Shown here: in pieces, positions 1 through 64,000 of the stretch
Layout of the letters: each line of letters opens with the position of its first letter
Numbering within the stretch: position 1 is the first letter of the stretch
Source of the DNA: Blautia coccoides
GTDB taxonomy: Bacteria; Bacillota; Clostridia; Lachnospirales; Lachnospiraceae
Assembly: GCF_034355335.1 (NCBI RefSeq)
Contig: NZ_CP136422.1
Location: 2,235,001 to 2,299,000, forward strand
Reading direction: 5' to 3'
Length of the DNA: 64,000 nucleotides
Program-made: the position numbers and the translations under genes
The notes under the pieces: generated by a model
The model's input: the letters and a program-made list of their open reading frames with translations, nothing else
What the model was told of the DNA's origin: nothing
Databases searched by the model: none

Positions 1-983
1 TAAAGCTGAAACCAAGCTGTAAGGATTATGTCTGGGGCGGACACCGCCTGGCAGAAGAATATGGAAAAGAAAATAACGGGGAGAAATTGGCTGAAACATG
101 GGAATTGTCCTGCCATCCGGATGGACCTTCCTACATATCAAACGGAAAATATGCGGGGAGAACCCTGCAGGAATATATTGACGGAGAGGGAAAAGAAGTT
201 CTGGGAACAAACTGCAGAAGATTTGGGGAGTTTCCCATTTTGACAAAATTTATAGACGCTAAAGAGAATCTTTCCATCCAGGTGCACCCGGATAACCGTT
301 ATGCGCTGAAAAATGAAGGACAATATGGAAAGACAGAGATGTGGTATGTCATGGATGCCAAAGAACATGCAATCCTTTATTATGGATTCAAAAAGGAAGT
401 CAGTAAGGAAGAATTTGCCAGGCGCATTGAGGAGGATACCCTTTTGGAAGTCCTGAACGCTGTCCCGGTTCAAAAGGGCGATGTATTGTTCATTGAATCA
501 GGCACTATCCACGCCATCGGAAAGGACATTCTCATCGCCGAGATCCAGCAGAACTCCAATGTGACCTACCGCGTATATGACTATGGAAGAGTTGGGGCGG
601 ACGGCAGAAAGCGGGATCTGCATATTGAGAAAGCTCTTGCGGTTACGAAAAGAGTGCCGATCATAAGAGAGAAAAAGAGTTATCCGCACATTGCGGACTG
701 CGATTACTTCACCGTGGATAAATTAAATCTGGACGGAAATGTTATGCGAAAACTGGAGGGAAATGTGGGGGAAGCGTCCTTTGCAAGTATCCTGATGCTG
801 GATGGGGAAGGTAGTATCTCTGACCAGGAGGAAACGCTGTCCTTCCAAAAAGGAGATAGTATCTTTTTACCGGCAGGGTGTGGGACTTATACGGTGGAAG
901 GTACCTGTGATGCTCTGATCACGACCATTCGGGAAGCCGCACTTGGAAATGAGGCGAAAGTGATCAGGTCAGCCTGCCTGTAA
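1..983 (+). CDS. manA: Mannose-6-phosphate isomerase, class I (5'-truncated by window edge)
   Basis: Interconverts mannose 6-phosphate and fructose 6-phosphate in the cytoplasm and is a zinc-dependent cupin enzyme. The reading frame is open from base 3 (KLKPSCKDYVWGGHRL, a typical N-terminus of this family), so only the first few codons lie outside the window; an internal ATG at 87 is not the real start. Zinc-site motifs are visible: QVHPDN near residue 93 of the visible part, and GTIHAIG. The C-terminal cupin half is shorter than in E. coli ManA, as is usual for Firmicutes class I enzymes. The alpha-galactosidase gene follows after 39 bp on the same strand, suggesting an operon feeding galactomannan-type sugars into glycolysis (inference). 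Confidence 0.93.
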   Translation, partial: KLKPSCKDYVWGGHRLAEEYGKENNGEKLAETWELSCHPDGPSYISNGKYAGRTLQEYIDGEGKEVLGTNCRRFGEFPILTKFIDAKENLSIQVHPDNRYALKNEGQYGKTEMWYVMDAKEHAILYYGFKKEVSKEEFARRIEEDTLLEVLNAVPVQKGDVLFIESGTIHAIGKDILIAEIQQNSNVTYRVYDYGRVGADGRKRDLHIEKALAVTKRVPIIREKKSYPHIADCDYFTVDKLNLDGNVMRKLEGNVGEASFASILMLDGEGSISDQEETLSFQKGDSIFLPAGCGTYTVEGTCDALITTIREAALGNEAKVIRSACL

Positions 984-1022
984 TGCCGCTGTCTACAGAT
1001 ATATAACAGAAGGAGAATAACT

Positions 1023-3203
1023 ATGCCGATTACTTTTAATAAAGAACAAAATTTATTTTCCATAAGCAGCAGGCACACAACTTATGTGATCGCCATCACG
1101 GACGAGACATATTTGTGTCACGCTTATTATGGAAAACGAATAGGAGGGGCGGATTTTCGTTATCTGCTGAGAGAAGACGAGGCACCTTTTGTCCCCAGCC
1201 GCAACAAGAGAGAGAAAAATTCCTTTTTAGATATGGCGCCCATGGAGTATCCGGAGACGGGAATGGGCGATTACCGGGAATCTGCTTTCTGTATGCGAAA
1301 CATGACAGGACACCGGGCCAGTGAGCTGAAGTATAAGGAACATCGGATCCTGGAAGGAAAACCGGAGCTGGAAGGACTGCCGGCAACATTTGGCACAAAA
1401 GAGGAGTGTACTACGCTTCAGATCATTTGTGAAGATATGTTGACCAAGGTGGAAGTGTGTCTGCAATATACCATATTTGAGGAAGAAGATGCGCTTACCC
1501 GTTCAGTTTTGGTTGAAAATAAAGGAACGGAGACCGTGTATCTGGAGAAGGTCTTAAGTGCCTGTCTGGATATGGCGGATCAGAAATTCGAGGCAGTCAG
1601 CCTGCACGGTTCCTGGGCGAGAGAAAGGCATATCCAAAGGACCCCTCTCTCCTACGGAAGATTCAATGCAGCATCCTTCAAAGGGGAATCCAGTCATCAG
1701 GAGCATCCGTTTCTGGCGCTGGTAACACCGGATACAACGCAGACGGCCGGGGAAGTCTATGCCATGAATTTTGTCTATTCCGGTAATTTTATCGGACAGG
1801 TGGAAAAAAATCAGTTTGACAGCGTGCGTATGACCATGGGAATCCACCCAGAAGGTTTTGAATGGAAGCTTCTTCCGGGAGAGTCTTTTACAGCTCCCGA
1901 GGTGGTCCTGGTCTATTCGGATGAAGGTTTGGGTAAGATGACCAGGTGTTTCCACGATTTATATAGATCACATCTGATCAGAAGTCCATATGTGCATAAA
2001 AAGAGACCGGTTTTGATCAATAACTGGGAGGCCACATACTTTGATTTTGATGAGCAGAAATTGATCCAAATTGCCAAAGAGGCTTCTGATCTTGGAATTG
2101 AGCTGCTTGTTATGGATGACGGATGGTTTGGCCACAGGAGCAGTGACGACAGCTCTCTTGGAGACTGGCAGGTGAATGAAGAGAAGCTAAAAGGCGGTCT
2201 TTCCTATCTTGCAGAAGAAGTAAAAAAGACAGGTATGAAGCTTGGCATCTGGTTTGAACCTGAGATGATCTCTCCGGATTCAGATCTGTTTCGGACCCAT
2301 CCGGACTGGGCACTCCAGATACCCGGGCGGGAGATCACACAGAGCCGGGCACAATATGTCCTGGATCTTTCCCGTCAGGAAATTGTGGATGCGGTATATC
2401 ATATGATATCCGCCATTTTACACGAGGCAGATATCTCCTATGTAAAATGGGATATGAACCGGCAGCTTACCACCATGGGAAGTAAAATGCTTGCATCAGA
2501 TCGCCAGGGAGAACTGTATCACCGGTACATGCTGGGTGTCTATCAGATGCAGGAACGTCTGTGCCGGGAATTTCCGGAGCTGCTTCTGGAGAACTGCTCA
2601 GGGGGAGGCGCAAGATTTGATCCGGGAATGCTGTACTATAGTCCTCAGATCTGGTGTTCTGACGATACCGATGCGGTGGAACGTCTTATGATCCAGGAAG
2701 GTACCTCATTGATCTATCCCTTATCCTGTATGGGTGCCCATGTCAGCGTGTGTCCCAATCATATTGTGGGAAGAAATACACCATTCACTACAAGGGGAAC
2801 CGTAGCGCTGTCAGGGACTTTTGGGTATGAACTGGATATTACAAAAGCTTCGGAGGAAGAAAAACAGGAAATAAAAAGGCAGATAGAATTATATCATAAG
2901 ATTCAGCCATTGATTTCAAAAGGGGACTATTACAGGCTGCAGTCATATTCTGAAAACCGGGAGGAAGACAGTTGGATGGTGGTCGGTAAAGATAAGAAAA
3001 ATGCGGTGCTGTTTCATGTACAAGTCATGGCAAAACCCAATGTGAAGAGCAGATTCCTCAAATTACAGGGACTTCATCCTGAATGGGATTATCTTGTGAA
3101 TGACCACGTATATACCGGTGCAGTGCTTATGTATGCCGGTATGAAACTTCCGGCGCTGCAGGGGGATTTTGGAAGTATGCTTGTGGAAATTCGGGCGGTT
3201 TGA
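1023..3203 (+). CDS. Alpha-galactosidase, GH36
   Basis: Hydrolyses terminal alpha-1,6-galactose from raffinose-family oligosaccharides, melibiose or galactomannan fragments. At 726 aa it matches full-length bacterial GH36 enzymes. The N-terminal beta-sandwich is followed by the barrel motif NNWEATYFDF, LLVMDDGWFG, the nucleophile motif YVKWDMNR (Asp at residue 477) and the acid/base region CSDDTDA (Asp 547-548), then the CPNH motif and a C-terminal beta domain. There is no signal peptide, so it is cytoplasmic and acts on imported oligosaccharides. An AAGGAG ribosome site precedes the ATG. Pairing with manA suits galactomannan or raffinose use. The family call is secure; substrate preference cannot be read from sequence. 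Confidence 0.95.
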   Translation: MPITFNKEQNLFSISSRHTTYVIAITDETYLCHAYYGKRIGGADFRYLLREDEAPFVPSRNKREKNSFLDMAPMEYPETGMGDYRESAFCMRNMTGHRASELKYKEHRILEGKPELEGLPATFGTKEECTTLQIICEDMLTKVEVCLQYTIFEEEDALTRSVLVENKGTETVYLEKVLSACLDMADQKFEAVSLHGSWARERHIQRTPLSYGRFNAASFKGESSHQEHPFLALVTPDTTQTAGEVYAMNFVYSGNFIGQVEKNQFDSVRMTMGIHPEGFEWKLLPGESFTAPEVVLVYSDEGLGKMTRCFHDLYRSHLIRSPYVHKKRPVLINNWEATYFDFDEQKLIQIAKEASDLGIELLVMDDGWFGHRSSDDSSLGDWQVNEEKLKGGLSYLAEEVKKTGMKLGIWFEPEMISPDSDLFRTHPDWALQIPGREITQSRAQYVLDLSRQEIVDAVYHMISAILHEADISYVKWDMNRQLTTMGSKMLASDRQGELYHRYMLGVYQMQERLCREFPELLLENCSGGGARFDPGMLYYSPQIWCSDDTDAVERLMIQEGTSLIYPLSCMGAHVSVCPNHIVGRNTPFTTRGTVALSGTFGYELDITKASEEEKQEIKRQIELYHKIQPLISKGDYYRLQSYSENREEDSWMVVGKDKKNAVLFHVQVMAKPNVKSRFLKLQGLHPEWDYLVNDHVYTGAVLMYAGMKLPALQGDFGSMLVEIRAV

Positions 3204-3301
3204 AAAGGCGGAGTTCTTCTATATAATGATCACATACAATAAATTCTCGGGAAAGAATTTAAGAAACTATAGTATGCAGTCAAGTTAAGGAGGATCCCCG
3301 C

Positions 3302-3445
3302 ATGAAACTGGTGGGAGCGCTTACGTACCGTAAGCTGCTCAGTTATCCGGAGTCAGCAGAGCTAGCAAAGCATATGGAAGGCGCTTGTTTGCTGTATGAA
3401 ACAAGTGTCTTTCTTGGTTTTAAATCATATTTCATAATCTCATAA
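3302..3445 (+). CDS. Possible 47-aa small ORF over a run of hairpins (uncertain)
   Basis: A strong AAGGAGG site (3287-3293) sits 8 nt before this ATG, which opens a 47-codon frame with one cysteine near the middle (GACLLYETS). The same stretch folds into consecutive hairpins: 3319-3325 with 3329-3335 (7 perfect pairs, loop TAC), 3335-3339 with 3355-3359, and 3384-3390 with 3399-3405. It lies just before an AgrA/AgrC-like pair, so a signal peptide precursor is conceivable, but no AgrB processing protease is present and the peptide lacks a recognisable AgrD C-terminus. A structured leader, a weak terminator of the GH36 transcript, or a decayed gene are alternatives. I do not recognise a family. 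Confidence 0.3.
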   Translation: MKLVGALTYRKLLSYPESAELAKHMEGACLLYETSVFLGFKSYFIIS

Positions 3446-3523
3446 ATTGAATTACAGTAAGATCTATGTTAAACTCATTGCAGAACGCAGGAATCAGCGG
3501 TGCCAATGAGGGGGGAGCAATGG

Positions 3524-4237
3524 ATGATCAGGATAGCAGTTGTGGAAGATGACGAAGACTATATTGCTGTGATCAAAAAGTACATCGTGAGATATATGAA
3601 GGAAAAAGGCGATACCATCAGTGTTGACGTTTTTCAGGATGGAAACCAGATCGTCTTTGACTATCAGCCGGTTTACGATATCATTCTGATGGATATTGAA
3701 ATGCCGAAGATGGACGGGATTTCGGCAGCGGAGAAGATCAGGGAATTGGACAAGGATGTTATTATTATTTTTATTACCAACATGGCGCAGTATGCCCTGA
3801 AAGGATATCAGGTCCGGGCGCGCTCTTACATTCTGAAGCCGGTTAATTATTACAGTCTGGCTCTGGAGCTGCAGGAAGCGATTGCCATGATTTCCAGGAA
3901 GGTCGATGATACGATACTCCTAAAGGATGATGATGTTCTGAAAAAGATCAGTGTAAACGATATTTATTACCTGGAGAGTCAGCAGCATTATATCATTGTT
4001 CATACCAAAACCGGAAATATAAGGATACGAGAAAGCATGAAAAACATGGAGCGGAGACTTGAAAAGTCATATTTTCAGCGCTGTAATGTAAGCTATCTTG
4101 TCAATCTTGCGCATGTTTCATCAATTGACAGAGATATCGTAGTGGTTGGCGGGGAACGGATTCCAATGAGCAGACAAAAAAGTAAGAGTTTTGTATCTGC
4201 ACTTACGGACTACATTGGAGGTAATATAAATGCTTAG
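3524..4237 (+). CDS. LytTR-family response regulator (AgrA-like)
   Basis: Cytoplasmic two-component response regulator that binds DNA through a LytTR domain when phosphorylated. The receiver domain covers residues 1-120, with acidic VVEDDED at the start, the phospho-acceptor Asp57 in ILMDIEMPKMDG and the conserved Lys in SYILKPVNY. The LytTR domain covers about residues 140-235 (ESQQHYIIVHTKTGNIRIRESM, RCNVSYLVNL). I chose the ATG at 3524, preceded by AGGGGGGAG 7 nt away, over the upstream GTG at 3500; this gives 237 aa starting MIRIAVVEDD. It overlaps the histidine kinase gene by 8 bp, so the two are co-translated partners. A direct repeat with LytTR-type spacing before the downstream GH3 gene (5667-5697) is a plausible target. 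Confidence 0.93.
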   Translation: MIRIAVVEDDEDYIAVIKKYIVRYMKEKGDTISVDVFQDGNQIVFDYQPVYDIILMDIEMPKMDGISAAEKIRELDKDVIIIFITNMAQYALKGYQVRARSYILKPVNYYSLALELQEAIAMISRKVDDTILLKDDDVLKKISVNDIYYLESQQHYIIVHTKTGNIRIRESMKNMERRLEKSYFQRCNVSYLVNLAHVSSIDRDIVVVGGERIPMSRQKSKSFVSALTDYIGGNINA

Positions 4238-5558
4238 GACAGTAACAATAGACGGCCCCATGTTCTTTATGTCACTGTGCGAAATGGTTTTGATCGTTTC
4301 ATTTATGCCAGAGAAGCAGAAAAGAAAAAGCAGGCTGTGTTTTCAGCTTTTATTGGCAGCGGCCATATTTATTACAGTAAATATTATAAATTATTTCGTG
4401 GTAGATTCATCGAATGCATCAACAGCATTACAGGCACCACTCTGCTTTACTGCCACGCTGGTCTGTGCTGTCTGCGGAATGGGTATGAACGGAAAAACCG
4501 CAGTGTATTGTACGGTCTGGTCTTATCTGCTCACGGAGGTTACTGTGCAGAGTGTAATGCCGATTATAGGCGGGATGCGGATCAGCAGTCAGATCATATC
4601 CATTGCAGTGTCCTATATGCTGTATATGTGTGCTGCAGTGTGTATGTACTGTTTTGTTAAGAAATGGCTTTCTGTTAAGCTGCAGTATGATCACCATTAT
4701 CATGTGGGACGCCAGAAGATGCTGGCTGTCGTTCTGGCAGCGATGGCATATACGGTCCTTGCCAATTACCAGTTTATTTTCTGGCTGCTTGGATACGAAC
4801 CTGAAAGCCAGTCTAATATGATAGCCGTATTCAGGCTGATAGCCGGGGTGGGCTGTCTGATTTTCCTGTATATGCAAAATAGTATTGAAAAACGGCAGGC
4901 GGCAGAGCGGGAGCTGGATATGCTTCAGCAGCTCTGGTACCGTCAGCGGGAGCAGCTTCGTATATCACAGGAAAATATCGACCTCATTAACAGGAAGTGT
5001 CATGATTTAAAATATCAGATGGCGGCATTAAGAAAACTTGGTGAGGGAAGGGAAATAAATGCCCAGTTAAAGGAGATGGAACAGGCGGTAATGATCTACG
5101 ATTCTGCAATGAAGACGGGAAATCCTGTTCTTGATACTGTTTTGACTGAAAAAAGCCTTTATTGCGAGGCAAACCATATAAATATGACATGTATGGCTGA
5201 CGGAAAAAAATTGGATTTTGTGGGAAAAGTGGACTTGTATACCATGTTTGGCAATGCGCTGGATAACGCGATTGAAAGTGTTATGCATCAGACAGATGTG
5301 GATAAGCGGGTCATTCAGGTTTCCGTTTTCCATGAAAAGAGATTAGTTATGATCCGGGTGAAAAACTATTGTGAGAATAAGCCTGTCTTTAAAGATGGTT
5401 TTCCAGTCAGTGAGAAGGAGGAAAAAGGATATCATGGGTTCGGACTGAAGAGTATCCGTTATACCGCAGAAAAATATGGAGGAGGTGTTGTCTGCCAGGC
5501 GGCGGATCATTACTTTGTACTCCAGATTCTCCTGCCGATTCCGGAAGGAACCGGTTGA
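4230..5558 (+). CDS. AgrC-like sensor histidine kinase, GHKL ATPase
   Basis: Membrane sensor kinase, 442 aa, partner of the upstream LytTR regulator. About six hydrophobic segments fill residues 8-215, followed by a coiled-coil dimerisation region, the likely phospho-acceptor His258 in NRKCHDLKYQM, and a HATPase_c_5-type domain with N-box NALDNAIE and G-box GYHGFGLKS. This is the architecture of peptide- or metabolite-sensing AgrC/DcuS-like kinases of Firmicutes. The gene starts inside the regulator's last codons. The ligand is unknown: there is no AgrB/AgrD pair nearby, and the downstream genes are glycosidases and a permease, so a glycoside-derived or peptide signal are both possible. Confidence 0.9.
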   Translation: MLRTVTIDGPMFFMSLCEMVLIVSFMPEKQKRKSRLCFQLLLAAAIFITVNIINYFVVDSSNASTALQAPLCFTATLVCAVCGMGMNGKTAVYCTVWSYLLTEVTVQSVMPIIGGMRISSQIISIAVSYMLYMCAAVCMYCFVKKWLSVKLQYDHHYHVGRQKMLAVVLAAMAYTVLANYQFIFWLLGYEPESQSNMIAVFRLIAGVGCLIFLYMQNSIEKRQAAERELDMLQQLWYRQREQLRISQENIDLINRKCHDLKYQMAALRKLGEGREINAQLKEMEQAVMIYDSAMKTGNPVLDTVLTEKSLYCEANHINMTCMADGKKLDFVGKVDLYTMFGNALDNAIESVMHQTDVDKRVIQVSVFHEKRLVMIRVKNYCENKPVFKDGFPVSEKEEKGYHGFGLKSIRYTAEKYGGGVVCQAADHYFVLQILLPIPEGTG

Positions 5559-5666
5559 TCCGCAGAAGCCGCAACAATCATAGAGGAAACAAAAGAAACA
5601 GCAGTAAATGGAATGTGTGTATAAAGTGCAGACCATTTGCTGCTTTTTTATTGGAAAAACGGAACC

Positions 5667-5697
5667 GATTATGTCAGCGAAACGACAGATTGTGTCA
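5667..5697 (+). promoter_or_regulatory. Candidate LytTR/AgrA-type direct-repeat operator
   Basis: Two near-identical 10-mers, GATTATGTCA at 5667 and GATTGTGTCA at 5688, lie 21 bp apart start to start, on the same face of the helix. AgrA-class LytTR regulators are known to bind pairs of about 9-bp direct repeats separated by about 12 bp, which gives the same 21-bp phase. The repeat is in the 222-bp gap before the GH3 operon, directly downstream of a LytTR regulator/kinase pair, with a plausible weak promoter below it. Binding by this regulator is inference. Confidence 0.45.
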
Positions 5698-5780
5698 AAG
5701 TTTTAATAAAACAACCACCGATATGGTAATCTGCTTTCATAAAATACTGCGCGGTATTAATAAAAAATGGAGGGAAAGAT

Positions 5781-8700
5781 ATGTCAGAAGAAATGATGCG
5801 GGCCGGTAAGTCCAGGCTATCGGTGATAGCTGTAATAATATGTTTACTGGTGATCGTAAATAGTGTGCTTTATCGTATGCAAGGGGATATTTCCATGTAC
5901 CTTGGAGGCGGTTCTGTAGATGAGTCTGCGCTGGAATATGATTCAGCGGCATGTTTTGAAGAGGGAACCAGTGTGGCAGCGGCGATACAGGAGGAAGGTT
6001 CTGTGCTTTTACAGAATGAAAACAATGTACTGCCATTGGCTGACGGGGCGAAAGTATCAGTGCTCGGTGCCATGTCATACAATTATGTAGAAGGAGGCAC
6101 CGGTTCTGCAGGCGGAGCAGATGACGTGAATACGGTCATGCTGAATGATGCATTAAGTGCAGCAGGGCTGGAAGTGAATGAAGACCTTTGGAGCTGGCTG
6201 GAAGAAGCCTGTGGCGGTTCCAGAGGAGCAGACGCAGCATATGACGGGATTACTGCCAGTGACTGGACGGGATATAACCGGATCAATGAGTTTTCCAGTA
6301 AGACATATGAAGATCACGCGAAAAGCCTGATCGGCGGTTATAACGAATATGCAATTGTCACTTTCGCAAGAAGCGGTGCGGAGGGGGCATCTCCGTCGAT
6401 GGATTATGATGAAGACGGAAGCACTATGACAGGGGAAACATATCTGGAATTATCGCAGGATGAAAGAGATCTGCTTACCTTCTGCAAAGAAAATTTTGAA
6501 CACACAATCGTACTGATCAACTCATCTGCCGCAATGGAATTAGGATTTGTGGAGTCAGATGCGTATGGCGTAGAGGCTTGTCTCTGGATCGGGCATCCGG
6601 GCGAGGCAGGATTAAACGGAGTTGCCAATATCATAGCCGGTGAGACAAATCCATCAGGCAGGCTGGTAGATACTTACGCCTATGACATGAGCACAACCCC
6701 TTCTTATTATAATACAGACAATAACCGTTATACTAATATGGATGATACGGAAATGTACGGGTATTATCAGTATGAAGAAGGAATCTATGTAGGATACAGG
6801 TATTATGAGACGGCAGATAAGGAAGGATACTTTGACTCAGAAGCGTTCAAATCTGCTGTATACAAAAATGATGACAGAGATGCGTCCGAAGGCGGGGCAA
6901 GAGACGAAGAGGGCGGTTATGACAATGTAGTCCAGTATCCTTTTGGTTATGGATTGTCCTATGGAAGCTTTTCACAGTCCATTGAGTCTGCCGATGTTCC
7001 GTTAGAACTCCACGGAACAAATACAGTGAATGTAACCGTGACAAATGACGGTGACTATGCAGGTAAGCAGACCGTAGAGATCTACATGGAAGCACCGTAT
7101 AATACGGACGAAAACTGCGGGATCAAAGGCAGGGGACTCGAAAAATCTGCCAAGGTATTAGTCGGTTTTGCAAAAACTGGCATAATCGAGCCGGGCCAAA
7201 GTGAGACAGTGGCTGTCAATTTTAATACAGATGACCTGGCAAGTTATGATTACTGCGGATATGGATGTTATGTGCTTGAAAAAGGTGATTACCAGTTCCA
7301 TGTATCATCTGACGCACATACTGTAATTGACACGACAGAGGCAAGTCTGGCTGAAAGTTATATCTATAATGATGAAAATGATGGAAAACGTGATTCTGAT
7401 GAGACAACAGCTGTTAATGAGCTTGACGATGTATCAGCAGGTGATGGAAATATGCTGGACGGCTATCTCTCCAGAAGTGATTTTGCATCGGGAATGGACA
7501 CGATTAAGCTGCATGAATCTAATTTAAACGGTGATGCAGCATGTGAAGAACTGGGAGAACAGCAAAAGAAGGCTGTTGAACTCAGAAGCGAAGGAAGCAT
7601 GGAATATACATATGAGTATTACAAGAATGGTGTGAAAACCACGGATACAAAAACACTGTATGTCCATGCAGGGACACAATCCTTCTATATGGATGAGACA
7701 CCTGATGGTCTGGATCTGAATGATGAAACATACCAGGTGACATTTGACTCAGATGAAACAAATCTGACACTGGCAGATATGGTAGATGAAGAAGGAAAAG
7801 CACTTCCGTATGATGATGAGAAATGGGATACATTGCTGGATCAGTTGTCACTGGAAGAGTGTATTAATTTACATGGTAATTCAGGATGGGGCACACCGGA
7901 GATGAAATCTGTAGGCAAAGTGTCAGACAGTGTTGTAGACGGACCGGGAGAGGCCGGAAACGGAAATATAGCCGGAGGCACATGGTGGCCGTCAGCGGTA
8001 GTCATAGCTTCTACATGGAATGTGGAACTTGCAAACGAACAGGGTACGGCCTACGGTCACCAGTCTATCCTTGGCGGGTATGTAGGAGCGTATGCACCGG
8101 CAATGAATACACATCGTTCTCCTTTTGGCGGACGAAACTTTGAATATTATTCTGAAGACGGTCTGATTGCAGGAAAGATCGGTGCACAGGTTGTGTCCGG
8201 TATCCAGTCAGATGGAGTGATGGTTTATATTAAGCATTTTGTCCTGAATGACGGCGATACGAACCGCAATGGTGTTTTGACATGGGCAAATGAGCAGTCA
8301 ATCCGTGAAATTTATGGAAAACCTTATGAAATCTCCGTAAAAGAAGGCGGTGCACTTGGAATTATGGCATGTCTGAACAGAATCGGTATGAGCTGGGGAC
8401 ATTATGGACTTTTCAACAATATTCTGCGTGATGAATGGGGATTTGAAGGCTACCTGATTACGGACGGTGTAGGCCCTGGATTTACAGATCTTTACAATCC
8501 GCCTTCACTGTGCCTTGCAAGCAATGTAGCTATGCTGACCCGTGACGACCGTGTAGATGAGGATACTTATACGGTAGTAGAAGGAACCGGTGCGATGGAT
8601 ACGCTTTATGGCCAGTATATGCTCAGAGAAAATGCACATCGATTATTCTATCAGATGGTGGCAACAGGAAATGATGCCGGAGCAGCCAGTGCAGCAGCCA

Positions 8701-8861
8701 ATGCGGTTTCTTCTGATAACAATACGTGGAAGATTGGCTGGATAGTGCTCGATATAGCATTAGTGCTCGGGATGATTCTGATTTACATTTTTGGAGTACA
8801 TAAACAGTTTACAAAACAGATTCTTCAGAAACGTAAAGAGAAAGAGCAGGTGGGAAAATGA
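5781..8861 (+). CDS. Membrane-anchored, domain-permuted GH3 beta-glycosidase
   Basis: Glycoside hydrolase family 3 enzyme, 1026 aa, expected to act on the outer cell surface. The order is swapped relative to ordinary GH3: the (alpha/beta)6 domain comes first (residues ~70-360, EEGSVLLQNENNVLPL, GHPGEAGL, NPSGRL), then a fibronectin III-like domain (~400-510), a linker, and the catalytic barrel last (~675-960, with KHFVLND and the nucleophile Asp895 in GYLITDG). Such permuted GH3 enzymes are known in Ruminococcus and Butyrivibrio. The nucleophile is followed by Gly rather than the usual Trp. One hydrophobic segment near residues 12-32 and another near 985-1006 with a basic tail bracket the protein, so both ends appear membrane-inserted. 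Its stop overlaps the permease start (ATGA). Beta-glucosidase or beta-xylosidase activity is likely; the substrate is unknown. Confidence 0.9.
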   Translation: MSEEMMRAGKSRLSVIAVIICLLVIVNSVLYRMQGDISMYLGGGSVDESALEYDSAACFEEGTSVAAAIQEEGSVLLQNENNVLPLADGAKVSVLGAMSYNYVEGGTGSAGGADDVNTVMLNDALSAAGLEVNEDLWSWLEEACGGSRGADAAYDGITASDWTGYNRINEFSSKTYEDHAKSLIGGYNEYAIVTFARSGAEGASPSMDYDEDGSTMTGETYLELSQDERDLLTFCKENFEHTIVLINSSAAMELGFVESDAYGVEACLWIGHPGEAGLNGVANIIAGETNPSGRLVDTYAYDMSTTPSYYNTDNNRYTNMDDTEMYGYYQYEEGIYVGYRYYETADKEGYFDSEAFKSAVYKNDDRDASEGGARDEEGGYDNVVQYPFGYGLSYGSFSQSIESADVPLELHGTNTVNVTVTNDGDYAGKQTVEIYMEAPYNTDENCGIKGRGLEKSAKVLVGFAKTGIIEPGQSETVAVNFNTDDLASYDYCGYGCYVLEKGDYQFHVSSDAHTVIDTTEASLAESYIYNDENDGKRDSDETTAVNELDDVSAGDGNMLDGYLSRSDFASGMDTIKLHESNLNGDAACEELGEQQKKAVELRSEGSMEYTYEYYKNGVKTTDTKTLYVHAGTQSFYMDETPDGLDLNDETYQVTFDSDETNLTLADMVDEEGKALPYDDEKWDTLLDQLSLEECINLHGNSGWGTPEMKSVGKVSDSVVDGPGEAGNGNIAGGTWWPSAVVIASTWNVELANEQGTAYGHQSILGGYVGAYAPAMNTHRSPFGGRNFEYYSEDGLIAGKIGAQVVSGIQSDGVMVYIKHFVLNDGDTNRNGVLTWANEQSIREIYGKPYEISVKEGGALGIMACLNRIGMSWGHYGLFNNILRDEWGFEGYLITDGVGPGFTDLYNPPSLCLASNVAMLTRDDRVDEDTYTVVEGTGAMDTLYGQYMLRENAHRLFYQMVATGNDAGAASAAANAVSSDNNTWKIGWIVLDIALVLGMILIYIFGVHKQFTKQILQKRKEKEQVGK

Positions 8862-11191
8862 GTGAAATAAAACAGGAGAAAGTAATAAAAGTGGCAAAAC
8901 AGAGCCGTATAAGTTTGATGCTGGATAAATATTTCCACTTTACAGAACGTAATTCCACAGCAGGAAGAGAAGTAAAGGCAGGACTGTCAGTATTTTTTAT
9001 TTCTGTATGCGCATTGTTCATGAATATCCAGATTGTAATGGAAGCTTTTGAAAAAGATGTACCTTATTGCGGTTTATATCTTGGTGCTGTAATTACAGCA
9101 TTTATCGGTACGTTACTGCTTGGCGTGGTCTGCAATCTTCCATTGGTGCAGACTGCAAGCCTGAGCCTGAGTTCAGTGATGATATCTCTGCTCGGCGTAG
9201 ATTCCGGTCTGACCTATGCGAATCTGCTCGCAGTGACTTTCGTGGCCGCACTGGTCTATGCGGCAGTTGTGCAGATTCCTAAACTAAAGGGATTTGTATA
9301 TCATTTACTGCCGGATTGTGTAAGGAACGCACTTCCAGCGGCCCTCGGGCTTTATGTAATCTACACAGCACTTGATAAAATGGGCGTGATCGACGGGATG
9401 TCCCTTGCAGACCTTTCTAACGATGGTCTGGGTGGAGCCGCCATCGCACCGTATATGAGGTTATGTGTGATCGCGGGATTGATCGGATTTGTGCTCGTCA
9501 TTCTTTTTATAAAGAGAAAAGCAGCTACCCCGGTATTTTCAGGATTTTTAACTGCAACACTTATATTTTTCCTGATCGCCTCAGTGGCAGGAGGGATTGC
9601 CTTTACATATGTTTATACACAGAATCGTATCTGGGTGGGTGTGAACCCTGACCCGTTAGGGGAGATGTATACCATAGCGCTGGGGTTCAAGGAGCTTCAG
9701 CTCGGTACGGTATTTACCGAAGGGTTTGACTTTTCAGTTTTTACGGCTGCGGGCGGAAATGTTATCGTATTATTTATCCGTTCCATTCTGTTATTCCTTT
9801 TTATGGGAATGTATGAATCAGAAGGTTCTGCATTAGGAGCGGACGTAAACGAGGACCTGTACGGTGAAGATTATGAAAAACGTGCATCAGGATTTCTTGC
9901 AGTTAACGCGATCACAAATGTGATAGCCCCGATTGTGGGTGCGGCACCGGTATCTGTTGCTAAGCAGTCAGCAGCCGCATCGGCAGATGGAGGGAAAACA
10001 GGGTTATCTTCTGTAGTGTGTGCATTGGGATATCTTATTTCCATGTTCACATGGCTGCCGTTTGTGATCTTTGCAACCTATACAAAGAGTGTCCCTGAAT
10101 ATGGCCATGCAGGTTTTGTATTTCCGAATGTTATATTTGCGGCTTTTCAGATTGCGGATGCAGTCATGCTGGTTATGGGAATCTTAATGATGAAAAACAT
10201 GGCAAAACTAAAAAATATGAAATTTGAGGAAGCCGTGCCATTTATATTGACGGTGATACTGACAGCATTTACCCAGAATATAGCCATTGGTGCGGGAGCC
10301 GGCGTGATCATTTTCGTATTTCTGAAACTGGCCGGTTTGAAAAAAACAGAAATAAAATCAGTAATGGGAACGCACTATTTTATGGCGGCTATTTCAGTCG
10401 TACTTTTGCTCACAACTTTAGTTATGCCGGTATTAGGCAGTCCGGCAGCAGGGAACAGTGCAGACAAGACGGCTGCAGGATCATCTGAAAGCGGTGCACA
10501 GGCTTCTTCAGACAGTACGGGATTCAGCTTCGATGAAGCTACAGGTGATTTTTCTTTCACTGCGGGTGAAGGAATGGAATATTATACAATCTGGGTATGC
10601 AAGGTAGATGAGGAAGGCGTAGAAGCAGACAATTATTCCGTTGCATCGCCGCGGCTTACCGGTTCCGGAGAGATTACAGGAAATGTCGATATCAGTACAC
10701 TTGCATTTGGAGAATATCATGCGAAGCTGCTCGGATTCAGCTCAGACGGTACGAATCCGGATCCGGTTGTAAAGAGCATCCAGGTGTCAGGTAAGCTCAG
10801 TACGCCTGAATTTATGTACACGCAGAGCGGTGCGGAAGTTACAATTACGTTATTCTCAGACACCCTGTCTACATACTTTGATTCTGAAAAATTTACTGAA
10901 CTTGAAGTGAACATATATGATGAAAGCGGGGCTGTGGTATCTTCCGAGATGATCACGGAGAATGATATAGAAACATCTGCTATGGGTCCGATGACAAGCT
11001 ATAGCTGTGCAAAAACGCTTACATTGGAAGAAGGAACCTATGAAATCAGTATTACAGCACAGGGAGAGGGCGACACAATTACGGCATCTGATGAAAGTGA
11101 AAAACTTACAGTGACTGTAAGTGGAAACGGCAATTCGGAAGGAAAAACCGCAGGTTATGTGGAACAGCAGGACGGACCTCCAGGGATGTAA
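8858..11191 (+). CDS. AzgA/NCS2-type nucleobase permease with unusual C-terminal ectodomain
   Basis: Residues 1 to about 520 are a multi-spanning membrane protein with the AzgA-branch N-terminus (MLDKYFHFTERNSTAGREVKAG) and the family's ESEGSALG and SVAKQSAAASADGGKTGL-like segments. AzgA proteins import guanine, hypoxanthine or adenine with protons. Unusually, the last transmembrane helix is followed by about 245 residues rich in Ser, Thr and Gly that read as one or two beta-sandwich (Fn3-like) domains, probably outside the cell; typical AzgA proteins stop near 430-490 aa. The start overlaps the upstream GH3 stop, so permease and surface GH3 are translationally coupled. That coupling suggests the permease takes up something the GH3 releases. 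Family call firm; substrate inferred only. Confidence 0.85.
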   Translation: MSEIKQEKVIKVAKQSRISLMLDKYFHFTERNSTAGREVKAGLSVFFISVCALFMNIQIVMEAFEKDVPYCGLYLGAVITAFIGTLLLGVVCNLPLVQTASLSLSSVMISLLGVDSGLTYANLLAVTFVAALVYAAVVQIPKLKGFVYHLLPDCVRNALPAALGLYVIYTALDKMGVIDGMSLADLSNDGLGGAAIAPYMRLCVIAGLIGFVLVILFIKRKAATPVFSGFLTATLIFFLIASVAGGIAFTYVYTQNRIWVGVNPDPLGEMYTIALGFKELQLGTVFTEGFDFSVFTAAGGNVIVLFIRSILLFLFMGMYESEGSALGADVNEDLYGEDYEKRASGFLAVNAITNVIAPIVGAAPVSVAKQSAAASADGGKTGLSSVVCALGYLISMFTWLPFVIFATYTKSVPEYGHAGFVFPNVIFAAFQIADAVMLVMGILMMKNMAKLKNMKFEEAVPFILTVILTAFTQNIAIGAGAGVIIFVFLKLAGLKKTEIKSVMGTHYFMAAISVVLLLTTLVMPVLGSPAAGNSADKTAAGSSESGAQASSDSTGFSFDEATGDFSFTAGEGMEYYTIWVCKVDEEGVEADNYSVASPRLTGSGEITGNVDISTLAFGEYHAKLLGFSSDGTNPDPVVKSIQVSGKLSTPEFMYTQSGAEVTITLFSDTLSTYFDSEKFTELEVNIYDESGAVVSSEMITENDIETSAMGPMTSYSCAKTLTLEEGTYEISITAQGEGDTITASDESEKLTVTVSGNGNSEGKTAGYVEQQDGPPGM

Positions 11192-11237
11192 TATAATGGT
11201 TCCAGTAAAGACAGAAGAATAAGAACTGGTAATGATG

Positions 11238-11261
11238 GGGCTTCCTTAAAATGGGAAGCCC
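11238..11261 (+). terminator. Hairpin between permease and second GH3 gene
   Basis: GGGCTTCC (11238-11245) pairs with GGAAGCCC (11254-11261), followed by only a short T-run. It could be a weak intrinsic terminator or processing hairpin that lowers expression of the second GH3 relative to the upstream genes. The 93-bp gap holds no other feature apart from the AAAGGAG ribosome site of the next gene. Confidence 0.5.
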
Positions 11262-11284
11262 TTTGGACTAAAAGGAGATATGTC

Positions 11285-13723
11285 ATGAAACATGAAGATA
11301 TCATAGAAAAAATGACGTTAGAAGAAAAAGCTGCATTTTTAAGCGGAAAAGGAGAGTGGAATACCAGAGATATCCCACGCCTCAATATTCCGTCAGTATA
11401 CTGTGCGGATGGCCCTCATGGCATCCGGAAGCAGGCCGGGGCGGGAGACCATCTTGGACTCAATGAGTCTCTTCCTGCCACCTGTTTCCCGACAGCGGCA
11501 ACCATTGCCAACAGCTGGGATGAAGAACTGGGAAAAGAGATTGGGAAAGCACTGGGAGAAGAAGCATCAGTGCTGGATGTTCAGGTACTTTTGGGACCAG
11601 GGTTAAATATTAAACGAAGTCCATTCTGCGGCAGGAATTTTGAATACTTTTCAGAAGACCCTTATCTGGCAGGAAAAATGGCGGCTTCTTATATCAGGGG
11701 GGTCCAGAGTCAGGGCGTGTATGCCTGTCCGAAACATTTTGCAGTGAACAGTCAGGAGCTTCGCCGTATGGCCATGAATTCTGTATTGGATGAAAGGACT
11801 CTGCGGGAAATCTATCTGACAGGATTTGAGATTGCAGTAAAAGAAGGCGGCGCCAAAGCCATCATGACAAGCTACAACCAGGTCAATGGGACATATGCAA
11901 ATGAAAATAAACATCTGCTTTTGGATATTTTGCGTAAGGATTGGGGATTTGACGGAATTGTCATCACGGATTGGGGCGGCTCCAATGACCATGTAAAGGG
12001 CGTGCAGGCACAGTCAAATCTGGAAATGCCCACACCAGGGCTGGATTCTGCAAGACAGATCGCAGCCGCGATCCAAGATGGAAACCTTACGATGGAAGAA
12101 CTGGATATCTGTGTCGATAGCCTGCTGGACGCGGTACTGGAATTGAAGGATAAGACTGGTTCAAAAAAAGAAAAATTTGATGAGCAGAGGCATCATGATC
12201 TTGCCAGACAGGCAGCGGTGGAAAGTGCCGTATTGCTTAAAAATGCAGACAATATACTGCCTCTGAAAGCAGAGTGTAAAGTGGCTGTCATTGGGGATTT
12301 TGCAGTGGAACCCAGATATCAGGGAGCCGGTTCTTCTATGGTGAAGCCTATTTTCATAGAAACAATTGAAAAGTCAATCGTGGATTACAGGCTGCAAGTG
12401 ACAGGCGTGTCCAGAGGATATAAGCGGACCGGAGAAACGGATGAGGTTTTGAAGAATGAAGCATTGAATCTTGCGGCCAAGGCTGATGTGGTACTGTACT
12501 GCTTTGGGCTGGATGAAATGAGTGAAGTAGAAGGCATGGATCGTTCTCATATGTGGATACCTCAGAACCAGATTGAACTTCTGCAGGCCATGGTGCAGGT
12601 CAATGACAAGATTATTGGAATCCTGAGTGCAGGAGCATCCATAGAGATGCCTTGGCATACTTGCTGTAAAGCAATCCTGCATGGTTACCTGTCCGGACAG
12701 GCGGGAGCCAGTGCAATGCTGGATATCCTGAGCGGAAAAGCGAATCCTTCCGGACGTCTGGCAGAAAGTTATCCGGTCAGATATGAGGATACACCGGCGT
12801 TTCGGTATTTCCCAAGTACGGAGAGGAATGCAGAGTACAGGGAGAGCATTTATGTGGGCTACCGGTATTATGATACCAGCAGTGTACGGGTGCAGTATCC
12901 TTTTGGATTTGGACTCTCTTATACAGAATTTACCTATACAGATTTACAGGTTGACAAAGAGGGAATCCGGGTACTGATCACGAATACGGGAGACAGGGAT
13001 GGTGCGGAAGTGGTGCAGATGTATGTAGGACTTCAAAATGCCATTGTATTCCGCCCGGCAAAGGAACTGAAAGGTTTTAAAAAGATATTCCTGAAGGCAG
13101 GAGAGAGCAGGGAAGTACAGATTCCATTTGATGACAAAACTTTCCGCTACTGGAATATCAGAACGAATCAGTGGGAAGTAGAGATGGGAACCTATCAGAT
13201 CATGGTAGGTTCCAGCATCAGCGATATACGGCTCGTCAAAGAACTAAAAATGGAGGGAACTACTTCAAAATATCCGTATAATCCTGCGGAACTGCCTTAC
13301 TATTATACTGGAATCATACAGCACATATCGGATCCTGAGTTTGAGGCCCTGCTTGGACATCCTATTCCCGGTGGCAAATGGTCGGGAGAACTGGGAATCA
13401 ATGATGCGGTCTGCCAGATGTATTATGCGAAAAGTGCTCTGGCAAGGTTCATCTATAAGATACTGACAGACAGGAAATTGAAGAATGAAGCAGCCGGGAA
13501 ACCGGATCTAAATCTTTTGTTCCAATATAATATCCCGTTTCGTGCAATCGCAAAAATGACGGGGGGAATGGTGAGTATGGATATGGTAAACGGGGTGGTA
13601 GAAGTAGTGAACGGGCATTTCTTCCGTGGAATGGGGAAGGTCATTGGCGGGTTCTTTGCCAACCTTAGAGCAAATAAGGCTTATGAGAAAAAGCTTTCAA
13701 GCGGAAAAGGAGCGAAAAAATGA
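11285..13723 (+). CDS. GH3 beta-glycosidase, conventional domain order
   Basis: An 812-aa cytoplasmic glycoside hydrolase family 3 protein with no signal peptide. The catalytic barrel occupies residues ~1-290 with RNFEYFSEDP, KHFAVNSQE and the nucleophile Asp229 in GIVITDWGG; the (alpha/beta)6 domain spans ~310-520 (ESAVLLKNADNILPL, NPSGRLAESYPV); an Fn3-like domain follows (FGFGLSYTEF, KELKGF). About 130 extra residues at the C-terminus form a helical tail of unclear role. Its stop overlaps the start of the next gene (ATGA), placing it in one transcript with the GtrA-like protein. With the extracellular GH3 upstream this looks like a two-step system: one enzyme outside, one inside. Substrate unknown; beta-glucosidase most likely. 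Confidence 0.92.
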   Translation: MKHEDIIEKMTLEEKAAFLSGKGEWNTRDIPRLNIPSVYCADGPHGIRKQAGAGDHLGLNESLPATCFPTAATIANSWDEELGKEIGKALGEEASVLDVQVLLGPGLNIKRSPFCGRNFEYFSEDPYLAGKMAASYIRGVQSQGVYACPKHFAVNSQELRRMAMNSVLDERTLREIYLTGFEIAVKEGGAKAIMTSYNQVNGTYANENKHLLLDILRKDWGFDGIVITDWGGSNDHVKGVQAQSNLEMPTPGLDSARQIAAAIQDGNLTMEELDICVDSLLDAVLELKDKTGSKKEKFDEQRHHDLARQAAVESAVLLKNADNILPLKAECKVAVIGDFAVEPRYQGAGSSMVKPIFIETIEKSIVDYRLQVTGVSRGYKRTGETDEVLKNEALNLAAKADVVLYCFGLDEMSEVEGMDRSHMWIPQNQIELLQAMVQVNDKIIGILSAGASIEMPWHTCCKAILHGYLSGQAGASAMLDILSGKANPSGRLAESYPVRYEDTPAFRYFPSTERNAEYRESIYVGYRYYDTSSVRVQYPFGFGLSYTEFTYTDLQVDKEGIRVLITNTGDRDGAEVVQMYVGLQNAIVFRPAKELKGFKKIFLKAGESREVQIPFDDKTFRYWNIRTNQWEVEMGTYQIMVGSSISDIRLVKELKMEGTTSKYPYNPAELPYYYTGIIQHISDPEFEALLGHPIPGGKWSGELGINDAVCQMYYAKSALARFIYKILTDRKLKNEAAGKPDLNLLFQYNIPFRAIAKMTGGMVSMDMVNGVVEVVNGHFFRGMGKVIGGFFANLRANKAYEKKLSSGKGAKK

Positions 13724-14322
13724 ATCAGATAAAAGAAAAATGGATGGGGATATGGAACGGATTTCAGGTGAAACATCCGAAATTGGCAAAGTGGGTGTAT
13801 CAAATCTTCTATTTCTTTGTATTCAGCATGATGGTGACTGTGTTTCAGTATCTTGTATTTACATTCATGCCAGGAATTCTCGGAACCCGTCTTGCCGGGA
13901 CAGAATTCATGTGGCCTCAGAAGGAACTGCATCTTTTCGGAGTTGATTTCACCTGGAGTCTGCTTGGATATAACGTCCTCTATGATACCAGCGGGGCGGT
14001 ACTGATTGGCGGTGGACTTGGTTATTTTATCAGCTACGAAGTCGGATCGTTTCTGGCACAGTGTATTAATTTCCCGCTGCAGAGAAATATTACATTTAAA
14101 AGTAAAGGAAATCCGTTGTATCAGGCAATGTGGTATTTTATTGCATGGGTAGTGATCTCTTTAATCTGCAACGGATTCAATAATCTATGGATGCCGATCG
14201 CATCTGAGTATGTTGCACCCGCAGTTTACAATTTACTGGTAACCTTTATTACCGGCGGTGTCTCCATGATCATTTTTTTCTTTGTATTTAAGATCATCTT
14301 TCCGGAAGGAGAGGCGGATTAG
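13720..14322 (+). CDS. GtrA-like membrane protein
   Basis: A 200-aa integral membrane protein with about four hydrophobic helices (near residues 24-48, 78-115, 140-165, 172-195) and the FPLQRNITFKSKG segment between the second and third, typical of GtrA-family proteins. GtrA members are thought to move polyprenyl-phosphate-linked sugars across the membrane or to assist glycosyltransferases. It starts within the stop codon of the GH3 gene and is followed by a family 2 glycosyltransferase after a 126-bp gap containing two copies of TGTGATATC about 41 bp apart. It is longer than the usual 120-150 aa. Role in this operon is inferred. Confidence 0.8.
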   Translation: MNQIKEKWMGIWNGFQVKHPKLAKWVYQIFYFFVFSMMVTVFQYLVFTFMPGILGTRLAGTEFMWPQKELHLFGVDFTWSLLGYNVLYDTSGAVLIGGGLGYFISYEVGSFLAQCINFPLQRNITFKSKGNPLYQAMWYFIAWVVISLICNGFNNLWMPIASEYVAPAVYNLLVTFITGGVSMIIFFFVFKIIFPEGEAD

Positions 14323-14448
14323 GGGTATTCACTGTAGACAGAAGGCTATTGTGATATCATTATTAATCTTAACTGGTTATCATAGAAAATGTGATATCCC
14401 ATATAAAACGAACACATTGAGAGATAATAAAAGAATGAGGTGGTACAG

Positions 14449-15474
14449 ATGAAATTACTTTCCGTTACAGTCCCTTGTTACAATTCAGAGGATTATATGG
14501 AGAATTGCATCCATTCATTACTGACAGGAGGCCCTGAGGTGGAAATTATTATTGTAGATGATGGATCCACTGACCGTACAGGAGAAATTGCGGATAAGTA
14601 TGCCAAGGATTATCCTGATATCGTGAAAGTGGTCCATCAGGAAAATGGCGGACATGGAGAGGCTGTGAATACGGGATTACGTTATGCGGAGGGGCTGTTC
14701 TTCAAAGTCGTGGACAGTGATGACTGGGTATCTATTTCTGCATATAAAGAAATAATGAAAACATTGAAAAATCTAGCCGGGGAGCAGCAGCTAGTAGATA
14801 TGGTGATCAGTAACTTTGTCTACGAGAAAGAAGGTGCCAGACATAAAAAGACAATGCGCTATCGGAGCGCCTTCCCTCAAAATAGAGTGTTTACATGGAA
14901 TGATGTGAAATTTTTAAGAAAAGGACAGTACATTTTAATGCATTCGATCATATTCCGAACAAAGCTTTTGAGAGAGTGCCGTCTACAACTTCCAGAGCAC
15001 ACGTTTTATGTGGATAATATCTTTGTCTATCATCCGCTGCCTTATGTGAAAACCATGTATTACCTGAATGTGGATTTTTACCGGTATTATATCGGCAGGG
15101 AAGACCAGTCGGTAAATGAGGAGGTCATGATCCGCCGGATTGACCAGCAGCTAAAGGTGAATTATTACATGATTGACGACTACAACCTTTCAAAGACAAG
15201 GGAAATAGCAAATTGGAAGCTAAAGCATTATATGCGCAATTATCTGGAGATTATCATGGTGGTGTCCTCTATTATGCTGATCCGTTCTAAATCAGAAGAG
15301 AATCTGCAGAAGAAATATGAACTATGGAATTATCTGAAGGAAAATGACAGGAGAACATACTACTGGATGAAATGGGGGATTCTTGGAAGAAGCATGAACC
15401 TGCCGGGGAAAAGCGGACGGAAGATTTCAGAAATGGCGTATTCTTTGGCTCAGAAATTTGTGGGATTTAATTAG
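14449..15474 (+). CDS. Glycosyltransferase family 2
   Basis: Nucleotide-sugar-dependent inverting glycosyltransferase of GT-A fold, 341 aa, cytoplasmic or membrane-peripheral. The N-terminus reads LLSVTVPCYNSEDYMENCIHSLL, followed by IIIVDDGSTDRTG (nucleotide binding) and the metal-binding VVDSDDWV. The remaining 200 residues are helical and basic with no clear membrane helix. I chose the ATG at 14449, with GAGGTGG just upstream, over the GTG at 14440. It likely makes a cell-envelope or capsular glycan with the GtrA-like protein; acceptor and donor are not identifiable. No clear terminator follows. Confidence 0.9.
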   Translation: MKLLSVTVPCYNSEDYMENCIHSLLTGGPEVEIIIVDDGSTDRTGEIADKYAKDYPDIVKVVHQENGGHGEAVNTGLRYAEGLFFKVVDSDDWVSISAYKEIMKTLKNLAGEQQLVDMVISNFVYEKEGARHKKTMRYRSAFPQNRVFTWNDVKFLRKGQYILMHSIIFRTKLLRECRLQLPEHTFYVDNIFVYHPLPYVKTMYYLNVDFYRYYIGREDQSVNEEVMIRRIDQQLKVNYYMIDDYNLSKTREIANWKLKHYMRNYLEIIMVVSSIMLIRSKSEENLQKKYELWNYLKENDRRTYYWMKWGILGRSMNLPGKSGRKISEMAYSLAQKFVGFN

Positions 15475-15505
15475 AATCCTTTTGTAATATTACAGGCTGC
15501 CACTC

Positions 15506-15520
15506 ATTCCATAATGGAAT
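15506..15520. promoter_or_regulatory. Candidate LysR operator upstream of ubiD-type gene
   Basis: A perfect 15-bp palindrome ATTCCATAATGGAAT lies about 94 bp before the decarboxylase start. The same TTCCA-N3-TGGAA core recurs at 18131-18149 between the divergent lysR and ubiX genes. Two copies placed at the starts of the two catabolic units flanking one LysR gene suggest this is that regulator's binding site. Binding is inferred. Confidence 0.6.
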
Positions 15521-15613
15521 ATATCTGTACGAAAGTAGAATTGTTTGTATCCCTTCATGATGATAAACTGTTTTCAAATCGATAAGTAGAATTTATCTGA
15601 AATGGAGGAAGGT

Positions 15614-17092
15614 ATGAGTAAAATCGAAATCAATGATCTTCGTTCTGCACTTAAGGTATTAAAAGATATACCGGGGCAGCTGGCTGAAACAGATATGGAA
15701 GTAAATCCACATGCTGAGTTATCAGGTGTATATCGTCATGTCGGGGCGGGGGGAACGGTACAGAGACCCACACAGGAAGGGCCGGCAATGATTTTTAATA
15801 ATGTGAAGGGACATCCTGATGCAAGGGTAGTGATCGGTCTTCTTGCCAGTCGGGACCGTGTGGGTAAATTATTAAACTGTGATCCGAAGAAGCTTGGTTT
15901 TCTGCTAAAGGACAGTGTGGCTAACCCTGTCAAACCTGTTGTGATCCCCAATGACCAGGCAAAATGTCAGGAAGTGGTTCATCTTACGACAGAGGATAGT
16001 TTTGATATCCGTAAGCTGATTCCGGCACCCACGAACACACCGGAGGATGCAGGTCCATATATTACGCTTGGAATGTGTTATGCGTCTGATCCGGAGACCG
16101 GGGATTCAGATGTGACCATTCATCGTATGTGTTTGCAGTCCAAAGATGAAATCTCGATTTTCTTACAGCCAGGAGCCAGACATATTGGATATTTCCGTGA
16201 ATTGGCAGAGGCAGCAGGAAGATCACTTCCGATCTCGATCAGTATTGGTGTGGATCCGGCAATTGAGATCGCATCCTGTTTTGAGCCGCCAACAACACCT
16301 CTTGGTTATGATGAACTGCAGGCTGCTGGTGCGCTTCGCGGCAAACCGGTTGAACTTACGCAGTGTCTGACGATCAATGAGCGTGCCATCGCAAATGCCG
16401 AATACGTTATTGAAGGTGAAATTCTTCCAAATGTCCGGGTAAGAGAAGATCAGAATTCAAACACCGGTAAGGCAATGCCGGAGTTCCCGGGATATAATGG
16501 TCCGGCAAATCCTGAACTGCCGATCATTAAAGTCAAGGCTGTGACAACAAGAAGGAATCCTATCATGCAGACATGTATCGGACCAAGCGAGGAACATGTC
16601 TCTATGGCGGGAATCCCAACGGAAGCCAGTATTCTTGCAATGGTGGATAAAGCAATGCCAGGAAGACTGCAGAATGTATATTGTGCGTCTTCCGGCGGCG
16701 GTAAATACGTGGCAGTTCTACAATTCAAAAAGTCTGTTTCTTCAGATGAAGGCCGACAGAGGCAGGCAGCGCTTCTTGCTTTTTCTGCATTCGCGGAGCT
16801 TAAGCATGTATTCCTTGTAGATGAGGATGTGGACTGTTTTGACATGAAAGATGTAATCTGGGCAATGACGACGAGATTCCAGGCAGATAAGGATCTGATC
16901 ATTATTCCGGGAGTCCAGTGTCATCCGTTGGATCCATCAAATGATCCCGCATATAATGCAGAACTTCGCGGAAGAGGGATCGCCTGCAAAGCAATCTTTG
17001 ACTGTACCATTCCCTTTGATCAGAAGGACCGTTTTGAGAGGGCACGGTTCATGGAGGTTGATCCGAAACATTGGCTGCCGGATTTGTTCTGA
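15614..17092 (+). CDS. lpdC: UbiD-family non-oxidative decarboxylase (gallate/protocatechuate decarboxylase type, LpdC-like)
   Basis: A 492-aa cytoplasmic UbiD-family enzyme, which needs prenylated FMN made by a UbiX partner. Characteristic segments are present: LRSALKVLKDIPGQ at the N-terminus, NPVKPVVIPNDQAKCQEV, LIPAPTNTPEDAGPYIT, and REDQNSNTGKAMPEFPGYNG. The start is the ATG at 15614, with GGAGGA overlapping the upstream alternative at 15602. The neighbourhood (UbiX, LpdD-like protein, LysR regulator, tannase) matches the gallate decarboxylase/tannase genes of Lactiplantibacillus plantarum, where LpdC converts gallate to pyrogallol. Gallate or protocatechuate as substrate is inferred from context; the family is certain. 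Confidence 0.9.
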   Translation: MSKIEINDLRSALKVLKDIPGQLAETDMEVNPHAELSGVYRHVGAGGTVQRPTQEGPAMIFNNVKGHPDARVVIGLLASRDRVGKLLNCDPKKLGFLLKDSVANPVKPVVIPNDQAKCQEVVHLTTEDSFDIRKLIPAPTNTPEDAGPYITLGMCYASDPETGDSDVTIHRMCLQSKDEISIFLQPGARHIGYFRELAEAAGRSLPISISIGVDPAIEIASCFEPPTTPLGYDELQAAGALRGKPVELTQCLTINERAIANAEYVIEGEILPNVRVREDQNSNTGKAMPEFPGYNGPANPELPIIKVKAVTTRRNPIMQTCIGPSEEHVSMAGIPTEASILAMVDKAMPGRLQNVYCASSGGGKYVAVLQFKKSVSSDEGRQRQAALLAFSAFAELKHVFLVDEDVDCFDMKDVIWAMTTRFQADKDLIIIPGVQCHPLDPSNDPAYNAELRGRGIACKAIFDCTIPFDQKDRFERARFMEVDPKHWLPDLF

Positions 17093-17093
17093 T

Positions 17094-17177
17094 TTTTCCA
17101 ATGATAAATTGGTACCCCTGACAAAGTATCAAAGGATGCCTTGTGAGGGGTACTCTGAGTTGGAAAATCTTTTTTTT
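17094..17177. terminator. Extended hairpin terminator between convergent ubiD and lysR
   Basis: GTACCCCT (17112-17119) pairs with AGGGGTAC (17146-17153), and an outer helix pairs TTTTCCAA (17094-17101) with TTGGAAAA (17160-17167), followed by eight Ts at 17170-17177. This is a good terminator for the decarboxylase transcript and, as its left arm starts with a T-run on the other strand's complement only weakly, a poorer one for lysR, whose stop codon lies inside the structure. Confidence 0.7.
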
Positions 17178-18037
17178 ACATAATTCCAAAATATTGATGA
17201 TTCAGCGTTGTACTTAGATCTTTTCATACGAAGAAGGCAGACTGTACTGGCCGGAGATTCCTTAAGTGAGACCATACGAAGATTTTCGGTATTATAGTTG
17301 GCCGCAGCCTTTTTCATGAGCAGGGCAACACCCATATCTTTACGGATCATGGATAGGATATTCTCAATATGTTTTCCGGTATAGGCAATTGTTGGATGGA
17401 AACCGCACTGTTCACAGAGTTGAATTTCCCGGGAGTAGTGGAGTGTACTCTGATCCAGCAATAGAAAAGGATCATCTGCAAGATTAGAGAGAGAGATCAT
17501 TTTTTCATCAGCAAGCGGATGATCTTCTGGAAGGACCGCAGTCAATTCGTCAGACAGCAGGGGAAGCATATCCAAAGAATGGTCTGTAAACTCCTTGCGA
17601 AAAAAAGCAAAGTCGCATCTGCGTTCTTTTAAATTGTTGATAATTTCTATAGCCTCCATCTCCTGGATCTGGACTTGGATGTTGGGATATTTTTTCTGAA
17701 AATCACTGACAACATCCAGAAGATTATAATTGGAAAAAACGGGAATGGATGCGATCCGTATTTGACCGATCCGACCAGAATCATAGGTATTTAATTCCTG
17801 AAGGAGTTCGTCCTGTGTATGGAGAAGCATCTTCGCATACTTATAAACGATTTCTCCCTGGGGAGTCAATGAGATCTGCCGATGGCTCCGGTCAAAGAGG
17901 GTGACATTCAGTTCTTCTTCTAAATGAATGATCTTTTTTGAAACAGTGGACTGAGTTGTGTATAACTGATCTGCTGCCTGAGAGTAACTGCCGCAGTCAC
18001 AGACAGTAACGAAATATTTGTATTGTGCAATGTTCAT
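17129..18037 (-). CDS. LysR-type transcriptional regulator (TanR-like by context)
   Basis: A 302-aa LysR regulator. The N-terminal winged helix reads MNIAQYKYFVTVCDCGSYSQ, with the recognition helix in QLYTTQSTVSKKIIHLEEEL, and an effector-binding domain follows from about residue 90. The frame is open 34 codons further upstream, but the ATG at 18037 has a GGAGGGG site and the conserved family start. It lies between the decarboxylase and the divergent UbiX gene and is convergent with the former. Shared palindromes at 15506 and 18131 are its probable operators. In L. plantarum, tannase and gallate decarboxylase are activated by a LysR protein, TanR, so the same aromatic-acid-sensing role is inferred. 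Confidence 0.92.
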   Translation of the reverse strand: MNIAQYKYFVTVCDCGSYSQAADQLYTTQSTVSKKIIHLEEELNVTLFDRSHRQISLTPQGEIVYKYAKMLLHTQDELLQELNTYDSGRIGQIRIASIPVFSNYNLLDVVSDFQKKYPNIQVQIQEMEAIEIINNLKERRCDFAFFRKEFTDHSLDMLPLLSDELTAVLPEDHPLADEKMISLSNLADDPFLLLDQSTLHYSREIQLCEQCGFHPTIAYTGKHIENILSMIRKDMGVALLMKKAAANYNTENLRMVSLKESPASTVCLLRMKRSKYNAESSIFWNYVKKRFSNSEYPSQGIL

Positions 18038-18130
18038 GTGCGCCCCTCCGATTTGTGGGTTGTCAGTAAAGTAAATGCGGATAAACTGCATATTCAACAG
18101 ACGAAAACGATGATTTATGTGTATGATAAC

Positions 18131-18149
18131 ATATTCCACATTGGAATAT
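18131..18149. promoter_or_regulatory. Candidate LysR operator between lysR and ubiX
   Basis: Perfect inverted repeat ATATTCCA-CAT-TGGAATAT in the 216-bp divergent region between lysR (start 18037, minus) and ubiX (start 18254, plus). It shares the TTCCA-N3-TGGAA core with the site at 15506. The position suits activation of ubiX and autoregulation of lysR. Inference from repeat and placement. Confidence 0.62.
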
Positions 18150-18253
18150 AAGAGGATTTATTAGAATTGATTATATATATTTTACTTGATAGACTGGTGA
18201 TAGATAAATGTGGTGATCACAGAAGTTTATTGAAGATAAAGGAGCGAAAAACT

Positions 18254-18829
18254 GTGAATGGAAAGCATAGAATTGTTATAGGCATGAGTGGTGCATCCGG
18301 TGCCCCTCTTGCGATTGAACTGTTAAAACAACTGAGAGATCATAAAGACTGGCTGGAAGTTCATCTGATCGTTACGAAAGGAGCTGAGATGACTTTAGGG
18401 CAGGAAACGGAATGCTGCTTGGAAGAGCTTTGGACTCTTGCAGACGTTGTCCATGACTGCAAAAACATAGGGGCTGCTCCTGCCAGTGGAAGTTTTAAAA
18501 CAATGGGAATGATCGTGGTCCCCTGCAGTATGAAGACGCTGGCAGGGATCGTCAGTGGATATAGTGATAACCTTCTGCTTCGGGCAGCAGATGTGACACT
18601 CAAGGAGCGCAGGAAGCTGGTGCTTGTGACAAGGGAATGTCCACTCGGAACCATTCATCTTAGGAATATGTTGGAGATCAGTCAGCTTGGAGGTGTGGTC
18701 ATTCCACCGGTTCTTAGTTATTACGGCCGTCCGAAAAGTATTGAAGACTGCAGCCGGCATATCGTTGGAAAGATACTCGACCAGTTTGATCTTGAAGGGG
18801 AGGAGTTTCACCGTTGGGAAGGAATGTAA
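18254..18829 (+). CDS. lpdB: UbiX-family flavin prenyltransferase (LpdB-like)
   Basis: Makes the prenylated FMN cofactor required by UbiD decarboxylases, from reduced FMN and dimethylallyl (pyro)phosphate. At 191 aa it has the family length and motifs: IGMSGASGAPLAIELL (FMN loop), VVPCSMKTLAGIVSGYSDNLL and LVLVTRECPLGTIHLRNM. The start is taken as GTG at 18254, preceded by AAAGGAG 8 nt away; the frame opens 29 codons earlier without a ribosome site. It is divergent from the LysR gene and followed by the LpdD-like gene after 32 bp. Together with the upstream UbiD protein it forms a complete decarboxylase set. Confidence 0.92.
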   Translation: MNGKHRIVIGMSGASGAPLAIELLKQLRDHKDWLEVHLIVTKGAEMTLGQETECCLEELWTLADVVHDCKNIGAAPASGSFKTMGMIVVPCSMKTLAGIVSGYSDNLLLRAADVTLKERRKLVLVTRECPLGTIHLRNMLEISQLGGVVIPPVLSYYGRPKSIEDCSRHIVGKILDQFDLEGEEFHRWEGM

Positions 18830-18861
18830 TATGGCGAAAGATCAGATAAGGAAATGATAGT

Positions 18862-19224
18862 ATGAATACATGGAAATGTTCAATCAAAAAAACAATAGAT
18901 CAATGGGAAATAGAAATTGGTCTTACCAGTATAGGTGAGGATCTTTTGGCATTTGTTGCGGGCGGACGGAAGCCGCATATCGGATGTACGGTGATCGCTG
19001 TCCCCAGAGAGTCCCTTACCGGAAAAGGCGTAAGCACTACCTCGTCTGTCATTAATGTGACAGGACATAAAGATGATATTATCTGCCGGGAAATTGCGGA
19101 GATCTTGTGTAGGAAATACCAGCATACCGTTGTTTGTACGGGTGGGGTGCATATCGATCATATTGAAGCGGAGATGATACAGAAGATTATGAATGCTGTA
19201 GTACAAATGGCAGAAAAATTATAA
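18862..19224 (+). CDS. lpdD: LpdD-like small protein of UbiD/UbiX decarboxylase system
   Basis: A 120-aa protein resembling the third component of gallate/vanillate-type decarboxylases (LpdD/prenylated-flavin chaperone-like). Recognisable segments are VAGGRKPHIGCTVIAVPR and VVCTGGVHIDHIEAEMIQKI. In bacteria with such systems this protein is encoded beside ubiX and ubiD and is thought to help load or mature prenyl-FMN; the precise mechanism is not something I can read here. It lies 32 bp after ubiX and is probably co-transcribed. Confidence 0.75.
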   Translation: MNTWKCSIKKTIDQWEIEIGLTSIGEDLLAFVAGGRKPHIGCTVIAVPRESLTGKGVSTTSSVINVTGHKDDIICREIAEILCRKYQHTVVCTGGVHIDHIEAEMIQKIMNAVVQMAEKL

Positions 19225-19299
19225 TGTATGGAAGTAAAATAAATATCTTTGAGTTATCAGAACCACATAACAGTGATGTAAGAGAAGGTTGGTAATTAT

Positions 19300-20193
19300 A
19301 TGTTAAATTTGTACCAGATGATCGATTATACGAAAAAACTTCCATTTCGCATCCATAATATAAGAAGAGCTGATATCATGGATGAATTTGGAGATTCAAA
19401 AAATGTTCTGGATCATTGGCATTGGGAACTTGAGATCACATATACGTATGTGGGACATGCACATCATTATATCGATGGAATCTGTTATGAAGCAAATCCA
19501 GGCTCTTTATTCATTGTGAATGCAGAGAGTATTCATAAAGTAATCTCAGATATTGAAATCCCGAAAGATGTAGATGTTGTGGCAACGGTAATCCAAGTGA
19601 ATCCTGAGTTTATGGGACAAATATTAGATAACTTTGGATCAAGGTACTTTATTGCTGAGCCTGCAATCCAAAAAAGGGATTATGAAAAGATCATGAAGAG
19701 CTTTTGTAAATACGCAGATAGGGATTCTTACCAAGAGCTGGAACGCCTTTCATTACTCGGCACACTTTTTGATCTATTGTCCAGATTGTGTGGAGAATTT
19801 CTATATGAGAAAGAATCTATATTTCCGATCAATAGCCAGAAGAATTTGGAACGTCTTCGGGGAATCATGAATTATATCAATGATCATTATAAAGAAAGCC
19901 TGCTGCAGCGAGAAGTTGCAGAAAGATTCTATTTTTCAAAGGAATATTTTTCGCGTTTTTTTCGCAAAAATACGGGAATGACATTCAAAGAATATCTCAT
20001 GCGTGTGCGGGTAAAATCAGCAAGGGAGGCGGTAGTCAGAACGGATGATTCGATGCTGGAGATTGCATTGGAGAGTGGTTTTACGGATTCAAGAGCCTTG
20101 ATCATTGCTTTCAGAGCAGTGTACGGAGAGACGCCATATCAGTATCGAAAAAAATATGCCAGTGCAAATTTGCGTAATTTTAAAGATAATTAA
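19300..20193 (+). CDS. AraC-family transcriptional regulator
   Basis: A 297-aa regulator with an N-terminal cupin-like sensing domain (HWHWELEITYTYVGHAHHYIDG, residues ~40-110) and a C-terminal AraC double helix-turn-helix (residues ~195-295; YFSKEYFSRFFRKNTGMTFKEYL and ALIIAFRAVYGETPYQYRKKYA). It precedes a GPH symporter and a tannase on the same strand and probably controls them in response to a sugar or galloyl-glucose ligand (inference). The ATG at 19300 is preceded by AGAAGG. The 75-bp gap before it shows no clear operator. Confidence 0.9.
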   Translation: MLNLYQMIDYTKKLPFRIHNIRRADIMDEFGDSKNVLDHWHWELEITYTYVGHAHHYIDGICYEANPGSLFIVNAESIHKVISDIEIPKDVDVVATVIQVNPEFMGQILDNFGSRYFIAEPAIQKRDYEKIMKSFCKYADRDSYQELERLSLLGTLFDLLSRLCGEFLYEKESIFPINSQKNLERLRGIMNYINDHYKESLLQREVAERFYFSKEYFSRFFRKNTGMTFKEYLMRVRVKSAREAVVRTDDSMLEIALESGFTDSRALIIAFRAVYGETPYQYRKKYASANLRNFKDN

Positions 20194-20274
20194 TGTAAAG
20201 AAAACTCTTCCGGTCATTGGTATTATGTATGTACGAGGTAAGTCACATGAAAATACCATATGGGAGGAAATGAA

Positions 20275-21600
20275 ATGGATACAAACAAAAAAATACCAAT
20301 GTGGCAAAAAATAACTTATGGCTGCGGCGCTGGCGGCGGAAATGTAATGAGTACATTACTGGCAACTTTTTTAACCGCATACTATACGGACAGCGCAGGA
20401 ATTGCAGCTGCCGCAATCGGAACAATGTATATTGTCTGCAGACTTCTTGATGGAGCGACAGACCTTATAATGGGAGGAATTGTTGATAAGACACATACGA
20501 AGATCGGTAAGGCCAGACCTTGGGTGATGCTTTCAGCACCACTTATGTGTATTGGAATTATATTGATCTTAAATGTACCACAGGGAATAAATCACGCAAT
20601 GAAACTGGTATATGCATATCTGACATACATATTCCTTAATTGTATTGTTTATACCATCTTTGGTGTTGCCCATTCTGCGCTTCTTGCATGTATGACCAGA
20701 GACTTTAAGGATCGAAATACAACATCAACAGTATCGTCAATCATTAACAACTTATGCGGTCTTGTGGTCGGAACAGCCATTACCGGTCTTCAGATTAAAT
20801 TTGGATGGACTGTGACAAGTATAATTCTTGGCATTACTGCAGGTGTACTTATTTTAATTCCGGGATTATTATGCAAGGAAAATGCTGTGGAAGCGGAAGA
20901 CGCAGAGCACAAAGATACTCTTCCAATTAAAGAACAGCTTCCGGCAGTTCTTAAAAACAAATATTTCTGGTTAGCGCTTATCATTGGTGTGTGTACTTTA
21001 TTAGTGAACGCAAATGCAATCGCCGCTCAGATTTATTACTGTAATGTAGTTCTTGGTGAGCCAATGTTTATGGCACAGCTTATGTCAATGGGACAGTTAC
21101 CTGGAATCCTTATTTTATTCGTGATGCCATATTTTTCAAATAAGTTCTCAAAGAGAAGCTTTATGGTGTGCGGCGGACTTGTGATGCTGCTTGGATTTGT
21201 TCTTGTTGGATTTGCAGGAACCAATCACGGAATGCTTCTTGCTGGAACGATCCTTCGCTCCATCGGAATTGGACCTATGTTTGCAGGAATTTATGCGTTT
21301 GTTGCTGATGCGGCAGATTACGGAGAGTGGAAATTTGGGATTCGTTGCGAAGGATTTATGGCTTCATCTTCGTCTATTGGTTCTAAAATCGGTATTGGAT
21401 TTGGGTCTGCTATTACTACCTGGATACTTGCGGCAGCGGGATATGCCAAGGACGGTCAAATTACAGACAAGATTGTGAATGCGATCCGTTTTGACTATGG
21501 ATGGCTTGGAGCAATCCTTACGGTATTTCTTATCATTGCAGTTCTTTGTATGGATGTTGAGAAGTATTTACCACAGATTCGTAAAGAGTTGGATAAATAA
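20275..21600 (+). CDS. GPH-family (glycoside-pentoside-hexuronide) cation symporter
   Basis: A 441-aa, roughly twelve-helix MFS-type symporter. The GPH signature is clear: KITYGCGAGGGNVMSTLLATFLTAYYTD at the N-terminus and the loop DKTHTKIGKARPW; the second half includes RCEGFMASSSSIGSKIGIG. GPH proteins import glycosides with H+ or Na+. The start is ATG 20275, with GGGAGGAAA upstream, rather than the in-frame ATG at 20260. The tannase gene follows after 18 bp, so this transporter probably supplies galloyl glycosides or another plant glycoside ester to an intracellular tannase (inference from coupling). Confidence 0.9.
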   Translation: MDTNKKIPMWQKITYGCGAGGGNVMSTLLATFLTAYYTDSAGIAAAAIGTMYIVCRLLDGATDLIMGGIVDKTHTKIGKARPWVMLSAPLMCIGIILILNVPQGINHAMKLVYAYLTYIFLNCIVYTIFGVAHSALLACMTRDFKDRNTTSTVSSIINNLCGLVVGTAITGLQIKFGWTVTSIILGITAGVLILIPGLLCKENAVEAEDAEHKDTLPIKEQLPAVLKNKYFWLALIIGVCTLLVNANAIAAQIYYCNVVLGEPMFMAQLMSMGQLPGILILFVMPYFSNKFSKRSFMVCGGLVMLLGFVLVGFAGTNHGMLLAGTILRSIGIGPMFAGIYAFVADAADYGEWKFGIRCEGFMASSSSIGSKIGIGFGSAITTWILAAAGYAKDGQITDKIVNAIRFDYGWLGAILTVFLIIAVLCMDVEKYLPQIRKELDK

Positions 21601-21618
21601 CAGAATAGGAGAATATTG

Positions 21619-23013
21619 ATGTTTTTTGATAAAAATGATTATAAAGACGAACAAATAACATTAGATGGAAAATGTGTAGAGTATCGTGCATATCGAAATA
21701 TTCCTTATGTAGATAAGCCCGTGAATCCTGAGTTTCAGCAACTGAATATTTTTGTGCCAAAGGATCTTGTAGATGGAGGAATATTAAATGGATATACTAT
21801 TGATACAGCTCCGATCTTCATGCCGAATCAGGTTGGCGGATATATGCCGGCAGAACCGGGAGAACCGGGATATGAGATGTTTGCTAAGGATAAGATCAAT
21901 TCCATCTTCTTTGCATTAAACCATGGTTATGTTGTCGCGGCGCCCGGAATCAGAGGCCGTATTCAGAAGGATGCAGAGGGAAATTATAATGGAAAGGCTC
22001 CTGCCTGTATTGTAGACCATAAGGCGGCCGTGCGGTTTCTGCATGCGTTTGCTGATGATATTCCGGGAGATGCGGATAAGATCATAACAAATGGAACCAG
22101 TGCGGGTGGAGCTTTATCTTCACTGATGGGGGCAACCGGTGATCATCCGGATTATGAGAAGTATTTAGAAGAAATCGGGGCAGCAGATGCAAGTGATGCT
22201 GTTTTTGCAGCTTCTTGTTATTGTCCAATCACGAATCTTGAGCATGCAGATATGGCTTATGAGTGGCAGTTCCATAATGTGAATGACTATAGGCGTATGA
22301 GTATGAGGCTGGAGGGAGGACGTCCTTCCTTTACACCAGAAGACGGAACAATGACAGATGATCAGATACGAATCTCGCAGGAAGAAGCGAGACTGTTCCC
22401 GGAGTATGTAAATTCATTGGCACTTAAGGATGCAACAGGTAATACGTTAAGCTTGGATGAAAACGGAGATGGAAGTTTTAAGGAATACGTTAAGTCTGTT
22501 ATTCTTGCATCCGCTCAGACAGCCATTGATCAGGGAATCGATCTTAGCGACAAGGAATGGCTTACGATTGAGGACGGTAAAGCTGTAGCTATGGATTTCT
22601 ATGGATTTGCCTGCGATATTACAAGAATGAAGAATGCCCCTGCATTTGATGATGTTACGATGAACAGTCCTGAAAATGACTTATTTGGTAACCAGGCGGT
22701 GAACTGCAGACATTTTACGGAATATAGTCTGAAGAATAGTACATGTGAGGGAACAAAGGCGGAACCTGAAATTATTAAAATGTTAAATCCCATGGACTAT
22801 ATTGAAGATGAAAAGGCAAAAACTGCAAAATATTTCAGGATTCGTCATGGTGAGAGCGACAGAGATACATCTCTTGCGATTTCCGCAATACTTACACTGA
22901 AGCTACAGGAGACAGGAAGTGTTGTGGATTATGCATCACCTTGGGGGATACCTCACTCAGGAGATTATGATCTGAAGGAGTTATTTTCTTGGATTGATTC
23001 TATTTGTAAATAA
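21619..23013 (+). CDS. Tannase (subtype B-like alpha/beta hydrolase)
   Basis: A 464-aa serine esterase with no signal peptide, predicted to cleave galloyl esters of hydrolysable tannins into gallate and glucose in the cytoplasm. The nucleophile motif GTSAGGALS places Ser161; the region HGESDRDTS holds Asp414/Asp416 and IPHSGD holds His446. These spacings agree closely with the known L. plantarum tannase (469 aa; Ser163, Asp419, His451). APGIRGRI and CYCPITNLEHADMAYEW are also tannase-like. It follows the GPH symporter by 18 bp with AGGAG 7 nt before the ATG. In the same block lie UbiD, UbiX and LpdD homologues, giving a path from tannin to gallate to pyrogallol. A feruloyl-type esterase is the main alternative. 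Confidence 0.82.
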   Translation: MFFDKNDYKDEQITLDGKCVEYRAYRNIPYVDKPVNPEFQQLNIFVPKDLVDGGILNGYTIDTAPIFMPNQVGGYMPAEPGEPGYEMFAKDKINSIFFALNHGYVVAAPGIRGRIQKDAEGNYNGKAPACIVDHKAAVRFLHAFADDIPGDADKIITNGTSAGGALSSLMGATGDHPDYEKYLEEIGAADASDAVFAASCYCPITNLEHADMAYEWQFHNVNDYRRMSMRLEGGRPSFTPEDGTMTDDQIRISQEEARLFPEYVNSLALKDATGNTLSLDENGDGSFKEYVKSVILASAQTAIDQGIDLSDKEWLTIEDGKAVAMDFYGFACDITRMKNAPAFDDVTMNSPENDLFGNQAVNCRHFTEYSLKNSTCEGTKAEPEIIKMLNPMDYIEDEKAKTAKYFRIRHGESDRDTSLAISAILTLKLQETGSVVDYASPWGIPHSGDYDLKELFSWIDSICK

Positions 23014-23551
23014 CTGCAGTTTATCAGTTCAGTATATTTCATGTAAAAACTTTATCAGGAGAGACAAAATCTCAATTAGTTGAATAAATTCAATGTTTGA
23101 AAAGCAGCGATAAATGAGGTGGGTGTTCATAGAACTGAATCAGTTATATAAGAAACTTGGAATGTTGTTTTCGGATTGTCAGAAAAAATAGGAAGCAATT
23201 ATATCACATACATTACGACCGTGGGAAGGGGTTGAAGGCTGGATCTTTTGTCAGTCCTAGATTGCACCCTGGTGTATCCGCAGAATCTGGGAGAAGTGAA
23301 ACTGGAAGGCACAAAGGACAATCCTTTGTGCCTTCCAGTTTCATTGATTTTTAAGAATTATTAGTCTGCGAATAGAAGCTCTCTTTTATTCGATCCAAAA
23401 GATGCGTCACCGCAAAATATGTTGTTTCGTAATGCATGTAAGATATAATGTTTTTACCCCACACAAGGGAGTGTGAAACTTTTTCTGTAAATATGTGATT
23501 GAAGGGTTCTTCTATGATAAAATCAAAATAATCATAGGAGGGCCTTTTATT
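23014..23551. other. Intergenic region: decayed sequence, terminator, IS256 left end
   Basis: No intact gene seen. Around 23125-23235 short frames read like a broken protein N-terminus (ELNQLYKKLGMLFSDCQKK, then a stop), possibly a degraded PucR-like regulator, but this is weak. A perfect 22-bp stem follows at 23297-23343. From about 23465 to 23551 the sequence looks like the left end and leader of an IS256-type element, ending in the transposase ribosome site TAGGAGGG. Confidence 0.4.
23297..23343. terminator. Strong 22-bp hairpin downstream of tannase
   Basis: Bases 23297-23318 pair perfectly with 23322-23343 around a CAA loop, followed by ATTGATTTTT. It is about 280 bp beyond the tannase stop and is likely the operon's terminator; the symmetry would let it act in both directions. 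Confidence 0.7.
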
Positions 23552-25249
23552 ATGGCAAGAGAGAAGAAACCTGTACATCGGGTACAAATGACAGAAGGAA
23601 AACGTAACATTATCCATCAGCTCCTGGAAGAATACGATATTCAGACAGCTGAAGATATTCAGGATGCTCTGAAAGATCTTCTGGGTGGAACGATCAAAGA
23701 AATGATGGAAGCAGAAATGGAGGATCATCTGGGATATGAAAAATCTGAACGCTCTGATAACGAGGATTACAGAAATGGCTACAAACGCAAACGCGTAAAC
23801 AGCAGTTATGGCACCATGGAGATTGAGGTCCCTCAGGATCGCAAATCCACTTTTCAGCCTCAGGTCGTAAAAAAACGTCAGAAAGATATTTCAGATATTG
23901 ATCAGAAGATCATTTCCATGTACGCCAAAGGGATGACCACCAGACAGATTTCTGAAACGATCGAAGATATTTACGGCTTTGAAACTTCGGAAGGATTTAT
24001 TTCTGATGTAACAGATAAGATCCTTCCTCAGATCGAAGACTGGCAGAACCGACCCTTAGATGAAATATATCCGATCCTTTTTATCGATGCGATCCACTAT
24101 TCTGTCCGGGATAACGGGGTGATCCGCAAACTAGCGGCATATGTGATCCTGGGGATCAATATAGAAGCCTATTATCATTATGAGAAGAATAACAACCACA
24201 CAACACAGGCAGGCATCCTGCAGCTTCATGAGATCATACTACAGGCACTTGATCACGCGTTAGAACTGACACTGATCGAAAGTAATCCTGCAAAGAACAT
24301 CAATCCGGCGACAAAAGAAGTCTCTATCTTGTTCACAGATTTTATGCTGGAATGGCTAGAAATGATGAAGCAGTGTGTGGAAGAGACTACATTTGCCAGC
24401 TACTCTATAATGGTCAAAAGACGTATCGTACCATATTTTAAGGAGAAACAATATACTCTGGCCAATATGGAAGAAAATCCTAAGTATATACAGGAGTATT
24501 ATCAGCATGAGTTGGATCTGGGATTATCAGCAAACACAGTCATCCACCGCCATGCAAATATCAGGAAAGCGTTAAAGTATGTTGTGAAGATCGGTCTCAT
24601 CAAGTCGAATCCAGCAGACTGTATCGAAAGGCCAAGAAAACTGAATTATGCAGTATCGTATTATAAGGCGGATGAGTTGAGCCGGCTTTTTGAGGTTTCC
24701 AGAGGGGACCCGTTGGAACTTGGGATCTTGCTGGCTTCCTTTTATGGACTGCGAAGAAGTGAGATCGTAGGACTGAAATGGGATGCCATAGATTTTGAGC
24801 AAAAGACGATCACGATCAAATATACTGTTACAGAGGTAAACTTTGAGGGGAAACTAAAACGTATAGAGAAAGAACGTACAAAATCGAAGAGCAGCTGCAG
24901 GACATTGCCGTTAGTAAAGCCATTTGAGGATCTGCTCATCAGGCTGTACCTTCAACAGAAAGAAAATCGAAGGCTGTGCGGTGACTGTTACTGTCAGGAA
25001 TATTTGGACTTTATTTATGTAAATGAAATGGGAGAACGGATGAAACCGGGATTTCTGACACAGCATTTTTCTATACTGCTGAAGAAGAATGGCCTGAGGA
25101 AGATACGTTTTCATGATCTCAGGCACCCTTATGTCAAGCCCACAACAAAAAACATCATACTGCAACAAAAGCCAATGCACTATTGTTACAGTATGATTGC
25201 TCATAAACTTTTAAGAAAGCATTGTAATATATTACTTATGGATATCTAG
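23552..25249 (+). pseudogene. Chimera: IS256 transposase N-terminus fused in frame to tyrosine integrase, 3' end cut by RM island
   Basis: The first ~205 residues are an IS256-family (Transposase_mut) protein: MAREKKPVHRVQMTEGKRN, DHLGYEKSERSDNEDYRNGY, GFISDVTDKILPQIEDWQNR and the first catalytic Asp in ILFIDAIHYSVRDNG. At about 24165 it switches, in frame and without a stop, to a tyrosine integrase closely related to the ICE integrase at 56155, starting in the first core-binding domain (YYHYEKNNNHTTQAGILQLHE). The integrase part runs to FHDLRH at 25112-25126, where similarity stops exactly and unrelated sequence takes over; the last 62 integrase codons are found at 31687-31875. The ribosome site AGGAGG precedes the ATG at 23552. 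The product lacks two catalytic residues of each parent and should be dead as a recombinase. Confidence 0.88.
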
Positions 25250-25291
25250 AACTTGATGCCACTCCACTGACTTTGAAATAAGGACTTACTT

Positions 25292-28200
25292 CTAATTGAG
25301 GTCCCCACTATATTTTACAGTTTCTTCCGCAACCATACTCAATTCAGGTATCTGTGTTTGGTATGTATATTTCTTTTTCAGACGTTCATAGAGCACTGTG
25401 CCTACGGACTCCATTACTTGTTTCATCATGTCCGGATCGGAGAACATACGCACAAAAAAATCATCGTTCTGCTCATAGCGTGTGGCTGCCATTTCCGGGA
25501 AATCTTTTTCAAAGAGCAGCATAAAAGTCTTACGGTCATTGTTCCTTGCGTAGCTTTGCCATTTTTCCTCGGAAGCATAATCATTTTCAAGCTGCAACAG
25601 CACTTTGTCCATCTCGGTAAAGTTTGTGCCGTACTTCTCATTTATTTTCTCTATTAAAATAGTCAGCGGGTCTTTTTTCTTTTCCCGCCTGCCGGATTCA
25701 CCTGTAATCGGGTGGAAACCTTCTTCTGTGCCTTCTAAGCCGATATTCCCTTCAAAGTCTTTTTCCAGACGGTAATACTCAAGTAGAACCTTGTCATCCA
25801 CATAAACCTTGTCTATATCACCCTTTGGCAGCATGGTTGCAAGAAATTTGGCATATACACTGAACTTATGAATATCCTTGTCAAACAAACGGCACACTTG
25901 TGTGATAAAGGCATAGATGCGGTTAAAGCGCGATAAGGTAGATTTAAATAAATCCTTTTTATCATCTGTCAGCGCTTCATAACGATCCAACGCAGGCTTT
26001 ATTGTTCCCTGCAGTCTGCCCATATCTCCAGCCATCTGTCTCTTGCCTGCATAGAAGATATCGGTAAAACGCTCTATCTCTATCTGCTGGTAAACGCGAA
26101 ATTCATCAAGCGTATTTTTCAAGTCATATACAACGTTCGGGTTCGTTTCTTCCTCCAGAATTGTTTCTTCATAATACGGCTCAAAAGCTTCCCTGATATC
26201 CTCAGCAGAATTCACGAAATCTAAGACAAAGGTATCCTGTTTCCCACGCATGGTGCGATTTAAACGTGACAAAGTCTGCACGGCTTTTACTCCGGATAAC
26301 TTCTTATCCACAAACATCGTGTGTAAAAGCGGTTCATCAAAACCTGTCTGGTATTTTTCAGCGACAATCAGCATACCGAATTCATCTGTATGGAATGCCT
26401 TTGGCAATGCTTTTGCTTTGATCGTTTCTCCGGCTTTATTCTTATTCATTTTCTCTTCGGTATATTTTTCGCCATCATCTTCCACCTCGCCGGAAAATGC
26501 AACCAGCACATCAAGGTCAGTATACCCCTTCTCCTGGATCTGGCGTTTAAATTCAAGTAAATAGCGAACCGCATGCAGGCGGGAAGGTGTGACAATCATT
26601 GCTTTGGCCTTACCGCCAATCTTGTGCATAGTCACGCTTCTGAAATGTTCCAACATGACCGCTGTTTTCTGCGATATATTGTGGGGATGCAGCGTTTCAT
26701 AATTGATGATAGCCTTCACGCCTGCAGCCGTATCCAGTTCCGGATTGTCTGCAATCGACTTTGTTATCTTATAATACATCTTATAGGTCATGTAGTTTTG
26801 AAGCACGTCCAGGATAAACCTCTCCTCAATGGCCTGCCGCATGGAATAAATATGGAACGGATGATATTTACCATCATCATCTCTCCATCCAAACATCTGT
26901 AACGTTTTTTCTTTTGGGGTGGCAGTAAATGCAAAAAAGGATAAATTATCATGAATTCCCTGCGCAGCAAGCTCATCGAGCAGCTTGTCCTCATCATCCT
27001 TTCTGTTCGCCTCCTCTTCACGCTCCATCTCAGCATATTCTTCCAGAATTTTTTCGGTATCAGCCAGGGCCCGCTTAAGCTTTTTAGCGGCGTCACCCGT
27101 CTGGGAAGAGTGGGCCTCATCTATAATAACGGCAAAACGCCTGTTATCCGCCTTAACTTCTTTATAGATAACAGGAAATTTCTGTAAGGTTGTGATGATA
27201 ATGCCAGTGCCCGCTTCAATGGCTTCCTTTAACTGCTGTGCATTCTTATCAATTTTTTGTACAACACCGTCCACATGGTCAAATTGATAAACTGTGTTTT
27301 GTAACTGGCTGTCAAGCACTCTGCGGTCGGTAACAATAATCACAGACTGGAATATCTTTTCATTGTGATCATCATGCAGGGCGCTCAAGCGGTGGGCAAG
27401 CCACGCAATCGAATTAGACTTGCCGGAACCGGCGCTGTGTTGAATCAGATAATTATGTCCTGATCCATTTTCCCTTACATCCCGAAGCAGCTTTGTGACG
27501 ACATCCAACTGGTGATAGCGGGGAAATATCATGCGTTCCTCTTTGACTTCACCTGTTTTCTCATCTTTTTCTACCTGCAGATGCAGATATTTATGGAGAA
27601 TTTCGAGCAGGCGCTCTTTGCGGAGGACGGATTTCCACAGATAATCCGTATCATAGCCATCCGGATTATTTGGATTGCCTTTTCCGCCAACATTGCCCGC
27701 ACCGTTACTTCCCTGGTTAAATGGGAGAAAATAGGTCTTATTCCCCTGCAGGCGTGTGGTCATATATACATTTGTAAGATCTACCGCAAAATGGACGAGC
27801 ACGCGATTTTTAAATTCAAAAATTGCATCATTTCCAGCGCGGTCAAACTTATACTGTGTGATGGCATTCGCCGCGTCCTGCCCGGTGAATTGGCACTTCA
27901 ACTCCATGGAGATGACAGGGATTCCGTTGAGAAACAGCACCATATCAATACTGTTTTCATTTTGTAGAGAGTAATGCAGCTGCCTTGTGCAGTGCATGAT
28001 ATTTGAATCGTATTGCTTTACCGTCGTTTCATTTATAGAAGTCTCCGGTTTCCAAAATACTGCGCGGAATTTGATGCCGCGGTCGGTAAAACCTTGGCGA
28101 AGAACCCGCAGCAGGCCAACCATTTTAACCTCACGGCAGAAACGGCCAATCATCTGTTTTTCGCTGTCCAAGCCGTAAATCTTCACATAGCGCTCCCACT

Positions 28201-28363
28201 GCTTTGGCTGACTGGCTTTTATAAAGGACAAAAAGGTGGCTTTGTCCAGTGCTAACTTGCGGTCAAAGGCTTTCGGATTGCCTTTTGCATAACCACCCTC
28301 GGTGCAGAGGTAGGTTTCAATGTCTTCTTCAAAGCGTTTCTCTTTTGTATCAAAATCGGGCAT
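25292..28363 (-). CDS. hsdR: Type I restriction enzyme, R (translocase/nuclease) subunit
   Basis: The 1023-aa restriction subunit of a type I system: ATP-driven translocation and cleavage of unmodified DNA, in complex with HsdM and HsdS. The N-terminal PD-(D/E)XK nuclease domain shows the ...VISMELKC segment near residue 155; the helicase core has Walker A QHSAGSGKSNSIAW near 308, DEAH-type IIDEAHSSQTG near 415, FFAFTATPKEKTL, and motif VI-like QTLSRLNRTMRGK. The C-terminal helical domain contacts the methylase. The gene begins 3 bp after hsdS, last in the hsdM-hsdS-hsdR order. It appears intact. Confidence 0.94.
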   Translation of the reverse strand: MPDFDTKEKRFEEDIETYLCTEGGYAKGNPKAFDRKLALDKATFLSFIKASQPKQWERYVKIYGLDSEKQMIGRFCREVKMVGLLRVLRQGFTDRGIKFRAVFWKPETSINETTVKQYDSNIMHCTRQLHYSLQNENSIDMVLFLNGIPVISMELKCQFTGQDAANAITQYKFDRAGNDAIFEFKNRVLVHFAVDLTNVYMTTRLQGNKTYFLPFNQGSNGAGNVGGKGNPNNPDGYDTDYLWKSVLRKERLLEILHKYLHLQVEKDEKTGEVKEERMIFPRYHQLDVVTKLLRDVRENGSGHNYLIQHSAGSGKSNSIAWLAHRLSALHDDHNEKIFQSVIIVTDRRVLDSQLQNTVYQFDHVDGVVQKIDKNAQQLKEAIEAGTGIIITTLQKFPVIYKEVKADNRRFAVIIDEAHSSQTGDAAKKLKRALADTEKILEEYAEMEREEEANRKDDEDKLLDELAAQGIHDNLSFFAFTATPKEKTLQMFGWRDDDGKYHPFHIYSMRQAIEERFILDVLQNYMTYKMYYKITKSIADNPELDTAAGVKAIINYETLHPHNISQKTAVMLEHFRSVTMHKIGGKAKAMIVTPSRLHAVRYLLEFKRQIQEKGYTDLDVLVAFSGEVEDDGEKYTEEKMNKNKAGETIKAKALPKAFHTDEFGMLIVAEKYQTGFDEPLLHTMFVDKKLSGVKAVQTLSRLNRTMRGKQDTFVLDFVNSAEDIREAFEPYYEETILEEETNPNVVYDLKNTLDEFRVYQQIEIERFTDIFYAGKRQMAGDMGRLQGTIKPALDRYEALTDDKKDLFKSTLSRFNRIYAFITQVCRLFDKDIHKFSVYAKFLATMLPKGDIDKVYVDDKVLLEYYRLEKDFEGNIGLEGTEEGFHPITGESGRREKKKDPLTILIEKINEKYGTNFTEMDKVLLQLENDYASEEKWQSYARNNDRKTFMLLFEKDFPEMAATRYEQNDDFFVRMFSDPDMMKQVMESVGTVLYERLKKKYTYQTQIPELSMVAEETVKYSGDLN

Positions 28364-28366
28364 GGG

Positions 28367-29629
28367 CTATACCTCCTTTTTACCGGTGACTACCTCGTAG
28401 ATGAGGGATTTTTTGTATTCGGTGAGTTTGGTGATGAGGGATTGCTTGCAGGTAATTACTCTTTCAATACTCTTTATTTTTTTGTGCAACCATTTAACTA
28501 TCTTTCGTTGTTCATCAATTGAAGGAAATAAGAATGGTATTTTATTGATGATACTAGAATTCAAATTTGCCATGGTTGTTCCAACGGAATTCAATGTAAG
28601 ATACTGTCGAATATATGTAGTCTGTAAATAGAAAATAGCATATTGTGGATTAATTAAATGATTACACCGCAATTTTATACATCCAGTGCCACAAAAGCAA
28701 CTTCCTATATCGTGCTCATAACACGCGCATCTTCCCATTTCACCTCTTCGCGCAAAAACAATGTCACTAGGATAAAGCATATGTTGTGATAATTCATTTG
28801 CTTTTTTTTCTGTGATTGAGCATTGTCTGTTGGGCACGATTATACCGTCTATTATATTGGCAGGATTAATAACATAAATCCCATTGTCGACGTAGTCCTC
28901 AGCATGTAGTTGACTCCCAAAAGGTCCGGTTTGAATTAACATAAGACCGTTTCCAAATGATGCTGTAATCCATCCTTCTGGCACTTTCCCAATCCACTCG
29001 ACCCCACTATCCTTCATCGGAACATCTAGATTTAACCCTTTTGTAACTGCCTCTGTAATAACCGATAATTTGTATTCTTTCAGCTTTTCAATCACAGCCT
29101 GTTCACGGGCTATGATGGCATCAATTTTTGAACATTTAGCGTCGAGGTAAATGGAGATATTTTCTTGTTCCTCTAATGTCCAGTCAATCCAACCGATCTG
29201 CTCAATATATCTTCGGTTCATATGAGGTATTGTTGTTCCATTGACTAATTGATACATAAAGCTTTCGAAGCCCTTATAGTACCAATATAGAAAAGAGGGA
29301 TAAGAAGCTTTTGCCCTCAGCCTAACAATTGTTGACGATATTTTGCCATCTTTATGTGTTCCACATAAACCTGCCCTCGCTCCGTCCCATAGTACTAATA
29401 AATCATCATATCTGCAAGATGGTATATCTTCATCCATTGTAAAAGTGGTATAATTTTCATTTGTATCTAAATCAGAGGCACCAATATATGGATATCCTAT
29501 TTGATCAGTATTTGTTGATTTTGGAATTTTTCCTTTGACATATTCAAACAAATACTTATTACGCAGTAATGAGTGATTTGCTGGTATCTCCCCAATCCAC
29601 TCCACGCCACTATCTTTCATTTCCCTCAT
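28367..29629 (-). CDS. hsdS: Type I restriction-modification specificity subunit
   Basis: The 420-aa specificity subunit that recognises the two halves of a bipartite DNA target. Two target-recognition domains are seen (residues ~5-155 and ~210-355), each introduced by the repeated motif MKDSGVEWIG(E/K)(I/V)P, and two long helical conserved regions (EQENISIYLDAKCSKIDAIIAREQ and EQRKIVKWLHKKIKSIERVI) that set the spacing between half-sites. It overlaps the hsdM stop (ATGA). No second hsdS or inverted partial copy is present, so recombination-driven specificity switching is not supported. The target sequence cannot be read from the protein alone. Confidence 0.93.
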   Translation of the reverse strand: MREMKDSGVEWIGEIPANHSLLRNKYLFEYVKGKIPKSTNTDQIGYPYIGASDLDTNENYTTFTMDEDIPSCRYDDLLVLWDGARAGLCGTHKDGKISSTIVRLRAKASYPSFLYWYYKGFESFMYQLVNGTTIPHMNRRYIEQIGWIDWTLEEQENISIYLDAKCSKIDAIIAREQAVIEKLKEYKLSVITEAVTKGLNLDVPMKDSGVEWIGKVPEGWITASFGNGLMLIQTGPFGSQLHAEDYVDNGIYVINPANIIDGIIVPNRQCSITEKKANELSQHMLYPSDIVFARRGEMGRCACYEHDIGSCFCGTGCIKLRCNHLINPQYAIFYLQTTYIRQYLTLNSVGTTMANLNSSIINKIPFLFPSIDEQRKIVKWLHKKIKSIERVITCKQSLITKLTEYKKSLIYEVVTGKKEV

Positions 29630-31356
29630 AAATCAAACACCTCCGCCAAGACCCCTTCAAGCTCCGCTTCAATGTCAAGTATCTCGGCCATGATTTCCTC
29701 AGAAGGTCTTGGCGCCACATATTTATAAAAATGACGTGTAAACAGAATTTCATATCCTACCTTGGACTTATTTTTATCAATCCATGCATCCGGTGCAAAA
29801 GGCAGCACCTCGCGTTTGAAGTATTCCGTAATATCTTCTTTTAGCGGCACATTTTCCGTATCACGTAAAGAAATATCCGGCTGCTTTTTTCCCTTTTTTA
29901 ACACCAGTTCGCCCTTCTCATCGCGCAATGGGCGCTCTACCGTAATTTTTGTATAACCAAAGTCCTCATTATCATATATTTTGCTGATGTCATTTGTTTT
30001 GAAATCGCCATAAATCCGCGTAATCTCCTCAATCGCAGACTGAGGAATATCATTGCGTTTATTACCCAAAGCCTTACGGCGTTTTTCAAACAGACCGTTG
30101 GCATTAATCAGTTGAACCTTACCCTCGCGCCTGGTTCCTGCTTTTTTGTTAGAAAGAACCCAGATATAGGTAGCAATACCAGTGTTATAGAAAATATCAT
30201 TTGGCAAAGCCACAATTGCCTCCAGCAAATCATTTTCTAAAATATATTTCCGAATATCTGACGGCCCGCTTCCCGCATCGCCTGTAAACAGCGGAGAACC
30301 GTTATGAATAATGGCAATACGGCTGCCGCCGTCTTTGGGATCTTTCATTTTAGAGATAGCCGTCAGCAGGAACAGCATTTGTCCATCGCTTGCCGCAGGT
30401 AAACCCGCGCCAAACCGTCCTGCAAATCCCAGCTTTGCCTCTGCCTCCACCTTCGCTTTTTCATTTTTCCACTCACGGCCAAAAGGTGGATTAGATAAAA
30501 TATAATCAAAGGTTTGTCCTTCAAACTGATCATCGGTCAATGTATTGCCATCTTTGATAAATTCAGCATTATTGCCTTTAATAAGCATATCCGCTTTGCA
30601 GATCGCAAACGTCTGGTCATTGATTTCCTGCCCGAATGCCATAAGTTCTGTCGTGGCATTCATCCGATGCAGGTATTCTTCTGCAACAGAAAGCATCCCC
30701 CCTGTTCCACAGGCTGGATCATAGATCGTTTTTGCCACATTATTGCCGGAGAGGACATCGTTATCATCGTAGAACAAAATGTTGACCATAAGTTCGATCA
30801 CTTCACGAGGTGTATAATGCTGCCCGGCATCTTCGTTATGCGCCTCAGAAAACCGACGGATGATTTCTTCAAAAATATATCCCATCTCTAAATTAGAGAT
30901 TACGCTTGGATGGAGATTTGCCTTGGGCGATGTAAATTCCTTGATTACAATATAGAGAATGCCCTTATTTGCCATCGTGGTGATATGGCCGTCAAATTTA
31001 AATTTTTCAATAATATCCTGTACATTTTCAGAAAAACCGTTCAGGTAATCACGAAAATTAGCCTCGATATTATCGGGATCATCTAATAACTTATCAAAAT
31101 CATATTTGCTTGAATTATAAAAATCGTGTCCGGAAGCTTTGCGCAATAATACATCACGCATAGGAAGAGATTTTACACTTTCATATTTTTCAAGTACCGC
31201 TGCCTTTGTATCAGCAATGATGCAGTCAAAACGGCGTATTACTGTCATCGGCAAGATGACTTCTCCATATTCGTGCGGTTTATATACACCAGTCAATTTA
31301 TCTGCAATCGCCCATATAAGGGCAGCTTTTTCACTTACATTACTACTTAAGCTCAT
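29626..31356 (-). CDS. hsdM: Type I restriction-modification DNA methyltransferase subunit
   Basis: The 576-aa N6-adenine methyltransferase subunit that protects host DNA and forms the core of the restriction complex. The N-terminal helical domain (KAALIWAIADKLTGVYKPHEYGEVILPM) is followed by the SAM-binding motif YDPACGTGGML near residue 215 and the catalytic NPPFG near 290. The start at 31356 has CGGAG upstream. A weak minus-strand promoter is possible near 31395-31425, as the region is AT-rich. hsdM is first in the hsd operon. It appears intact. Confidence 0.94.
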   Translation of the reverse strand: MSLSSNVSEKAALIWAIADKLTGVYKPHEYGEVILPMTVIRRFDCIIADTKAAVLEKYESVKSLPMRDVLLRKASGHDFYNSSKYDFDKLLDDPDNIEANFRDYLNGFSENVQDIIEKFKFDGHITTMANKGILYIVIKEFTSPKANLHPSVISNLEMGYIFEEIIRRFSEAHNEDAGQHYTPREVIELMVNILFYDDNDVLSGNNVAKTIYDPACGTGGMLSVAEEYLHRMNATTELMAFGQEINDQTFAICKADMLIKGNNAEFIKDGNTLTDDQFEGQTFDYILSNPPFGREWKNEKAKVEAEAKLGFAGRFGAGLPAASDGQMLFLLTAISKMKDPKDGGSRIAIIHNGSPLFTGDAGSGPSDIRKYILENDLLEAIVALPNDIFYNTGIATYIWVLSNKKAGTRREGKVQLINANGLFEKRRKALGNKRNDIPQSAIEEITRIYGDFKTNDISKIYDNEDFGYTKITVERPLRDEKGELVLKKGKKQPDISLRDTENVPLKEDITEYFKREVLPFAPDAWIDKNKSKVGYEILFTRHFYKYVAPRPSEEIMAEILDIEAELEGVLAEVFDL

Positions 31357-31686
31357 GTCCAGAATCTCCGTTTTATTCTTATTTTTCTGTATTGTATAAT
31401 ACTAAATTACATATTCTTCCCAAATACCTGAAAACTCCGAAGTATTCTTATTTATTAACCACTTCTCTATTAAAAAACAAGCCACAAACTATTACCTTTT
31501 AATTTCCACGAATCTGAGAGGATTAGAATTCTTAAATTTAAGCATTTCTCGCATTATTAATATACCATAATAAGTACTCATTTCCAACGGCTTTATCTTT
31601 TTAGCAAAAATAATAGCATATGTAACGAAATCTACCACCAGGTGTAATCTAATGATGTCGAATTTTGTCGTCACAATCTCCGCCAT

Positions 31687-31875
31687 AGCTGCGCGACTCT
31701 GCTTTTTGCCAACGGCGTGAGTCTAAAACAGATACAGGAGTGGCTGGGCCACAGTGATATCTCAACTACATCAAATATCTATACGCACTTGGATTTCAAC
31801 AGTAAAGTATCGTCAGCAGAAGCCATACTGCCGATATTTCCAGTACAGCCAGGCTACGTGCAGAAAAAAGGCTAA
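31687..31875 (+). pseudogene. Displaced C-terminal end of the broken integrase
   Basis: The frame [17 protein letters not shown] continues exactly where the chimeric gene at 23552-25126 breaks off, and runs through [19 protein letters not shown] (catalytic His and Tyr) to a stop at 31873. It matches the last part of the ICE integrase at 56155-57672 residue for residue in most positions. It has no start codon or ribosome site of its own. It is followed by a terminator and then a tRNA-Leu 3' half, the same order as at the right end of the ICE. Confidence 0.92.
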
Positions 31876-31890
31876 GGATAAAAAAAGAAA

Positions 31891-31920
31891 AAACTCTTTG
31901 AATTCTCATCCAAAGAGTTT
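31891..31920 (-). terminator. tRNA-Leu terminator (shared with integrase remnant)
   Basis: AAACTCTTTG (31891-31900) pairs with CAAAGAGTTT (31911-31920). On the minus strand the hairpin is followed by an almost continuous T-run (complement of 31876-31890), so it would end transcription of the minus-strand tRNA-Leu that lies just to the right. Its tRNA is now split by the ICE. Confidence 0.75.
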
Positions 31921-31928
31921 TCCTATGC

Positions 31929-31979
31929 TGCCGCTGGCCGGACTCGAACCGGCACGGTGTTACCCGCTTGATTTTGAGT
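31929..31979 (-). pseudogene. 3' half of split tRNA-Leu(CAA), attL
   Basis: Read on the minus strand this is the anticodon loop and 3' half of tRNA-Leu: CTCAAAA loop, TCAAG, long variable arm, T-arm GCCGG-TTCGAGT-CCGGC and acceptor CAGCGGC plus discriminator A. CCA is not encoded. Its missing 5' half is at 57964-58004, 26 kb away: acceptor (GCCGCTG/CAGCGGC) and anticodon stem (CTTGA/TCAAG) pair perfectly when the two are joined. The first ten bases shared with the other half, GATTTTGAGT (31970-31979, plus strand), are the attachment core. It cannot be functional by itself. Confidence 0.88.
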
Positions 31980-32143
31980 TTTTCAAGCCATTCAGAAGTA
32001 TTTGGAACGTACTGGTATTGAATGGAACTTACAACCTGCCAAAAACCGCATAAATTCAAGCCCTTTGCCACTTTGCAGCCGATATTTCTGCATGAATAAA
32101 GAATAAACGAAAATCAGCGGTTTGGCAAGCAAAATTTCCCGTT

Positions 32144-32172
32144 GGAGGGATATAGGAGGGATGTGGAGGGAT
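32144..32172 (+). repeat. Three GGAGGGAT repeats, candidate integrase arm sites (left end)
   Basis: GGAGGGAT occurs at 32144, 32155 and 32165, one helical turn apart, in the non-coding 285 bp between attL and the first gene. Matching copies lie near the right end (GGAGGGAT at 57859, AGAGGGAT at 57872). Tn916-type integrases bind short repeats near both ends through an N-terminal arm-binding domain, so these are candidates for that role. The rest of 31980-32264 shows nothing else that I recognise. Confidence 0.5.
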
Positions 32173-32264
32173 TTCCATTATCCTCTCTCAACAAGATACT
32201 ATAAATTATTTATAAAGCAGTCAGCACCTATCACTGACAAATGATAATAAGGAGCTGACAAAAA

Positions 32265-32507
32265 ATGAGAAATAAACAATACTATCAAGAACGCTTTAAG
32301 GACTACCCGGACATAGTGAATTTGGAGCAATTTAGAGAAATGCTAGGTGGTATCGGTGACAGTACGGCAAGAAAGCTCATGCGTGAAAAGAAAGTGAAGC
32401 ATTTTTGTATTCGCCATACTTATATGATACCTAAAGCACACGTTATTGAATATGTACTTAGTGAACACTATGCGGAATATAAATATTCTTTAAAGGTTCA
32501 GATATAA
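32265..32507 (+). CDS. Excisionase-like winged-helix DNA-binding protein
   Basis: An 80-aa protein with a single MerR/Xis-type helix-turn-helix: YPDIVNLEQFREMLGGIGDSTARKLMREKKVKHFCIRHTYMIPKAHVIEYVL. It is clearly related to the Xis at 55841 at the other end of the element (YPDVVSVEQMSEMLG...IPKLNILHYMDI), so the two are paralogues. Its ribosome site is AAGGAG about 11 nt before the ATG. It may be a directionality factor acting at the left end, or a regulator of the next gene. A small hairpin with T-run follows at about 32513-32542. Confidence 0.75.
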   Translation: MRNKQYYQERFKDYPDIVNLEQFREMLGGIGDSTARKLMREKKVKHFCIRHTYMIPKAHVIEYVLSEHYAEYKYSLKVQI

Positions 32508-32573
32508 ATTACAGGACGTTCAGAAATGAGCGTCCTTTTTCATACCTAAAAAGCGAAAGGAGGATTTATTTTT

Positions 32574-35500
32574 ATGAAAAAGATTATGAACCGTCTGCTT
32601 GCAGGCGTACTAAGTCTGGCTGCGGTTTTCACAACCTTACCTGTTTCACAGGTACAGGCTGCGGAGAAACAATACTGGACAGACGCACAGGAAAAGGCAG
32701 GCTATGTAGAAAAGGTTATGAATGATGGCAGTATCGGTTCTACGTTCCATGAGGGCATTATGCAGGTGGAGGGAGAAACCGCCTACTGTATCGACATCAA
32801 CACAGATTTTCAGTCCGGCTACAAGACACGCTCGGACGCAAGTTCCCGTATGAGTGTCGACCAGATTGCTGACGTTGCTCTCTCACTGGAATACGTCAAA
32901 CAGTATGCAGCCAGCCACAAAGAGCTGAATTACAAACAGACTTATTTACTGGAACAGTGCGTTGTCTGGCAGCGTTTAAGCGTGCATTTAGGATGGAGCT
33001 GTGACAATGTACGAGCTGCCTATGACGAGGTATCTAAAGCAGTACAGGACGAGGTATACGCTGGCGCAAAGGCATTTGTAAAAGCCAACAAAGGACGCTA
33101 CGACTGCGGCGGCTATATCTATTCCGGCGACGGACAGGAATTAGGACAGTTCTGGGCGAAGCTGGATGTGGGAAATGCGGCACTTCAAAAGGTGTCCTCC
33201 AATCCCACCATTACCAACGGAAACAACAGCTATTCCCTTGCTGGTGCGACGTATGGTGTCTTTGCTGATAAAGGCTGCAAGGAACAGCTTGCCACCCTTA
33301 CGACAGATAAAGACGGGAACACCGAAGCGGTAGAGGTAAAGGCTGGTAAAATCTATATCAAGGAGTTATCCGTTCCGGCGGCAGGTTTCCAGTTGGACAA
33401 GACGGTATATCCGTTGACTGTCAAAGCTGGTGAAACATCCACATTGAAAGTCAGCGATACACCCAAAGCTACAACCACATTGATTGAGCTTTTTAAGATA
33501 GACATGGAAACATCAAAGGGAGTGGCACAAGGGGCAGCTTCTTTGGAGGGTGCAGAGTTCGTTTGGAATTATTATGACGGGTACTACAACAAAGACAACC
33601 TGCCAGCAAAGCCGACCCGTTCATGGACAACAAAGACCGTGGCTGAAAAAGGCAGCGACGGAACTATCCATTACATCACAAAGCTGACAGACCGCTACAA
33701 AGTATCCGGCGACAGCTTCTACTTACAGGATGGCGTGCCATGCCTGCCACTTGGAACACTGACCGTATCCGAAAGCAAGAGTCCAGCAGGTTACTTGTTG
33801 GAGGGTGCATATATGCAGGCAAACGGCAGCGAGGAACAAATCAAAGGAATGTATCTGGCACAGATTACCGAGGATGGGGAGCTGGCGGTGCTTACAGGCA
33901 GCAACCAGTATTCCGTGTCTGATAAGGTTATCCGTGGCGGCGTGAAAATCCAAAAGCGTGACCTTGAAACACAGGACACGAAGCCACAGGGCGGCGCAAC
34001 TTTAAAAGATACGGAGTTCACCATTACCAGCCTAAATGAGAACGCTGTGCTGGTGGATGGAAAGCTCTATAACAAAGGCGAGGTTGTGAAAACCATCCTT
34101 ACAGGCATTGACGGTATCGCTTCTACGGCTGTGGATACGCTGCCATTTGGAACATACCGTATTGATGAAAAAAAGAGTCCGGCAGGCTACTTGGCGACGG
34201 GTGCGGTTTCCCGTGAATTTACCATTAAGGAAAATGGCAAAATTGTGGACTTGACTGGTGCGGAACAATCCATCTACAACCAGATCAAGCGTGGTGACAT
34301 TGAGGGCGTGAAAATCGGTGACGGAACACACAAGCGCCTTGCTGACGTTCCGTTCCGCATTACCAGCAAGACCACAGGTGAGAGCCACGTTGTCGTGACT
34401 GATAAAAACGGACAGTTCTCTACCGCTTCTGACTGGGTATCCCATAAGCAGAATACCAACAGGGGCAAGACCAGCGAGGACGGTATCTGGTTCGGTACGT
34501 CTGAACCGGACGACTCCAAAGGTGCGCTGCTGTACGATACCTACAAGATTGAGGAATTGCGCTGCGACAGTAATAAGGGGTTTAAGCTCATTCCGGCTTT
34601 TGAGATTGTGGTTTCCAGAGATAAGGTAGTCATTGACTTGGGAACGCTCACTGACGACTACGAAAAAGAAATCTCTATCCATACCACCGCTGCGGATAAA
34701 GCCACGGGTGAGAAATCAATCATTGCCGGAAAAGAGGTCACGATTGTGGACACGGTCACGCTGGACGGTCTGAAAAAGGGCACAAAGTACCAGCTCAAAG
34801 GCTGGCAGATGATAAAGGATGAAAATGCCGAGCTTATTATTGATGACAAGCGTGTTGAGAGTGAATACACATTCACCGCTGACAGTGAGGAAATGAAAGT
34901 CAAGGTAGAATATACGTTCAATGCTTCTGCCCTTGGGGGTAAAGACTTGGTTACTTTTGAAGAACTATACGACTTATCCGACAAGAATGAGCCTGTCAAA
35001 GTGGCTGAACACAAAGACATTGAGGACGACGGGCAGACGGTATCCATCAAAGACCGTGTAATTAAAATCCATACCACAGCTGCGGACAAAGCCACGGGCG
35101 AGAAAGTAATCGTTGCTGGCAAAGAGGTCACAATCGTGGATACGGTCACTATAGATGGTCTGGAAGTAGGTACAAGATACCAGCTCAAAGGCTGGCAGAT
35201 GGTAAAAGATGAAAACACCGAGCTTCTCATGGATGGCAGGCGTGTGGAGAGTGATCACACATTTACTGCCAATAAGGAGGAAATGAAAGTGGAGGTCACC
35301 TTTACATTCAACGCTTCTGCCCTTGGCGGCAAGAACTTGGTGACGTTTGAGGAACTCTACGACGTAACCAATCCCGACGAGCCTGTAAAGGTCACGGAAC
35401 ATAAAGACATAGAGGACGAGGGGCAGACGGTTCTTATCACCGAGCGCATAATCAAAATCCATACCACTGCCGCCAGCAAAGACGGTGAAAAAGCCATAGA

Positions 35501-36032
35501 AGCTGGCAAAGAGGTCACAATCGTGGATACGGTCACGCTGGACGGTCTGGAAGTGGGTACAAAGTACCAGCTCAAAGGCTGGCAGATGGTAAAGGATGAA
35601 AATGCCGAGCTTCTCATTGACGGGAAACGTGTGGAGAATGACTACACATTCACCGCTGCCGACACCAAAATGGAGGTGGAGATTGTCTTTACATTTGACG
35701 CTTCAAAGTTGGGCGGCAAGCAGCTTGTGACCTTTGAGGAACTCTACGACATCACCAACCCTGACGAGCCTGTAAAAGTCACAGAACATAAGGACATCAC
35801 GGACAAGGAGCAGACAATCACAATCAAGGAAGTGCCGGAAACGCCTGCGCCCGAAGAACCAAAGAAACCGGAAACACCAGACACGCCGAGCCATAAGGTG
35901 ACGGACTCCCCCAAAACGGGTGATAACACCAATGTGGCTGTCTTTGCTGTCCTGCTTGGACTCTCTGCGGCTGGTCTTGCTTTTGCAGCCTATAAGAAAC
36001 GCCGTTCCATGAAGCATGACAGTGATAAATAG
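32574..36032 (+). CDS. Thioester-domain, VaFE-repeat surface protein with sortase-type anchor
   Basis: An 1152-aa cell-surface adhesin-like protein. A signal peptide (residues 1-29, ending VQA) precedes a thioester domain with Cys72 (AYCIDI) and Gln128 (LLEQCVVWQR), which can form a covalent bond to host or cell surfaces. Cna-B/SpaA-like domains follow, with KSPAGYL motifs, then three near-identical ~130-residue VaFE-type repeats starting near bases 34677, 35067 and 35457, each with IHTTA, YQLKGWQM and LVTFEELYD; such repeats carry stabilising Thr-Gln ester bonds. The C-terminus is Pro/Glu-rich, then SPKTGDN, a hydrophobic helix and KKRRS, a class of LPXTG-like sorting signal. In a conjugative element it may bring donor and recipient cells together (inference). 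Confidence 0.9.
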   Translation: MKKIMNRLLAGVLSLAAVFTTLPVSQVQAAEKQYWTDAQEKAGYVEKVMNDGSIGSTFHEGIMQVEGETAYCIDINTDFQSGYKTRSDASSRMSVDQIADVALSLEYVKQYAASHKELNYKQTYLLEQCVVWQRLSVHLGWSCDNVRAAYDEVSKAVQDEVYAGAKAFVKANKGRYDCGGYIYSGDGQELGQFWAKLDVGNAALQKVSSNPTITNGNNSYSLAGATYGVFADKGCKEQLATLTTDKDGNTEAVEVKAGKIYIKELSVPAAGFQLDKTVYPLTVKAGETSTLKVSDTPKATTTLIELFKIDMETSKGVAQGAASLEGAEFVWNYYDGYYNKDNLPAKPTRSWTTKTVAEKGSDGTIHYITKLTDRYKVSGDSFYLQDGVPCLPLGTLTVSESKSPAGYLLEGAYMQANGSEEQIKGMYLAQITEDGELAVLTGSNQYSVSDKVIRGGVKIQKRDLETQDTKPQGGATLKDTEFTITSLNENAVLVDGKLYNKGEVVKTILTGIDGIASTAVDTLPFGTYRIDEKKSPAGYLATGAVSREFTIKENGKIVDLTGAEQSIYNQIKRGDIEGVKIGDGTHKRLADVPFRITSKTTGESHVVVTDKNGQFSTASDWVSHKQNTNRGKTSEDGIWFGTSEPDDSKGALLYDTYKIEELRCDSNKGFKLIPAFEIVVSRDKVVIDLGTLTDDYEKEISIHTTAADKATGEKSIIAGKEVTIVDTVTLDGLKKGTKYQLKGWQMIKDENAELIIDDKRVESEYTFTADSEEMKVKVEYTFNASALGGKDLVTFEELYDLSDKNEPVKVAEHKDIEDDGQTVSIKDRVIKIHTTAADKATGEKVIVAGKEVTIVDTVTIDGLEVGTRYQLKGWQMVKDENTELLMDGRRVESDHTFTANKEEMKVEVTFTFNASALGGKNLVTFEELYDVTNPDEPVKVTEHKDIEDEGQTVLITERIIKIHTTAASKDGEKAIEAGKEVTIVDTVTLDGLEVGTKYQLKGWQMVKDENAELLIDGKRVENDYTFTAADTKMEVEIVFTFDASKLGGKQLVTFEELYDITNPDEPVKVTEHKDITDKEQTITIKEVPETPAPEEPKKPETPDTPSHKVTDSPKTGDNTNVAVFAVLLGLSAAGLAFAAYKKRRSMKHDSDK

Positions 36033-36246
36033 AGTGTGAGGTGACTGCCTATGAAGCTGCATACACGCTCACCGCCTGCCGGGATGGTTCAAACTGCTGG
36101 ATAAAACCTTTACACTGTTTCTTTTCTGTCAATCGTCTTTTTGATTGATAGAAAAAAAACAGTCCACTAGGGGGTATGGGGGATTGTAGCTCCCCCATGC
36201 TCTTCCCTTAAAGCTACGCACATAGAAAGAAAAGAGGTAAACACAT
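36033..36246 (+). other. Non-coding gap with hairpins before the transfer genes
   Basis: The 214-bp gap holds a long A/T-rich imperfect hairpin at about 36114-36164 that ends in an A-run/T-run pair, a likely terminator of the surface-protein gene, and a G/C hairpin ATGGGGG (36176-36182) with CCCCCAT (36192-36198). A GAAAAGAGG ribosome site precedes the DUF961 gene. No protein-coding gene is supported. Confidence 0.5.
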
Positions 36247-36561
36247 ATGGAATTAAAACACGTAATCCCTAACATGGAAAAAACATTCGGAAACTTAGAA
36301 TATGCCGGAGAGGGCAAGACCGAGCAGCGTCGGGTAAACGGGCGCATGACGGTCATTTCCCGAAGTTTCAATCTGTATTCTGACGTACAGAGAGCCGATG
36401 ACATTATTGTTATCCTGCCTGCTTCTGCCGGAGAGAAAAATTTTGAGGTGGAGGAAAAGGTAAAACTTATCAACCCGAAAATCACGGCTGACGGTTACAA
36501 AATCGGCACCCGTGGATTTACCAACTATATCCTGTCCGCTGACGACATGGTGAAAGCATAA
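36247..36561 (+). CDS. DUF961 protein (Tn916 Orf23-like)
   Basis: A 104-aa cytoplasmic protein of the DUF961/YdcP family, encoded at the start of the transfer region of Tn916, ICEBs1 and relatives. Identifying segments are MELKHVIPNMEKTFGNLEYAG and YKIGTRGFTNYILSADDMV. Members are implicated in ICE DNA processing or replication but the biochemical role is not settled. It is followed after 15 bp by a second DUF961 gene and the two share the C-terminal ADDMV/ADDIV motif, suggesting an old duplication. Confidence 0.9.
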   Translation: MELKHVIPNMEKTFGNLEYAGEGKTEQRRVNGRMTVISRSFNLYSDVQRADDIIVILPASAGEKNFEVEEKVKLINPKITADGYKIGTRGFTNYILSADDMVKA

Positions 36562-36576
36562 GGAGGTCAAGAGATT

Positions 36577-36969
36577 ATGAGATTAGCAAACGGAATTATC
36601 ATAGATAAAGAAAAGACATTTGGTGTGCTGAAATTCTCTGCCCTTAGACGTGAGGTACACATCCAGAATGAAGATGGAACAGCGTCCGAGGAAATAAAGG
36701 AGCGCACGTATGATTTGAAGTCCAGAGGACAGGGGCGCATGATACAGGTGAGTATCCCGGCTTCTGTGCCTTTAAAAGAATTTGACTACAACGCCGAGGT
36801 GGAGATCATCAACCCTGTGGCAGATACGGTAGCGACCGCTACATTTCAAGGGGCAGATGTTGACTGGTACATCAAAGCTGACGACATTGTATTAAAGAAT
36901 AAAGGCGGTCAGCCTATTGGACATCCACAGAACCAGCAGCCGAAAAAAGACAATCCCGACGGAAAATAA
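36577..36969 (+). CDS. DUF961 protein (Tn916 Orf22-like)
   Basis: A 130-aa second DUF961 protein (MRLANGIIIDKEKTFGVLKFSALRRE...VDWYIKADDIVLKN) with a short hydrophilic tail rich in Gln, Pro and Lys. The ribosome site AAGGAGG lies 10 nt before the ATG, in the end of the first DUF961 gene's trailer. It is co-transcribed with its neighbour and the Mom-like gene downstream. Confidence 0.9.
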   Translation: MRLANGIIIDKEKTFGVLKFSALRREVHIQNEDGTASEEIKERTYDLKSRGQGRMIQVSIPASVPLKEFDYNAEVEIINPVADTVATATFQGADVDWYIKADDIVLKNKGGQPIGHPQNQQPKKDNPDGK

Positions 36970-37016
36970 GCCTGTTAGTGGGATTTTGACAGAGGACAGA
37001 AAGGAGAATCAGATTT

Positions 37017-37796
37017 ATTGAGCGTTTAGCAATACGGGAAATCCCCAAAGATACGGCAGTCACTTTCATACGTGAATACCACTATTCCAAAGTGATACCA
37101 CGGCTCTGCGTCTACTTCTTGGGGATTTACCATGAAAACCGATTGACAGGGGTTGTGGAGCTTGGATGGGGAACGCAACCCTTACAGACCATCCGCAAGA
37201 TTTTCCCACAGCATAAGCTGGTGACATCCGATTATCTGGAAATCGGGAAGATGTGCTTTCTACCAGAAATGAACCATAACCAGTATTTTGGCAGCCTTGC
37301 CCTCTCCGCTTTGATTAAGTGGCTACGGGTGAACACAGGCTGCCTTTTTCTATACACACTTGCGGATGGCATTGAGGGAAAATGCGGTTATGTATATCAG
37401 GCTTCTAACTTCTACTACCTTGGCAGCTTCAAGACTAGCGTATACCGTGACCGGGAAACGGGCGAAAAGATACATCCCCGAAGTGCCAGAATACTGCTGG
37501 AAGAAAATGCCCGAATGGATGGCGTAAAGAAGCGGCACTGGCTGACCCATGCGTTTTGTGAGTACAAAGGGATAGAGAAGATCAATGGACTTATGTTCCG
37601 TTATATCTACCCACTGACGAAAGAAGCAAGGCAGATTTTAAACGCCTATCCCTGTTATGCCAGACATCACTATCCCAAAGATGGCAGCCTGCTGTTTCAA
37701 AGACGGGTTTCTAACAGAGTCTATGAAACCATCCGGCAGCCGCATTTTGATAAGAACACCTGCCGCTATAACACACAGGACTATAACCACTGTTGA
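37017..37796 (+). CDS. Mom-like DNA-modification/acyltransferase-fold protein, start codon unclear
   Basis: Product resembles the Mom-family (adenine methylcarbamoylation) proteins found in phage Mu and in some ICEs, with a GNAT-like core: IREYHYSK, GVVELGWGTQP, YLEIGKMCFLPEMN, LFLYTLADGI and GYVYQASNFYYLG. If so it would chemically mask adenines and shield DNA from restriction. The conserved N-terminus (ERLAIREIPKDTAVTFIREYHYSKVIP) is coded in frame from about 37020, but no ATG, GTG or TTG occurs there in frame; AAGGAG at 37001-37006 is 10 nt before an ATT at 37017. The first standard start is GTG 37092, which would remove 25 conserved residues. Either ATT is used or the gene has lost its start. 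Family assignment is moderate. Confidence 0.6.
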   Translation: MERLAIREIPKDTAVTFIREYHYSKVIPRLCVYFLGIYHENRLTGVVELGWGTQPLQTIRKIFPQHKLVTSDYLEIGKMCFLPEMNHNQYFGSLALSALIKWLRVNTGCLFLYTLADGIEGKCGYVYQASNFYYLGSFKTSVYRDRETGEKIHPRSARILLEENARMDGVKKRHWLTHAFCEYKGIEKINGLMFRYIYPLTKEARQILNAYPCYARHHYPKDGSLLFQRRVSNRVYETIRQPHFDKNTCRYNTQDYNHC

Positions 37797-37807
37797 AAGG
37801 AGGACTT

Positions 37808-39199
37808 ATGCAACTTTACAAACACTATAAAGGCAACCGTATCCGTGCCAGTGACAAGTCGCTGGTGGTGCGGTCATTGGGCGGTCGGCTGGCGTGCCTG
37901 CTCTTTGCGGTCGTGCTGCTTTTGAATATCAATACGCTGCTGCATACGGACCGGAACACGGTTTCGTTATTTCAAAACGGCAGCATTAAGCTCTCGGTTA
38001 CGCCCTACATGATAGTATCTCTTGTAGCGGCGGTGCTGGTCTGCGGTTTGTCTGCGTTCCTGTATGCCCGTTACCAGCCGGACAGAATAAAGCAGCTCTG
38101 TCACCGTCAAAAGCTGTCACGGATGATATTGGAAAATGGCTGGTATGAGTCCGAGCAGTCACAGGATGGCGGCTTTTTCAAAGACTTGCCTGCCAGCAGG
38201 TCAAAGGAGAAAATCACTCACTTTCCCAAAGTGTACTACCGCCTAGATAATGGACTTATACACATACTGGCAGAAATCACCTTGGGAAAATATCAAGACC
38301 AGCTCCTGCACTTGGAAAAGAAGCTGGAAACAGGCTTGTACTGTGAGCTGGTTTCCAAAGAGCTGAAAGACAGCTTTGTGGAATATGTCTTACTCTATGA
38401 CACCATTGCCAACCGTATCACCATAGATGAGGTACAGGCGGCAGGCGGCAGCCTGCGGCTCATGAAAAATGTGTATTGGGAATATGACAAGCTCCCTCAT
38501 ATGCTGATTGCTGGCGGCACTGGCGGCGGTAAGACCTACTTTATCCTTACCATCATAGAAGCACTCCTGCGTACCAACGCCAAACTGTATGTGCTTGACC
38601 CGAAGAACGCCGACCTTGCCGACCTGTCCGCCGTCATGTCCGAAGTCTACTACCGAAAGGAGGAAATCACAGACTGTATCGACCACTTTTATGATGGCAT
38701 GATGGAACGGAGCGAAGCCATGAAGCGCATGGACGGTTACAAGACAGGGGAAAACTATGCTTATTTAGGTCTGCCGCCCCACTTCCTCATTTTTGACGAA
38801 TACGTGGCGTTTATGGAAATGCTGACGACAAAGGAAAACGCTTTGGTCTTGAATAAACTGAAACAGATTGTCATGCTCGGACGGCAGGCAGGATATTTCC
38901 TCATTCTCGCCTGTCAGCGACCGGACGCAAAATACCTTGGCGACGGTATCCGTGACCAGTTTAATTTCCGTGTGGCACTTGGCAGAATGTCAGAGCTTGG
39001 GTATTCTATGATGTTCGGTGAGGTGGACAAGGACTTTTTCTTAAAGCAGATCAAAGGGCGTGGCTACGTGGATACGGGAACGAGTGTCATATCAGAGTTT
39101 TACACTCCCCTTGTACCAAAAGGGCATGACTTTTTAACGGTGATTGGGGAGCTGGCAGGAAAGGAGGTGAAAAAAGAAGCTACGGGAACATTCCCATAG
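37808..39199 (+). CDS. tcpA: FtsK/SpoIIIE-type coupling ATPase TcpA (Tn916 Orf21-like)
   Basis: The 463-aa coupling protein that brings relaxase-bound ICE DNA to the secretion channel. Two N-terminal membrane helices (about residues 22-45 and 60-85) precede an FtsK-like ATPase domain with Walker A IAGGTGGGKTYF and Walker B FLIFDEYVAFM, and the QRPDAKYLGDGIRDQFNFRVALG segment typical of TcpA. The ATG at 37808 has AAAGGAGG 5 nt before it, preferred to 37793. Located between the DUF961 genes and relaxase as in Tn916. Confidence 0.94.
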   Translation: MQLYKHYKGNRIRASDKSLVVRSLGGRLACLLFAVVLLLNINTLLHTDRNTVSLFQNGSIKLSVTPYMIVSLVAAVLVCGLSAFLYARYQPDRIKQLCHRQKLSRMILENGWYESEQSQDGGFFKDLPASRSKEKITHFPKVYYRLDNGLIHILAEITLGKYQDQLLHLEKKLETGLYCELVSKELKDSFVEYVLLYDTIANRITIDEVQAAGGSLRLMKNVYWEYDKLPHMLIAGGTGGGKTYFILTIIEALLRTNAKLYVLDPKNADLADLSAVMSEVYYRKEEITDCIDHFYDGMMERSEAMKRMDGYKTGENYAYLGLPPHFLIFDEYVAFMEMLTTKENALVLNKLKQIVMLGRQAGYFLILACQRPDAKYLGDGIRDQFNFRVALGRMSELGYSMMFGEVDKDFFLKQIKGRGYVDTGTSVISEFYTPLVPKGHDFLTVIGELAGKEVKKEATGTFP

Positions 39200-39201
39200 C
39201 T

Positions 39202-39402
39202 TTAGCGTAACTTCAATATGTCGTTTGGCGTGCAGTCAAGAAATTCACACAATCTGGCAAGTATCGCAAGGTCTACTCTGGTGACTTTGCCCTTGCAGTA
39301 ATTATTGAGCTGTGTGCGTTGGAGCTTGCAGGCTTCACATACCTTGTTCTTGCTGATATTCTTCTCTTTCAAGAGCCGTTCTAAATCAATGTATACCATC
39401 AT
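39202..39402 (-). CDS. Small XRE-family helix-turn-helix regulator
   Basis: A 66-aa Cro/CI-like protein (LEKNISKNKVCEACKLQRTQLNNYCKGKVTRVDLAILARLCEFLDCTPNDIL) consisting of one helix-turn-helix domain. It is antisense to the transfer operon, ending 3 bp from tcpA. The divergent 105-bp gap to the next gene likely holds its operator; the promoter-like AT-rich stretch 39421-39480 sits there. It may repress the oriT-proximal genes (inference). Confidence 0.8.
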   Translation of the reverse strand: MMVYIDLERLLKEKNISKNKVCEACKLQRTQLNNYCKGKVTRVDLAILARLCEFLDCTPNDILKLR

Positions 39403-39507
39403 TCTTTTACACCAGTCCTTTTGATTAAATTATATATACAACTGTATTGAAAAATAAGATGTATTACAGTACACTGTATGTACATACAGGGTAAAGGGGT
39501 GATATGG

Positions 39508-39918
39508 ATGGATAGGAAGAAATCATTAGGTTTTGCCGCTGTATTTATTGTGGCAGTTATGGCGGCAGATTATTTACAAAATGGACGGGAAATGTCAGTT
39601 TACAACAGCCGTTCCTTTGCGGCAGGAGCTTATAAGGAAGAACACCTTATTGTGGTGGTGAACAGGCTATATATCCCCGACAAAATGGATTGTGCAAGGG
39701 AGATCGTCAGAAAATGCAGGGAAAATGACTTTAGCAACATACTGTTCAGCTACGATTATGGTATCCCCAATAATCTGCACGCTGCGGTGTACCTGTCTGA
39801 ACATGACGTGAAAAGAGGTGAACCCGTATTCAGACTTAGTTACAAAGTAAAAGGGGGTACTCTGACCGACTATAACATTGTGGACAATCCGCAAAAGTTT
39901 GAATTATCGGTTGAATAA
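39508..39918 (+). CDS. Membrane-anchored protein of unknown function
   Basis: A 136-aa protein with one N-terminal hydrophobic segment (LGFAAVFIVAVMAADYL) and an outside domain of mixed alpha/beta character (HLIVVVNRLYIPDKMDCAREIVRKCRENDF). The start is ATG 39508, with AAAGGGGTGAT 5 nt upstream, rather than 39478. I do not recognise a family. It lies between the XRE gene and oriT, where related ICEs often carry small accessory proteins. Confidence 0.7.
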   Translation: MDRKKSLGFAAVFIVAVMAADYLQNGREMSVYNSRSFAAGAYKEEHLIVVVNRLYIPDKMDCAREIVRKCRENDFSNILFSYDYGIPNNLHAAVYLSEHDVKRGEPVFRLSYKVKGGTLTDYNIVDNPQKFELSVE

Positions 39919-40013
39919 AAACGACCAAAGGCAGGACGGACAGGCGGCGTGCGAAGCGAAAGCCGCTGGTTCGCCCTAGCCGTGTTGGGGCGGCTTGCCG
40001 CCACAACCATCCG

Positions 40014-40036
40014 CCCCCCGGTATCTAACAGGGGGG
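40014..40036 (+). other. oriT nick region
   Basis: CCCCCC (40014-40019), GGTATCTAACA and GGGGGG (40031-40036) match the known ICEBs1/Tn916 oriT inverted repeat with the CTAACA loop where the relaxase nicks. It lies directly upstream of the relaxase gene and downstream of tcpA, as in Tn916. The surrounding 39930-40010 is G/C-rich with further inverted repeats. Confidence 0.88.
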
Positions 40037-40111
40037 CACAAATACAATAGGAAACAGTCAAAGAAGTTAGGAAAGTCCTTGTAAAATAAGGACTTTTTCT
40101 ACTTTCAGAGG

Positions 40112-40140
40112 GTGTCAACTGGAACGCTTCTAGTTGACAC
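40112..40140 (+). repeat. Hairpin before relaxase, possible terminator or single-strand origin element
   Basis: GTGTCAACT (40112-40120) pairs perfectly with AGTTGACAC (40132-40140), followed by a run of five Ts. A weaker AAGTCCTT/AAGGACTT hairpin with a T-run lies just upstream (40073-40097). They may end upstream transcripts or fold in the transferred single strand; sequence alone does not decide. Confidence 0.5.
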
Positions 40141-40150
40141 TTTTTCCAGA

Positions 40151-41368
40151 ATGGAGGGATTTTTACTGAATGATACAGACTGGAACACAGAGTTAAAAGA
40201 AAAACGGCTGGCATACGGCGTTTCACAAAACAAGCTGGCGGTGACGGCTGGCATTACAAGGCAGTACCTTGGCAAGATAGAGTCCGGCAGTGCTGCTCCC
40301 AGTGAGGAAATCAAAGAAAACCTGCTGCAAGCTCTGGAACGGTACAATCCAGAAACACCGCTTACCATGCTATTTGATTATGTGCGGATACGGTTTCCTA
40401 CCACAGACGTGCGGTTTGTGGTCGAAACCATCCTTAAATTAAAGCTGGATTTTATGATACATGAGGACTTCGGCTTCTACTCCTATCCAGAGCATTACTA
40501 CATGGGGGATATATTTGTTTTGGTATCCCCCGAACAGGAAAAGGGGGTGCTGCTGGAACTGAAAGGAAAAGGCTGCCGCCAGTTTGAAAACTTCCTGCTG
40601 GCACAGCATAGGAGCTGGTACGACTTCTTCACGGATGCTCTCTGCGAGGGCGGCGTGTTCAAGCGGATAGACCTTGCCATCAACGATATGGTGGGGATAC
40701 TGGACATTCCAGAACTGACCGCTAAATGCCGGAATGAGGAATGTATTTCCGTATTCCGAAGTTTCAAGTCCTACCGCTCCGGCGAGCTGGTGCAGAGCCA
40801 TGAAAAAAACAAGTCCGGCATGGGGCACACGCTCTATATTGGTTCACTGAAATCAGAGGTCTACTTCTGTGTGTATGAAAAAGATTACGAGCAGTTCGTA
40901 AAATACGACATCCCCGTTGAGGAAACGCCTGTCAAGAACCGCTTTGAAATCCGTTTAAAGAACGAGCGAGCCTACTATGCGGTGCGTGACCTGCTGACCT
41001 ACTATGACGCTGAACGCACTGCATTTTCCATCATCAACCGCTATGTACGGTTTGCCGATAAGGACGACACGAAGCGACGGAGCGAATGGCAGACAAATCA
41101 GCGTTGGGCGTGGTTTCTCGGTGAGGGGCGTGGGCGGCTGAAACTGACGACCGAACCAGAACCGTACAATTTCCAGCGTACCTTAAACTGGCTGGCAAGG
41201 CAGGTCGCCCCTACCTTGCAGGTAGCTGAAAAACTGGATAAACAGAACAACACGACGGTGATTAAGGACATGGTGAAACATGCGAAGCTCTCCGACCGAT
41301 TGGAAAAGGTCTTGCGGCAGCTCTCCGTCACCGTGGAGGAAATGACTGTCAAGGACAAGGAGGAATAA
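40151..41368 (+). CDS. Relaxase / replication initiator, Rep_trans-MobT family (Tn916 Orf20-like)
   Basis: The 405-aa protein that nicks oriT and starts rolling-circle replication and transfer. An N-terminal XRE-type helix-turn-helix (LKEKRLAYGVSQNKLAVTAGITRQYLGKIESG) precedes the Rep_trans domain, with FKRIDLAINDMVG, TLYIGS and RFEIRLKNERAYYA as family landmarks. The nearby oriT (40014) is its expected substrate. The ATG at 40151 is used; GGAGGG lies inside the first codons, so a start slightly downstream at a non-ATG codon cannot be excluded. Confidence 0.92.
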   Translation: MEGFLLNDTDWNTELKEKRLAYGVSQNKLAVTAGITRQYLGKIESGSAAPSEEIKENLLQALERYNPETPLTMLFDYVRIRFPTTDVRFVVETILKLKLDFMIHEDFGFYSYPEHYYMGDIFVLVSPEQEKGVLLELKGKGCRQFENFLLAQHRSWYDFFTDALCEGGVFKRIDLAINDMVGILDIPELTAKCRNEECISVFRSFKSYRSGELVQSHEKNKSGMGHTLYIGSLKSEVYFCVYEKDYEQFVKYDIPVEETPVKNRFEIRLKNERAYYAVRDLLTYYDAERTAFSIINRYVRFADKDDTKRRSEWQTNQRWAWFLGEGRGRLKLTTEPEPYNFQRTLNWLARQVAPTLQVAEKLDKQNNTTVIKDMVKHAKLSDRLEKVLRQLSVTVEEMTVKDKEE

Positions 41369-41371
41369 GAA

Positions 41372-41506
41372 ATGTGGCACATATTGTTTGACCTGCTGCT
41401 GGTATCGGCAGGCATGGGAATGGGCGTGGTGCTTATGTGTATCCTGCAAGTCGGGAAAGAAGCAGATACCCACTTAGAAGAAATGGAAAGGAGCAATAAA
41501 AAATGA
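41372..41506 (+). CDS. DUF3789-like single-pass membrane peptide
   Basis: A 44-aa ORF (MWHILFDLLLVSAGMGMGVV..., ending LEEMERSNKK) preceded by AAGGAGG and overlapping the next gene by 4 bp. It is one membrane helix plus a short charged tail, and resembles the small DUF3789 proteins encoded at this position in related ICEs. Function unknown. Confidence 0.75.
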   Translation: MWHILFDLLLVSAGMGMGVVLMCILQVGKEADTHLEEMERSNKK

Positions 41507-41724
41507 ACTTTGGACAGAACCTATACAACTGGTTTTTGAGTAATGCACAGAGCCTTGTGCTAATGGCAATCGTGGTGATTGGTATTTACTTAGGCTTTAA
41601 GAGAGAATTTAGCAAGCTGATTGGCTTTCTGGTGATTGCCTTAGTCGCTGTCGGTCTGGTGTTCAACGCTGGCGGCGTAAAAGATGTACTCTTAAACCTG
41701 TTCAACAAGATTATCGGAGCTTAA
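41503..41724 (+). CDS. Small conjugation membrane protein (Tn916 Orf19/ConD-like position)
   Basis: A 73-aa protein with two hydrophobic helices (SLVLMAIVVIGIYLGF and LIGFLVIALVAVGLVF), starting in the stop codon of the preceding peptide. Size, topology and position just after the relaxase correspond to the small membrane conjugation protein of Tn916-type elements. Probably part of the transfer channel. Confidence 0.8.
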   Translation: MNFGQNLYNWFLSNAQSLVLMAIVVIGIYLGFKREFSKLIGFLVIALVAVGLVFNAGGVKDVLLNLFNKIIGA

Positions 41725-41731
41725 AATCAAG

Positions 41732-41787
41732 GGTTTGCGCCTGTCGCAAACCTACCTATCCCCCTATGGGAGTTCGGGCATAGGGGG
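41732..41787. repeat. Tandem hairpins before the ArdA genes
   Basis: GGTTTGCG (41732-41739) pairs with CGCAAACC (41745-41752), and CCCCCTATG (41760-41768) with CATAGGGGG (41779-41787). There is no T-run, so they look more like mRNA-stabilising or regulatory hairpins than terminators. They fill the 83-bp gap between transfer genes. Confidence 0.55.
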
Positions 41788-41807
41788 AATGAAAAGGGGG
41801 TGACGGA

Positions 41808-42044
41808 ATGGTACAAAAAGACATCTTCACGGAGATGCAGGCAAAAATCGGGTGTGACAGACGTACCGAGCTGCCCTACCACAAACGTGAAATCTGGCAG
41901 GAAATCAAAAAACTGCCGCTTGCTGCCTATCCGCTGAACCAATTAGAAGAATTTTCCCACTTTGTATTTGATGTAGATTATCCGGTCTTGGTGGGAATAC
42001 TATCAGAATTGAAAGGACGTGATTTATCATTATGTATGAAATGA
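41808..42044 (+). CDS. Small conserved-looking ICE protein, unknown function
   Basis: A 78-aa soluble protein (MVQKDIFTEMQAKIGCDRRTELPYHKREIWQEIKKL...FDVDYPVLVGILSELKGRDL) with AAAGGGGGTGA as ribosome site and a 13-bp overlap into the first ArdA gene. No family recognised. Coupling to ArdA suggests a linked antirestriction or regulatory role, but this is only position. Confidence 0.65.
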   Translation: MVQKDIFTEMQAKIGCDRRTELPYHKREIWQEIKKLPLAAYPLNQLEEFSHFVFDVDYPVLVGILSELKGRDLSLCMK

Positions 42045-42535
42045 GATTATACATCTTAGACACCACAAAACCTTATAACGACGACGAGGACGGTTACGCT
42101 GGCGCATGGTTCAACTGCCCTGTGACCTTTGAGGAAATTAAGGAAAAGTTAGGCGTGGAAAAAGAGGAAGATTTTGAAATCGAGGACTACGAGCTGCCCT
42201 TTTCCCTAAGTCCTGATATGCCGCTTTGGGAAATCAACGCCCTGTGCCGCATGGTGCAGGAAATTGAGGGCACGCCCCTTGGAAATGAATTAAGCGAGAT
42301 ACAGGCAAAGTGGTTTCACAACATCAGCGACTTTTTCGACCACAAGGACGAGATACGCCACTATGATGTGCCGGACGCTGCTTCTCTTGCAGAATACCTT
42401 GTCATGGAAGAACACCGCTTCGGGGAACTGCCGCCGGAACTGGCAAAACACATAGATTTCATTTCCTACGGTCATGAGCTGGAACAAAGCGATGAATACC
42501 TTTTTACCACCAGCGGCGTGTTCCGCTATCGGTAA
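42032..42535 (+). CDS. ardA: ArdA antirestriction protein, copy 1
   Basis: A 167-aa, strongly acidic DNA-mimic protein that blocks type I restriction enzymes. The ArdA N-terminal pattern is clear (RLYILDTTKPYNDDEDGYAGAWFNCPVTFEEIKEKLG) as is EDYELPF. This corresponds to Tn916 orf18. It is followed 15 bp later by a second ArdA gene, with which it shares the YELPF and FFDHKDEI/LYDHKNDI segments. Confidence 0.92.
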   Translation: MYEMRLYILDTTKPYNDDEDGYAGAWFNCPVTFEEIKEKLGVEKEEDFEIEDYELPFSLSPDMPLWEINALCRMVQEIEGTPLGNELSEIQAKWFHNISDFFDHKDEIRHYDVPDAASLAEYLVMEEHRFGELPPELAKHIDFISYGHELEQSDEYLFTTSGVFRYR

Positions 42536-42549
42536 GGCGGTGGCTGCCT

Positions 42550-43044
42550 TTGGAGGAAATGCGTGTCTACATTGCCAACCTTGGCAAGTACAATGAGGGG
42601 GAGCTTGTGGGCGACTGGTTCACGCCGCCTGTGGACTACGACGAGATGGCAGAACGGATCGGCTTGAATGACCGATACGAAGAATACGCCATCCATGACT
42701 ATGAGCTGCCCTTTGAAATCGACGAGTACACGCCCATTGAGGAAGTCAACCGCCTGTGCGAGATGGTGGAAGAACTGGACTATCCGCTGGATGAGGTGAT
42801 TGACGACCTGCTCTGCCATTTTTGCAGCGTGGAGGAACTCTACGACCACAAGAACGATATTATCCAGTACCCTTGTGACAACATGGTAGACGTTGCTTAC
42901 CACTTAATTGACGAGTGCGGCGTTCTGGGCGAGATACCCGACCGATTGAGAAACTACATAGACTATGAAGCCTTTGCCCGTGACATTGACTTGGAGGGGT
43001 GCTTCATAGAAACCAGATACGGAGTCTTTGAGTGTCCGTATTAA
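42550..43044 (+). CDS. ardA: ArdA antirestriction protein, copy 2
   Basis: A 164-aa second ArdA-type protein (MRVYIANLGKYNEGELVGDWFTPPVDYDEMAERIG, HDYELPFEID). The start is probably TTG 42550 after AAGGCGG; the ATG at 42559 is only 3 nt after GGAGG. It is clearly diverged from copy 1, so this is an old tandem duplication or two separate acquisitions. Two variants could cover different type I enzymes. A small gap with a CAGCAG/CTGCTG hairpin (about 43094-43122) follows. Confidence 0.9.
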   Translation: MEEMRVYIANLGKYNEGELVGDWFTPPVDYDEMAERIGLNDRYEEYAIHDYELPFEIDEYTPIEEVNRLCEMVEELDYPLDEVIDDLLCHFCSVEELYDHKNDIIQYPCDNMVDVAYHLIDECGVLGEIPDRLRNYIDYEAFARDIDLEGCFIETRYGVFECPY

Positions 43045-43156
43045 CAAGCTGGCAGACCTGCACAAACGTGTGATTCTGGCAGCTTATTTTATGAGCAGCA
43101 GTCTGTGAAATGCAGGCTGCTGTTTCCATTTTAGAAGAAAGGAATGGTACAAAACA

Positions 43157-43546
43157 TTGAAGAAAATAAGAAGCTATACCAGCATTTGGAGCGTGGAAAA
43201 GGTCATTTACGCTATCAACGACTTTCAGCTCCCGTTCCCCATCACATTTACACAGATGGCGTGGTTCGTGGTATCCCTGTTTGCGGTGATTGTATTTGCA
43301 GAGCTGCCGCCCCTGAACATGATTGACGGGGCGTTCCTCAAATACTTTGGTATCCCCGTGGCGGTGACGTGGTTCATGAGCCAGAAAACCTTTGACGGAA
43401 AGAAGCCCTACGGTTTCCTAAAATCCAGTATCAGCTACCTGCTTCGCCCGAAAGTGACCTATGCCGGGAAAACAGTGAAGCTGAAAACGGAATCATTAAA
43501 TGTAGCCATTACGGCAGTTAGGAGTGATGTGTATGTTCCCCATTAA
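43157..43546 (+). CDS. tcpE: TcpE-family conjugation membrane protein (Tn916 Orf17-like)
   Basis: A 129-aa protein with two membrane helices (MAWFVVSLFAVIVFAEL and DGAFLKYFGIPVAVTWFM) followed by a soluble tail with LRPKVTYAGK. Length, topology and position before the VirB4 ATPase identify TcpE. The start looks like TTG 43157, with AAAGGAATG upstream. It overlaps the VirB4 gene by about 14 bp. Confidence 0.88.
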   Translation: MKKIRSYTSIWSVEKVIYAINDFQLPFPITFTQMAWFVVSLFAVIVFAELPPLNMIDGAFLKYFGIPVAVTWFMSQKTFDGKKPYGFLKSSISYLLRPKVTYAGKTVKLKTESLNVAITAVRSDVYVPH

Positions 43547-45983
43547 ATATATCGAAAACAATCTGGTGTTCAACAATGACGGGGAGTGCTTTGCCTACTA
43601 TGAGCTGATACCTTACAATTATTCGTTCCTGTCACCGGAGGAAAAGTACATGGTGCATGACAACTTGCGGCAGCTAATCGCACAGAACCGTGACGGGAAG
43701 ATACACGCCTTGCAGATCAGCACCGAGTCCAGTATCCGGCAGACACAGGAACGCTCCAAAAAGGAGGTCACAGGCCGGCTTCGTGAGGTGGCTTGTGCAA
43801 AGATAGACGAACAGACCGAAGCGTTGGTTGAAATGATTGGGGAAAATCAGATTGACTACCGCTTTTTTCTTGGCTTTAAGCTGCTGGTGAACGAGGAAGA
43901 AATCAGCTTGAAGCACGCCGGAAAGTCCGCTGCCATGACCTTTGCCGACTTTCTCTACGAGGTCAACCACCAGCTCATGGGCGACTTTGTATCCATGAGC
44001 AATGATGAAATCGCCCGTTTCCAAAAGATGGAGAAACTCTTGGAGAGCAAAATCTCCCGCCGCTTTAAAATCCGGCGATTAGAAAAGCACGATTTTGGCT
44101 ATCTAATCGAGCATATCTACGGGAAAACAGGCGTTGCCTATGAGGACTATGCCTACGACTTCCCGATAAAGAAGCTGAAAAAAGAAACATTGGTGAAGCG
44201 GTACGACCTTATCCGTCCGACACGCTGCCAGATCACGGAGAACCAGCGTTACTTAAAGCTGGACAGCGAGGAACAGACGACCTATGCCGCTTACTTCACC
44301 ATCAACAATATCGTCGGGGAGCTGGACTTCCCATCTTCGGAAATCTTCTACTATCAGCAGCAACAATTCACGTTCCCCGTGTCCACGTCTATGAATGTAG
44401 AAATCGTCACCAACAAGAAAGCATTGACGACGGTAAGGAACAAGAAGAAAGAGCTGAAAGACTTGGACAATCACGCTTGGGAGTCCAACAACGAAACCAG
44501 CAACAACGTGGTGGACGCTCTGGACTCTGTAAATGAGCTGGAAACCACCTTAGACCAGTCCAAAGAGTCCATGTATAAGCTGTCCTACGTGGTGCGTGTG
44601 GCGGCAGACAGCTTGGACGAGCTGAAACGCCGCTGTGATGAAGTCAAGGACTTTTACGACGACCTCAATGTGAAGCTGGTGCGCCCGTTCGGGGATATGC
44701 TTGGTCTGCATGGGGAATTTCTTCCAGCCAGCAAGCGTTACATCAATGATTATATCCAGTACGTGACAAGCGATTTTCTGGCAGGTCTTGGATTTGGTGC
44801 GACCCAGCAGTTAGGGGAAAGCGACGGTATCTATATCGGCTATAACCTTGACACGGGCAGGAACGTCTATCTGAAACCGAGCCTTGCGGCACAGGGAGTC
44901 AAAGGCTCTGTGACAAATGCTCTTGCTGCGGCGTTCCTTGGTTCGCTTGGGGGCGGCAAGTCCTTTTGCAACAACCTCATTGTCTACTATGCGGTGCTGT
45001 TCGGCGGCAGTGCGGTCATAGTAGACCCAAAATCCGAGCGTGGGAACTGGAAAGAAACGCTGCCGGAGATTGCACATGAAATCAATATCGTGAACCTTAC
45101 CAGTGAAGTAAGGAACAAAGGACTGCTTGACCCTTACGTGATTATGAAGAACTTAAAAGACGCTGAAAGCCTTGCAATCGACATTCTGACCTTTTTAACA
45201 GGTATCAGTAGCCGTGACGGTGAGAAGTTCCCGGTGCTTAGAAAGGCAATCCGCTCTGTGACACAGGGCAAAAGGCGAGGTCTTTTGTGCGTCATTGACG
45301 AGCTTCGGAAAGAGGACACGCCTGTTGCCAGCAACATAGCGGAGCATATCGAGAGCATGGTGGACTATGACTTTTCCCATCTGCTCTTTTCCGACGGTAC
45401 GGTGGAACAGTCCATCAGCTTAGATAAGCAGCTCAACATTATACAGGTGGCTGATTTGGTGCTGCCAGACCGTGACACAGAGTCCTCCGAATACACAACA
45501 ATGGAGCTGCTCTCCGTGGCTATGCTTATCGTTATCAGCACCTTTGCCCTCGACTATATCCACTCCGACCGGAGCATTTTTAAGATGGTGGATTTAGATG
45601 AAGCGTGGACGTTCTTGCAGGTGGCACAGGGCAAGGCTCTGTCCAACAAGCTGATACGTGCCGGACGTTCCATGAACGCCGCCGTTTATTTCGTGACACA
45701 GAACTCCGGCGACGTGGACGACGAGAAGATGAAAAACAATATCGGCTTAAAGTTTGCGTTCCGCTCCACGGACATAGGTGAGATCAAGAACACGCTGGAA
45801 TTTTTCGGGGTGGACAAAGACGACGAGAACAACCAGAAGCGGCTACGGGATTTGGAGAACGGGCAATGCCTGTTTCAAGACCTCTACGGACGGGTGGGCG
45901 TTATCCAGATACATCCTGTCTTTGCCGACCTGTTCCACGCCTTTGACACCAGACCACCAATCCAGACAGAAGAAACGAGGTGA
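43533..45983 (+). CDS. VirB4-like transfer ATPase (Tn916 Orf16-like, TcpF)
   Basis: The 816-aa ATPase powering the type IV secretion channel. Walker A is AFLGSLGGGKSFCNN, Walker B-like DLDEAWTFLQVA, and the FRSTDIGEIKNTLEFFG C-terminal region is typical of Gram-positive VirB4/TraE proteins. The ATG at 43533, 8 nt after GGAG, gives the usual MFPIKYIENN start. It overlaps tcpE upstream and sits 5 bp before the next gene. Confidence 0.95.
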   Translation: MFPIKYIENNLVFNNDGECFAYYELIPYNYSFLSPEEKYMVHDNLRQLIAQNRDGKIHALQISTESSIRQTQERSKKEVTGRLREVACAKIDEQTEALVEMIGENQIDYRFFLGFKLLVNEEEISLKHAGKSAAMTFADFLYEVNHQLMGDFVSMSNDEIARFQKMEKLLESKISRRFKIRRLEKHDFGYLIEHIYGKTGVAYEDYAYDFPIKKLKKETLVKRYDLIRPTRCQITENQRYLKLDSEEQTTYAAYFTINNIVGELDFPSSEIFYYQQQQFTFPVSTSMNVEIVTNKKALTTVRNKKKELKDLDNHAWESNNETSNNVVDALDSVNELETTLDQSKESMYKLSYVVRVAADSLDELKRRCDEVKDFYDDLNVKLVRPFGDMLGLHGEFLPASKRYINDYIQYVTSDFLAGLGFGATQQLGESDGIYIGYNLDTGRNVYLKPSLAAQGVKGSVTNALAAAFLGSLGGGKSFCNNLIVYYAVLFGGSAVIVDPKSERGNWKETLPEIAHEINIVNLTSEVRNKGLLDPYVIMKNLKDAESLAIDILTFLTGISSRDGEKFPVLRKAIRSVTQGKRRGLLCVIDELRKEDTPVASNIAEHIESMVDYDFSHLLFSDGTVEQSISLDKQLNIIQVADLVLPDRDTESSEYTTMELLSVAMLIVISTFALDYIHSDRSIFKMVDLDEAWTFLQVAQGKALSNKLIRAGRSMNAAVYFVTQNSGDVDDEKMKNNIGLKFAFRSTDIGEIKNTLEFFGVDKDDENNQKRLRDLENGQCLFQDLYGRVGVIQIHPVFADLFHAFDTRPPIQTEETR

Positions 45984-45988
45984 AGCCT

Positions 45989-48205
45989 ATGCGTAAACAT
46001 AAAATCCTGCGCTATGCAGGTATCACCCTCTTAGTCATTGTGGGTATCCTCGTTTTCCTGTCCATCACGGGTACGGTGGCTCATGCCGCCGGATTGGTGG
46101 ACGACACGGTAGACGCTGCTAACCAGTATTCTAAGTATCTGCTGGAAAACTACCAGCTTGACTTCTACGTGGACAGCTCATGGGATTGGCTGCCTTGGAA
46201 CTGGCTGGACGGTATCGGCAAGAGTATCCAGTACGGCTTGTACGCCATCACCAACTTTGTCTGGACAGTGAGTATGTATATCTCCAACGCCACAGGGTAC
46301 GTGGTGCAGGAAGCCTATAAGCTGGACTTTATCTCCGATACCGCAAACGCAATCGGAACTAACATCCAGACCCTTGCCGGGGTAAATGCAGGCGGCTTCG
46401 CTGCACAGGGGTTCTATGTGGGTTTCCTGCTTATCCTTGTGCTGCTGGTGGGTATCTATGTGGCGTACACAGGTCTTATCAAGAGGGAAACCACAAAGGC
46501 TGTCCATGCAGTCGTCAACTTCCTTGTGGTATTCGTCCTGTCAGCGTCTTTTATCGCCTACGCTCCCAACTACATTACAAAAATCAATGACTTTTCCTCG
46601 GACATCAGCAGTGCGGCACTGTCACTGGGTACGAAAATCACCCTCCCCAACTCCGACAGTCAAGGGAAAGACAGTGTGGACTTGATACGTGACAGCCTGT
46701 TTTCCATACAGGTGCAGCAGCCTTGGCTGTTATTGCAGTACGGCAACTCCGATATGGAGGACTTGGGTGCAGACCGTGTAGAGAGTCTGCTCTCTGCCAG
46801 CCCGGACACCGACACCAGAGAGGATACGGTGATTGCGGAAATTGAGGACAAGGACAACCCGAACATGAGCGTCACAAAGACTATGAGCCGCTTGGGAACG
46901 GTGGTATTTCTGTTCCTGTTCAATATCGGTATTTCCGTCTTTGTATTCCTGCTTACGGGCATGATGATTTTCTCGCAAGTGTTGTTCATTATCTATGCTA
47001 TGTTTCTGCCCGTGAGCTTCATTTTATCTATGATACCCTCTTACGAGGGCATGGCAAAGAAAGCAATCACAAAATTATTTAACACCATCATGATGAGGGC
47101 AGGCATTACCCTCATTATCACCGCCGCATTTAGCGTGAGTACCATGTTCTACGCTATCTCGGCAGGCTATCCATTCTTTATGATTGCCTTTTTGCAGATT
47201 GTCACCTTTGCAGGTATTTACTTTAAGCTGGGCGATTTGATGGGAATGTTCAGTTTGCAGTCCGGCGACGCACAGCAGGTCGGCAGGCGTATCCTCCGGC
47301 GACCTTATATGCTATTAAACAGAGGGGCAAGGCGCATGGAACATCGTGTCGGCAGGACGTTAGCCGCTGGCATGGCTGGCGGTGCGGTAGGTGCTGCGGC
47401 GGCTTCTGGCAGCCGTAAACCCGATACAAGGAAATCTGCGGACAGACAGAACCATGCCACAGGCAGCCGCCCCAACCACGATACAGGACAATCCGGCGAT
47501 ACCGCCACCTTTGGCAAGCGTGCTGGCTCTAAGGTGGGTGCGGTTCTGGATGCAAAGCAGAGAGTCAAGGATAAGGCACAGTCCGTCAAAGAACAGGTCA
47601 AAGATATGCCGATACAGGCAGGCTACGCCGTCCATTCCGTGAAAGAACGGGCAAAGGAAAACGTGTCCGACTTCAAGCGTGGCATGGTGGAGGAAAAAAC
47701 CACCCGGCAGCAAGGACGGGCAGCAAAACAGGACAGCCACAGGCAGACCATAGCGGAAAAACGTATGGCAATGGAAAGAGCAAAACCTACAGGATCAGTG
47801 GCGAAAGGTACTGCCCCTGTCCATGAGCGACCAACCACAATGCCTGTATCCGGCGCAACGACAACACAGGCGACTGCTGCGAAAGGTGCAGCTCCTAAGA
47901 CAGAGCCGACCAGCAAGGAACGTCCGGCGGCAGTATCCAGAGAAAGCTATGAGAAGCCGCCGCACACAAAAGGCAGAGAGCCAGCGGTAAAACCACAGGA
48001 ACAGCGCACGCAAGTGGTACGGGAGTCTGGGGCACGTTCCCAGACAGTCAAAGAACCAACAAAGCCACAGGCGGTAAAAGAGCCTGTTCCTGCCGGAACT
48101 AAGACTATTCGACAAACCAATACACAGAAAACAAGCCGGAACATCCAGCGTAATACCGTAAAGAAATCCTCCACCCACACAACGAAGAAAGGACGGAAAA
48201 AATGA
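45989..48205 (+). CDS. VirB6-like multi-spanning conjugation protein (Tn916 Orf15-like)
   Basis: A 738-aa membrane protein. The first helix ends at a cleavage-like VAHAAG, and five or more helices follow up to residue ~420 (GFYVGFLLILVLLVGIYVAYTG, NFLVVFVLSASFIAYA, VVFLFLFNIGISVFVFLLTG and others), with a large loop between. The last ~280 residues are basic, Pro/Thr/Lys-rich and probably disordered. This matches the VirB6-like channel protein of Tn916-class systems. The start is ATG 45989 after CGAGG. The next gene overlaps by 4 bp. Confidence 0.9.
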   Translation: MRKHKILRYAGITLLVIVGILVFLSITGTVAHAAGLVDDTVDAANQYSKYLLENYQLDFYVDSSWDWLPWNWLDGIGKSIQYGLYAITNFVWTVSMYISNATGYVVQEAYKLDFISDTANAIGTNIQTLAGVNAGGFAAQGFYVGFLLILVLLVGIYVAYTGLIKRETTKAVHAVVNFLVVFVLSASFIAYAPNYITKINDFSSDISSAALSLGTKITLPNSDSQGKDSVDLIRDSLFSIQVQQPWLLLQYGNSDMEDLGADRVESLLSASPDTDTREDTVIAEIEDKDNPNMSVTKTMSRLGTVVFLFLFNIGISVFVFLLTGMMIFSQVLFIIYAMFLPVSFILSMIPSYEGMAKKAITKLFNTIMMRAGITLIITAAFSVSTMFYAISAGYPFFMIAFLQIVTFAGIYFKLGDLMGMFSLQSGDAQQVGRRILRRPYMLLNRGARRMEHRVGRTLAAGMAGGAVGAAAASGSRKPDTRKSADRQNHATGSRPNHDTGQSGDTATFGKRAGSKVGAVLDAKQRVKDKAQSVKEQVKDMPIQAGYAVHSVKERAKENVSDFKRGMVEEKTTRQQGRAAKQDSHRQTIAEKRMAMERAKPTGSVAKGTAPVHERPTTMPVSGATTTQATAAKGAAPKTEPTSKERPAAVSRESYEKPPHTKGREPAVKPQEQRTQVVRESGARSQTVKEPTKPQAVKEPVPAGTKTIRQTNTQKTSRNIQRNTVKKSSTHTTKKGRKK

Positions 48206-49206
48206 AGCTGCGGCATTTAGCACTGCTTGGTGGGATTTTCACGGTGATTATCAGTCTGCTATTGTTTCTTTTTATTGTCACAGCAGACGACGAGGAAAGC
48301 GGCGGCAGTTCCGGCTTTGACTATTCGGGCATGAACCTGTCAGCAGATGTCTTGAAACACCAGCCGACTGTGGAAAAATATGCGAAGCAATACGGCATTT
48401 CAGACTATGTGAATTACCTGCTTGCCATCATGCAGGTGGAGTCCGGCGGCACAGCGGTGGACGTTATGCAGTCCAGCGAGTCTTTAGGTCTGCCGCCCAA
48501 CTCTTTAGGTACAGAGCAGTCCATTGAACAGGGATGTAAATATTTTGCTTCTCTGCTTGCTTCAGCAAAAGCAAAAGGCTGTGATATAAACACCGTCGTC
48601 CAGAGCTACAACTATGGCGGCGGTTTTATTGATTACGTGGCAAGCCACGGGAAAAAGTACACCTTTGAACTGGCGGTCAGCTTCGCAAGGGAGAAGTCCG
48701 GCGGTGTCAGAGTGACCTACAAGAATAAAATCTCCATCAAAGAAAATGGCGGCTGGCGGTACAAGTACGGAAATATGTTTTACGTCCGGCTGGTAGCACA
48801 ATATCTGGCAGTACCTAATTTCAGCAATGCCACGGTACAAGCAATCTTCAATGAAGCTCTCAAATATCAAGGCTGGACGTATGTATTCGGGGGCGATAAC
48901 CCGAACACCAGCTTTGATTGCAGCGGTCTGGTGCAGTGGTGCTATGGAAAGGCTGGTATCAGCCTGCCGAGGGTAGCGCAAGACCAGTACGACGCAACAC
49001 AGCATATCCCACTGTCACAAGCGAAAGCTGGTGATTTGGTATTCTTCCACAGTACCTACAATGCCGGAACTTATGTCACCCATGTGGGGATATATGCAGG
49101 AAATAACCGTATGTATCACGCCGGAAACCCGATTGGCTATGCAGACCTCAACACTTCGTACTGGCAGCAACACATCATTGGTGCCGGACGTGTGAAATCC
49201 AACTAA
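48202..49206 (+). CDS. cwlT: Bifunctional lysozyme / NlpC-P60 peptidoglycan hydrolase, CwlT-like (Tn916 Orf14)
   Basis: A 334-aa cell-wall hydrolase that opens peptidoglycan for the transfer channel. After one membrane helix (residues 6-27) comes a lysozyme-like domain (LLAIMQVESGG, SYNYGGGFIDYV; catalytic Glu in the VESGG motif) and then a C-terminal NlpC/P60 endopeptidase with Cys in FDCSGLVQW and His in THVGIYAG. Both catalytic sites look intact. It is essential in the related ICEBs1 system. Confidence 0.94.
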   Translation: MKLRHLALLGGIFTVIISLLLFLFIVTADDEESGGSSGFDYSGMNLSADVLKHQPTVEKYAKQYGISDYVNYLLAIMQVESGGTAVDVMQSSESLGLPPNSLGTEQSIEQGCKYFASLLASAKAKGCDINTVVQSYNYGGGFIDYVASHGKKYTFELAVSFAREKSGGVRVTYKNKISIKENGGWRYKYGNMFYVRLVAQYLAVPNFSNATVQAIFNEALKYQGWTYVFGGDNPNTSFDCSGLVQWCYGKAGISLPRVAQDQYDATQHIPLSQAKAGDLVFFHSTYNAGTYVTHVGIYAGNNRMYHAGNPIGYADLNTSYWQQHIIGAGRVKSN

Positions 49207-49227
49207 GACAGAAAGGAAATGGTAACT

Positions 49228-50136
49228 ATGAGATTGAAGAAAAAAGAGAAAGAAGCAAAACCCACCAAGGCTAAAAAAGTGCGTGTTCTAAAAGCAGGCA
49301 CGCATAAGAAATCCGTGATTGCCCTGTGGCTGGTGCTGATTGCCAGCGTCAGCTTCGGGGTGTATAAGAATTTCACCGCCATTGATATACACACCGTCCA
49401 TGAGAAAGAGGTCATAGAGCAGCGTATCGTGGATACCAACAAGATTGAAAACTTTGTCAAGGACTTTGCAAAAGCCTACTATTCATGGGGGAATAACAAA
49501 GAAGCCATTGAAGCAAGGACAAAAGCCATCAGTCAGTATCTAACAAAGAGCTTACAGGACTTGAATGTGGACACGGTGAGAAGTGACATTCCCACCAGTT
49601 CTGCGGTGAACGAGGTGAAAATCTGGAACTTGGAGCAGGCTGGCACAGACGAGTACACCGTCCTCTATTCGGTCGATCAGACCATTACAGAGGGCGACCA
49701 GACCAACCGCAATATTGCTGCTTACACGGTAGTAGTTCATGAGGATAGTGACGGGAACATAGTAATCACAAAGAACCCGACCATCAGCCGGATACCATCA
49801 AAATCCGGCTATGAGCCAAAGACAGCGGAAAGTGACGGAACGGTGGACTCTGCCACCACAGAGGAAGTGACCGAGTTCTTGGAAACATTCTTCAAGCTGT
49901 ATCCGGTGGCTACGGACAAGGAGCTTTCCTACTATGTGGCTGGAAATGCGCTGAAACCTGTAAACACCGATTATCTGTACTCCGAGCTAATCAATCCGCT
50001 GTTTACAATGGATGGGGATAAGGTCAAGGTGTCGGTATCGGTGAAGTATCTCGACCAGAGAACAAAGGCAGCACAGATTTCACAGTTTGATTTGGTGCTG
50101 GCTGAAATAGATGGGAACTGGAAAATAGTAAAATAA
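49228..50136 (+). CDS. tcpC: TcpC-like transfer channel protein (Tn916 Orf13)
   Basis: A 302-aa bitopic membrane protein with one helix (VIALWLVLIASVSFGVY, residues ~30-50) and two NTF2/VirB8-like outside domains, as in TcpC. Landmarks are NFVKDFAKAYYSWGNNKEAIEART and FLETFFKLYPVATDKELSYYV. The ATG at 49228 has GAAAGGAA 9 nt upstream. It is the last gene of the transfer operon and is followed by a terminator at 50146-50178. Confidence 0.92.
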   Translation: MRLKKKEKEAKPTKAKKVRVLKAGTHKKSVIALWLVLIASVSFGVYKNFTAIDIHTVHEKEVIEQRIVDTNKIENFVKDFAKAYYSWGNNKEAIEARTKAISQYLTKSLQDLNVDTVRSDIPTSSAVNEVKIWNLEQAGTDEYTVLYSVDQTITEGDQTNRNIAAYTVVVHEDSDGNIVITKNPTISRIPSKSGYEPKTAESDGTVDSATTEEVTEFLETFFKLYPVATDKELSYYVAGNALKPVNTDYLYSELINPLFTMDGDKVKVSVSVKYLDQRTKAAQISQFDLVLAEIDGNWKIVK

Positions 50137-50145
50137 ATATTATTA

Positions 50146-50178
50146 AAAAGAGCGGAGATATATTTTCTTCGCTCTTTT
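50146..50178 (+). terminator. Transfer operon terminator
   Basis: AAAAGAGCG (50146-50154) pairs with CGCTCTTTT (50170-50178). It lies 10 bp after the tcpC stop and marks the edge between the conjugation backbone and the AT-rich cargo. Confidence 0.8.
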
Positions 50179-50204
50179 CATTAGAATTCATTCAATTTAT
50201 TTGT

Positions 50205-50837
50205 TTAAAATATAATAGATAAGCCCATACTTCCTAAACTTATTAACATAAAAAGTGAGCCAATTAAAGAAAGTAAATCAATGTCTGGATTTATCATAAA
50301 TAACATACCGATTATCAAAGTGACTCCTTGCCAGATAGCAATTACGCCAGATAGCGATAATCCTATTGATAAAATGATAAACCCTATTGGCATTAGAATT
50401 AATAGTTTTACAACCCATATGTATCCCTTATTATCAAGTAATGTTTGTAAAGCAGGTAATGACTGATTAAAATCATTATCTGATAAACTATCAAATGCAG
50501 AGGGTACTAAGCATAAGGCACCTTTATCAGCAGCTAAAGCAACTGCACCTATAATGGATAGCGTTTCCCCTATTATACCAAATAGTTGATATTCAGCAGG
50601 TAATAAATTAGCCATATTTATAGCAAGATTGATTACCAATAAAGAACTTGCCAGTACAAGAACGTGTATTGTGTGTAATTTTTTATTGTGTCTGAATTCG
50701 GCTGCCCATGATTTAGCAGTTTTAGTGGGTTTCAGATTCAATAAATGTGGGTGTGAACCAAACGCATAGATATAAAGAAGTGGTAATGCTATTAAGCAAA
50801 TAGCAAATGTAATTGATGTGAATTTCGTAATATTCAT
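50205..50837 (-). CDS. Multi-spanning membrane protein under TetR operator, unknown function
   Basis: A 210-aa protein with about six hydrophobic helices (near residues 5-25, 55-78, 83-103, 138-160, 163-185, 190-210) and a TxHVLVLASSLL segment. I do not recognise the family; no transport signature or catalytic motif is obvious. It is divergent from the TetR gene and carries AGGAGGAAC before the ATG. A perfect 18-bp palindrome at 50856-50873 lies between its -10 region and start, so the neighbouring TetR protein should repress it. Confidence 0.75.
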   Translation of the reverse strand: MNITKFTSITFAICLIALPLLYIYAFGSHPHLLNLKPTKTAKSWAAEFRHNKKLHTIHVLVLASSLLVINLAINMANLLPAEYQLFGIIGETLSIIGAVALAADKGALCLVPSAFDSLSDNDFNQSLPALQTLLDNKGYIWVVKLLILMPIGFIILSIGLSLSGVIAIWQGVTLIIGMLFMINPDIDLLSLIGSLFMLISLGSMGLSIIF

Positions 50838-50855
50838 AGTTCCTCCTATTTTATA

Positions 50856-50873
50856 TGAATGAATTCATTCATT
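50856..50873. promoter_or_regulatory. TetR operator O1 (membrane-protein gene)
   Basis: Perfect palindrome ATGAATGAATTCATTCAT between the minus-strand promoter (TTGACA complement at 50898-50903, TAATAT complement at 50876-50881) and the ribosome site of the 50205-50837 gene. It shares the AATGAATTCATT core with O3 and a related core with O2. Confidence 0.75.
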
Positions 50874-50908
50874 TATATTAATACTACTTACATGTTTTGT
50901 CAAGACAC

Positions 50909-50950
50909 TTGACATAGGTATACAATTAATTCATAATGAATATATTCATT
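50909..50950 (+). promoter_or_regulatory. tetR promoter with operator O2
   Basis: TTGACA (50909-50914), 17-bp spacer, CATAAT (50932-50937), overlapped by the perfect palindrome AATGAATATATTCATT (50935-50950). The repressor would block its own promoter, a standard TetR autoregulation layout. Confidence 0.7.
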
Positions 50951-50972
50951 AGAAATCTCAAGGAGGGGTCAT

Positions 50973-51593
50973 ATGCCACGGACAATCAAAAAACCCGAAG
51001 AACGTAGGCAAGAAATTATTGTAACTGCTTTAGAACTTTTTGCAGAAAATGGGTATGATAATACGACTATTCAAGATATTGCAAACAGACTAGGGATAGC
51101 AACTGGTTTATGCTATCGTTATTTTAAATCCAAACAAGATATATTTAGAGCTACTTCTGAATATTATGCACAACAAGCGATAGAGCATTTGTCTACGTCA
51201 ACTGCGTCTAGTCTAACAGCAATAGAGGAACTTAATCTAATAATTAGGTCTTTGCTAGAATTTGCATTAAAGCATAATGAATTTGAAGCTAGTTATCATA
51301 AAGAACCCGAAATTAGCGCAAATCGTTTAGATCAACTTTCTATGCAAATTGTTGAAAGAATGATACCAATTATAAATAAAGGATGCAAAGAACAAACTTT
51401 TGTATGTGATGATGTAAAAAACACATCAATATTTTTAACCTTTGGAATTATGCACATGATTCACTTGGAAATGCCAATGATTAACGCAAAAAACTATATT
51501 CTCTCTTATGTTCCTTTAATAAAAGAGTTGTGCGTAAATGTTTTAAAAATCAAAGATGACGTTGAACTTGGTAGTGAATGGAATAATCTTTAA
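50973..51593 (+). CDS. TetR-family transcriptional regulator A
   Basis: A 206-aa regulator with N-terminal helix-turn-helix (RRQEIIVTALELFAENGYDNTTIQDIANRLGIATGLCYRYFKSKQDIF) and a helical ligand-binding domain. AGGAGG lies 8 nt before the ATG. Three palindromes related to ATGAATGAATTCATTCAT lie in front of its own gene, the divergent membrane-protein gene and the downstream membrane cytochrome-like gene, so these form a small regulon. Ligand unknown. Confidence 0.92.
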   Translation: MPRTIKKPEERRQEIIVTALELFAENGYDNTTIQDIANRLGIATGLCYRYFKSKQDIFRATSEYYAQQAIEHLSTSTASSLTAIEELNLIIRSLLEFALKHNEFEASYHKEPEISANRLDQLSMQIVERMIPIINKGCKEQTFVCDDVKNTSIFLTFGIMHMIHLEMPMINAKNYILSYVPLIKELCVNVLKIKDDVELGSEWNNL

Positions 51594-51639
51594 AAATTTG
51601 TATTTAACACAGGAGTATAATTGCTACCTGTGTTTTTTA

Positions 51640-51692
51640 TTGACAAAACAATTTATGTACCGTATAATGTGAATGAATTCATTCACATTATA
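51640..51692 (+). promoter_or_regulatory. Consensus promoter overlapped by TetR operator O3
   Basis: TTGACA (51640-51645), 17-bp spacer and TATAAT (51663-51668) form a perfect consensus promoter. The -10 box is the left arm of a perfect 30-bp palindrome at 51663-51692 centred on GAATTC. Such a strong promoter with a fully overlapping operator should be tightly off until the repressor is released. Confidence 0.85.
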
Positions 51693-51704
51693 GGAGGTAA
51701 TATT

Positions 51705-52085
51705 TTGTATCTTAACTTTATTTTTGCTTGGAGTTCTACTATAGGTTTAATCTTATTGTTTATTATCTACCCACTTAGAATTTATATTTCCGGAAATGAT
51801 ATAAAGAACAGAACATATCTTTTGAAAGTAAATAAGCTATTGCACAAAATACATAAAACTTTGGGTATTATTATCTTAATTCTTACTTTCATACATTGTA
51901 GACTTTCATCACAAAAATTAGGGGTTAATACGGGCACTTTATGTATAATATTGATGATTTTTATCTTAGGCTCATATTTATTTAAGAAGCAACTAAAAAA
52001 TAAATGGCTAAAGATTCATAGGATGCTTACGATTATACTTCTTATTACTATAATACTGCATATTATCCTTACTCGTTTAACTTGA
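51705..52085 (+). CDS. Four-helix membrane protein, ferric-reductase/cytochrome b-like
   Basis: A 126-aa membrane protein with four helices and paired histidines in helix ends (LLHKIHKTLGI, FIHCRL, KIHRML, ILHIIL), the pattern of bis-heme ferric reductase-like or cytochrome b561-like domains. The start is TTG 51705, with AGGAGG 7 nt upstream; the open frame further upstream includes the promoter and is not coding. Expression from the strong, TetR-A-controlled promoter suggests an inducible response to a membrane-active or redox compound (inference). Function unproven. Confidence 0.65.
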   Translation: MYLNFIFAWSSTIGLILLFIIYPLRIYISGNDIKNRTYLLKVNKLLHKIHKTLGIIILILTFIHCRLSSQKLGVNTGTLCIILMIFILGSYLFKKQLKNKWLKIHRMLTIILLITIILHIILTRLT

Positions 52086-52138
52086 TAGTATCGCATCTTA
52101 TGATACGGAATATAAAGGTTAATTAGATAAAATAAGAA

Positions 52139-52228
52139 ATGGAACGTAAAATTACGGCTAAAAAATACGAATGGTTATTATGCCCTATTTGTAACAATAA
52201 AACACGATTGAAAATCTGCTCTCTTTAG
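52139..52228 (+). pseudogene. Truncated Cys-rich KTR-type small protein
   Basis: A 29-codon frame MERKITAKKYEWLLCPICNNKTRLKI then a stop. It matches the first half of the Cys-rich KTR protein at 53623-53811 (WILCPICGNKTRLKI) but lacks the second Cys pair. It is probably a remnant of the same gene closing the first TetR module. Confidence 0.7.
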
Positions 52229-52256
52229 AGCTGCAAGCAAGAACAGATTTTTTATT
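52211..52256 (+). terminator. Terminator ending the first TetR module
   Basis: AAATCTG at about 52212 pairs with CAGATTT near 52244, followed by TTTTATTTT. It overlaps the end of the truncated KTR gene. Confidence 0.6.
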
Positions 52257-52260
52257 TTCC

Positions 52261-52316
52261 TTGACAATCCTATCTTTAAGCAGTAAAATCAAATCACAAT
52301 TCAAACATTGTTTGAA
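52261..52316 (+). promoter_or_regulatory. Promoter and candidate operator for TetR regulator B
   Basis: TTGACA (52261-52266), 17-bp spacer, TAAAAT (52284-52289), followed by the perfect palindrome TTCAAACATTGTTTGAA (52300-52316). The palindrome differs from that of module A, consistent with a different repressor. Confidence 0.65.
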
Positions 52317-52352
52317 AATATATTCGATATCATGAAAGGATAGGATCTGCCC

Positions 52353-52934
52353 ATGAAAAATGACACTAAGAATTTGATTATTGATACGGCTATTATGTTG
52401 ATTAAGGAGGTTGAGAAAGAACCAGAAAACATTACCATTAGGGATATAAGCAAAAGAGCTGGAATTGCTGTAAGTCAAATCAATTATCACTTCCAGACAA
52501 AGGAAAACTTGCTATCGCAATGTGCTCAAAAAATGATTAGTAATGTTATAGGAAAATTTGATGATTGCCTTACAGAAATGTCTTGTATGACGACTTTTGA
52601 GGGATTGGAGAATATGGTTAATCTTACATTCACCTATCTGTATGAAAATGAAAACTTAGCAAGAATTTCAATCTTATCAGACCACAGAACTCCGTCACCC
52701 ACAGATAACACTAATCAGACAATGAATGTTTATAAACCTTTAGTGGATAAAGTGTGTACTGAAAAAGGCATTACAAATTCTCCATTGGTGGAAATACTTT
52801 TAATGCAGTCTTTACAAGGTGTTTTTCTTAGGACTGATGTTATTAAAACTGAACTAGGGGTAAACCTTAGAAATCCAGAAGAAAGGAGAAAATTCCTTCA
52901 TGAAGTTTTAGAGAGATTTTTCACAGGTATATGA
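52353..52934 (+). CDS. TetR-family transcriptional regulator B
   Basis: A 193-aa TetR protein (NLIIDTAIMLIKEVEKEPENITIRDISKRAGIAVSQINYHFQTKENLL) with a helical C-terminal domain. AAAGGATAGG precedes the ATG. Its gene is followed with a 4-bp overlap by a membrane-anchored DUF4097-like protein, and a palindrome at 52300 is its probable own operator. Ligand unknown. Confidence 0.9.
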   Translation: MKNDTKNLIIDTAIMLIKEVEKEPENITIRDISKRAGIAVSQINYHFQTKENLLSQCAQKMISNVIGKFDDCLTEMSCMTTFEGLENMVNLTFTYLYENENLARISILSDHRTPSPTDNTNQTMNVYKPLVDKVCTEKGITNSPLVEILLMQSLQGVFLRTDVIKTELGVNLRNPEERRKFLHEVLERFFTGI

Positions 52935-53596
52935 TTATGTCAAAGAAAAAAAAGTGTGTGATTATTCTATTACTTTTATGTGTTTTATTTTTTCTGATTG
53001 GAGGTTTGTTTATGCACAAAAAGATGGTTAAGGAAGAAATGTTTGCTTCACAAGATATTGACGCTATTTTATTAGACGGAAATATAGCTGATATTACAAT
53101 AACGCAAAGCAGGACGAACGATTTGAAAATAAAGCAATATTCAATGAAAAAAATCGAAAAGTCTATGGAATATCAGTCGGAAATAAGTAATGGTGCTCTT
53201 AATATTAAAGACAATTCTGATCAAGTAGATTGGTTTATGGGAATTAAGGGAAGTGCTGGTATTTCATATGAAATCCAAATACCCATTGATAAAACGATTG
53301 AATTGAAGATTAATTTGAACAAAGGAAACATACAACTTGCAGATGGAACACTTAGCAGTGTAGATATTGTAATAAATAAGAGCGGTAATATTGAACTTGA
53401 TAACATTGCCTTGAAAAACAATTCAGAAATTTATACATGTGCAGGAAACATTGATATAAAGTTTAGCTCTGATAGTGAAAATTTTGAAGTAAATGCTATT
53501 GTCACATCTGGAAACAGGTATATTGATAAGAGATATTCTAAGGGCGACTATCTACTTAAAGTGCGAAGCGACAAAGGAAATATTACAGTAAAATAG
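52931..53596 (+). CDS. Membrane-anchored DUF4097-like beta-repeat protein
   Basis: A 221-aa protein with an N-terminal membrane helix (CVIILLLLCVLFFLIGGLF) and an outer domain of repeated short beta strands (DIDAILLDGNIADITITQS, GNIQLADGTLSSVDIVINKSGNIELDNIAL, GNIDIKFSS, SDKGNITVK), the pattern of DUF4097 beta-solenoids that often accompany envelope-stress regulators. It is translationally coupled to TetR B. Role unknown; an envelope response is the likely area. Confidence 0.75.
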   Translation: MIMSKKKKCVIILLLLCVLFFLIGGLFMHKKMVKEEMFASQDIDAILLDGNIADITITQSRTNDLKIKQYSMKKIEKSMEYQSEISNGALNIKDNSDQVDWFMGIKGSAGISYEIQIPIDKTIELKINLNKGNIQLADGTLSSVDIVINKSGNIELDNIALKNNSEIYTCAGNIDIKFSSDSENFEVNAIVTSGNRYIDKRYSKGDYLLKVRSDKGNITVK

Positions 53597-53622
53597 ATTA
53601 CAAGAAATGAGGTGATATTTTT

Positions 53623-53811
53623 ATGAATGATACTGAATGGATACTTTGCCCTATTTGTGGAAATAAAACCCGTTTGAAAATTCGTATAGATACGCAATTA
53701 AGGAATTTTCCACTGTTTTGCCCAAAATGTAAACAGGAAAAGTTAATCAATGTCAGTAAGTTGAAAATAACAGTTGTTAAAGAGCCAGACACTAAGATGC
53801 AGAGCCGATAA
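53623..53811 (+). CDS. Cys-rich KTR-type small zinc-binding protein
   Basis: A 62-aa protein with two CxxC pairs (CPICGNKTRLKI and CPKC) likely to bind one zinc, the Cys-rich KTR domain often seen in conjugative-element cargo. Its ribosome site GAGGTGAT is 8 nt from the ATG. A shortened copy is at 52139. Function unknown. Its stop codon lies inside the terminator stem that follows. Confidence 0.8.
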   Translation: MNDTEWILCPICGNKTRLKIRIDTQLRNFPLFCPKCKQEKLINVSKLKITVVKEPDTKMQSR

Positions 53812-53846
53812 TTTAGAGGATTTCAGACCTCATAGATTATCGGCTC
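53802..53846. terminator. Terminator ending the cargo
   Basis: GAGCCGATAAT (53802-53812) pairs perfectly with ATTATCGGCTC (53836-53846), followed by ATTTTTATT. It separates the cargo from the orf9-type regulator, which is on the other strand. Confidence 0.82.
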
Positions 53847-53904
53847 ATTTTTATTGCCTGTCACCGTATCCAGTATGATTGGCAGGTAAATAAAAATGGA
53901 GGAA

Positions 53905-54261
53905 CTAATCTTCCCCCACTTCCTTTGATTTGATGATACCAGCAGCGACACTTTCCATGATAACCATATCTTTGTCGTCAAAAGTATCAAGCTGTTGTTC
54001 CAACTGTCTGCGGCGAGTGCTTTTCACTTTATCGCCGGACGGGAGGAAAATTTCATCAACGGACACATTGAGTAAAGTTACAAGGTCGTAAAACACCTGT
54101 AAACTTGGGTGCTGCCCTTTATTTTCAATGTTTGTCAGATAGCGTGGGTCAATTTCAATTTTTGCTCCCACCTGTTCACGGGTCAGACCTTGTTTCATTC
54201 TTGCTGCTTTAATGGCAAGTCCAAAGGCTCTGAAATCGTACTTATCTTCTGTTTTACGCAT
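53905..54261 (-). CDS. XRE-family regulator (Tn916 Orf9-like)
   Basis: A 118-aa repressor-like protein with a helix-turn-helix ([41 protein letters not shown]) and the tail [34 protein letters not shown] typical of Tn916 Orf9 homologues. In Tn916 it is divergent from orf7/orf8 and represses them until induction. The order is the same here, divergent from the sigma-like gene with a 567-bp regulatory gap. Confidence 0.88.
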
Positions 54262-54530
54262 ATTTAATCACCTCACTACATTTTACTGTTCCTAAAGAAT
54301 TTGTAACAGGTACAGTAAAACGTATTGTAAGGTTTATCAGTTCCTATGAAAAGGTGAACAATAAATATATATGCTGCTTGGCGGTAATAAAAAAAACCGT
54401 TGTCAGCAGTAATGCTTTTATATGCCCTTTTCGATAAAACGACGGTTCATACAGCCGCCGTTTTATTTTTTTCCTAACGGTGGACAAACTACTGGATGGT
54501 TTTGTTTTAGCGGCTTTAGGAGGTAGCCGC

Positions 54531-54593
54531 ATGGAACGCCTGCATATTCGACAACATTCGACCATTGGTAAACCGTTAAAAAAATCCGTTTAA
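54531..54593 (+). CDS. Possible 20-aa leader peptide
   Basis: ORF MERLHIRQHSTIGKPLKKSV, ATG 6 nt after a perfect AGGAGGT. It lies between two terminators in the regulatory gap, where a leader peptide could couple translation speed to terminator read-through. Nothing else supports it; it may be a relic of another gene. Confidence 0.35.
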   Translation: MERLHIRQHSTIGKPLKKSV

Positions 54594-54655
54594 TTTCTGC
54601 GGTATTTTATACTCCTGTATGTGGTTTTTCACATCATATAGCAGGAACAATTTGG

Positions 54656-54698
54656 AAAGCACAAGATCAATACGTCAGTATTGCCCTTGTGCTTTTTT
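54656..54698 (+). terminator. Attenuator-like terminator before the sigma-like gene
   Basis: A 10-bp stem AAAGCACAAG/CTTGTGCTTT with an inner AATAC/GTATT helix and a T-run to 54698. It would stop transcripts entering the regulator and xis-int region unless bypassed. Confidence 0.75.
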
Positions 54699-54828
54699 GC
54701 TGCACAAAACTTTTTAAAAAAGTTTTTGCGGTTGGGTATCAAATCCCACCTCTCACGGTGAGTGTTAGTGCGAAAAGAGGTAGAAACCTTTTCGCTTTAG
54801 CAACTTTCGCTGGAAAGGAGGTGAGATT

Positions 54829-55245
54829 ATGAAACCATCTTCTTTCGAGGACGCTATCAGACTTCAATTTGATTGTCTGGCTCGCAAGGTTGTAGCTCGG
54901 ACTGTAAAGAACTATGACCGGGAGCTTGGCAGACGTGCAAGACGTGAAACGTCGTTTTGTGAATTATCTGAAATGGAATTAAACCATATCGGTGTCATGG
55001 ACGAGTATTCCGTTGAGTTTACGTCATTTGACGTATTTGGTTCAGAAGTCCGTATTTATGATGAACGCTTATGTGAAGCCATCAAAAAATTAACAGAAAG
55101 CCGACGTAACATTCTGCTTATGTCCTACTTTCTTGAAATGACCGACGCTGAAATTGCAGAGGTCATGGAAATGGAGCGTTTTTCCATTTGTAGAAACAGG
55201 CTGCACACATTAAAGCTCATTAAGGATATGTACGAGGAGGAATGA
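54829..55245 (+). CDS. Sigma-70-like regulator (Tn916 Orf7-like)
   Basis: A 138-aa protein with a sigma-factor region 4 helix-turn-helix at the C-terminus (LTESRRNILLMSYFLEMTDAEIAEVMEMERFSICRNRLHTLKLI). In Tn916 the orf7 product is the positive regulator whose transcript continues through xis, int and, after circularisation, the transfer genes. AAAGGAGGTGA is a very strong ribosome site. It is followed after 4 bp by an Orf8-like gene. Confidence 0.88.
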   Translation: MKPSSFEDAIRLQFDCLARKVVARTVKNYDRELGRRARRETSFCELSEMELNHIGVMDEYSVEFTSFDVFGSEVRIYDERLCEAIKKLTESRRNILLMSYFLEMTDAEIAEVMEMERFSICRNRLHTLKLIKDMYEEE

Positions 55246-55249
55246 AAAC

Positions 55250-55489
55250 ATGATGAAGTCTACAAAAAAGTGTCCGTCATTCTCTGCCATCAGCTCTGCT
55301 GCTGACGGTGACGAGGTGGCAATCGAAAAAATTTTGAACCATTATGACGCTTACATATCAAAAGCCAGCCTACGCCCGTTCTATGACGAACACGGGAATA
55401 TGTATATCGTGGTTGATATGGAATTGAAAGGCAGGATAAGGGCAGCATTAATAAAAGCAATTTTAGGGTTTGAAATCAAAGTGAAATAA
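55250..55489 (+). CDS. Orf8-like small helix-turn-helix protein
   Basis: A 79-aa protein (CPSFSAISSAADGDEVAIEKILNHYDAYISKASLRPFYDEHGNMYIVVDMELKGRIRAALIKAIL) with the helix-turn-helix domain (HTH_16-like) of Tn916 Orf8. It works with the Orf7-like protein. AGGAGGAATG overlaps the upstream stop. Confidence 0.87.
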   Translation: MMKSTKKCPSFSAISSAADGDEVAIEKILNHYDAYISKASLRPFYDEHGNMYIVVDMELKGRIRAALIKAILGFEIKVK

Positions 55490-55557
55490 ATGGTATTCGG
55501 GAGTATCCTACCACCTCATTTCAGCTCCCCGAATTATAGCTCCTTGAAAATTGAATA

Positions 55558-55813
55558 AGGTAATCAAATACTTTAGATATGTACCGAGCCTGCGGACAAA
55601 TACGCCATGACCTTACACTTGTAAGTGAGCGATACCTATTTGTGTTCCACAAGCGACCTCTGGAACGGTCGTGAGCCATGACGTTACATATCCGACAATG
55701 ATACTCCTATATAGCCTTAGCTTGAGCGTTTGAAGCGTCGCACGCAAAGGGTATAGCTGCACTGTGTATGCAGGGGTGGAACTCCCGTGAGCCGCTAGGC
55801 TGTTTGATTACCT
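55558..55813 (+). ncRNA. Candidate ~256-nt structured RNA upstream of xis
   Basis: The non-coding gap between orf8 and xis is bracketed by AGGTAATCAAA (55558-55568) and TTTGATTACCT (55803-55813), an 11-bp perfect closing helix. Nested within are GATATGTA/TACATATC (55576-55583, 55685-55692), ACAAATA/TATTTGT (55596-55602, 55637-55643), a CTTAC-ACTT-GTAAG hairpin (55612-55625), a CTGCA/TGCAG hairpin near 55760-55776 and an AGCCTTAGC/GCTAGGCT helix closing the 3' domain. At least six ordered, nested helices in 256 nt are unlikely by chance. I do not recognise the RNA class. The xis ribosome site begins 15 nt after it, so it could be a leader controlling xis/int or a separate RNA. Confidence 0.6.
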
Positions 55814-55840
55814 CTTTGTATCTTGTTGGGAGGTATTGTA

Positions 55841-56053
55841 ATGGAACAGAAAATTACAACTAACGATACCTACCGTATTATGTTCAATAACTACCCAGAT
55901 GTAGTAAGTGTGGAACAAATGAGTGAAATGCTTGGAATAAGCACGAAAACAGCTTATAACTTGCTTCGTAAAAATAAAATCATGTGTTTTAAGATTGGAA
56001 GAACCTATAAAATTCCAAAGCTCAACATTCTGCACTACATGGATATTATCTAA
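55841..56053 (+). CDS. xis: Excisionase
   Basis: A 70-aa winged-helix excisionase (FNNYPDVVSVEQMSEMLGISTKTAYNLLRKNKIMCFKIGRTYKIPKLNILHYMDII), which bends DNA near the ends of the element and directs integrase to excise. The start is ATG 55841, 7 nt after GGGAGGT; upstream in-frame codons belong to the leader. It is 101 bp before int, the Tn916 arrangement. Confidence 0.92.
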   Translation: MEQKITTNDTYRIMFNNYPDVVSVEQMSEMLGISTKTAYNLLRKNKIMCFKIGRTYKIPKLNILHYMDII

Positions 56054-56154
56054 AAATCTATTGCGTCTGTTATTGCCAGCAGTCATTGAACCTGTTATAC
56101 TTGATCCAGTCAGTGATAGGTGAAATGACTGCTATTATTTTAGGAGGAACTAAT

Positions 56155-57672
56155 ATGGTAGCAGGACACTTACGAAAACAAAATGGATATTTCCAGATGA
56201 TTTTAAGTTATAAAGACAGCACTGGCAAAAGACGTACAAAGTCAATTAGTACAGGACTTCCCATAAAGGGAAATCAGAAGCGTGCAGAAGCTATGCTCTT
56301 AGAAACCAGAAAGAATTTCAACCCAGAGGACGCTATGACAGATAAGAACACTCTGTTTAGCAAATTTCTTGAAAAGTGGCTGAAAGCCAATCTGAAAAGC
56401 ATAGACACAGAAACATACGCTTTATACTCATACAATGTGAAAATGTTTCTTATTCCGTATTTTGAAAAGTCAGAGGTTCGTATCTGTGATTTGAAAACTT
56501 CGGATATTGAGTGCTATTACAATTACGAGAAAAGCGACCACCACGCTTCAAAAACAGTTATCTTGCAGCTACATGAAATAATCAGAATTGCTCTTGATTA
56601 TGCGGTAGAGCTTGAATGGATTGACACCAACCCGGCAAAGGATATTAACCCTGCCACAGATGAAGTGGCTATATTGTTCACGGACTTCATGTTAGAATGG
56701 CTAGAAATGATGAAATCCTGTGTAGAAGAAACAACCTTTGCTTCTTACACTTCAATGGTGAAAAAACGCATTGTACCCTACTTCTTAGAAAAAAGATATA
56801 CACTTAATGAGATGGAGGAAAACCCAAAATACATTCAAGAATATTATCAATACGAATTGAACTTGGGTCTGTCAGCAAATACCGTTATTCACCGACACGC
56901 TAATATCCGAAAGGCTTTGCAATATGCTTTTCAAATTGGGTTGATAAAATCAAATCCGGCAGACCGTATCGAGCGTCCGAAAAAAGAGAAATATGTAGCT
57001 TCTTACTACAACACAGAAGAACTTGACACCTTATTTAAGGTTTCAAAAGACGATCCTATGGAGCTGGCTATTATATTAGCGGCTTTCTATGGTTTGCGTC
57101 GAAGTGAAGTGGTAGGATTGAAATGGAATGCTATCGACTTTGAACGTAAAACAATTACAATACAGTATACTGTAACAGAAGCGAATTTGAATGACGGACG
57201 AGGAAATGTCATAATTGAAAAAGAACGTACAAAGTCCAAAACCAGCCGACGCACTCTGCCGCTGGTAAAACCGTTTGAGGATTTGCTAATCAGAATGTAT
57301 CTGGAACAGAAGAAAAACAGAAAACTGTGCGGTGATTGCTATTGTACTGATTATCTGGATTTTATCTACGTTAATGAAATTGGGGAAAGAGTAAAACCCG
57401 GTTATTTAACACAACACTTTCCATTGCTGCTGAAAAAGCATAATTTGAGGAAAATAAGGTTTCACGATTTAAGACATAGCTGTGCAAGTCTGTTATATGC
57501 AAATGGCGTTAGCTTGAAGCAGATACAGGAATGGCTAGGTCACAGTGATATTTCTACAACCTCAAATATTTATACTCACTTAGATTATAGCAGCAAGGTA
57601 TCATCCGCTAATGCGATACTGTCCGTATTCCCGTCTAAAACGCCATCAGAGCAACAAAAGGCGGTCGGATAA
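56155..57672 (+). CDS. int: Tyrosine integrase with duplicated core-binding domain
   Basis: A 505-aa tyrosine recombinase that integrates and excises the ICE. The N-terminal arm-binding domain (GHLRKQNGYFQMILSYKDSTGKRRTKSISTGL) is followed by two SAM-like core-binding domains in tandem: residues ~85-200 (LFSKFLEKWLKANL...VKMFLIPYF...NPAKDINPAT) and ~205-325 (LFTDFMLEWLEMMK...VKKRIVPYF...NPADRIERPK). The catalytic domain is complete: R315, H437, R440, H463, Y473. Tn916 Int is about 405 aa with one such domain, so the extra ~100 residues come from this duplication. The start is ATG 56155 after TAGGAGGAAC. Its target appears to be the anticodon loop of tRNA-Leu(CAA). Confidence 0.93.
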   Translation: MVAGHLRKQNGYFQMILSYKDSTGKRRTKSISTGLPIKGNQKRAEAMLLETRKNFNPEDAMTDKNTLFSKFLEKWLKANLKSIDTETYALYSYNVKMFLIPYFEKSEVRICDLKTSDIECYYNYEKSDHHASKTVILQLHEIIRIALDYAVELEWIDTNPAKDINPATDEVAILFTDFMLEWLEMMKSCVEETTFASYTSMVKKRIVPYFLEKRYTLNEMEENPKYIQEYYQYELNLGLSANTVIHRHANIRKALQYAFQIGLIKSNPADRIERPKKEKYVASYYNTEELDTLFKVSKDDPMELAIILAAFYGLRRSEVVGLKWNAIDFERKTITIQYTVTEANLNDGRGNVIIEKERTKSKTSRRTLPLVKPFEDLLIRMYLEQKKNRKLCGDCYCTDYLDFIYVNEIGERVKPGYLTQHFPLLLKKHNLRKIRFHDLRHSCASLLYANGVSLKQIQEWLGHSDISTTSNIYTHLDYSSKVSSANAILSVFPSKTPSEQQKAVG

Positions 57673-57697
57673 GGTTTTATTGTGTAGACAACAAAAA

Positions 57698-57723
57698 AGC
57701 TCTCTAGCGTGAGCTAAAGAGCT
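57698..57723. terminator. Bidirectional terminator between int and tRNA-Leu
   Basis: AGCTCT (57698-57703) pairs with AGAGCT (57718-57723), with an inner AGC/GCT extension. On the minus strand it is followed by TTTTTT, so it ends the tRNA transcript; on the plus strand it is followed by GAATTTT and may also end int. Confidence 0.75.
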
Positions 57724-57731
57724 GAATTTTC

Positions 57732-57814
57732 TGGTGCCGCTGATGGGACTCGAACCCATATGGTTTCCCGTACGATTTTGAGTCGTATGCGTCTGCCAGT
57801 TCCGCCACAGCGGC
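57732..57814 (-). tRNA. tRNA-Leu(CAA), intact copy carried by the ICE
   Basis: Minus-strand tRNA with acceptor GCCGCTG/CAGCGGC, anticodon arm TACGA-CTCAAAA-TCGTA (anticodon CAA), a long class II variable arm, T-arm ATGGG-TTCGAGT-CCCAT, discriminator A and encoded CCA. It lies inside the element, 150 bp from attR, and keeps the att core GATTTTGAGT (57774-57783) but with different flanking stem bases from the split gene. It has its own promoter (57844-57872) and terminator. It should supply the tRNA lost through insertion. Confidence 0.93.
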
Positions 57815-57843
57815 TTATATTTCAAATCCTGTGGTTCTTGTAT

Positions 57844-57872
57844 ATCTTATCCGATTTTGGAGGGATATGCAA
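57844..57872 (-). promoter_or_regulatory. Promoter of the ICE-carried tRNA-Leu
   Basis: Minus-strand TTGCAT (complement of 57867-57872), 17-bp spacer, TAAGAT (complement of 57844-57849), 30 bp before the tRNA 5' end. The spacer and flank contain GGAGGGAT (57859) and AGAGGGAT (57872), the same motif repeated at the left end of the element, so integrase binding here could affect tRNA transcription. Confidence 0.8.
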
Positions 57873-57879
57873 GAGGGAT
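57859..57879 (+). repeat. GGAGGGAT-type repeats, candidate integrase arm sites (right end)
   Basis: GGAGGGAT at 57859 and AGAGGGAT at 57872 match the three GGAGGGAT copies at 32144-32172 in the same orientation. They are about 90-100 bp from attR. Role as arm sites is inferred from occurrence at both ends. Confidence 0.45.
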
Positions 57880-57963
57880 ATTGAAAACTAAGCTAATTAT
57901 TAAGTTGTCTAAACCCTTGATTTATCAAGGAATATGCAAAGCACCTATAAAGTACACGCATTG

Positions 57964-58004
57964 GATTTTGAGTCAAGTGCGTCTGCCAATTCCGCCACAG
58001 CGGC
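57964..58004 (-). pseudogene. 5' half of split tRNA-Leu(CAA), attR
   Basis: Minus-strand GCCGCTGTGGCGGAATTGG, then D-arm, CTTGA stem and CTCAAAA anticodon loop. After GATTTTGAGT (57964-57973, plus strand) the sequence becomes ICE. The matching 3' half is at 31929-31979. The promoter for the original gene is still present upstream (58027-58055), so it probably makes a truncated RNA that continues into the ICE and through the intact tRNA copy. Confidence 0.9.
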
Positions 58005-58026
58005 TCGTTCTCACGAACCGAAATTA

Positions 58027-58055
58027 ATATTACCATATAATTTTACACCATGCAA
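58027..58055 (-). promoter_or_regulatory. Original promoter of the split tRNA-Leu
   Basis: Minus-strand TTGCAT (complement of 58050-58055), 17-bp spacer, TAATAT (complement of 58027-58032), 23 bp before the tRNA 5' end. Same -35 hexamer and spacing as the promoter of the ICE-carried copy. Confidence 0.75.
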
Positions 58056-58104
58056 GTGTTTTTGCTCAATTTGCCACAAAAACTTTACAAAATTATACTG
58101 GAAT

Positions 58105-58139
58105 CGCCCTGCCTTCCAGAGGAGTAGGAAGGCAGGGCG
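58105..58139. terminator. Terminator after the URO-D-family gene
   Basis: CGCCCTGCCTTCC (58105-58117) pairs perfectly with GGAAGGCAGGGCG (58127-58139), 25 bp past the minus-strand gene's stop. The T-run on the minus strand is poor, but the stem is very stable. Confidence 0.75.
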
Positions 58140-58164
58140 GTTTCCGGGGGGTGGCAGATACACG

Positions 58165-59160
58165 CTAAAAGACTTCTTTGCTGTAAGCTGCGATTTCTTC
58201 ACTGAGAGTTTCATAGACTCCCGGGAATGTACTGATATCAAGCCCCTGAGAGGCACAGGGGATGAAATAGAGTTTGCCGTTTTCATCGCAGGCACGGCGT
58301 ACTTCTTTTTTGATGACATCTCTGGACCAGCCTGGGAAATCCACTTTGGCGCTGTCGATACCGCCCATAAAGGATATCTGTCCGCCGTATTTTTTGATCA
58401 GTTCTGGTATATTGTTGGTAGTCATAACGCCCTGCCAGATATCAATCCCCATCTCTATCATATAAGGTACCAGTGTTGCCGCGTAGGAATCGGAGTGGTG
58501 CACAATAAGTTCCACGCCGTTGTCACGGTATCTCTTGTAAATCTTCTTATAAGCCGGCAGGAAGAACTCTTCAAACATAGCCGGGGAGATGAAGGTGGAG
58601 GTCTGTGTTCCCCAGTCATCATGGTGGAAGAGGGCGTCCGGTTTCAGATATTTGCAGACCTTATCCGCGTACTCCAGCTCCCAGTCCGTGAGATAGTCGA
58701 TCAGCTCGTGCATGGCTTCCGGCTCTTCGATAAAGTTCATCATAGTCTGGGGAATATCCATCAGATGATGGCACTGTTCAAAAAGTCCCGGATACATAAC
58801 AGCAGATACAAAATATTCATTTCTGTCCACAGATTCCACTTCTTTTATATAAGGCTCCCATTCGGAATCCGGATAGTCAAGGCTTGGAGCATGAACGAAT
58901 TCTCTCCAGCGTGTCACATCTTTGAGTACCAGGTGCTCGTCATCGTGGACCGGGAAATCACCGGGCGTGCCTTTGGGCCAGGAAAATGTAATGCCCCAGC
59001 CATTTACGGCGTTTATAACACCTTCTTCCAGTACAGGACCGTTATGCAGATCAAAGAAAGGATTGCCGTAAACAAGGTGCAGAAATTCATATTGGTTCAC
59101 AAAACGGTCAGGATGTCCTCCGCGGATCGTTTCCAGTAAATTTTGTCTTTTTGTCAGCAT
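58165..59160 (-). CDS. Uroporphyrinogen decarboxylase-family protein, possibly a corrinoid-linked methyltransferase
   Basis: A 331-aa URO-D-fold protein. Members beside heme genes decarboxylate uroporphyrinogen, but in Clostridia many are methyltransferases acting with corrinoid proteins (MtaA/MtbA-like or O-demethylase components). Landmarks are LIVHHSDSYA and YFIPCASQGLDIS, which offer His and Cys ligands for zinc, and FMGGIDSAKVDFPGWSRDVIKKEV. No corrinoid protein is adjacent in the window. GGGAGG precedes the ATG at 59160. An IS110-type element lies immediately upstream and may have separated it from its operon. Exact reaction not determinable. Confidence 0.78.
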   Translation of the reverse strand: MLTKRQNLLETIRGGHPDRFVNQYEFLHLVYGNPFFDLHNGPVLEEGVINAVNGWGITFSWPKGTPGDFPVHDDEHLVLKDVTRWREFVHAPSLDYPDSEWEPYIKEVESVDRNEYFVSAVMYPGLFEQCHHLMDIPQTMMNFIEEPEAMHELIDYLTDWELEYADKVCKYLKPDALFHHDDWGTQTSTFISPAMFEEFFLPAYKKIYKRYRDNGVELIVHHSDSYAATLVPYMIEMGIDIWQGVMTTNNIPELIKKYGGQISFMGGIDSAKVDFPGWSRDVIKKEVRRACDENGKLYFIPCASQGLDISTFPGVYETLSEEIAAYSKEVF

Positions 59161-59349
59161 AATAAAAACCTCCCTATATAGTCAAGTGTTTTTTCCTTAT
59201 TTTTCAAGGAATTTTTAGTTACATATCTCAGATGAATGAGCCGTGAAGATGGGTATTTCTGTGTATCTGGTACGAAAATAGCTGATTTTGGGCATACAAA
59301 ATAAAACGTCTCATTATTCCGCTTTATATGGCCTTGTGTATGCCCCTCC
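59161..59349. other. Gap between URO-D gene and IS110-type element
   Basis: No gene supported. The AT-rich stretch 59180-59240 could hold the promoter of the minus-strand gene. The left boundary of the IS lies somewhere between here and about 59380; IS110 elements lack terminal inverted repeats, so it cannot be placed exactly. Confidence 0.3.
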
Positions 59350-59697
59350 ATCTATGGCAGCTTACCTCCCGTGTCTACCAGGATCATCCCACCTGTCGGT
59401 GTGAGTCCTAACTTCCTTCGTTCTGCCTGCCCATATCCAGGGTGTCAGCTTAGCTCCTTTGCAGGGTCTTGCCCTATGGTATTTATTTCTGCCGACTACT
59501 GGCTCATTCTTTATTTTAAGTCTTACTGACCTGTTAATATCCTTCCTGTACCGGCACCTTTCGGTGGACGTTTTTCCGGTCCATCCCTGATATTTCCAGC
59601 TTTTCTGTCATAGCTGGATTCAGCTTTCAATCCTCTTTGAAAGTTCAATCCAACCATGACAGAGCAGTGCTTTTAGTACTTGGATCGTTTGGTTTCG
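59350..59697 (-). ncRNA. IS110-type non-coding end, candidate bridge RNA
   Basis: About 350 bp without a credible ORF lies directly downstream of the transposase (minus strand). It contains several inverted repeats, for example TCCACCGAAAGGTG near 59558-59571 and repeated CTATGACAG/CCATGACAG-type segments. IS110-family elements are known to encode a bridge RNA in a non-coding end that specifies target and donor; in the IS1111 group it is downstream of the transposase, the layout here. The structure and target loops were not computed. Confidence 0.4.
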
Positions 59698-60984
59698 TTA
59701 TGCTGTCTGCATCTGCGGATGCTTGATATCACCCAGCAGCCTTGCAGCGTCATAATCGACTCCTTTTGTCAGGATCGTATAAAACACCCTGATCACCTTA
59801 CATGCCACTGCCACTACTGACTGCATCTTTTTCAGCGGATTCTCTTTTCTCGTCCGATAGTATTCATGGATCTCTCGAAATTCCGCATTCTTTCCGACTA
59901 GTGATATCGCCGCTTCATACAGTACATATCTCAGTCGTTTTCTTCCTCGGTAGCTGATACGGCTCTCTCCATTATGCTTGCCTGAATCGTTCGCCACGAT
60001 CGCATAGCCTGCAAGCTTTTGCAGCTGTTTGGGGTTGTCAAAACGTCTAATGTCGCCCACCTCTGCAATAAATCCACTTACTGTCACCATACCGATCCCT
60101 TTGATCTCCAGCAGCTTATCTATATATGGTATTTCTTTCAGCTTACCTTCTATCTTTTGCACCAGTTCTTCCAGTCTTGATGTATATACATCCATGTCGT
60201 CCAGCAGATTTTTCAGTTCCATTCTCGCTGCCTCCGGTGCTTCCTTACTGCCTACGCTGTGCTCTGCAGCTGATACCAGGGTCTTTGCCCTCTTCATTCC
60301 AGCCCCTCTCAGCTTTGCGTCTCTCCAGATCTGGTTTACACCTTCCACGCCCAACTTCCCGATGTCCTCCGGCAGCGGCGCTGCCTTCAGTATCATCCGC
60401 CCGCTGACTGCCTTTAAATCCCTATAAACGTCTTTGTATTCAGGAAAGTAAATGGCAAACCATCTGGCAATGCGGTTCTTGATCCGGGTAACTTCCTCCT
60501 GTGTCTGGAAGCGTAGATTGGATAAGCTTCTCATCTCTGCATAAATCCCGGTTGGTATATAAGGGTAGGAAAAACGTCCCTCATTCACCAGTGCGGCAAT
60601 CGTCTTTGGATCTTTGCGGTCATTTTTATTAGGATTGTTATCATCCAGTTCCTTGGATTTCTTGACATGATGGGGATTTACATGCACAGGTTTCATTCCG
60701 TTGTCCTGCAGGAACTTTCCTAAAGCGAACCAATAGTGTCCTGTTGGCTCCATTCCGGGAATTACAGCGGTTTTACCATTCTTTTCTTGTATTTCCTCGA
60801 TCCATGCCTTAAATGTAAGGAACCCTGCTTGTGTATTGCTGAAAATCAAAGGTTTTCTGGTAAACTCGAAATTTCTCCAGTCAAATGCTCTCGCATAGTG
60901 CGTTTCGCTTCCGACATCAATACCAACGATCAAAGTTTTTTCAGTTATGGATGCAATTTTTGTGTTCTGTGTGTTACAATTCAT
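59698..60984 (-). CDS. IS110-family transposase (DEDD/serine recombinase type)
   Basis: A 428-aa IS110-type recombinase. The N-terminal RuvC-like DEDD domain shows GIDVGSETH, PGMEPTGHYW and NPNKNDRKDPKTIAALV; the C-terminal Tnp2 domain has IKGIGMVTVSGFIAEVG and the Ser-containing NDSGKHNGESRISYRGRKRLRYVLYEAA. It appears full length with no frameshift. The region up to 61130 upstream is about 145 bp and short of features. Confidence 0.94.
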   Translation of the reverse strand: MNCNTQNTKIASITEKTLIVGIDVGSETHYARAFDWRNFEFTRKPLIFSNTQAGFLTFKAWIEEIQEKNGKTAVIPGMEPTGHYWFALGKFLQDNGMKPVHVNPHHVKKSKELDDNNPNKNDRKDPKTIAALVNEGRFSYPYIPTGIYAEMRSLSNLRFQTQEEVTRIKNRIARWFAIYFPEYKDVYRDLKAVSGRMILKAAPLPEDIGKLGVEGVNQIWRDAKLRGAGMKRAKTLVSAAEHSVGSKEAPEAARMELKNLLDDMDVYTSRLEELVQKIEGKLKEIPYIDKLLEIKGIGMVTVSGFIAEVGDIRRFDNPKQLQKLAGYAIVANDSGKHNGESRISYRGRKRLRYVLYEAAISLVGKNAEFREIHEYYRTRKENPLKKMQSVVAVACKVIRVFYTILTKGVDYDAARLLGDIKHPQMQTA

Positions 60985-61131
60985 TTTAGATACCTCTCTG
61001 TTTAATAAGATTTTATACTAACCGCCAAAGTCAGTAATCTTATTTTACACTGAGGTATTTTTTTCTCAACCTTCTTTCTTGGAATTCCCTATATTTGAAT
61101 TATACAGGAAGCTCCATTTTATATTAATCGT

Positions 61132-62340
61132 TTAATTTTCCTGCATGGACAGATCACTTGGATTTTTCTTATCCATGATAGTACAGATAACAGATAGAAC
61201 AGCTCCGATTCCGGAAACAGCAATGGCTACCGGAAGGAGTGACACGATTCCTGTGGTGCCCAGGATCTTCTGGAGCATGGTACAGGCATAAGTGGAAAGG
61301 AACATTCCAAATCCTCCGATTGCGGTGGTCATGGAGATGGAAGAGGATACCTTTTCTTTTGGAACCACCACGGTGCACCTCAGGAAGAAATAGGAGAACC
61401 CATATCCATAGGAAGCGCCGCACAGCGTACAGGCAATGCCGGCCATGACCGGACTGGAGGCCAGAAAGAGCATCAGATAGGAAATACACAGCCCGGCATA
61501 TCCGAAGATGATGGTTGCTCTTTTCAGCTTTGAGTACAGAGTGCCGAAGAGGATGCAGAGAATACAGCTTCCCACAGTCCCCAGTGTGGAGAGCAGTGCC
61601 GCGATACTTTCATTCCCGTAGCCCTGTTCCGCCACCAGTACAGAAACCTGGTAATAGATGACAGCGTAAACCAGATTATAGGCAAAACAGGATACCATGA
61701 GCATAACCTGGCGCATCAGATAAGGACTTCCTGTATGGGACCCCTCTTCTTCCCCTGCCTGCTGGTCACCTTCCGGGGGAGTCATTGGGATAAAGAAGAG
61801 CATCATAACAATGACAGGAACTGCGATCCAGTATACCTTGAAAACCTCATTCCAGGATCGAACGGCAAATACCCCGGCGATCAGGCTGATCACTGCGCCC
61901 GTTCCGGCCATGGTGGCATTGAAGATGCCCATGATGGTTCCGCGTTTGTCCTCATCCACATAGACTTCAGCAATAAGCGCCATGGCGGCGGCATTGACAA
62001 ATCCCATAGAGATACCTACCAGGACACGCATGGCGAGTACATAATAGACATTCTCCACAGCTCCGCCTAATATGGCAGATATTGCAAAAAGTACCATTGC
62101 GCCCACCAGGATTTTTTTCTTGCTCAGATACTGCATCAGCTTCCCGCAGAGCATAGCTGAAAACAGCATGATAAAGGATGGTCCTGACAAAATGAAGTTG
62201 ACGGCAGCATCATTTTGGAATGTCTCATACAGGCCGTTGCCGGCAGGTATGATGACCATGTCCGCCATGACTGCCACGTTTGTCAGGAACAGGGAGATCA
62301 GAAAGAGAAGAGCCCGTCCCTTGGTCATTTCTTTGTTCAT
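61132..62340 (-). CDS. MFS transporter
   Basis: A 402-aa major facilitator protein with about twelve helices. Typical features are LMQYLSKKKILVGA in the 2-3 loop, ALIAEVYVDEDKRGTIMGIFNATMAGTGAVISLIAG in helices 4-5 and the KRATIIFGYAGLC loop in the second half. A drug/metabolite efflux or organic-acid uptake role is possible; substrate not readable. It is divergent from the PucR-like gene, which probably regulates it. The stop is only about 150 bp from the IS110 transposase start. Confidence 0.9.
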   Translation of the reverse strand: MNKEMTKGRALLFLISLFLTNVAVMADMVIIPAGNGLYETFQNDAAVNFILSGPSFIMLFSAMLCGKLMQYLSKKKILVGAMVLFAISAILGGAVENVYYVLAMRVLVGISMGFVNAAAMALIAEVYVDEDKRGTIMGIFNATMAGTGAVISLIAGVFAVRSWNEVFKVYWIAVPVIVMMLFFIPMTPPEGDQQAGEEEGSHTGSPYLMRQVMLMVSCFAYNLVYAVIYYQVSVLVAEQGYGNESIAALLSTLGTVGSCILCILFGTLYSKLKRATIIFGYAGLCISYLMLFLASSPVMAGIACTLCGASYGYGFSYFFLRCTVVVPKEKVSSSISMTTAIGGFGMFLSTYACTMLQKILGTTGIVSLLPVAIAVSGIGAVLSVICTIMDKKNPSDLSMQEN

Positions 62341-62649
62341 GTTACACCTCCATAAAATATTTACGATACGGATCTTATAGCTTTTATTATATCGGATACC
62401 GCCCGGCAGACCATCCTTAAAATTCCTGTAATTTCGCAGGTTTTCCGTTGAAAACTCTTGAAAAAATAGAAAGATTTAATTTTATTCGTCTGTTTGTGTG
62501 AAATGTAAAGGAAAAAAACGTCAAAAGGGAGAAGAAGGCTGAATAGTAACAGAAGAAGATCTTCTGGTAAAAGGAATCCCCAGGATTTATAATGGAGCTA
62601 TAGGCAATGGGCAGAACGGGAATGTGTTAGAAAATTTGGGAGGTGCAGG

Positions 62650-64000
62650 ATGGAATTAAATATTCAGATTCTGATGAATGAACTGGAACATGTGTCGGCC
62701 TTCAGGCAGGAAGGGGATTTTCTGGAGAGAAGACTGTCCTTTTATACCGTTTATCAGCCGGAATGTGTCCTGCGTGAAGATACGCTTTATCTGGTGGAGA
62801 CCATGGGCCAGGCGGCAGAGATACTGGAAGTGGAACCCGGAAACGCGTTTATCTGCCTGGAGGGGCAGGAGGAGACGGGGGGATCCTTAGAGGGCTGTTC
62901 CTGGATCTGTATGGACGGCAGTCTGGCCGCTGATGCAGTGCTGACCCGGCTGGAAGAGATTTTTGAGAAATATGACAGATGGGAGCAGGGGCTTTCCTCC
63001 GTCCTGGCAGGGGAGCGGAGTATTGAAGCCCTCTGCCGTATCAGTCTGCCCATTTTTAATGCCCCTGTCATGGTACATAACAGAGAATATGAACTGATCG
63101 GATGTGCGGAGGCGGGAGGTGCCAGATTTCCCTACAGCCTTTTACAGGAAGGGACGGATTATCTGGACCGAAATATTACAGATGAATTGTTTTTCCGTTC
63201 GGATTATCTGACGACCCTTGAATTTACCACGCCTCAGTATTGGACCAACGAAGAGGAAGAGTATATAAGCATCTACAGTAATATCTTTGACGAGAATCAG
63301 GAATACTGGGGCAGGATCGTCATAGACGGAGTAAATGAGAGTCTGACGGACGGCCATTTGGCACTGCTGTCTGTGTTTACTGAGGCGGTTCGGGCACTGG
63401 CGGTGCGCCACTCCGGGCCAAAATTCAATGCTCTGGATGCATTTAAGAATTATGCCCTGGAATATCTGCGCAGCCCGTCCTCCTTTGACAGCGATAAGCT
63501 TCTCATGGCTATGCGGCTGGCAGGATGGAAGCGGAACGGTTCCTTTTTCTGCGTCTGCATGGAGCTGACAGAAGCGGGGCAGGAGCTGCATTCAGCCGCT
63601 TATGAGAGCGTGCTTTTTGACCATCAGCTTCACGGTTATCTCTCTCTGGAATACGGAGACAGGCTGCTGCTTCTATGCAATCTCGGAATGGTGTCGGAGG
63701 GCAGGAATGAGGAGTGCCGGAGGCTGGCTTATATCGTCAGGGATAACCTGTTTAAATCAGGGATCAGTACGGAATTTACTGATTTTTTTCTGTTTCCGGA
63801 CTATTATCTGCAGGCAGAGGCTGCCCTTCAGTCGGGAAAGGAGTGCAGCAGTACCCAGTGGCTGTTTAAATTCGAGGATTATGCCCTTCATTATGTTTTG
63901 AACCGGGGCGCGGATACGCTTCCTGTGAGGACTCTGATACCAGGTACCCTTCTGGAGCTTATCCGTTATGATAAGGTACATGAAACCAGCTATTACAAGA
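62650..64000 (+). CDS. PucR/CdaR-like transcriptional regulator (3' end outside window)
   Basis: The frame is open from ATG 62650 to the window end, 450 codons. GGAGGTG lies 4 nt before the ATG. The N-terminal ~150 residues (MELNIQILMNELEHVSAFRQEGDFLERRLSFYTVYQPECVLREDTLYLVE) resemble the sensing domain of PucR-type regulators, and a GGDEF-like/CdaR middle follows; the visible end (FEDYALHYVLNRGADTLPVRTLIPGTLLELIRYDKVHETSYYK) is the stretch before the C-terminal helix-turn-helix of such proteins, which must lie just beyond. It is divergent from the MFS gene, with a 309-bp gap between showing an AT-rich promoter region and no other gene. Confidence 0.82.
   Translation, partial: MELNIQILMNELEHVSAFRQEGDFLERRLSFYTVYQPECVLREDTLYLVETMGQAAEILEVEPGNAFICLEGQEETGGSLEGCSWICMDGSLAADAVLTRLEEIFEKYDRWEQGLSSVLAGERSIEALCRISLPIFNAPVMVHNREYELIGCAEAGGARFPYSLLQEGTDYLDRNITDELFFRSDYLTTLEFTTPQYWTNEEEEYISIYSNIFDENQEYWGRIVIDGVNESLTDGHLALLSVFTEAVRALAVRHSGPKFNALDAFKNYALEYLRSPSSFDSDKLLMAMRLAGWKRNGSFFCVCMELTEAGQELHSAAYESVLFDHQLHGYLSLEYGDRLLLLCNLGMVSEGRNEECRRLAYIVRDNLFKSGISTEFTDFFLFPDYYLQAEAALQSGKECSSTQWLFKFEDYALHYVLNRGADTLPVRTLIPGTLLELIRYDKVHETSYYK

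Follow-up and report, generated by a model that had tools for sequence, protein, structure and literature searches.

The window analysed here, a stretch of 64,000 nucleotides from the Blautia coccoides genome, harbors a 26-kb element (about 31980-57963) with a MobT relaxase, which interrupts a tRNA-Leu(CAA) gene at its anticodon loop. Matching its larger proteins to Pfam and NCBIfam (not PHROGs), we identified on the + strand a MobT family relaxase (40112-41368; 711.9 bits, cut-off 600), the conjugal transfer ATPase TcpF (43524-45983; 1619.2 bits, cut-off 1100), a CD3337/EF1877 family mobilome membrane protein (45980-48205, profile match) and, by domain matches, a lysozyme-like and NlpC/P60 protein (48202-49206), an FtsK/SpoIIIE-type ATPase that is likely the coupling protein (37793-39199) and, as cargo, a surface protein containing domains of the SpaA and T-Q ester bond types (32574-36032). 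A TcpC-like protein (49219-50136, + strand) had no NCBIfam match of its own and was recognized by its likeness to a C. bilis counterpart, itself a Pfam TcpC match. Toward the ends of the element lie a tyrosine integrase (56086-57672, + strand; Phage_integrase, 2.4e-26) and a small protein (32265-32504, + strand) whose weak HTH_17 match, below the cut-off, makes it a possible excisionase. The relaxase, TcpF and integrase are all intact reading frames, and the presence of a MobT relaxase, a conjugation ATPase and an integrase between attachment sites marks this as a MobT integrative and conjugative element (ICE). Presumably it groups with the Tn916-like MobT conjugative elements, with which it shares the MobT relaxase, the TcpF ATPase, and the TcpC-like and lysozyme/NlpC-P60 proteins.

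The host gene lies in two halves. Its 3' half, which is also the left attachment site (31929-31979, - strand), ends in the core at 31970-31979 and equals the 3' half of an intact gene in the congeneric genome G003. Its 5' half (57964-58004, - strand), assigned by sequence, by rejoining and by its match to the G003 gene, includes the right core GATTTTGAGT (57964-57973), which was placed by exact occurrence and by comparison with C. bilis. Further out, in a region conserved in G003 and G008, are the host promoter letters TTGCAT-N17-TAATAT (58027-58055, - strand). When the sequence up to 31979 was joined computationally to that from 57974 onward, the product (31929-31979 plus 57974-58004) was an 82-nt tRNA-Leu(CAA) whose acceptor and anticodon stems both pair and which lacks an encoded CCA. 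The intact G003 gene, an empty site, is identical to this rejoined tRNA in 82/82 bases; that of G008 differs by 1 base, the G010 tRNA matches too, and the 5' half with its upstream region (101 bp) is 93% identical to G003 and 91% to G008. The two junctions share the 10-bp core only, and no attachment-site fragment completing the target tRNA was found at either of them. A preliminary description of the locus had proposed an anticodon-loop insertion with neither end rebuilt, whose halves rejoin with perfect acceptor and anticodon stems, and had suggested scanning the window and the excised product for tRNAs and searching for an empty site; the ARAGORN calls, the paired stems and the halves adjoining in the G003 and G008 genes all bear this reading out, so that the refuting case it had named, an empty site with separated halves, was not what these genomes showed.

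In the window as it stands, ARAGORN called a single tRNA, an intact tRNA-Leu(CAA) at 57732-57814 (- strand) with an encoded CCA, so that a complete copy does lie within the right end, as had been described, with the same anticodon as the split gene. It is the sole intact CAA gene found among the Leu genes read in the 6.1-Mb genome; the count of further tRNA-Leu(CAA) genes that had been recommended thus yielded no second one. The carried copy was also said to have its own promoter and terminator: a terminator was found by scan (57698-57723, - strand), and the letters TTGCAT-N17-TAAGAT are present as a candidate promoter (57844-57872, - strand), but they are absent from the list of a consensus promoter scan. 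The first of these hexamers overlaps two direct repeats (57859-57881, + strand) that are flanked by the carried tRNA and the core and are putative right integrase arm-type sites; three direct repeats like GGAGGGATAT (32144-32174, + strand) are their putative left counterparts. Left of the 3' half we observed a broken integrase relative (24158-25135 and 31660-31875) and a flank rearranged relative to G003; the whole genome is one contig.

A related element in C. bilis, whose integrase is 86% identical to that of the window, occupies a different host tRNA. It is alike directly after the core at the left end and in the right-end letters up to the core (57964), also has three GGAGGGATAT-like repeats near its left end, and carries TcpC and lysozyme proteins among its cargo. 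A start resembling that of the 32265-32504 protein was found near the left ends in both C. bilis and G021. The B. coccoides genome itself holds a second copy, with an integrase at 688337-689815, a whole tRNA-Leu(TAA) at 688190-688275 and a host 5' half at 688013; its 3' half was not found in the 80 kb from 687400.

The family counts cover the best 80 of 410 integrase relatives, and hence hold for the closest relatives. A whole tRNA-Leu or tRNA-Ser gene lies just after the integrase in 71 of these best 80 loci and was not found in the other 9, of which 3 have less than 600 bp after the integrase. Beyond the carried tRNA, a split 5' half was found in 62 of 69 loci checked from this set, compared with 0/249 shuffles, and not in the remaining 7; the 69 omit L015 and L080, which are short downstream, from the 71 tRNA-bearing loci, and one of the 62, L042, sits at +3, off the usual offset. 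In 54 of 68 loci from the best 80, the split site, at +130 to +200, has exactly the same loop heptamer as the carried tRNA. Upstream of the carried tRNA, tandem repeats were detected in 57 of 64 regions (1.3% in shuffles), the 64 comprising 62 of the 71 loci, the window and the genome's second copy. In the same regions a sigma-70-like best score of at least 9 was reached in 28%, compared with 8% in shuffles; as this promoter excess is weak, expression of the carried tRNA is something we infer. The carried anticodon tracks the integrase tree, with 7 changes against a shuffled mean of 26.0 (64 family loci, the window and the second copy, leaving aside L078, L080, L091 and four loci without a 250-aa frame). 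Besides Leu(CAA), the family carries and splits Leu(TAA) and, in one group, Ser(TGA).

Both target halves were found and rejoined in 5 of 19 elements (L017, L053, L094, L054 and L018/G021), giving five verified targets besides the window's own; for the other 14 relatives the second half was not found, with 34-60 kb searched in 9 of them. Cargo differs among these elements: L053 and G021 have a coupling protein and a MobA/VirD2-type relaxase, and L094 and L054 a MobA/VirD2-type relaxase. The window's VirB4-type ATPase occurs in 3 of 33 relatives' genomes, always on a contig other than that of the integrase. Integrase, whole tRNA, arm repeats and core thus appear to be a recurring module in conjugative and mobilizable Bacillota elements, in which the repeats would act as arm sites.

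Taken together, these observations make it very probable that the ICE splits the host tRNA-Leu(CAA) at a 10-bp anticodon-loop core, and that the same-anticodon tRNA carried in its right attachment region supplies the lost function. In this model, the tyrosine integrase would recombine the core, integration would leave the host gene in two halves, the complete tRNA gene between the integrase gene and the arm-type sites would take over, and excision would restore the host gene. The sequences establish that the gene is split, that empty sites exist, that the carried tRNA is the sole intact CAA gene found, that repeats lie outside it and that the layout is clade-wide at Leu and Ser tRNA genes. The repeats are putative integrase-binding sites, the strand-exchange points are predicted, and the carried tRNA is expected to be transcribed and charged, and so to make integration tolerable.

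The carried tRNA might instead be a passenger, or an aid to translating the element's own genes, with loss of the host gene tolerated. tRNA-Leu(UAA) may read UUG by wobble, the genome has two tRNA-Leu(TAA) genes, and the target tRNA-Leu(CAA), which the preliminary description took to be an essential site, may be dispensable; moreover, in 11 ORFs each, TTG makes up 90 of the element's 484 Leu codons and 52 of the chromosome's 536. We consider this unlikely, however, given that the tRNA keeps its position between integrase and arm repeats across the family, that its anticodon follows the integrase clade, that its loop heptamer recurs at the split site in most of the loci from the best 80, and that Leu(TAA) and Ser(TGA) are likewise both carried and split.

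It is far less credible that the target was rebuilt in the ordinary way, with the core at 57774-57783, the intact tRNA combining a 3' half from the element with a 5' half from the host, and what remains at 57964 a relic; the preliminary description had named this core as the alternative that would make the intact copy simply the host gene. GATTTTGAGT does occur exactly at 57774 as well as at 31970 and 57964, and the join 31971 x 57775 is one that ARAGORN calls as a tRNA. Among 80 different pairs of loop heptamers in the window (160 joins, every pair occurring on both strands), tRNAs were called only for the 3 pairs that the 3 tRNA sites form with one another; since the wrong crosses 31971 x 57775 and 57775 x 57965 were among those accepted, ARAGORN alone does not pick the core. 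In the 31971 x 57775 join, however, CTTGA faces TCGTA in the anticodon stem, a mispairing, and we assigned the core to 31970/57964 because of the CTTGA/TCAAG pairing and the empty site, the G003 and G008 sites matching 57964-58064 and not 57784-57814. A core at 57774 was also rejected because left-end-type, arm-like repeats sit beyond the carried tRNA, right of 57814, and the resemblance to the right end in C. bilis extends as far as 57964. Equally far-fetched is the view that the locus is a defunct composite, or an artefact of assembly, that holds no functional element; the broken integrase relative and rearranged flank might suggest this, yet the genome is in one contig, the element ends match those of an independent species (C. 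bilis) and the relaxase, TcpF and integrase frames are intact.

On the preferred reading, that of a carried replacement tRNA, that tRNA could itself be a target. The preliminary description had supposed the carried copy to be a poor one for the same integrase; as a family rule this is contradicted by L054, in which carried and host tRNAs are identical, and by L018/G021, in which an element is inserted in the tRNA carried by an earlier element, with the same anticodon stem. At least two split halves are present in 12 of 69 loci from the best 80 of 410 relatives. Ten of these 12 look nested, one of them verified by rejoining: their halves are 180-223 bp apart, as expected for nesting. Between the halves, six of the ten have a 9-base exact repeat 12-13 bp apart; L060, L068 and L081 have just a pair 11 bp apart, and L067 has none. 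The other two, L045 and L090, do not fit nesting, their split halves being spaced 78 bp apart. We tentatively propose that a Bacillota integrase clade has fixed tRNA replacement in its attachment site, each carried tRNA being a landing site into which later elements insert, with nested arrays as the outcome and with element-borne genes serially taking the place of the host's own Leu and Ser tRNA genes; arm-type sites at or close to the carried tRNA's promoter may also tie its expression to integration state.

The general idea has already been published for phages: in tRNA-dependent lysogeny, reported for Fionnbharth, LeBron, Gaia and other actinobacteriophages, the need for the tRNA was shown experimentally, in Fionnbharth by transforming int-attP plasmids that had or lacked the tRNA gene, and Gaia targets tRNA-Leu-CAA, where its core is 8 bp long and its own tRNA lies downstream of the integrase (PMC10865867). 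The window element likewise has a tyrosine integrase, a short (10-bp) core, an unrebuilt target and a carried same-anticodon tRNA, but it is conjugative, sits in a host of the Bacillota and has a predicted need for the tRNA, and its clade differs from the actinobacteriophages in placing the tRNA between integrase and arm repeats, in using Leu and Ser targets and in nesting within carried tRNAs. The same 2024 report, which states that prevalence outside actinobacteriophages needs further work, cites the Lactobacillus johnsonii prophage Lj965, which is reported to leave its target tRNA unrebuilt and to encode a cognate tRNA (PMC10865867); Lj965 differs from the window element in being a prophage. 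Genomic islands that target tRNA genes, as described for Islander (PMC4383910) and in a review (PMC8371274), share the tyrosine integrase, the anticodon-loop crossover and a position between a tRNA and a tRNA fragment, but they rebuild the target, whereas the window element's attachment site leaves the target incomplete: both halves persist, and the element brings a further, complete tRNA. Tn916 is described as having an integrase of low site specificity and no direct repeats (PMC4701971), unlike the window element with its specific site, 10-bp direct repeat, tRNA target and carried tRNA.

In the open-access literature searched, no paper was found whose title or abstract describes a conjugative element with a complete replacement tRNA of its own, though such papers may exist; the window case extends the phage layout to Bacillota and to elements that are conjugative or mobilizable. 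If the model is true, element ends may be misplaced by tools that presume a rebuilt target, some supposedly chromosomal tRNA genes are mobile-element genes, and a host cell may rely on a resident element for one of its tRNAs. The carried tRNAs, each paired with a defined target, are material for testing integrase site choice.

In viral contigs we found 5 integrase relatives, the best at 44% identity and none with a tRNA. Given this result and its conjugation genes, which set it apart from temperate phages, the window element works like tRNA-dependent lysogeny but is not classed as a member. All 1775 matching records in a phage collection were below 60% identity, the best being unverified faecal scaffolds labelled 'Bacteriophage sp.' (51% and 48%). 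Phages may nevertheless carry members of this integrase clade, since a tRNA-Ser(CGA) adjoins the integrase in the two 'Bacteriophage sp.' scaffolds examined.

ARAGORN called a single tRNA in the window, a Leu(CAA) gene at 57732-57814 on the minus strand, in agreement with the preliminary description, which had placed a complete tRNA-Leu(CAA) inside the right end of the element. We found exact copies of GATTTTGAGT at 31970, 57774 and 57964. The copies at 31970 and 57964 terminate tRNA halves (the 3' half, 31929-31979, and the 5' half, 57964-58004), and joining these yields an 82-nt tRNA-Leu(CAA). ARAGORN is permissive for joined halves: among 80 different loop-heptamer pairs in the window it passed 3, namely the pairs among the three tRNA sites, 2 of which have a mispaired anticodon stem, and none of the others. 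Because mispaired joins also pass, the choice of core rests on stem pairing and on the empty sites.

The claimed split in the anticodon loop, and with it an empty site, was borne out by the uncut gene, which is present in two congeneric single-contig genomes, G003 and G008. The G003 gene (L125, 8928-9009) is the same as the rejoined tRNA at 82/82 bases and the G008 gene (L126, 8590-8671) differs at one base; the tRNA of a further genome, G010 (L127), likewise matches. Starting with the 5' half and running upstream, 101 bp agree with G003 at 93% and with G008 at 91%; on the 3' side, agreement with G003 is 88% over 92 bp. The gene adjoining the site in all three (the window, G003 and G008) is one we take to be uroporphyrinogen-decarboxylase-like, and relative to it the tRNA segment is inverted in the window (57964-59173) as compared with L125 and L126. 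Neither the window nor the two stretches beside it yielded the other flank of G003.

Between the cores lie the integrase (int, 56086-57672, plus strand), a small protein with a weak HTH match, a SpaA/T-Q surface protein, an FtsK-type ATPase and the transfer proteins: a MobT relaxase, a TcpF ATPase, a CD3337/EF1877 membrane protein, a lysozyme/NlpC-P60 protein and a TcpC-like protein. Three GGAGGGATAT-like repeats lie close to the left core, and two more stand in the interval from the carried tRNA to the right core; allowing at most one mismatch, the whole window has 9 matches, vs 3.86 expected. These are putative arm-type sites of the integrase, and those right of the carried tRNA place the element end beyond it. 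An element of Claveliimonas bilis, whose integrase is 86% identical, has a similar left end that starts directly after the core and a right end that resembles the window's up to the core, but is inserted in a different host tRNA. It looks like a deletion derivative; at 12230-13072 of its locus L136, an excisionase-like start runs into a lysozyme/NlpC-P60 protein. The window's element also has Rfam matches to SQ2397, a cis-regulator of an HTH factor (54249-54480, 152.9 bits), and to pemK RNA (55695-55790, 40.0 bits), and TTG makes up 90/484 Leu codons in 11 of its ORFs (32574-57672) vs 52/536 in 11 chromosomal ORFs.

Among 84,980 species genomes scanned, 410 stretches encode an integrase relative; the family counts refer to the best 80 of these. 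An opposite-strand tRNA (Leu CAA, TAA or CAG; Ser CGA or TGA) follows int in 71/80. The exact anticodon-loop heptamer recurs at +130 to +200 in 54 of the 68 loci whose sequence continues for 210 bp or more past the tRNA, as against 1/71, 6/71, 2/67, 9/67, 1/67 and 1/67 at six other offset ranges, and alignment detected a split 5' half in 62/69 loci (0/249 loop-like places in shuffles). Of 64 regions lying upstream of a carried tRNA, 57 contain tandem repeats with 8-9 exact bases (shuffles, 1.3%); the repeats are spaced by 12-13 bp in 55 of the 57 and located at -71 to -54 in 51. The carried anticodon tracks the integrase tree, with 7 changes vs a shuffled mean of 26.0 (0/200 shuffles as low). 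The window's own genome has a second case of this layout at 688013-689815 (L177, L184), where a complete tRNA-Leu(TAA) accompanies a further integrase, 54% identical, and the 5' half of a split Leu(TAA) gene lies after a tRNA-Asp; a search of the 80 kb fetched gave no 3' half. An integrase on a plasmid of Enterococcus faecalis, 40% identical, has a tRNA-Lys(CTT) (L133, 2553-2627) ahead of it and not behind it.

For 19 relatives we fetched 5.7-60 kb upstream of int. A lone 3' half lies upstream of the int start by 8.1 kb in L017, 38.8 kb in L053, 18.5 kb in L094 and 13.5 kb in L054, each rejoining with the right half into a tRNA, and no complete tRNA was called at these four left sites. Carried and target tRNAs are identical in L054, and those of L094, both Ser(CGA), clearly differ. 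In L018 (genome G021), three successive cores lie beyond the carried tRNA, the same arm repeats leading to each, and the first split half rejoins with a 3' half beside another integrase ~72 kb distant. Halves spaced 180-223 bp, as nesting predicts, occur in 10/69 loci. The 3' half was not found in the remaining 14/19 relatives, 34-60 kb being searched in 9 of these.

The window's 3' half also adjoins remnants of another integrase from this family, 75% identical over residues 140-467, which, together with the cassette that breaks its frame near its HDLRH motif, occupies 23495-25249, 25292-31356 and 31660-31875. Read by eye, the cassette looks like a type I restriction-modification system, and the piece fused to the start of this integrase like part of an IS256-type transposase. 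The final segment of the integrase directly adjoins the terminator of the split tRNA. The present target might formerly have been element-borne; in body, promoter and terminator it is similar to the gene of G003, a point in favour of a host gene.

As to other copies of tRNA-Leu(CAA), the source genome (one contig, 6.10 Mb) has at least 59 tRNA matches, from 150 of 192 candidates scored. We read the regions of the eleven long matches with ARAGORN for anticodon: the Leu genes were TAA (two), TAG, CAG (two), AAG and CAA, the last, among these eleven listed, solely at the carried locus. In this genome a D-arm-plus-loop pattern hit two places not on the tRNA list in addition to the carried gene and the split half, and in C. 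bilis the carried gene and split half and nothing else. A loop-plus-T-arm pattern hit the carried Ser(CGA) alone in genome G033, and G021 has one further CAA-like place, on a different contig.

The sequences show the split, the empty site, the carried gene, the ends of the element and a layout common to the family. In the mechanism we propose, the integrase would cleave at the loop borders, and the carried tRNA would be expressed and rescue the loss of the split host gene. Because tRNA-Leu(UAA) may read UUG, it is doubtful that the CAA target is essential; yet Leu(TAA) and Ser(TGA) genes are also split in this family, by members that bring the matching tRNA with them.

Reconstruction of the target is given as the rule in a review (PMC8371274) and in Islander (PMC4383910). 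tRNA-dependent lysogeny was established in phages, Gaia using tRNA-Leu-CAA and an 8-bp core, by a paper that also raises the question of its prevalence outside actinobacteriophages (PMC10865867). The window's element would work alike, but has conjugation genes and is not a phage. Its integrase has five relatives in viral contigs (best, 44%), with a tRNA beside none of the five. Two unverified faecal phage scaffolds (~50% identity) have a tRNA-Ser next to int, and thus phages may belong to this integrase clade.
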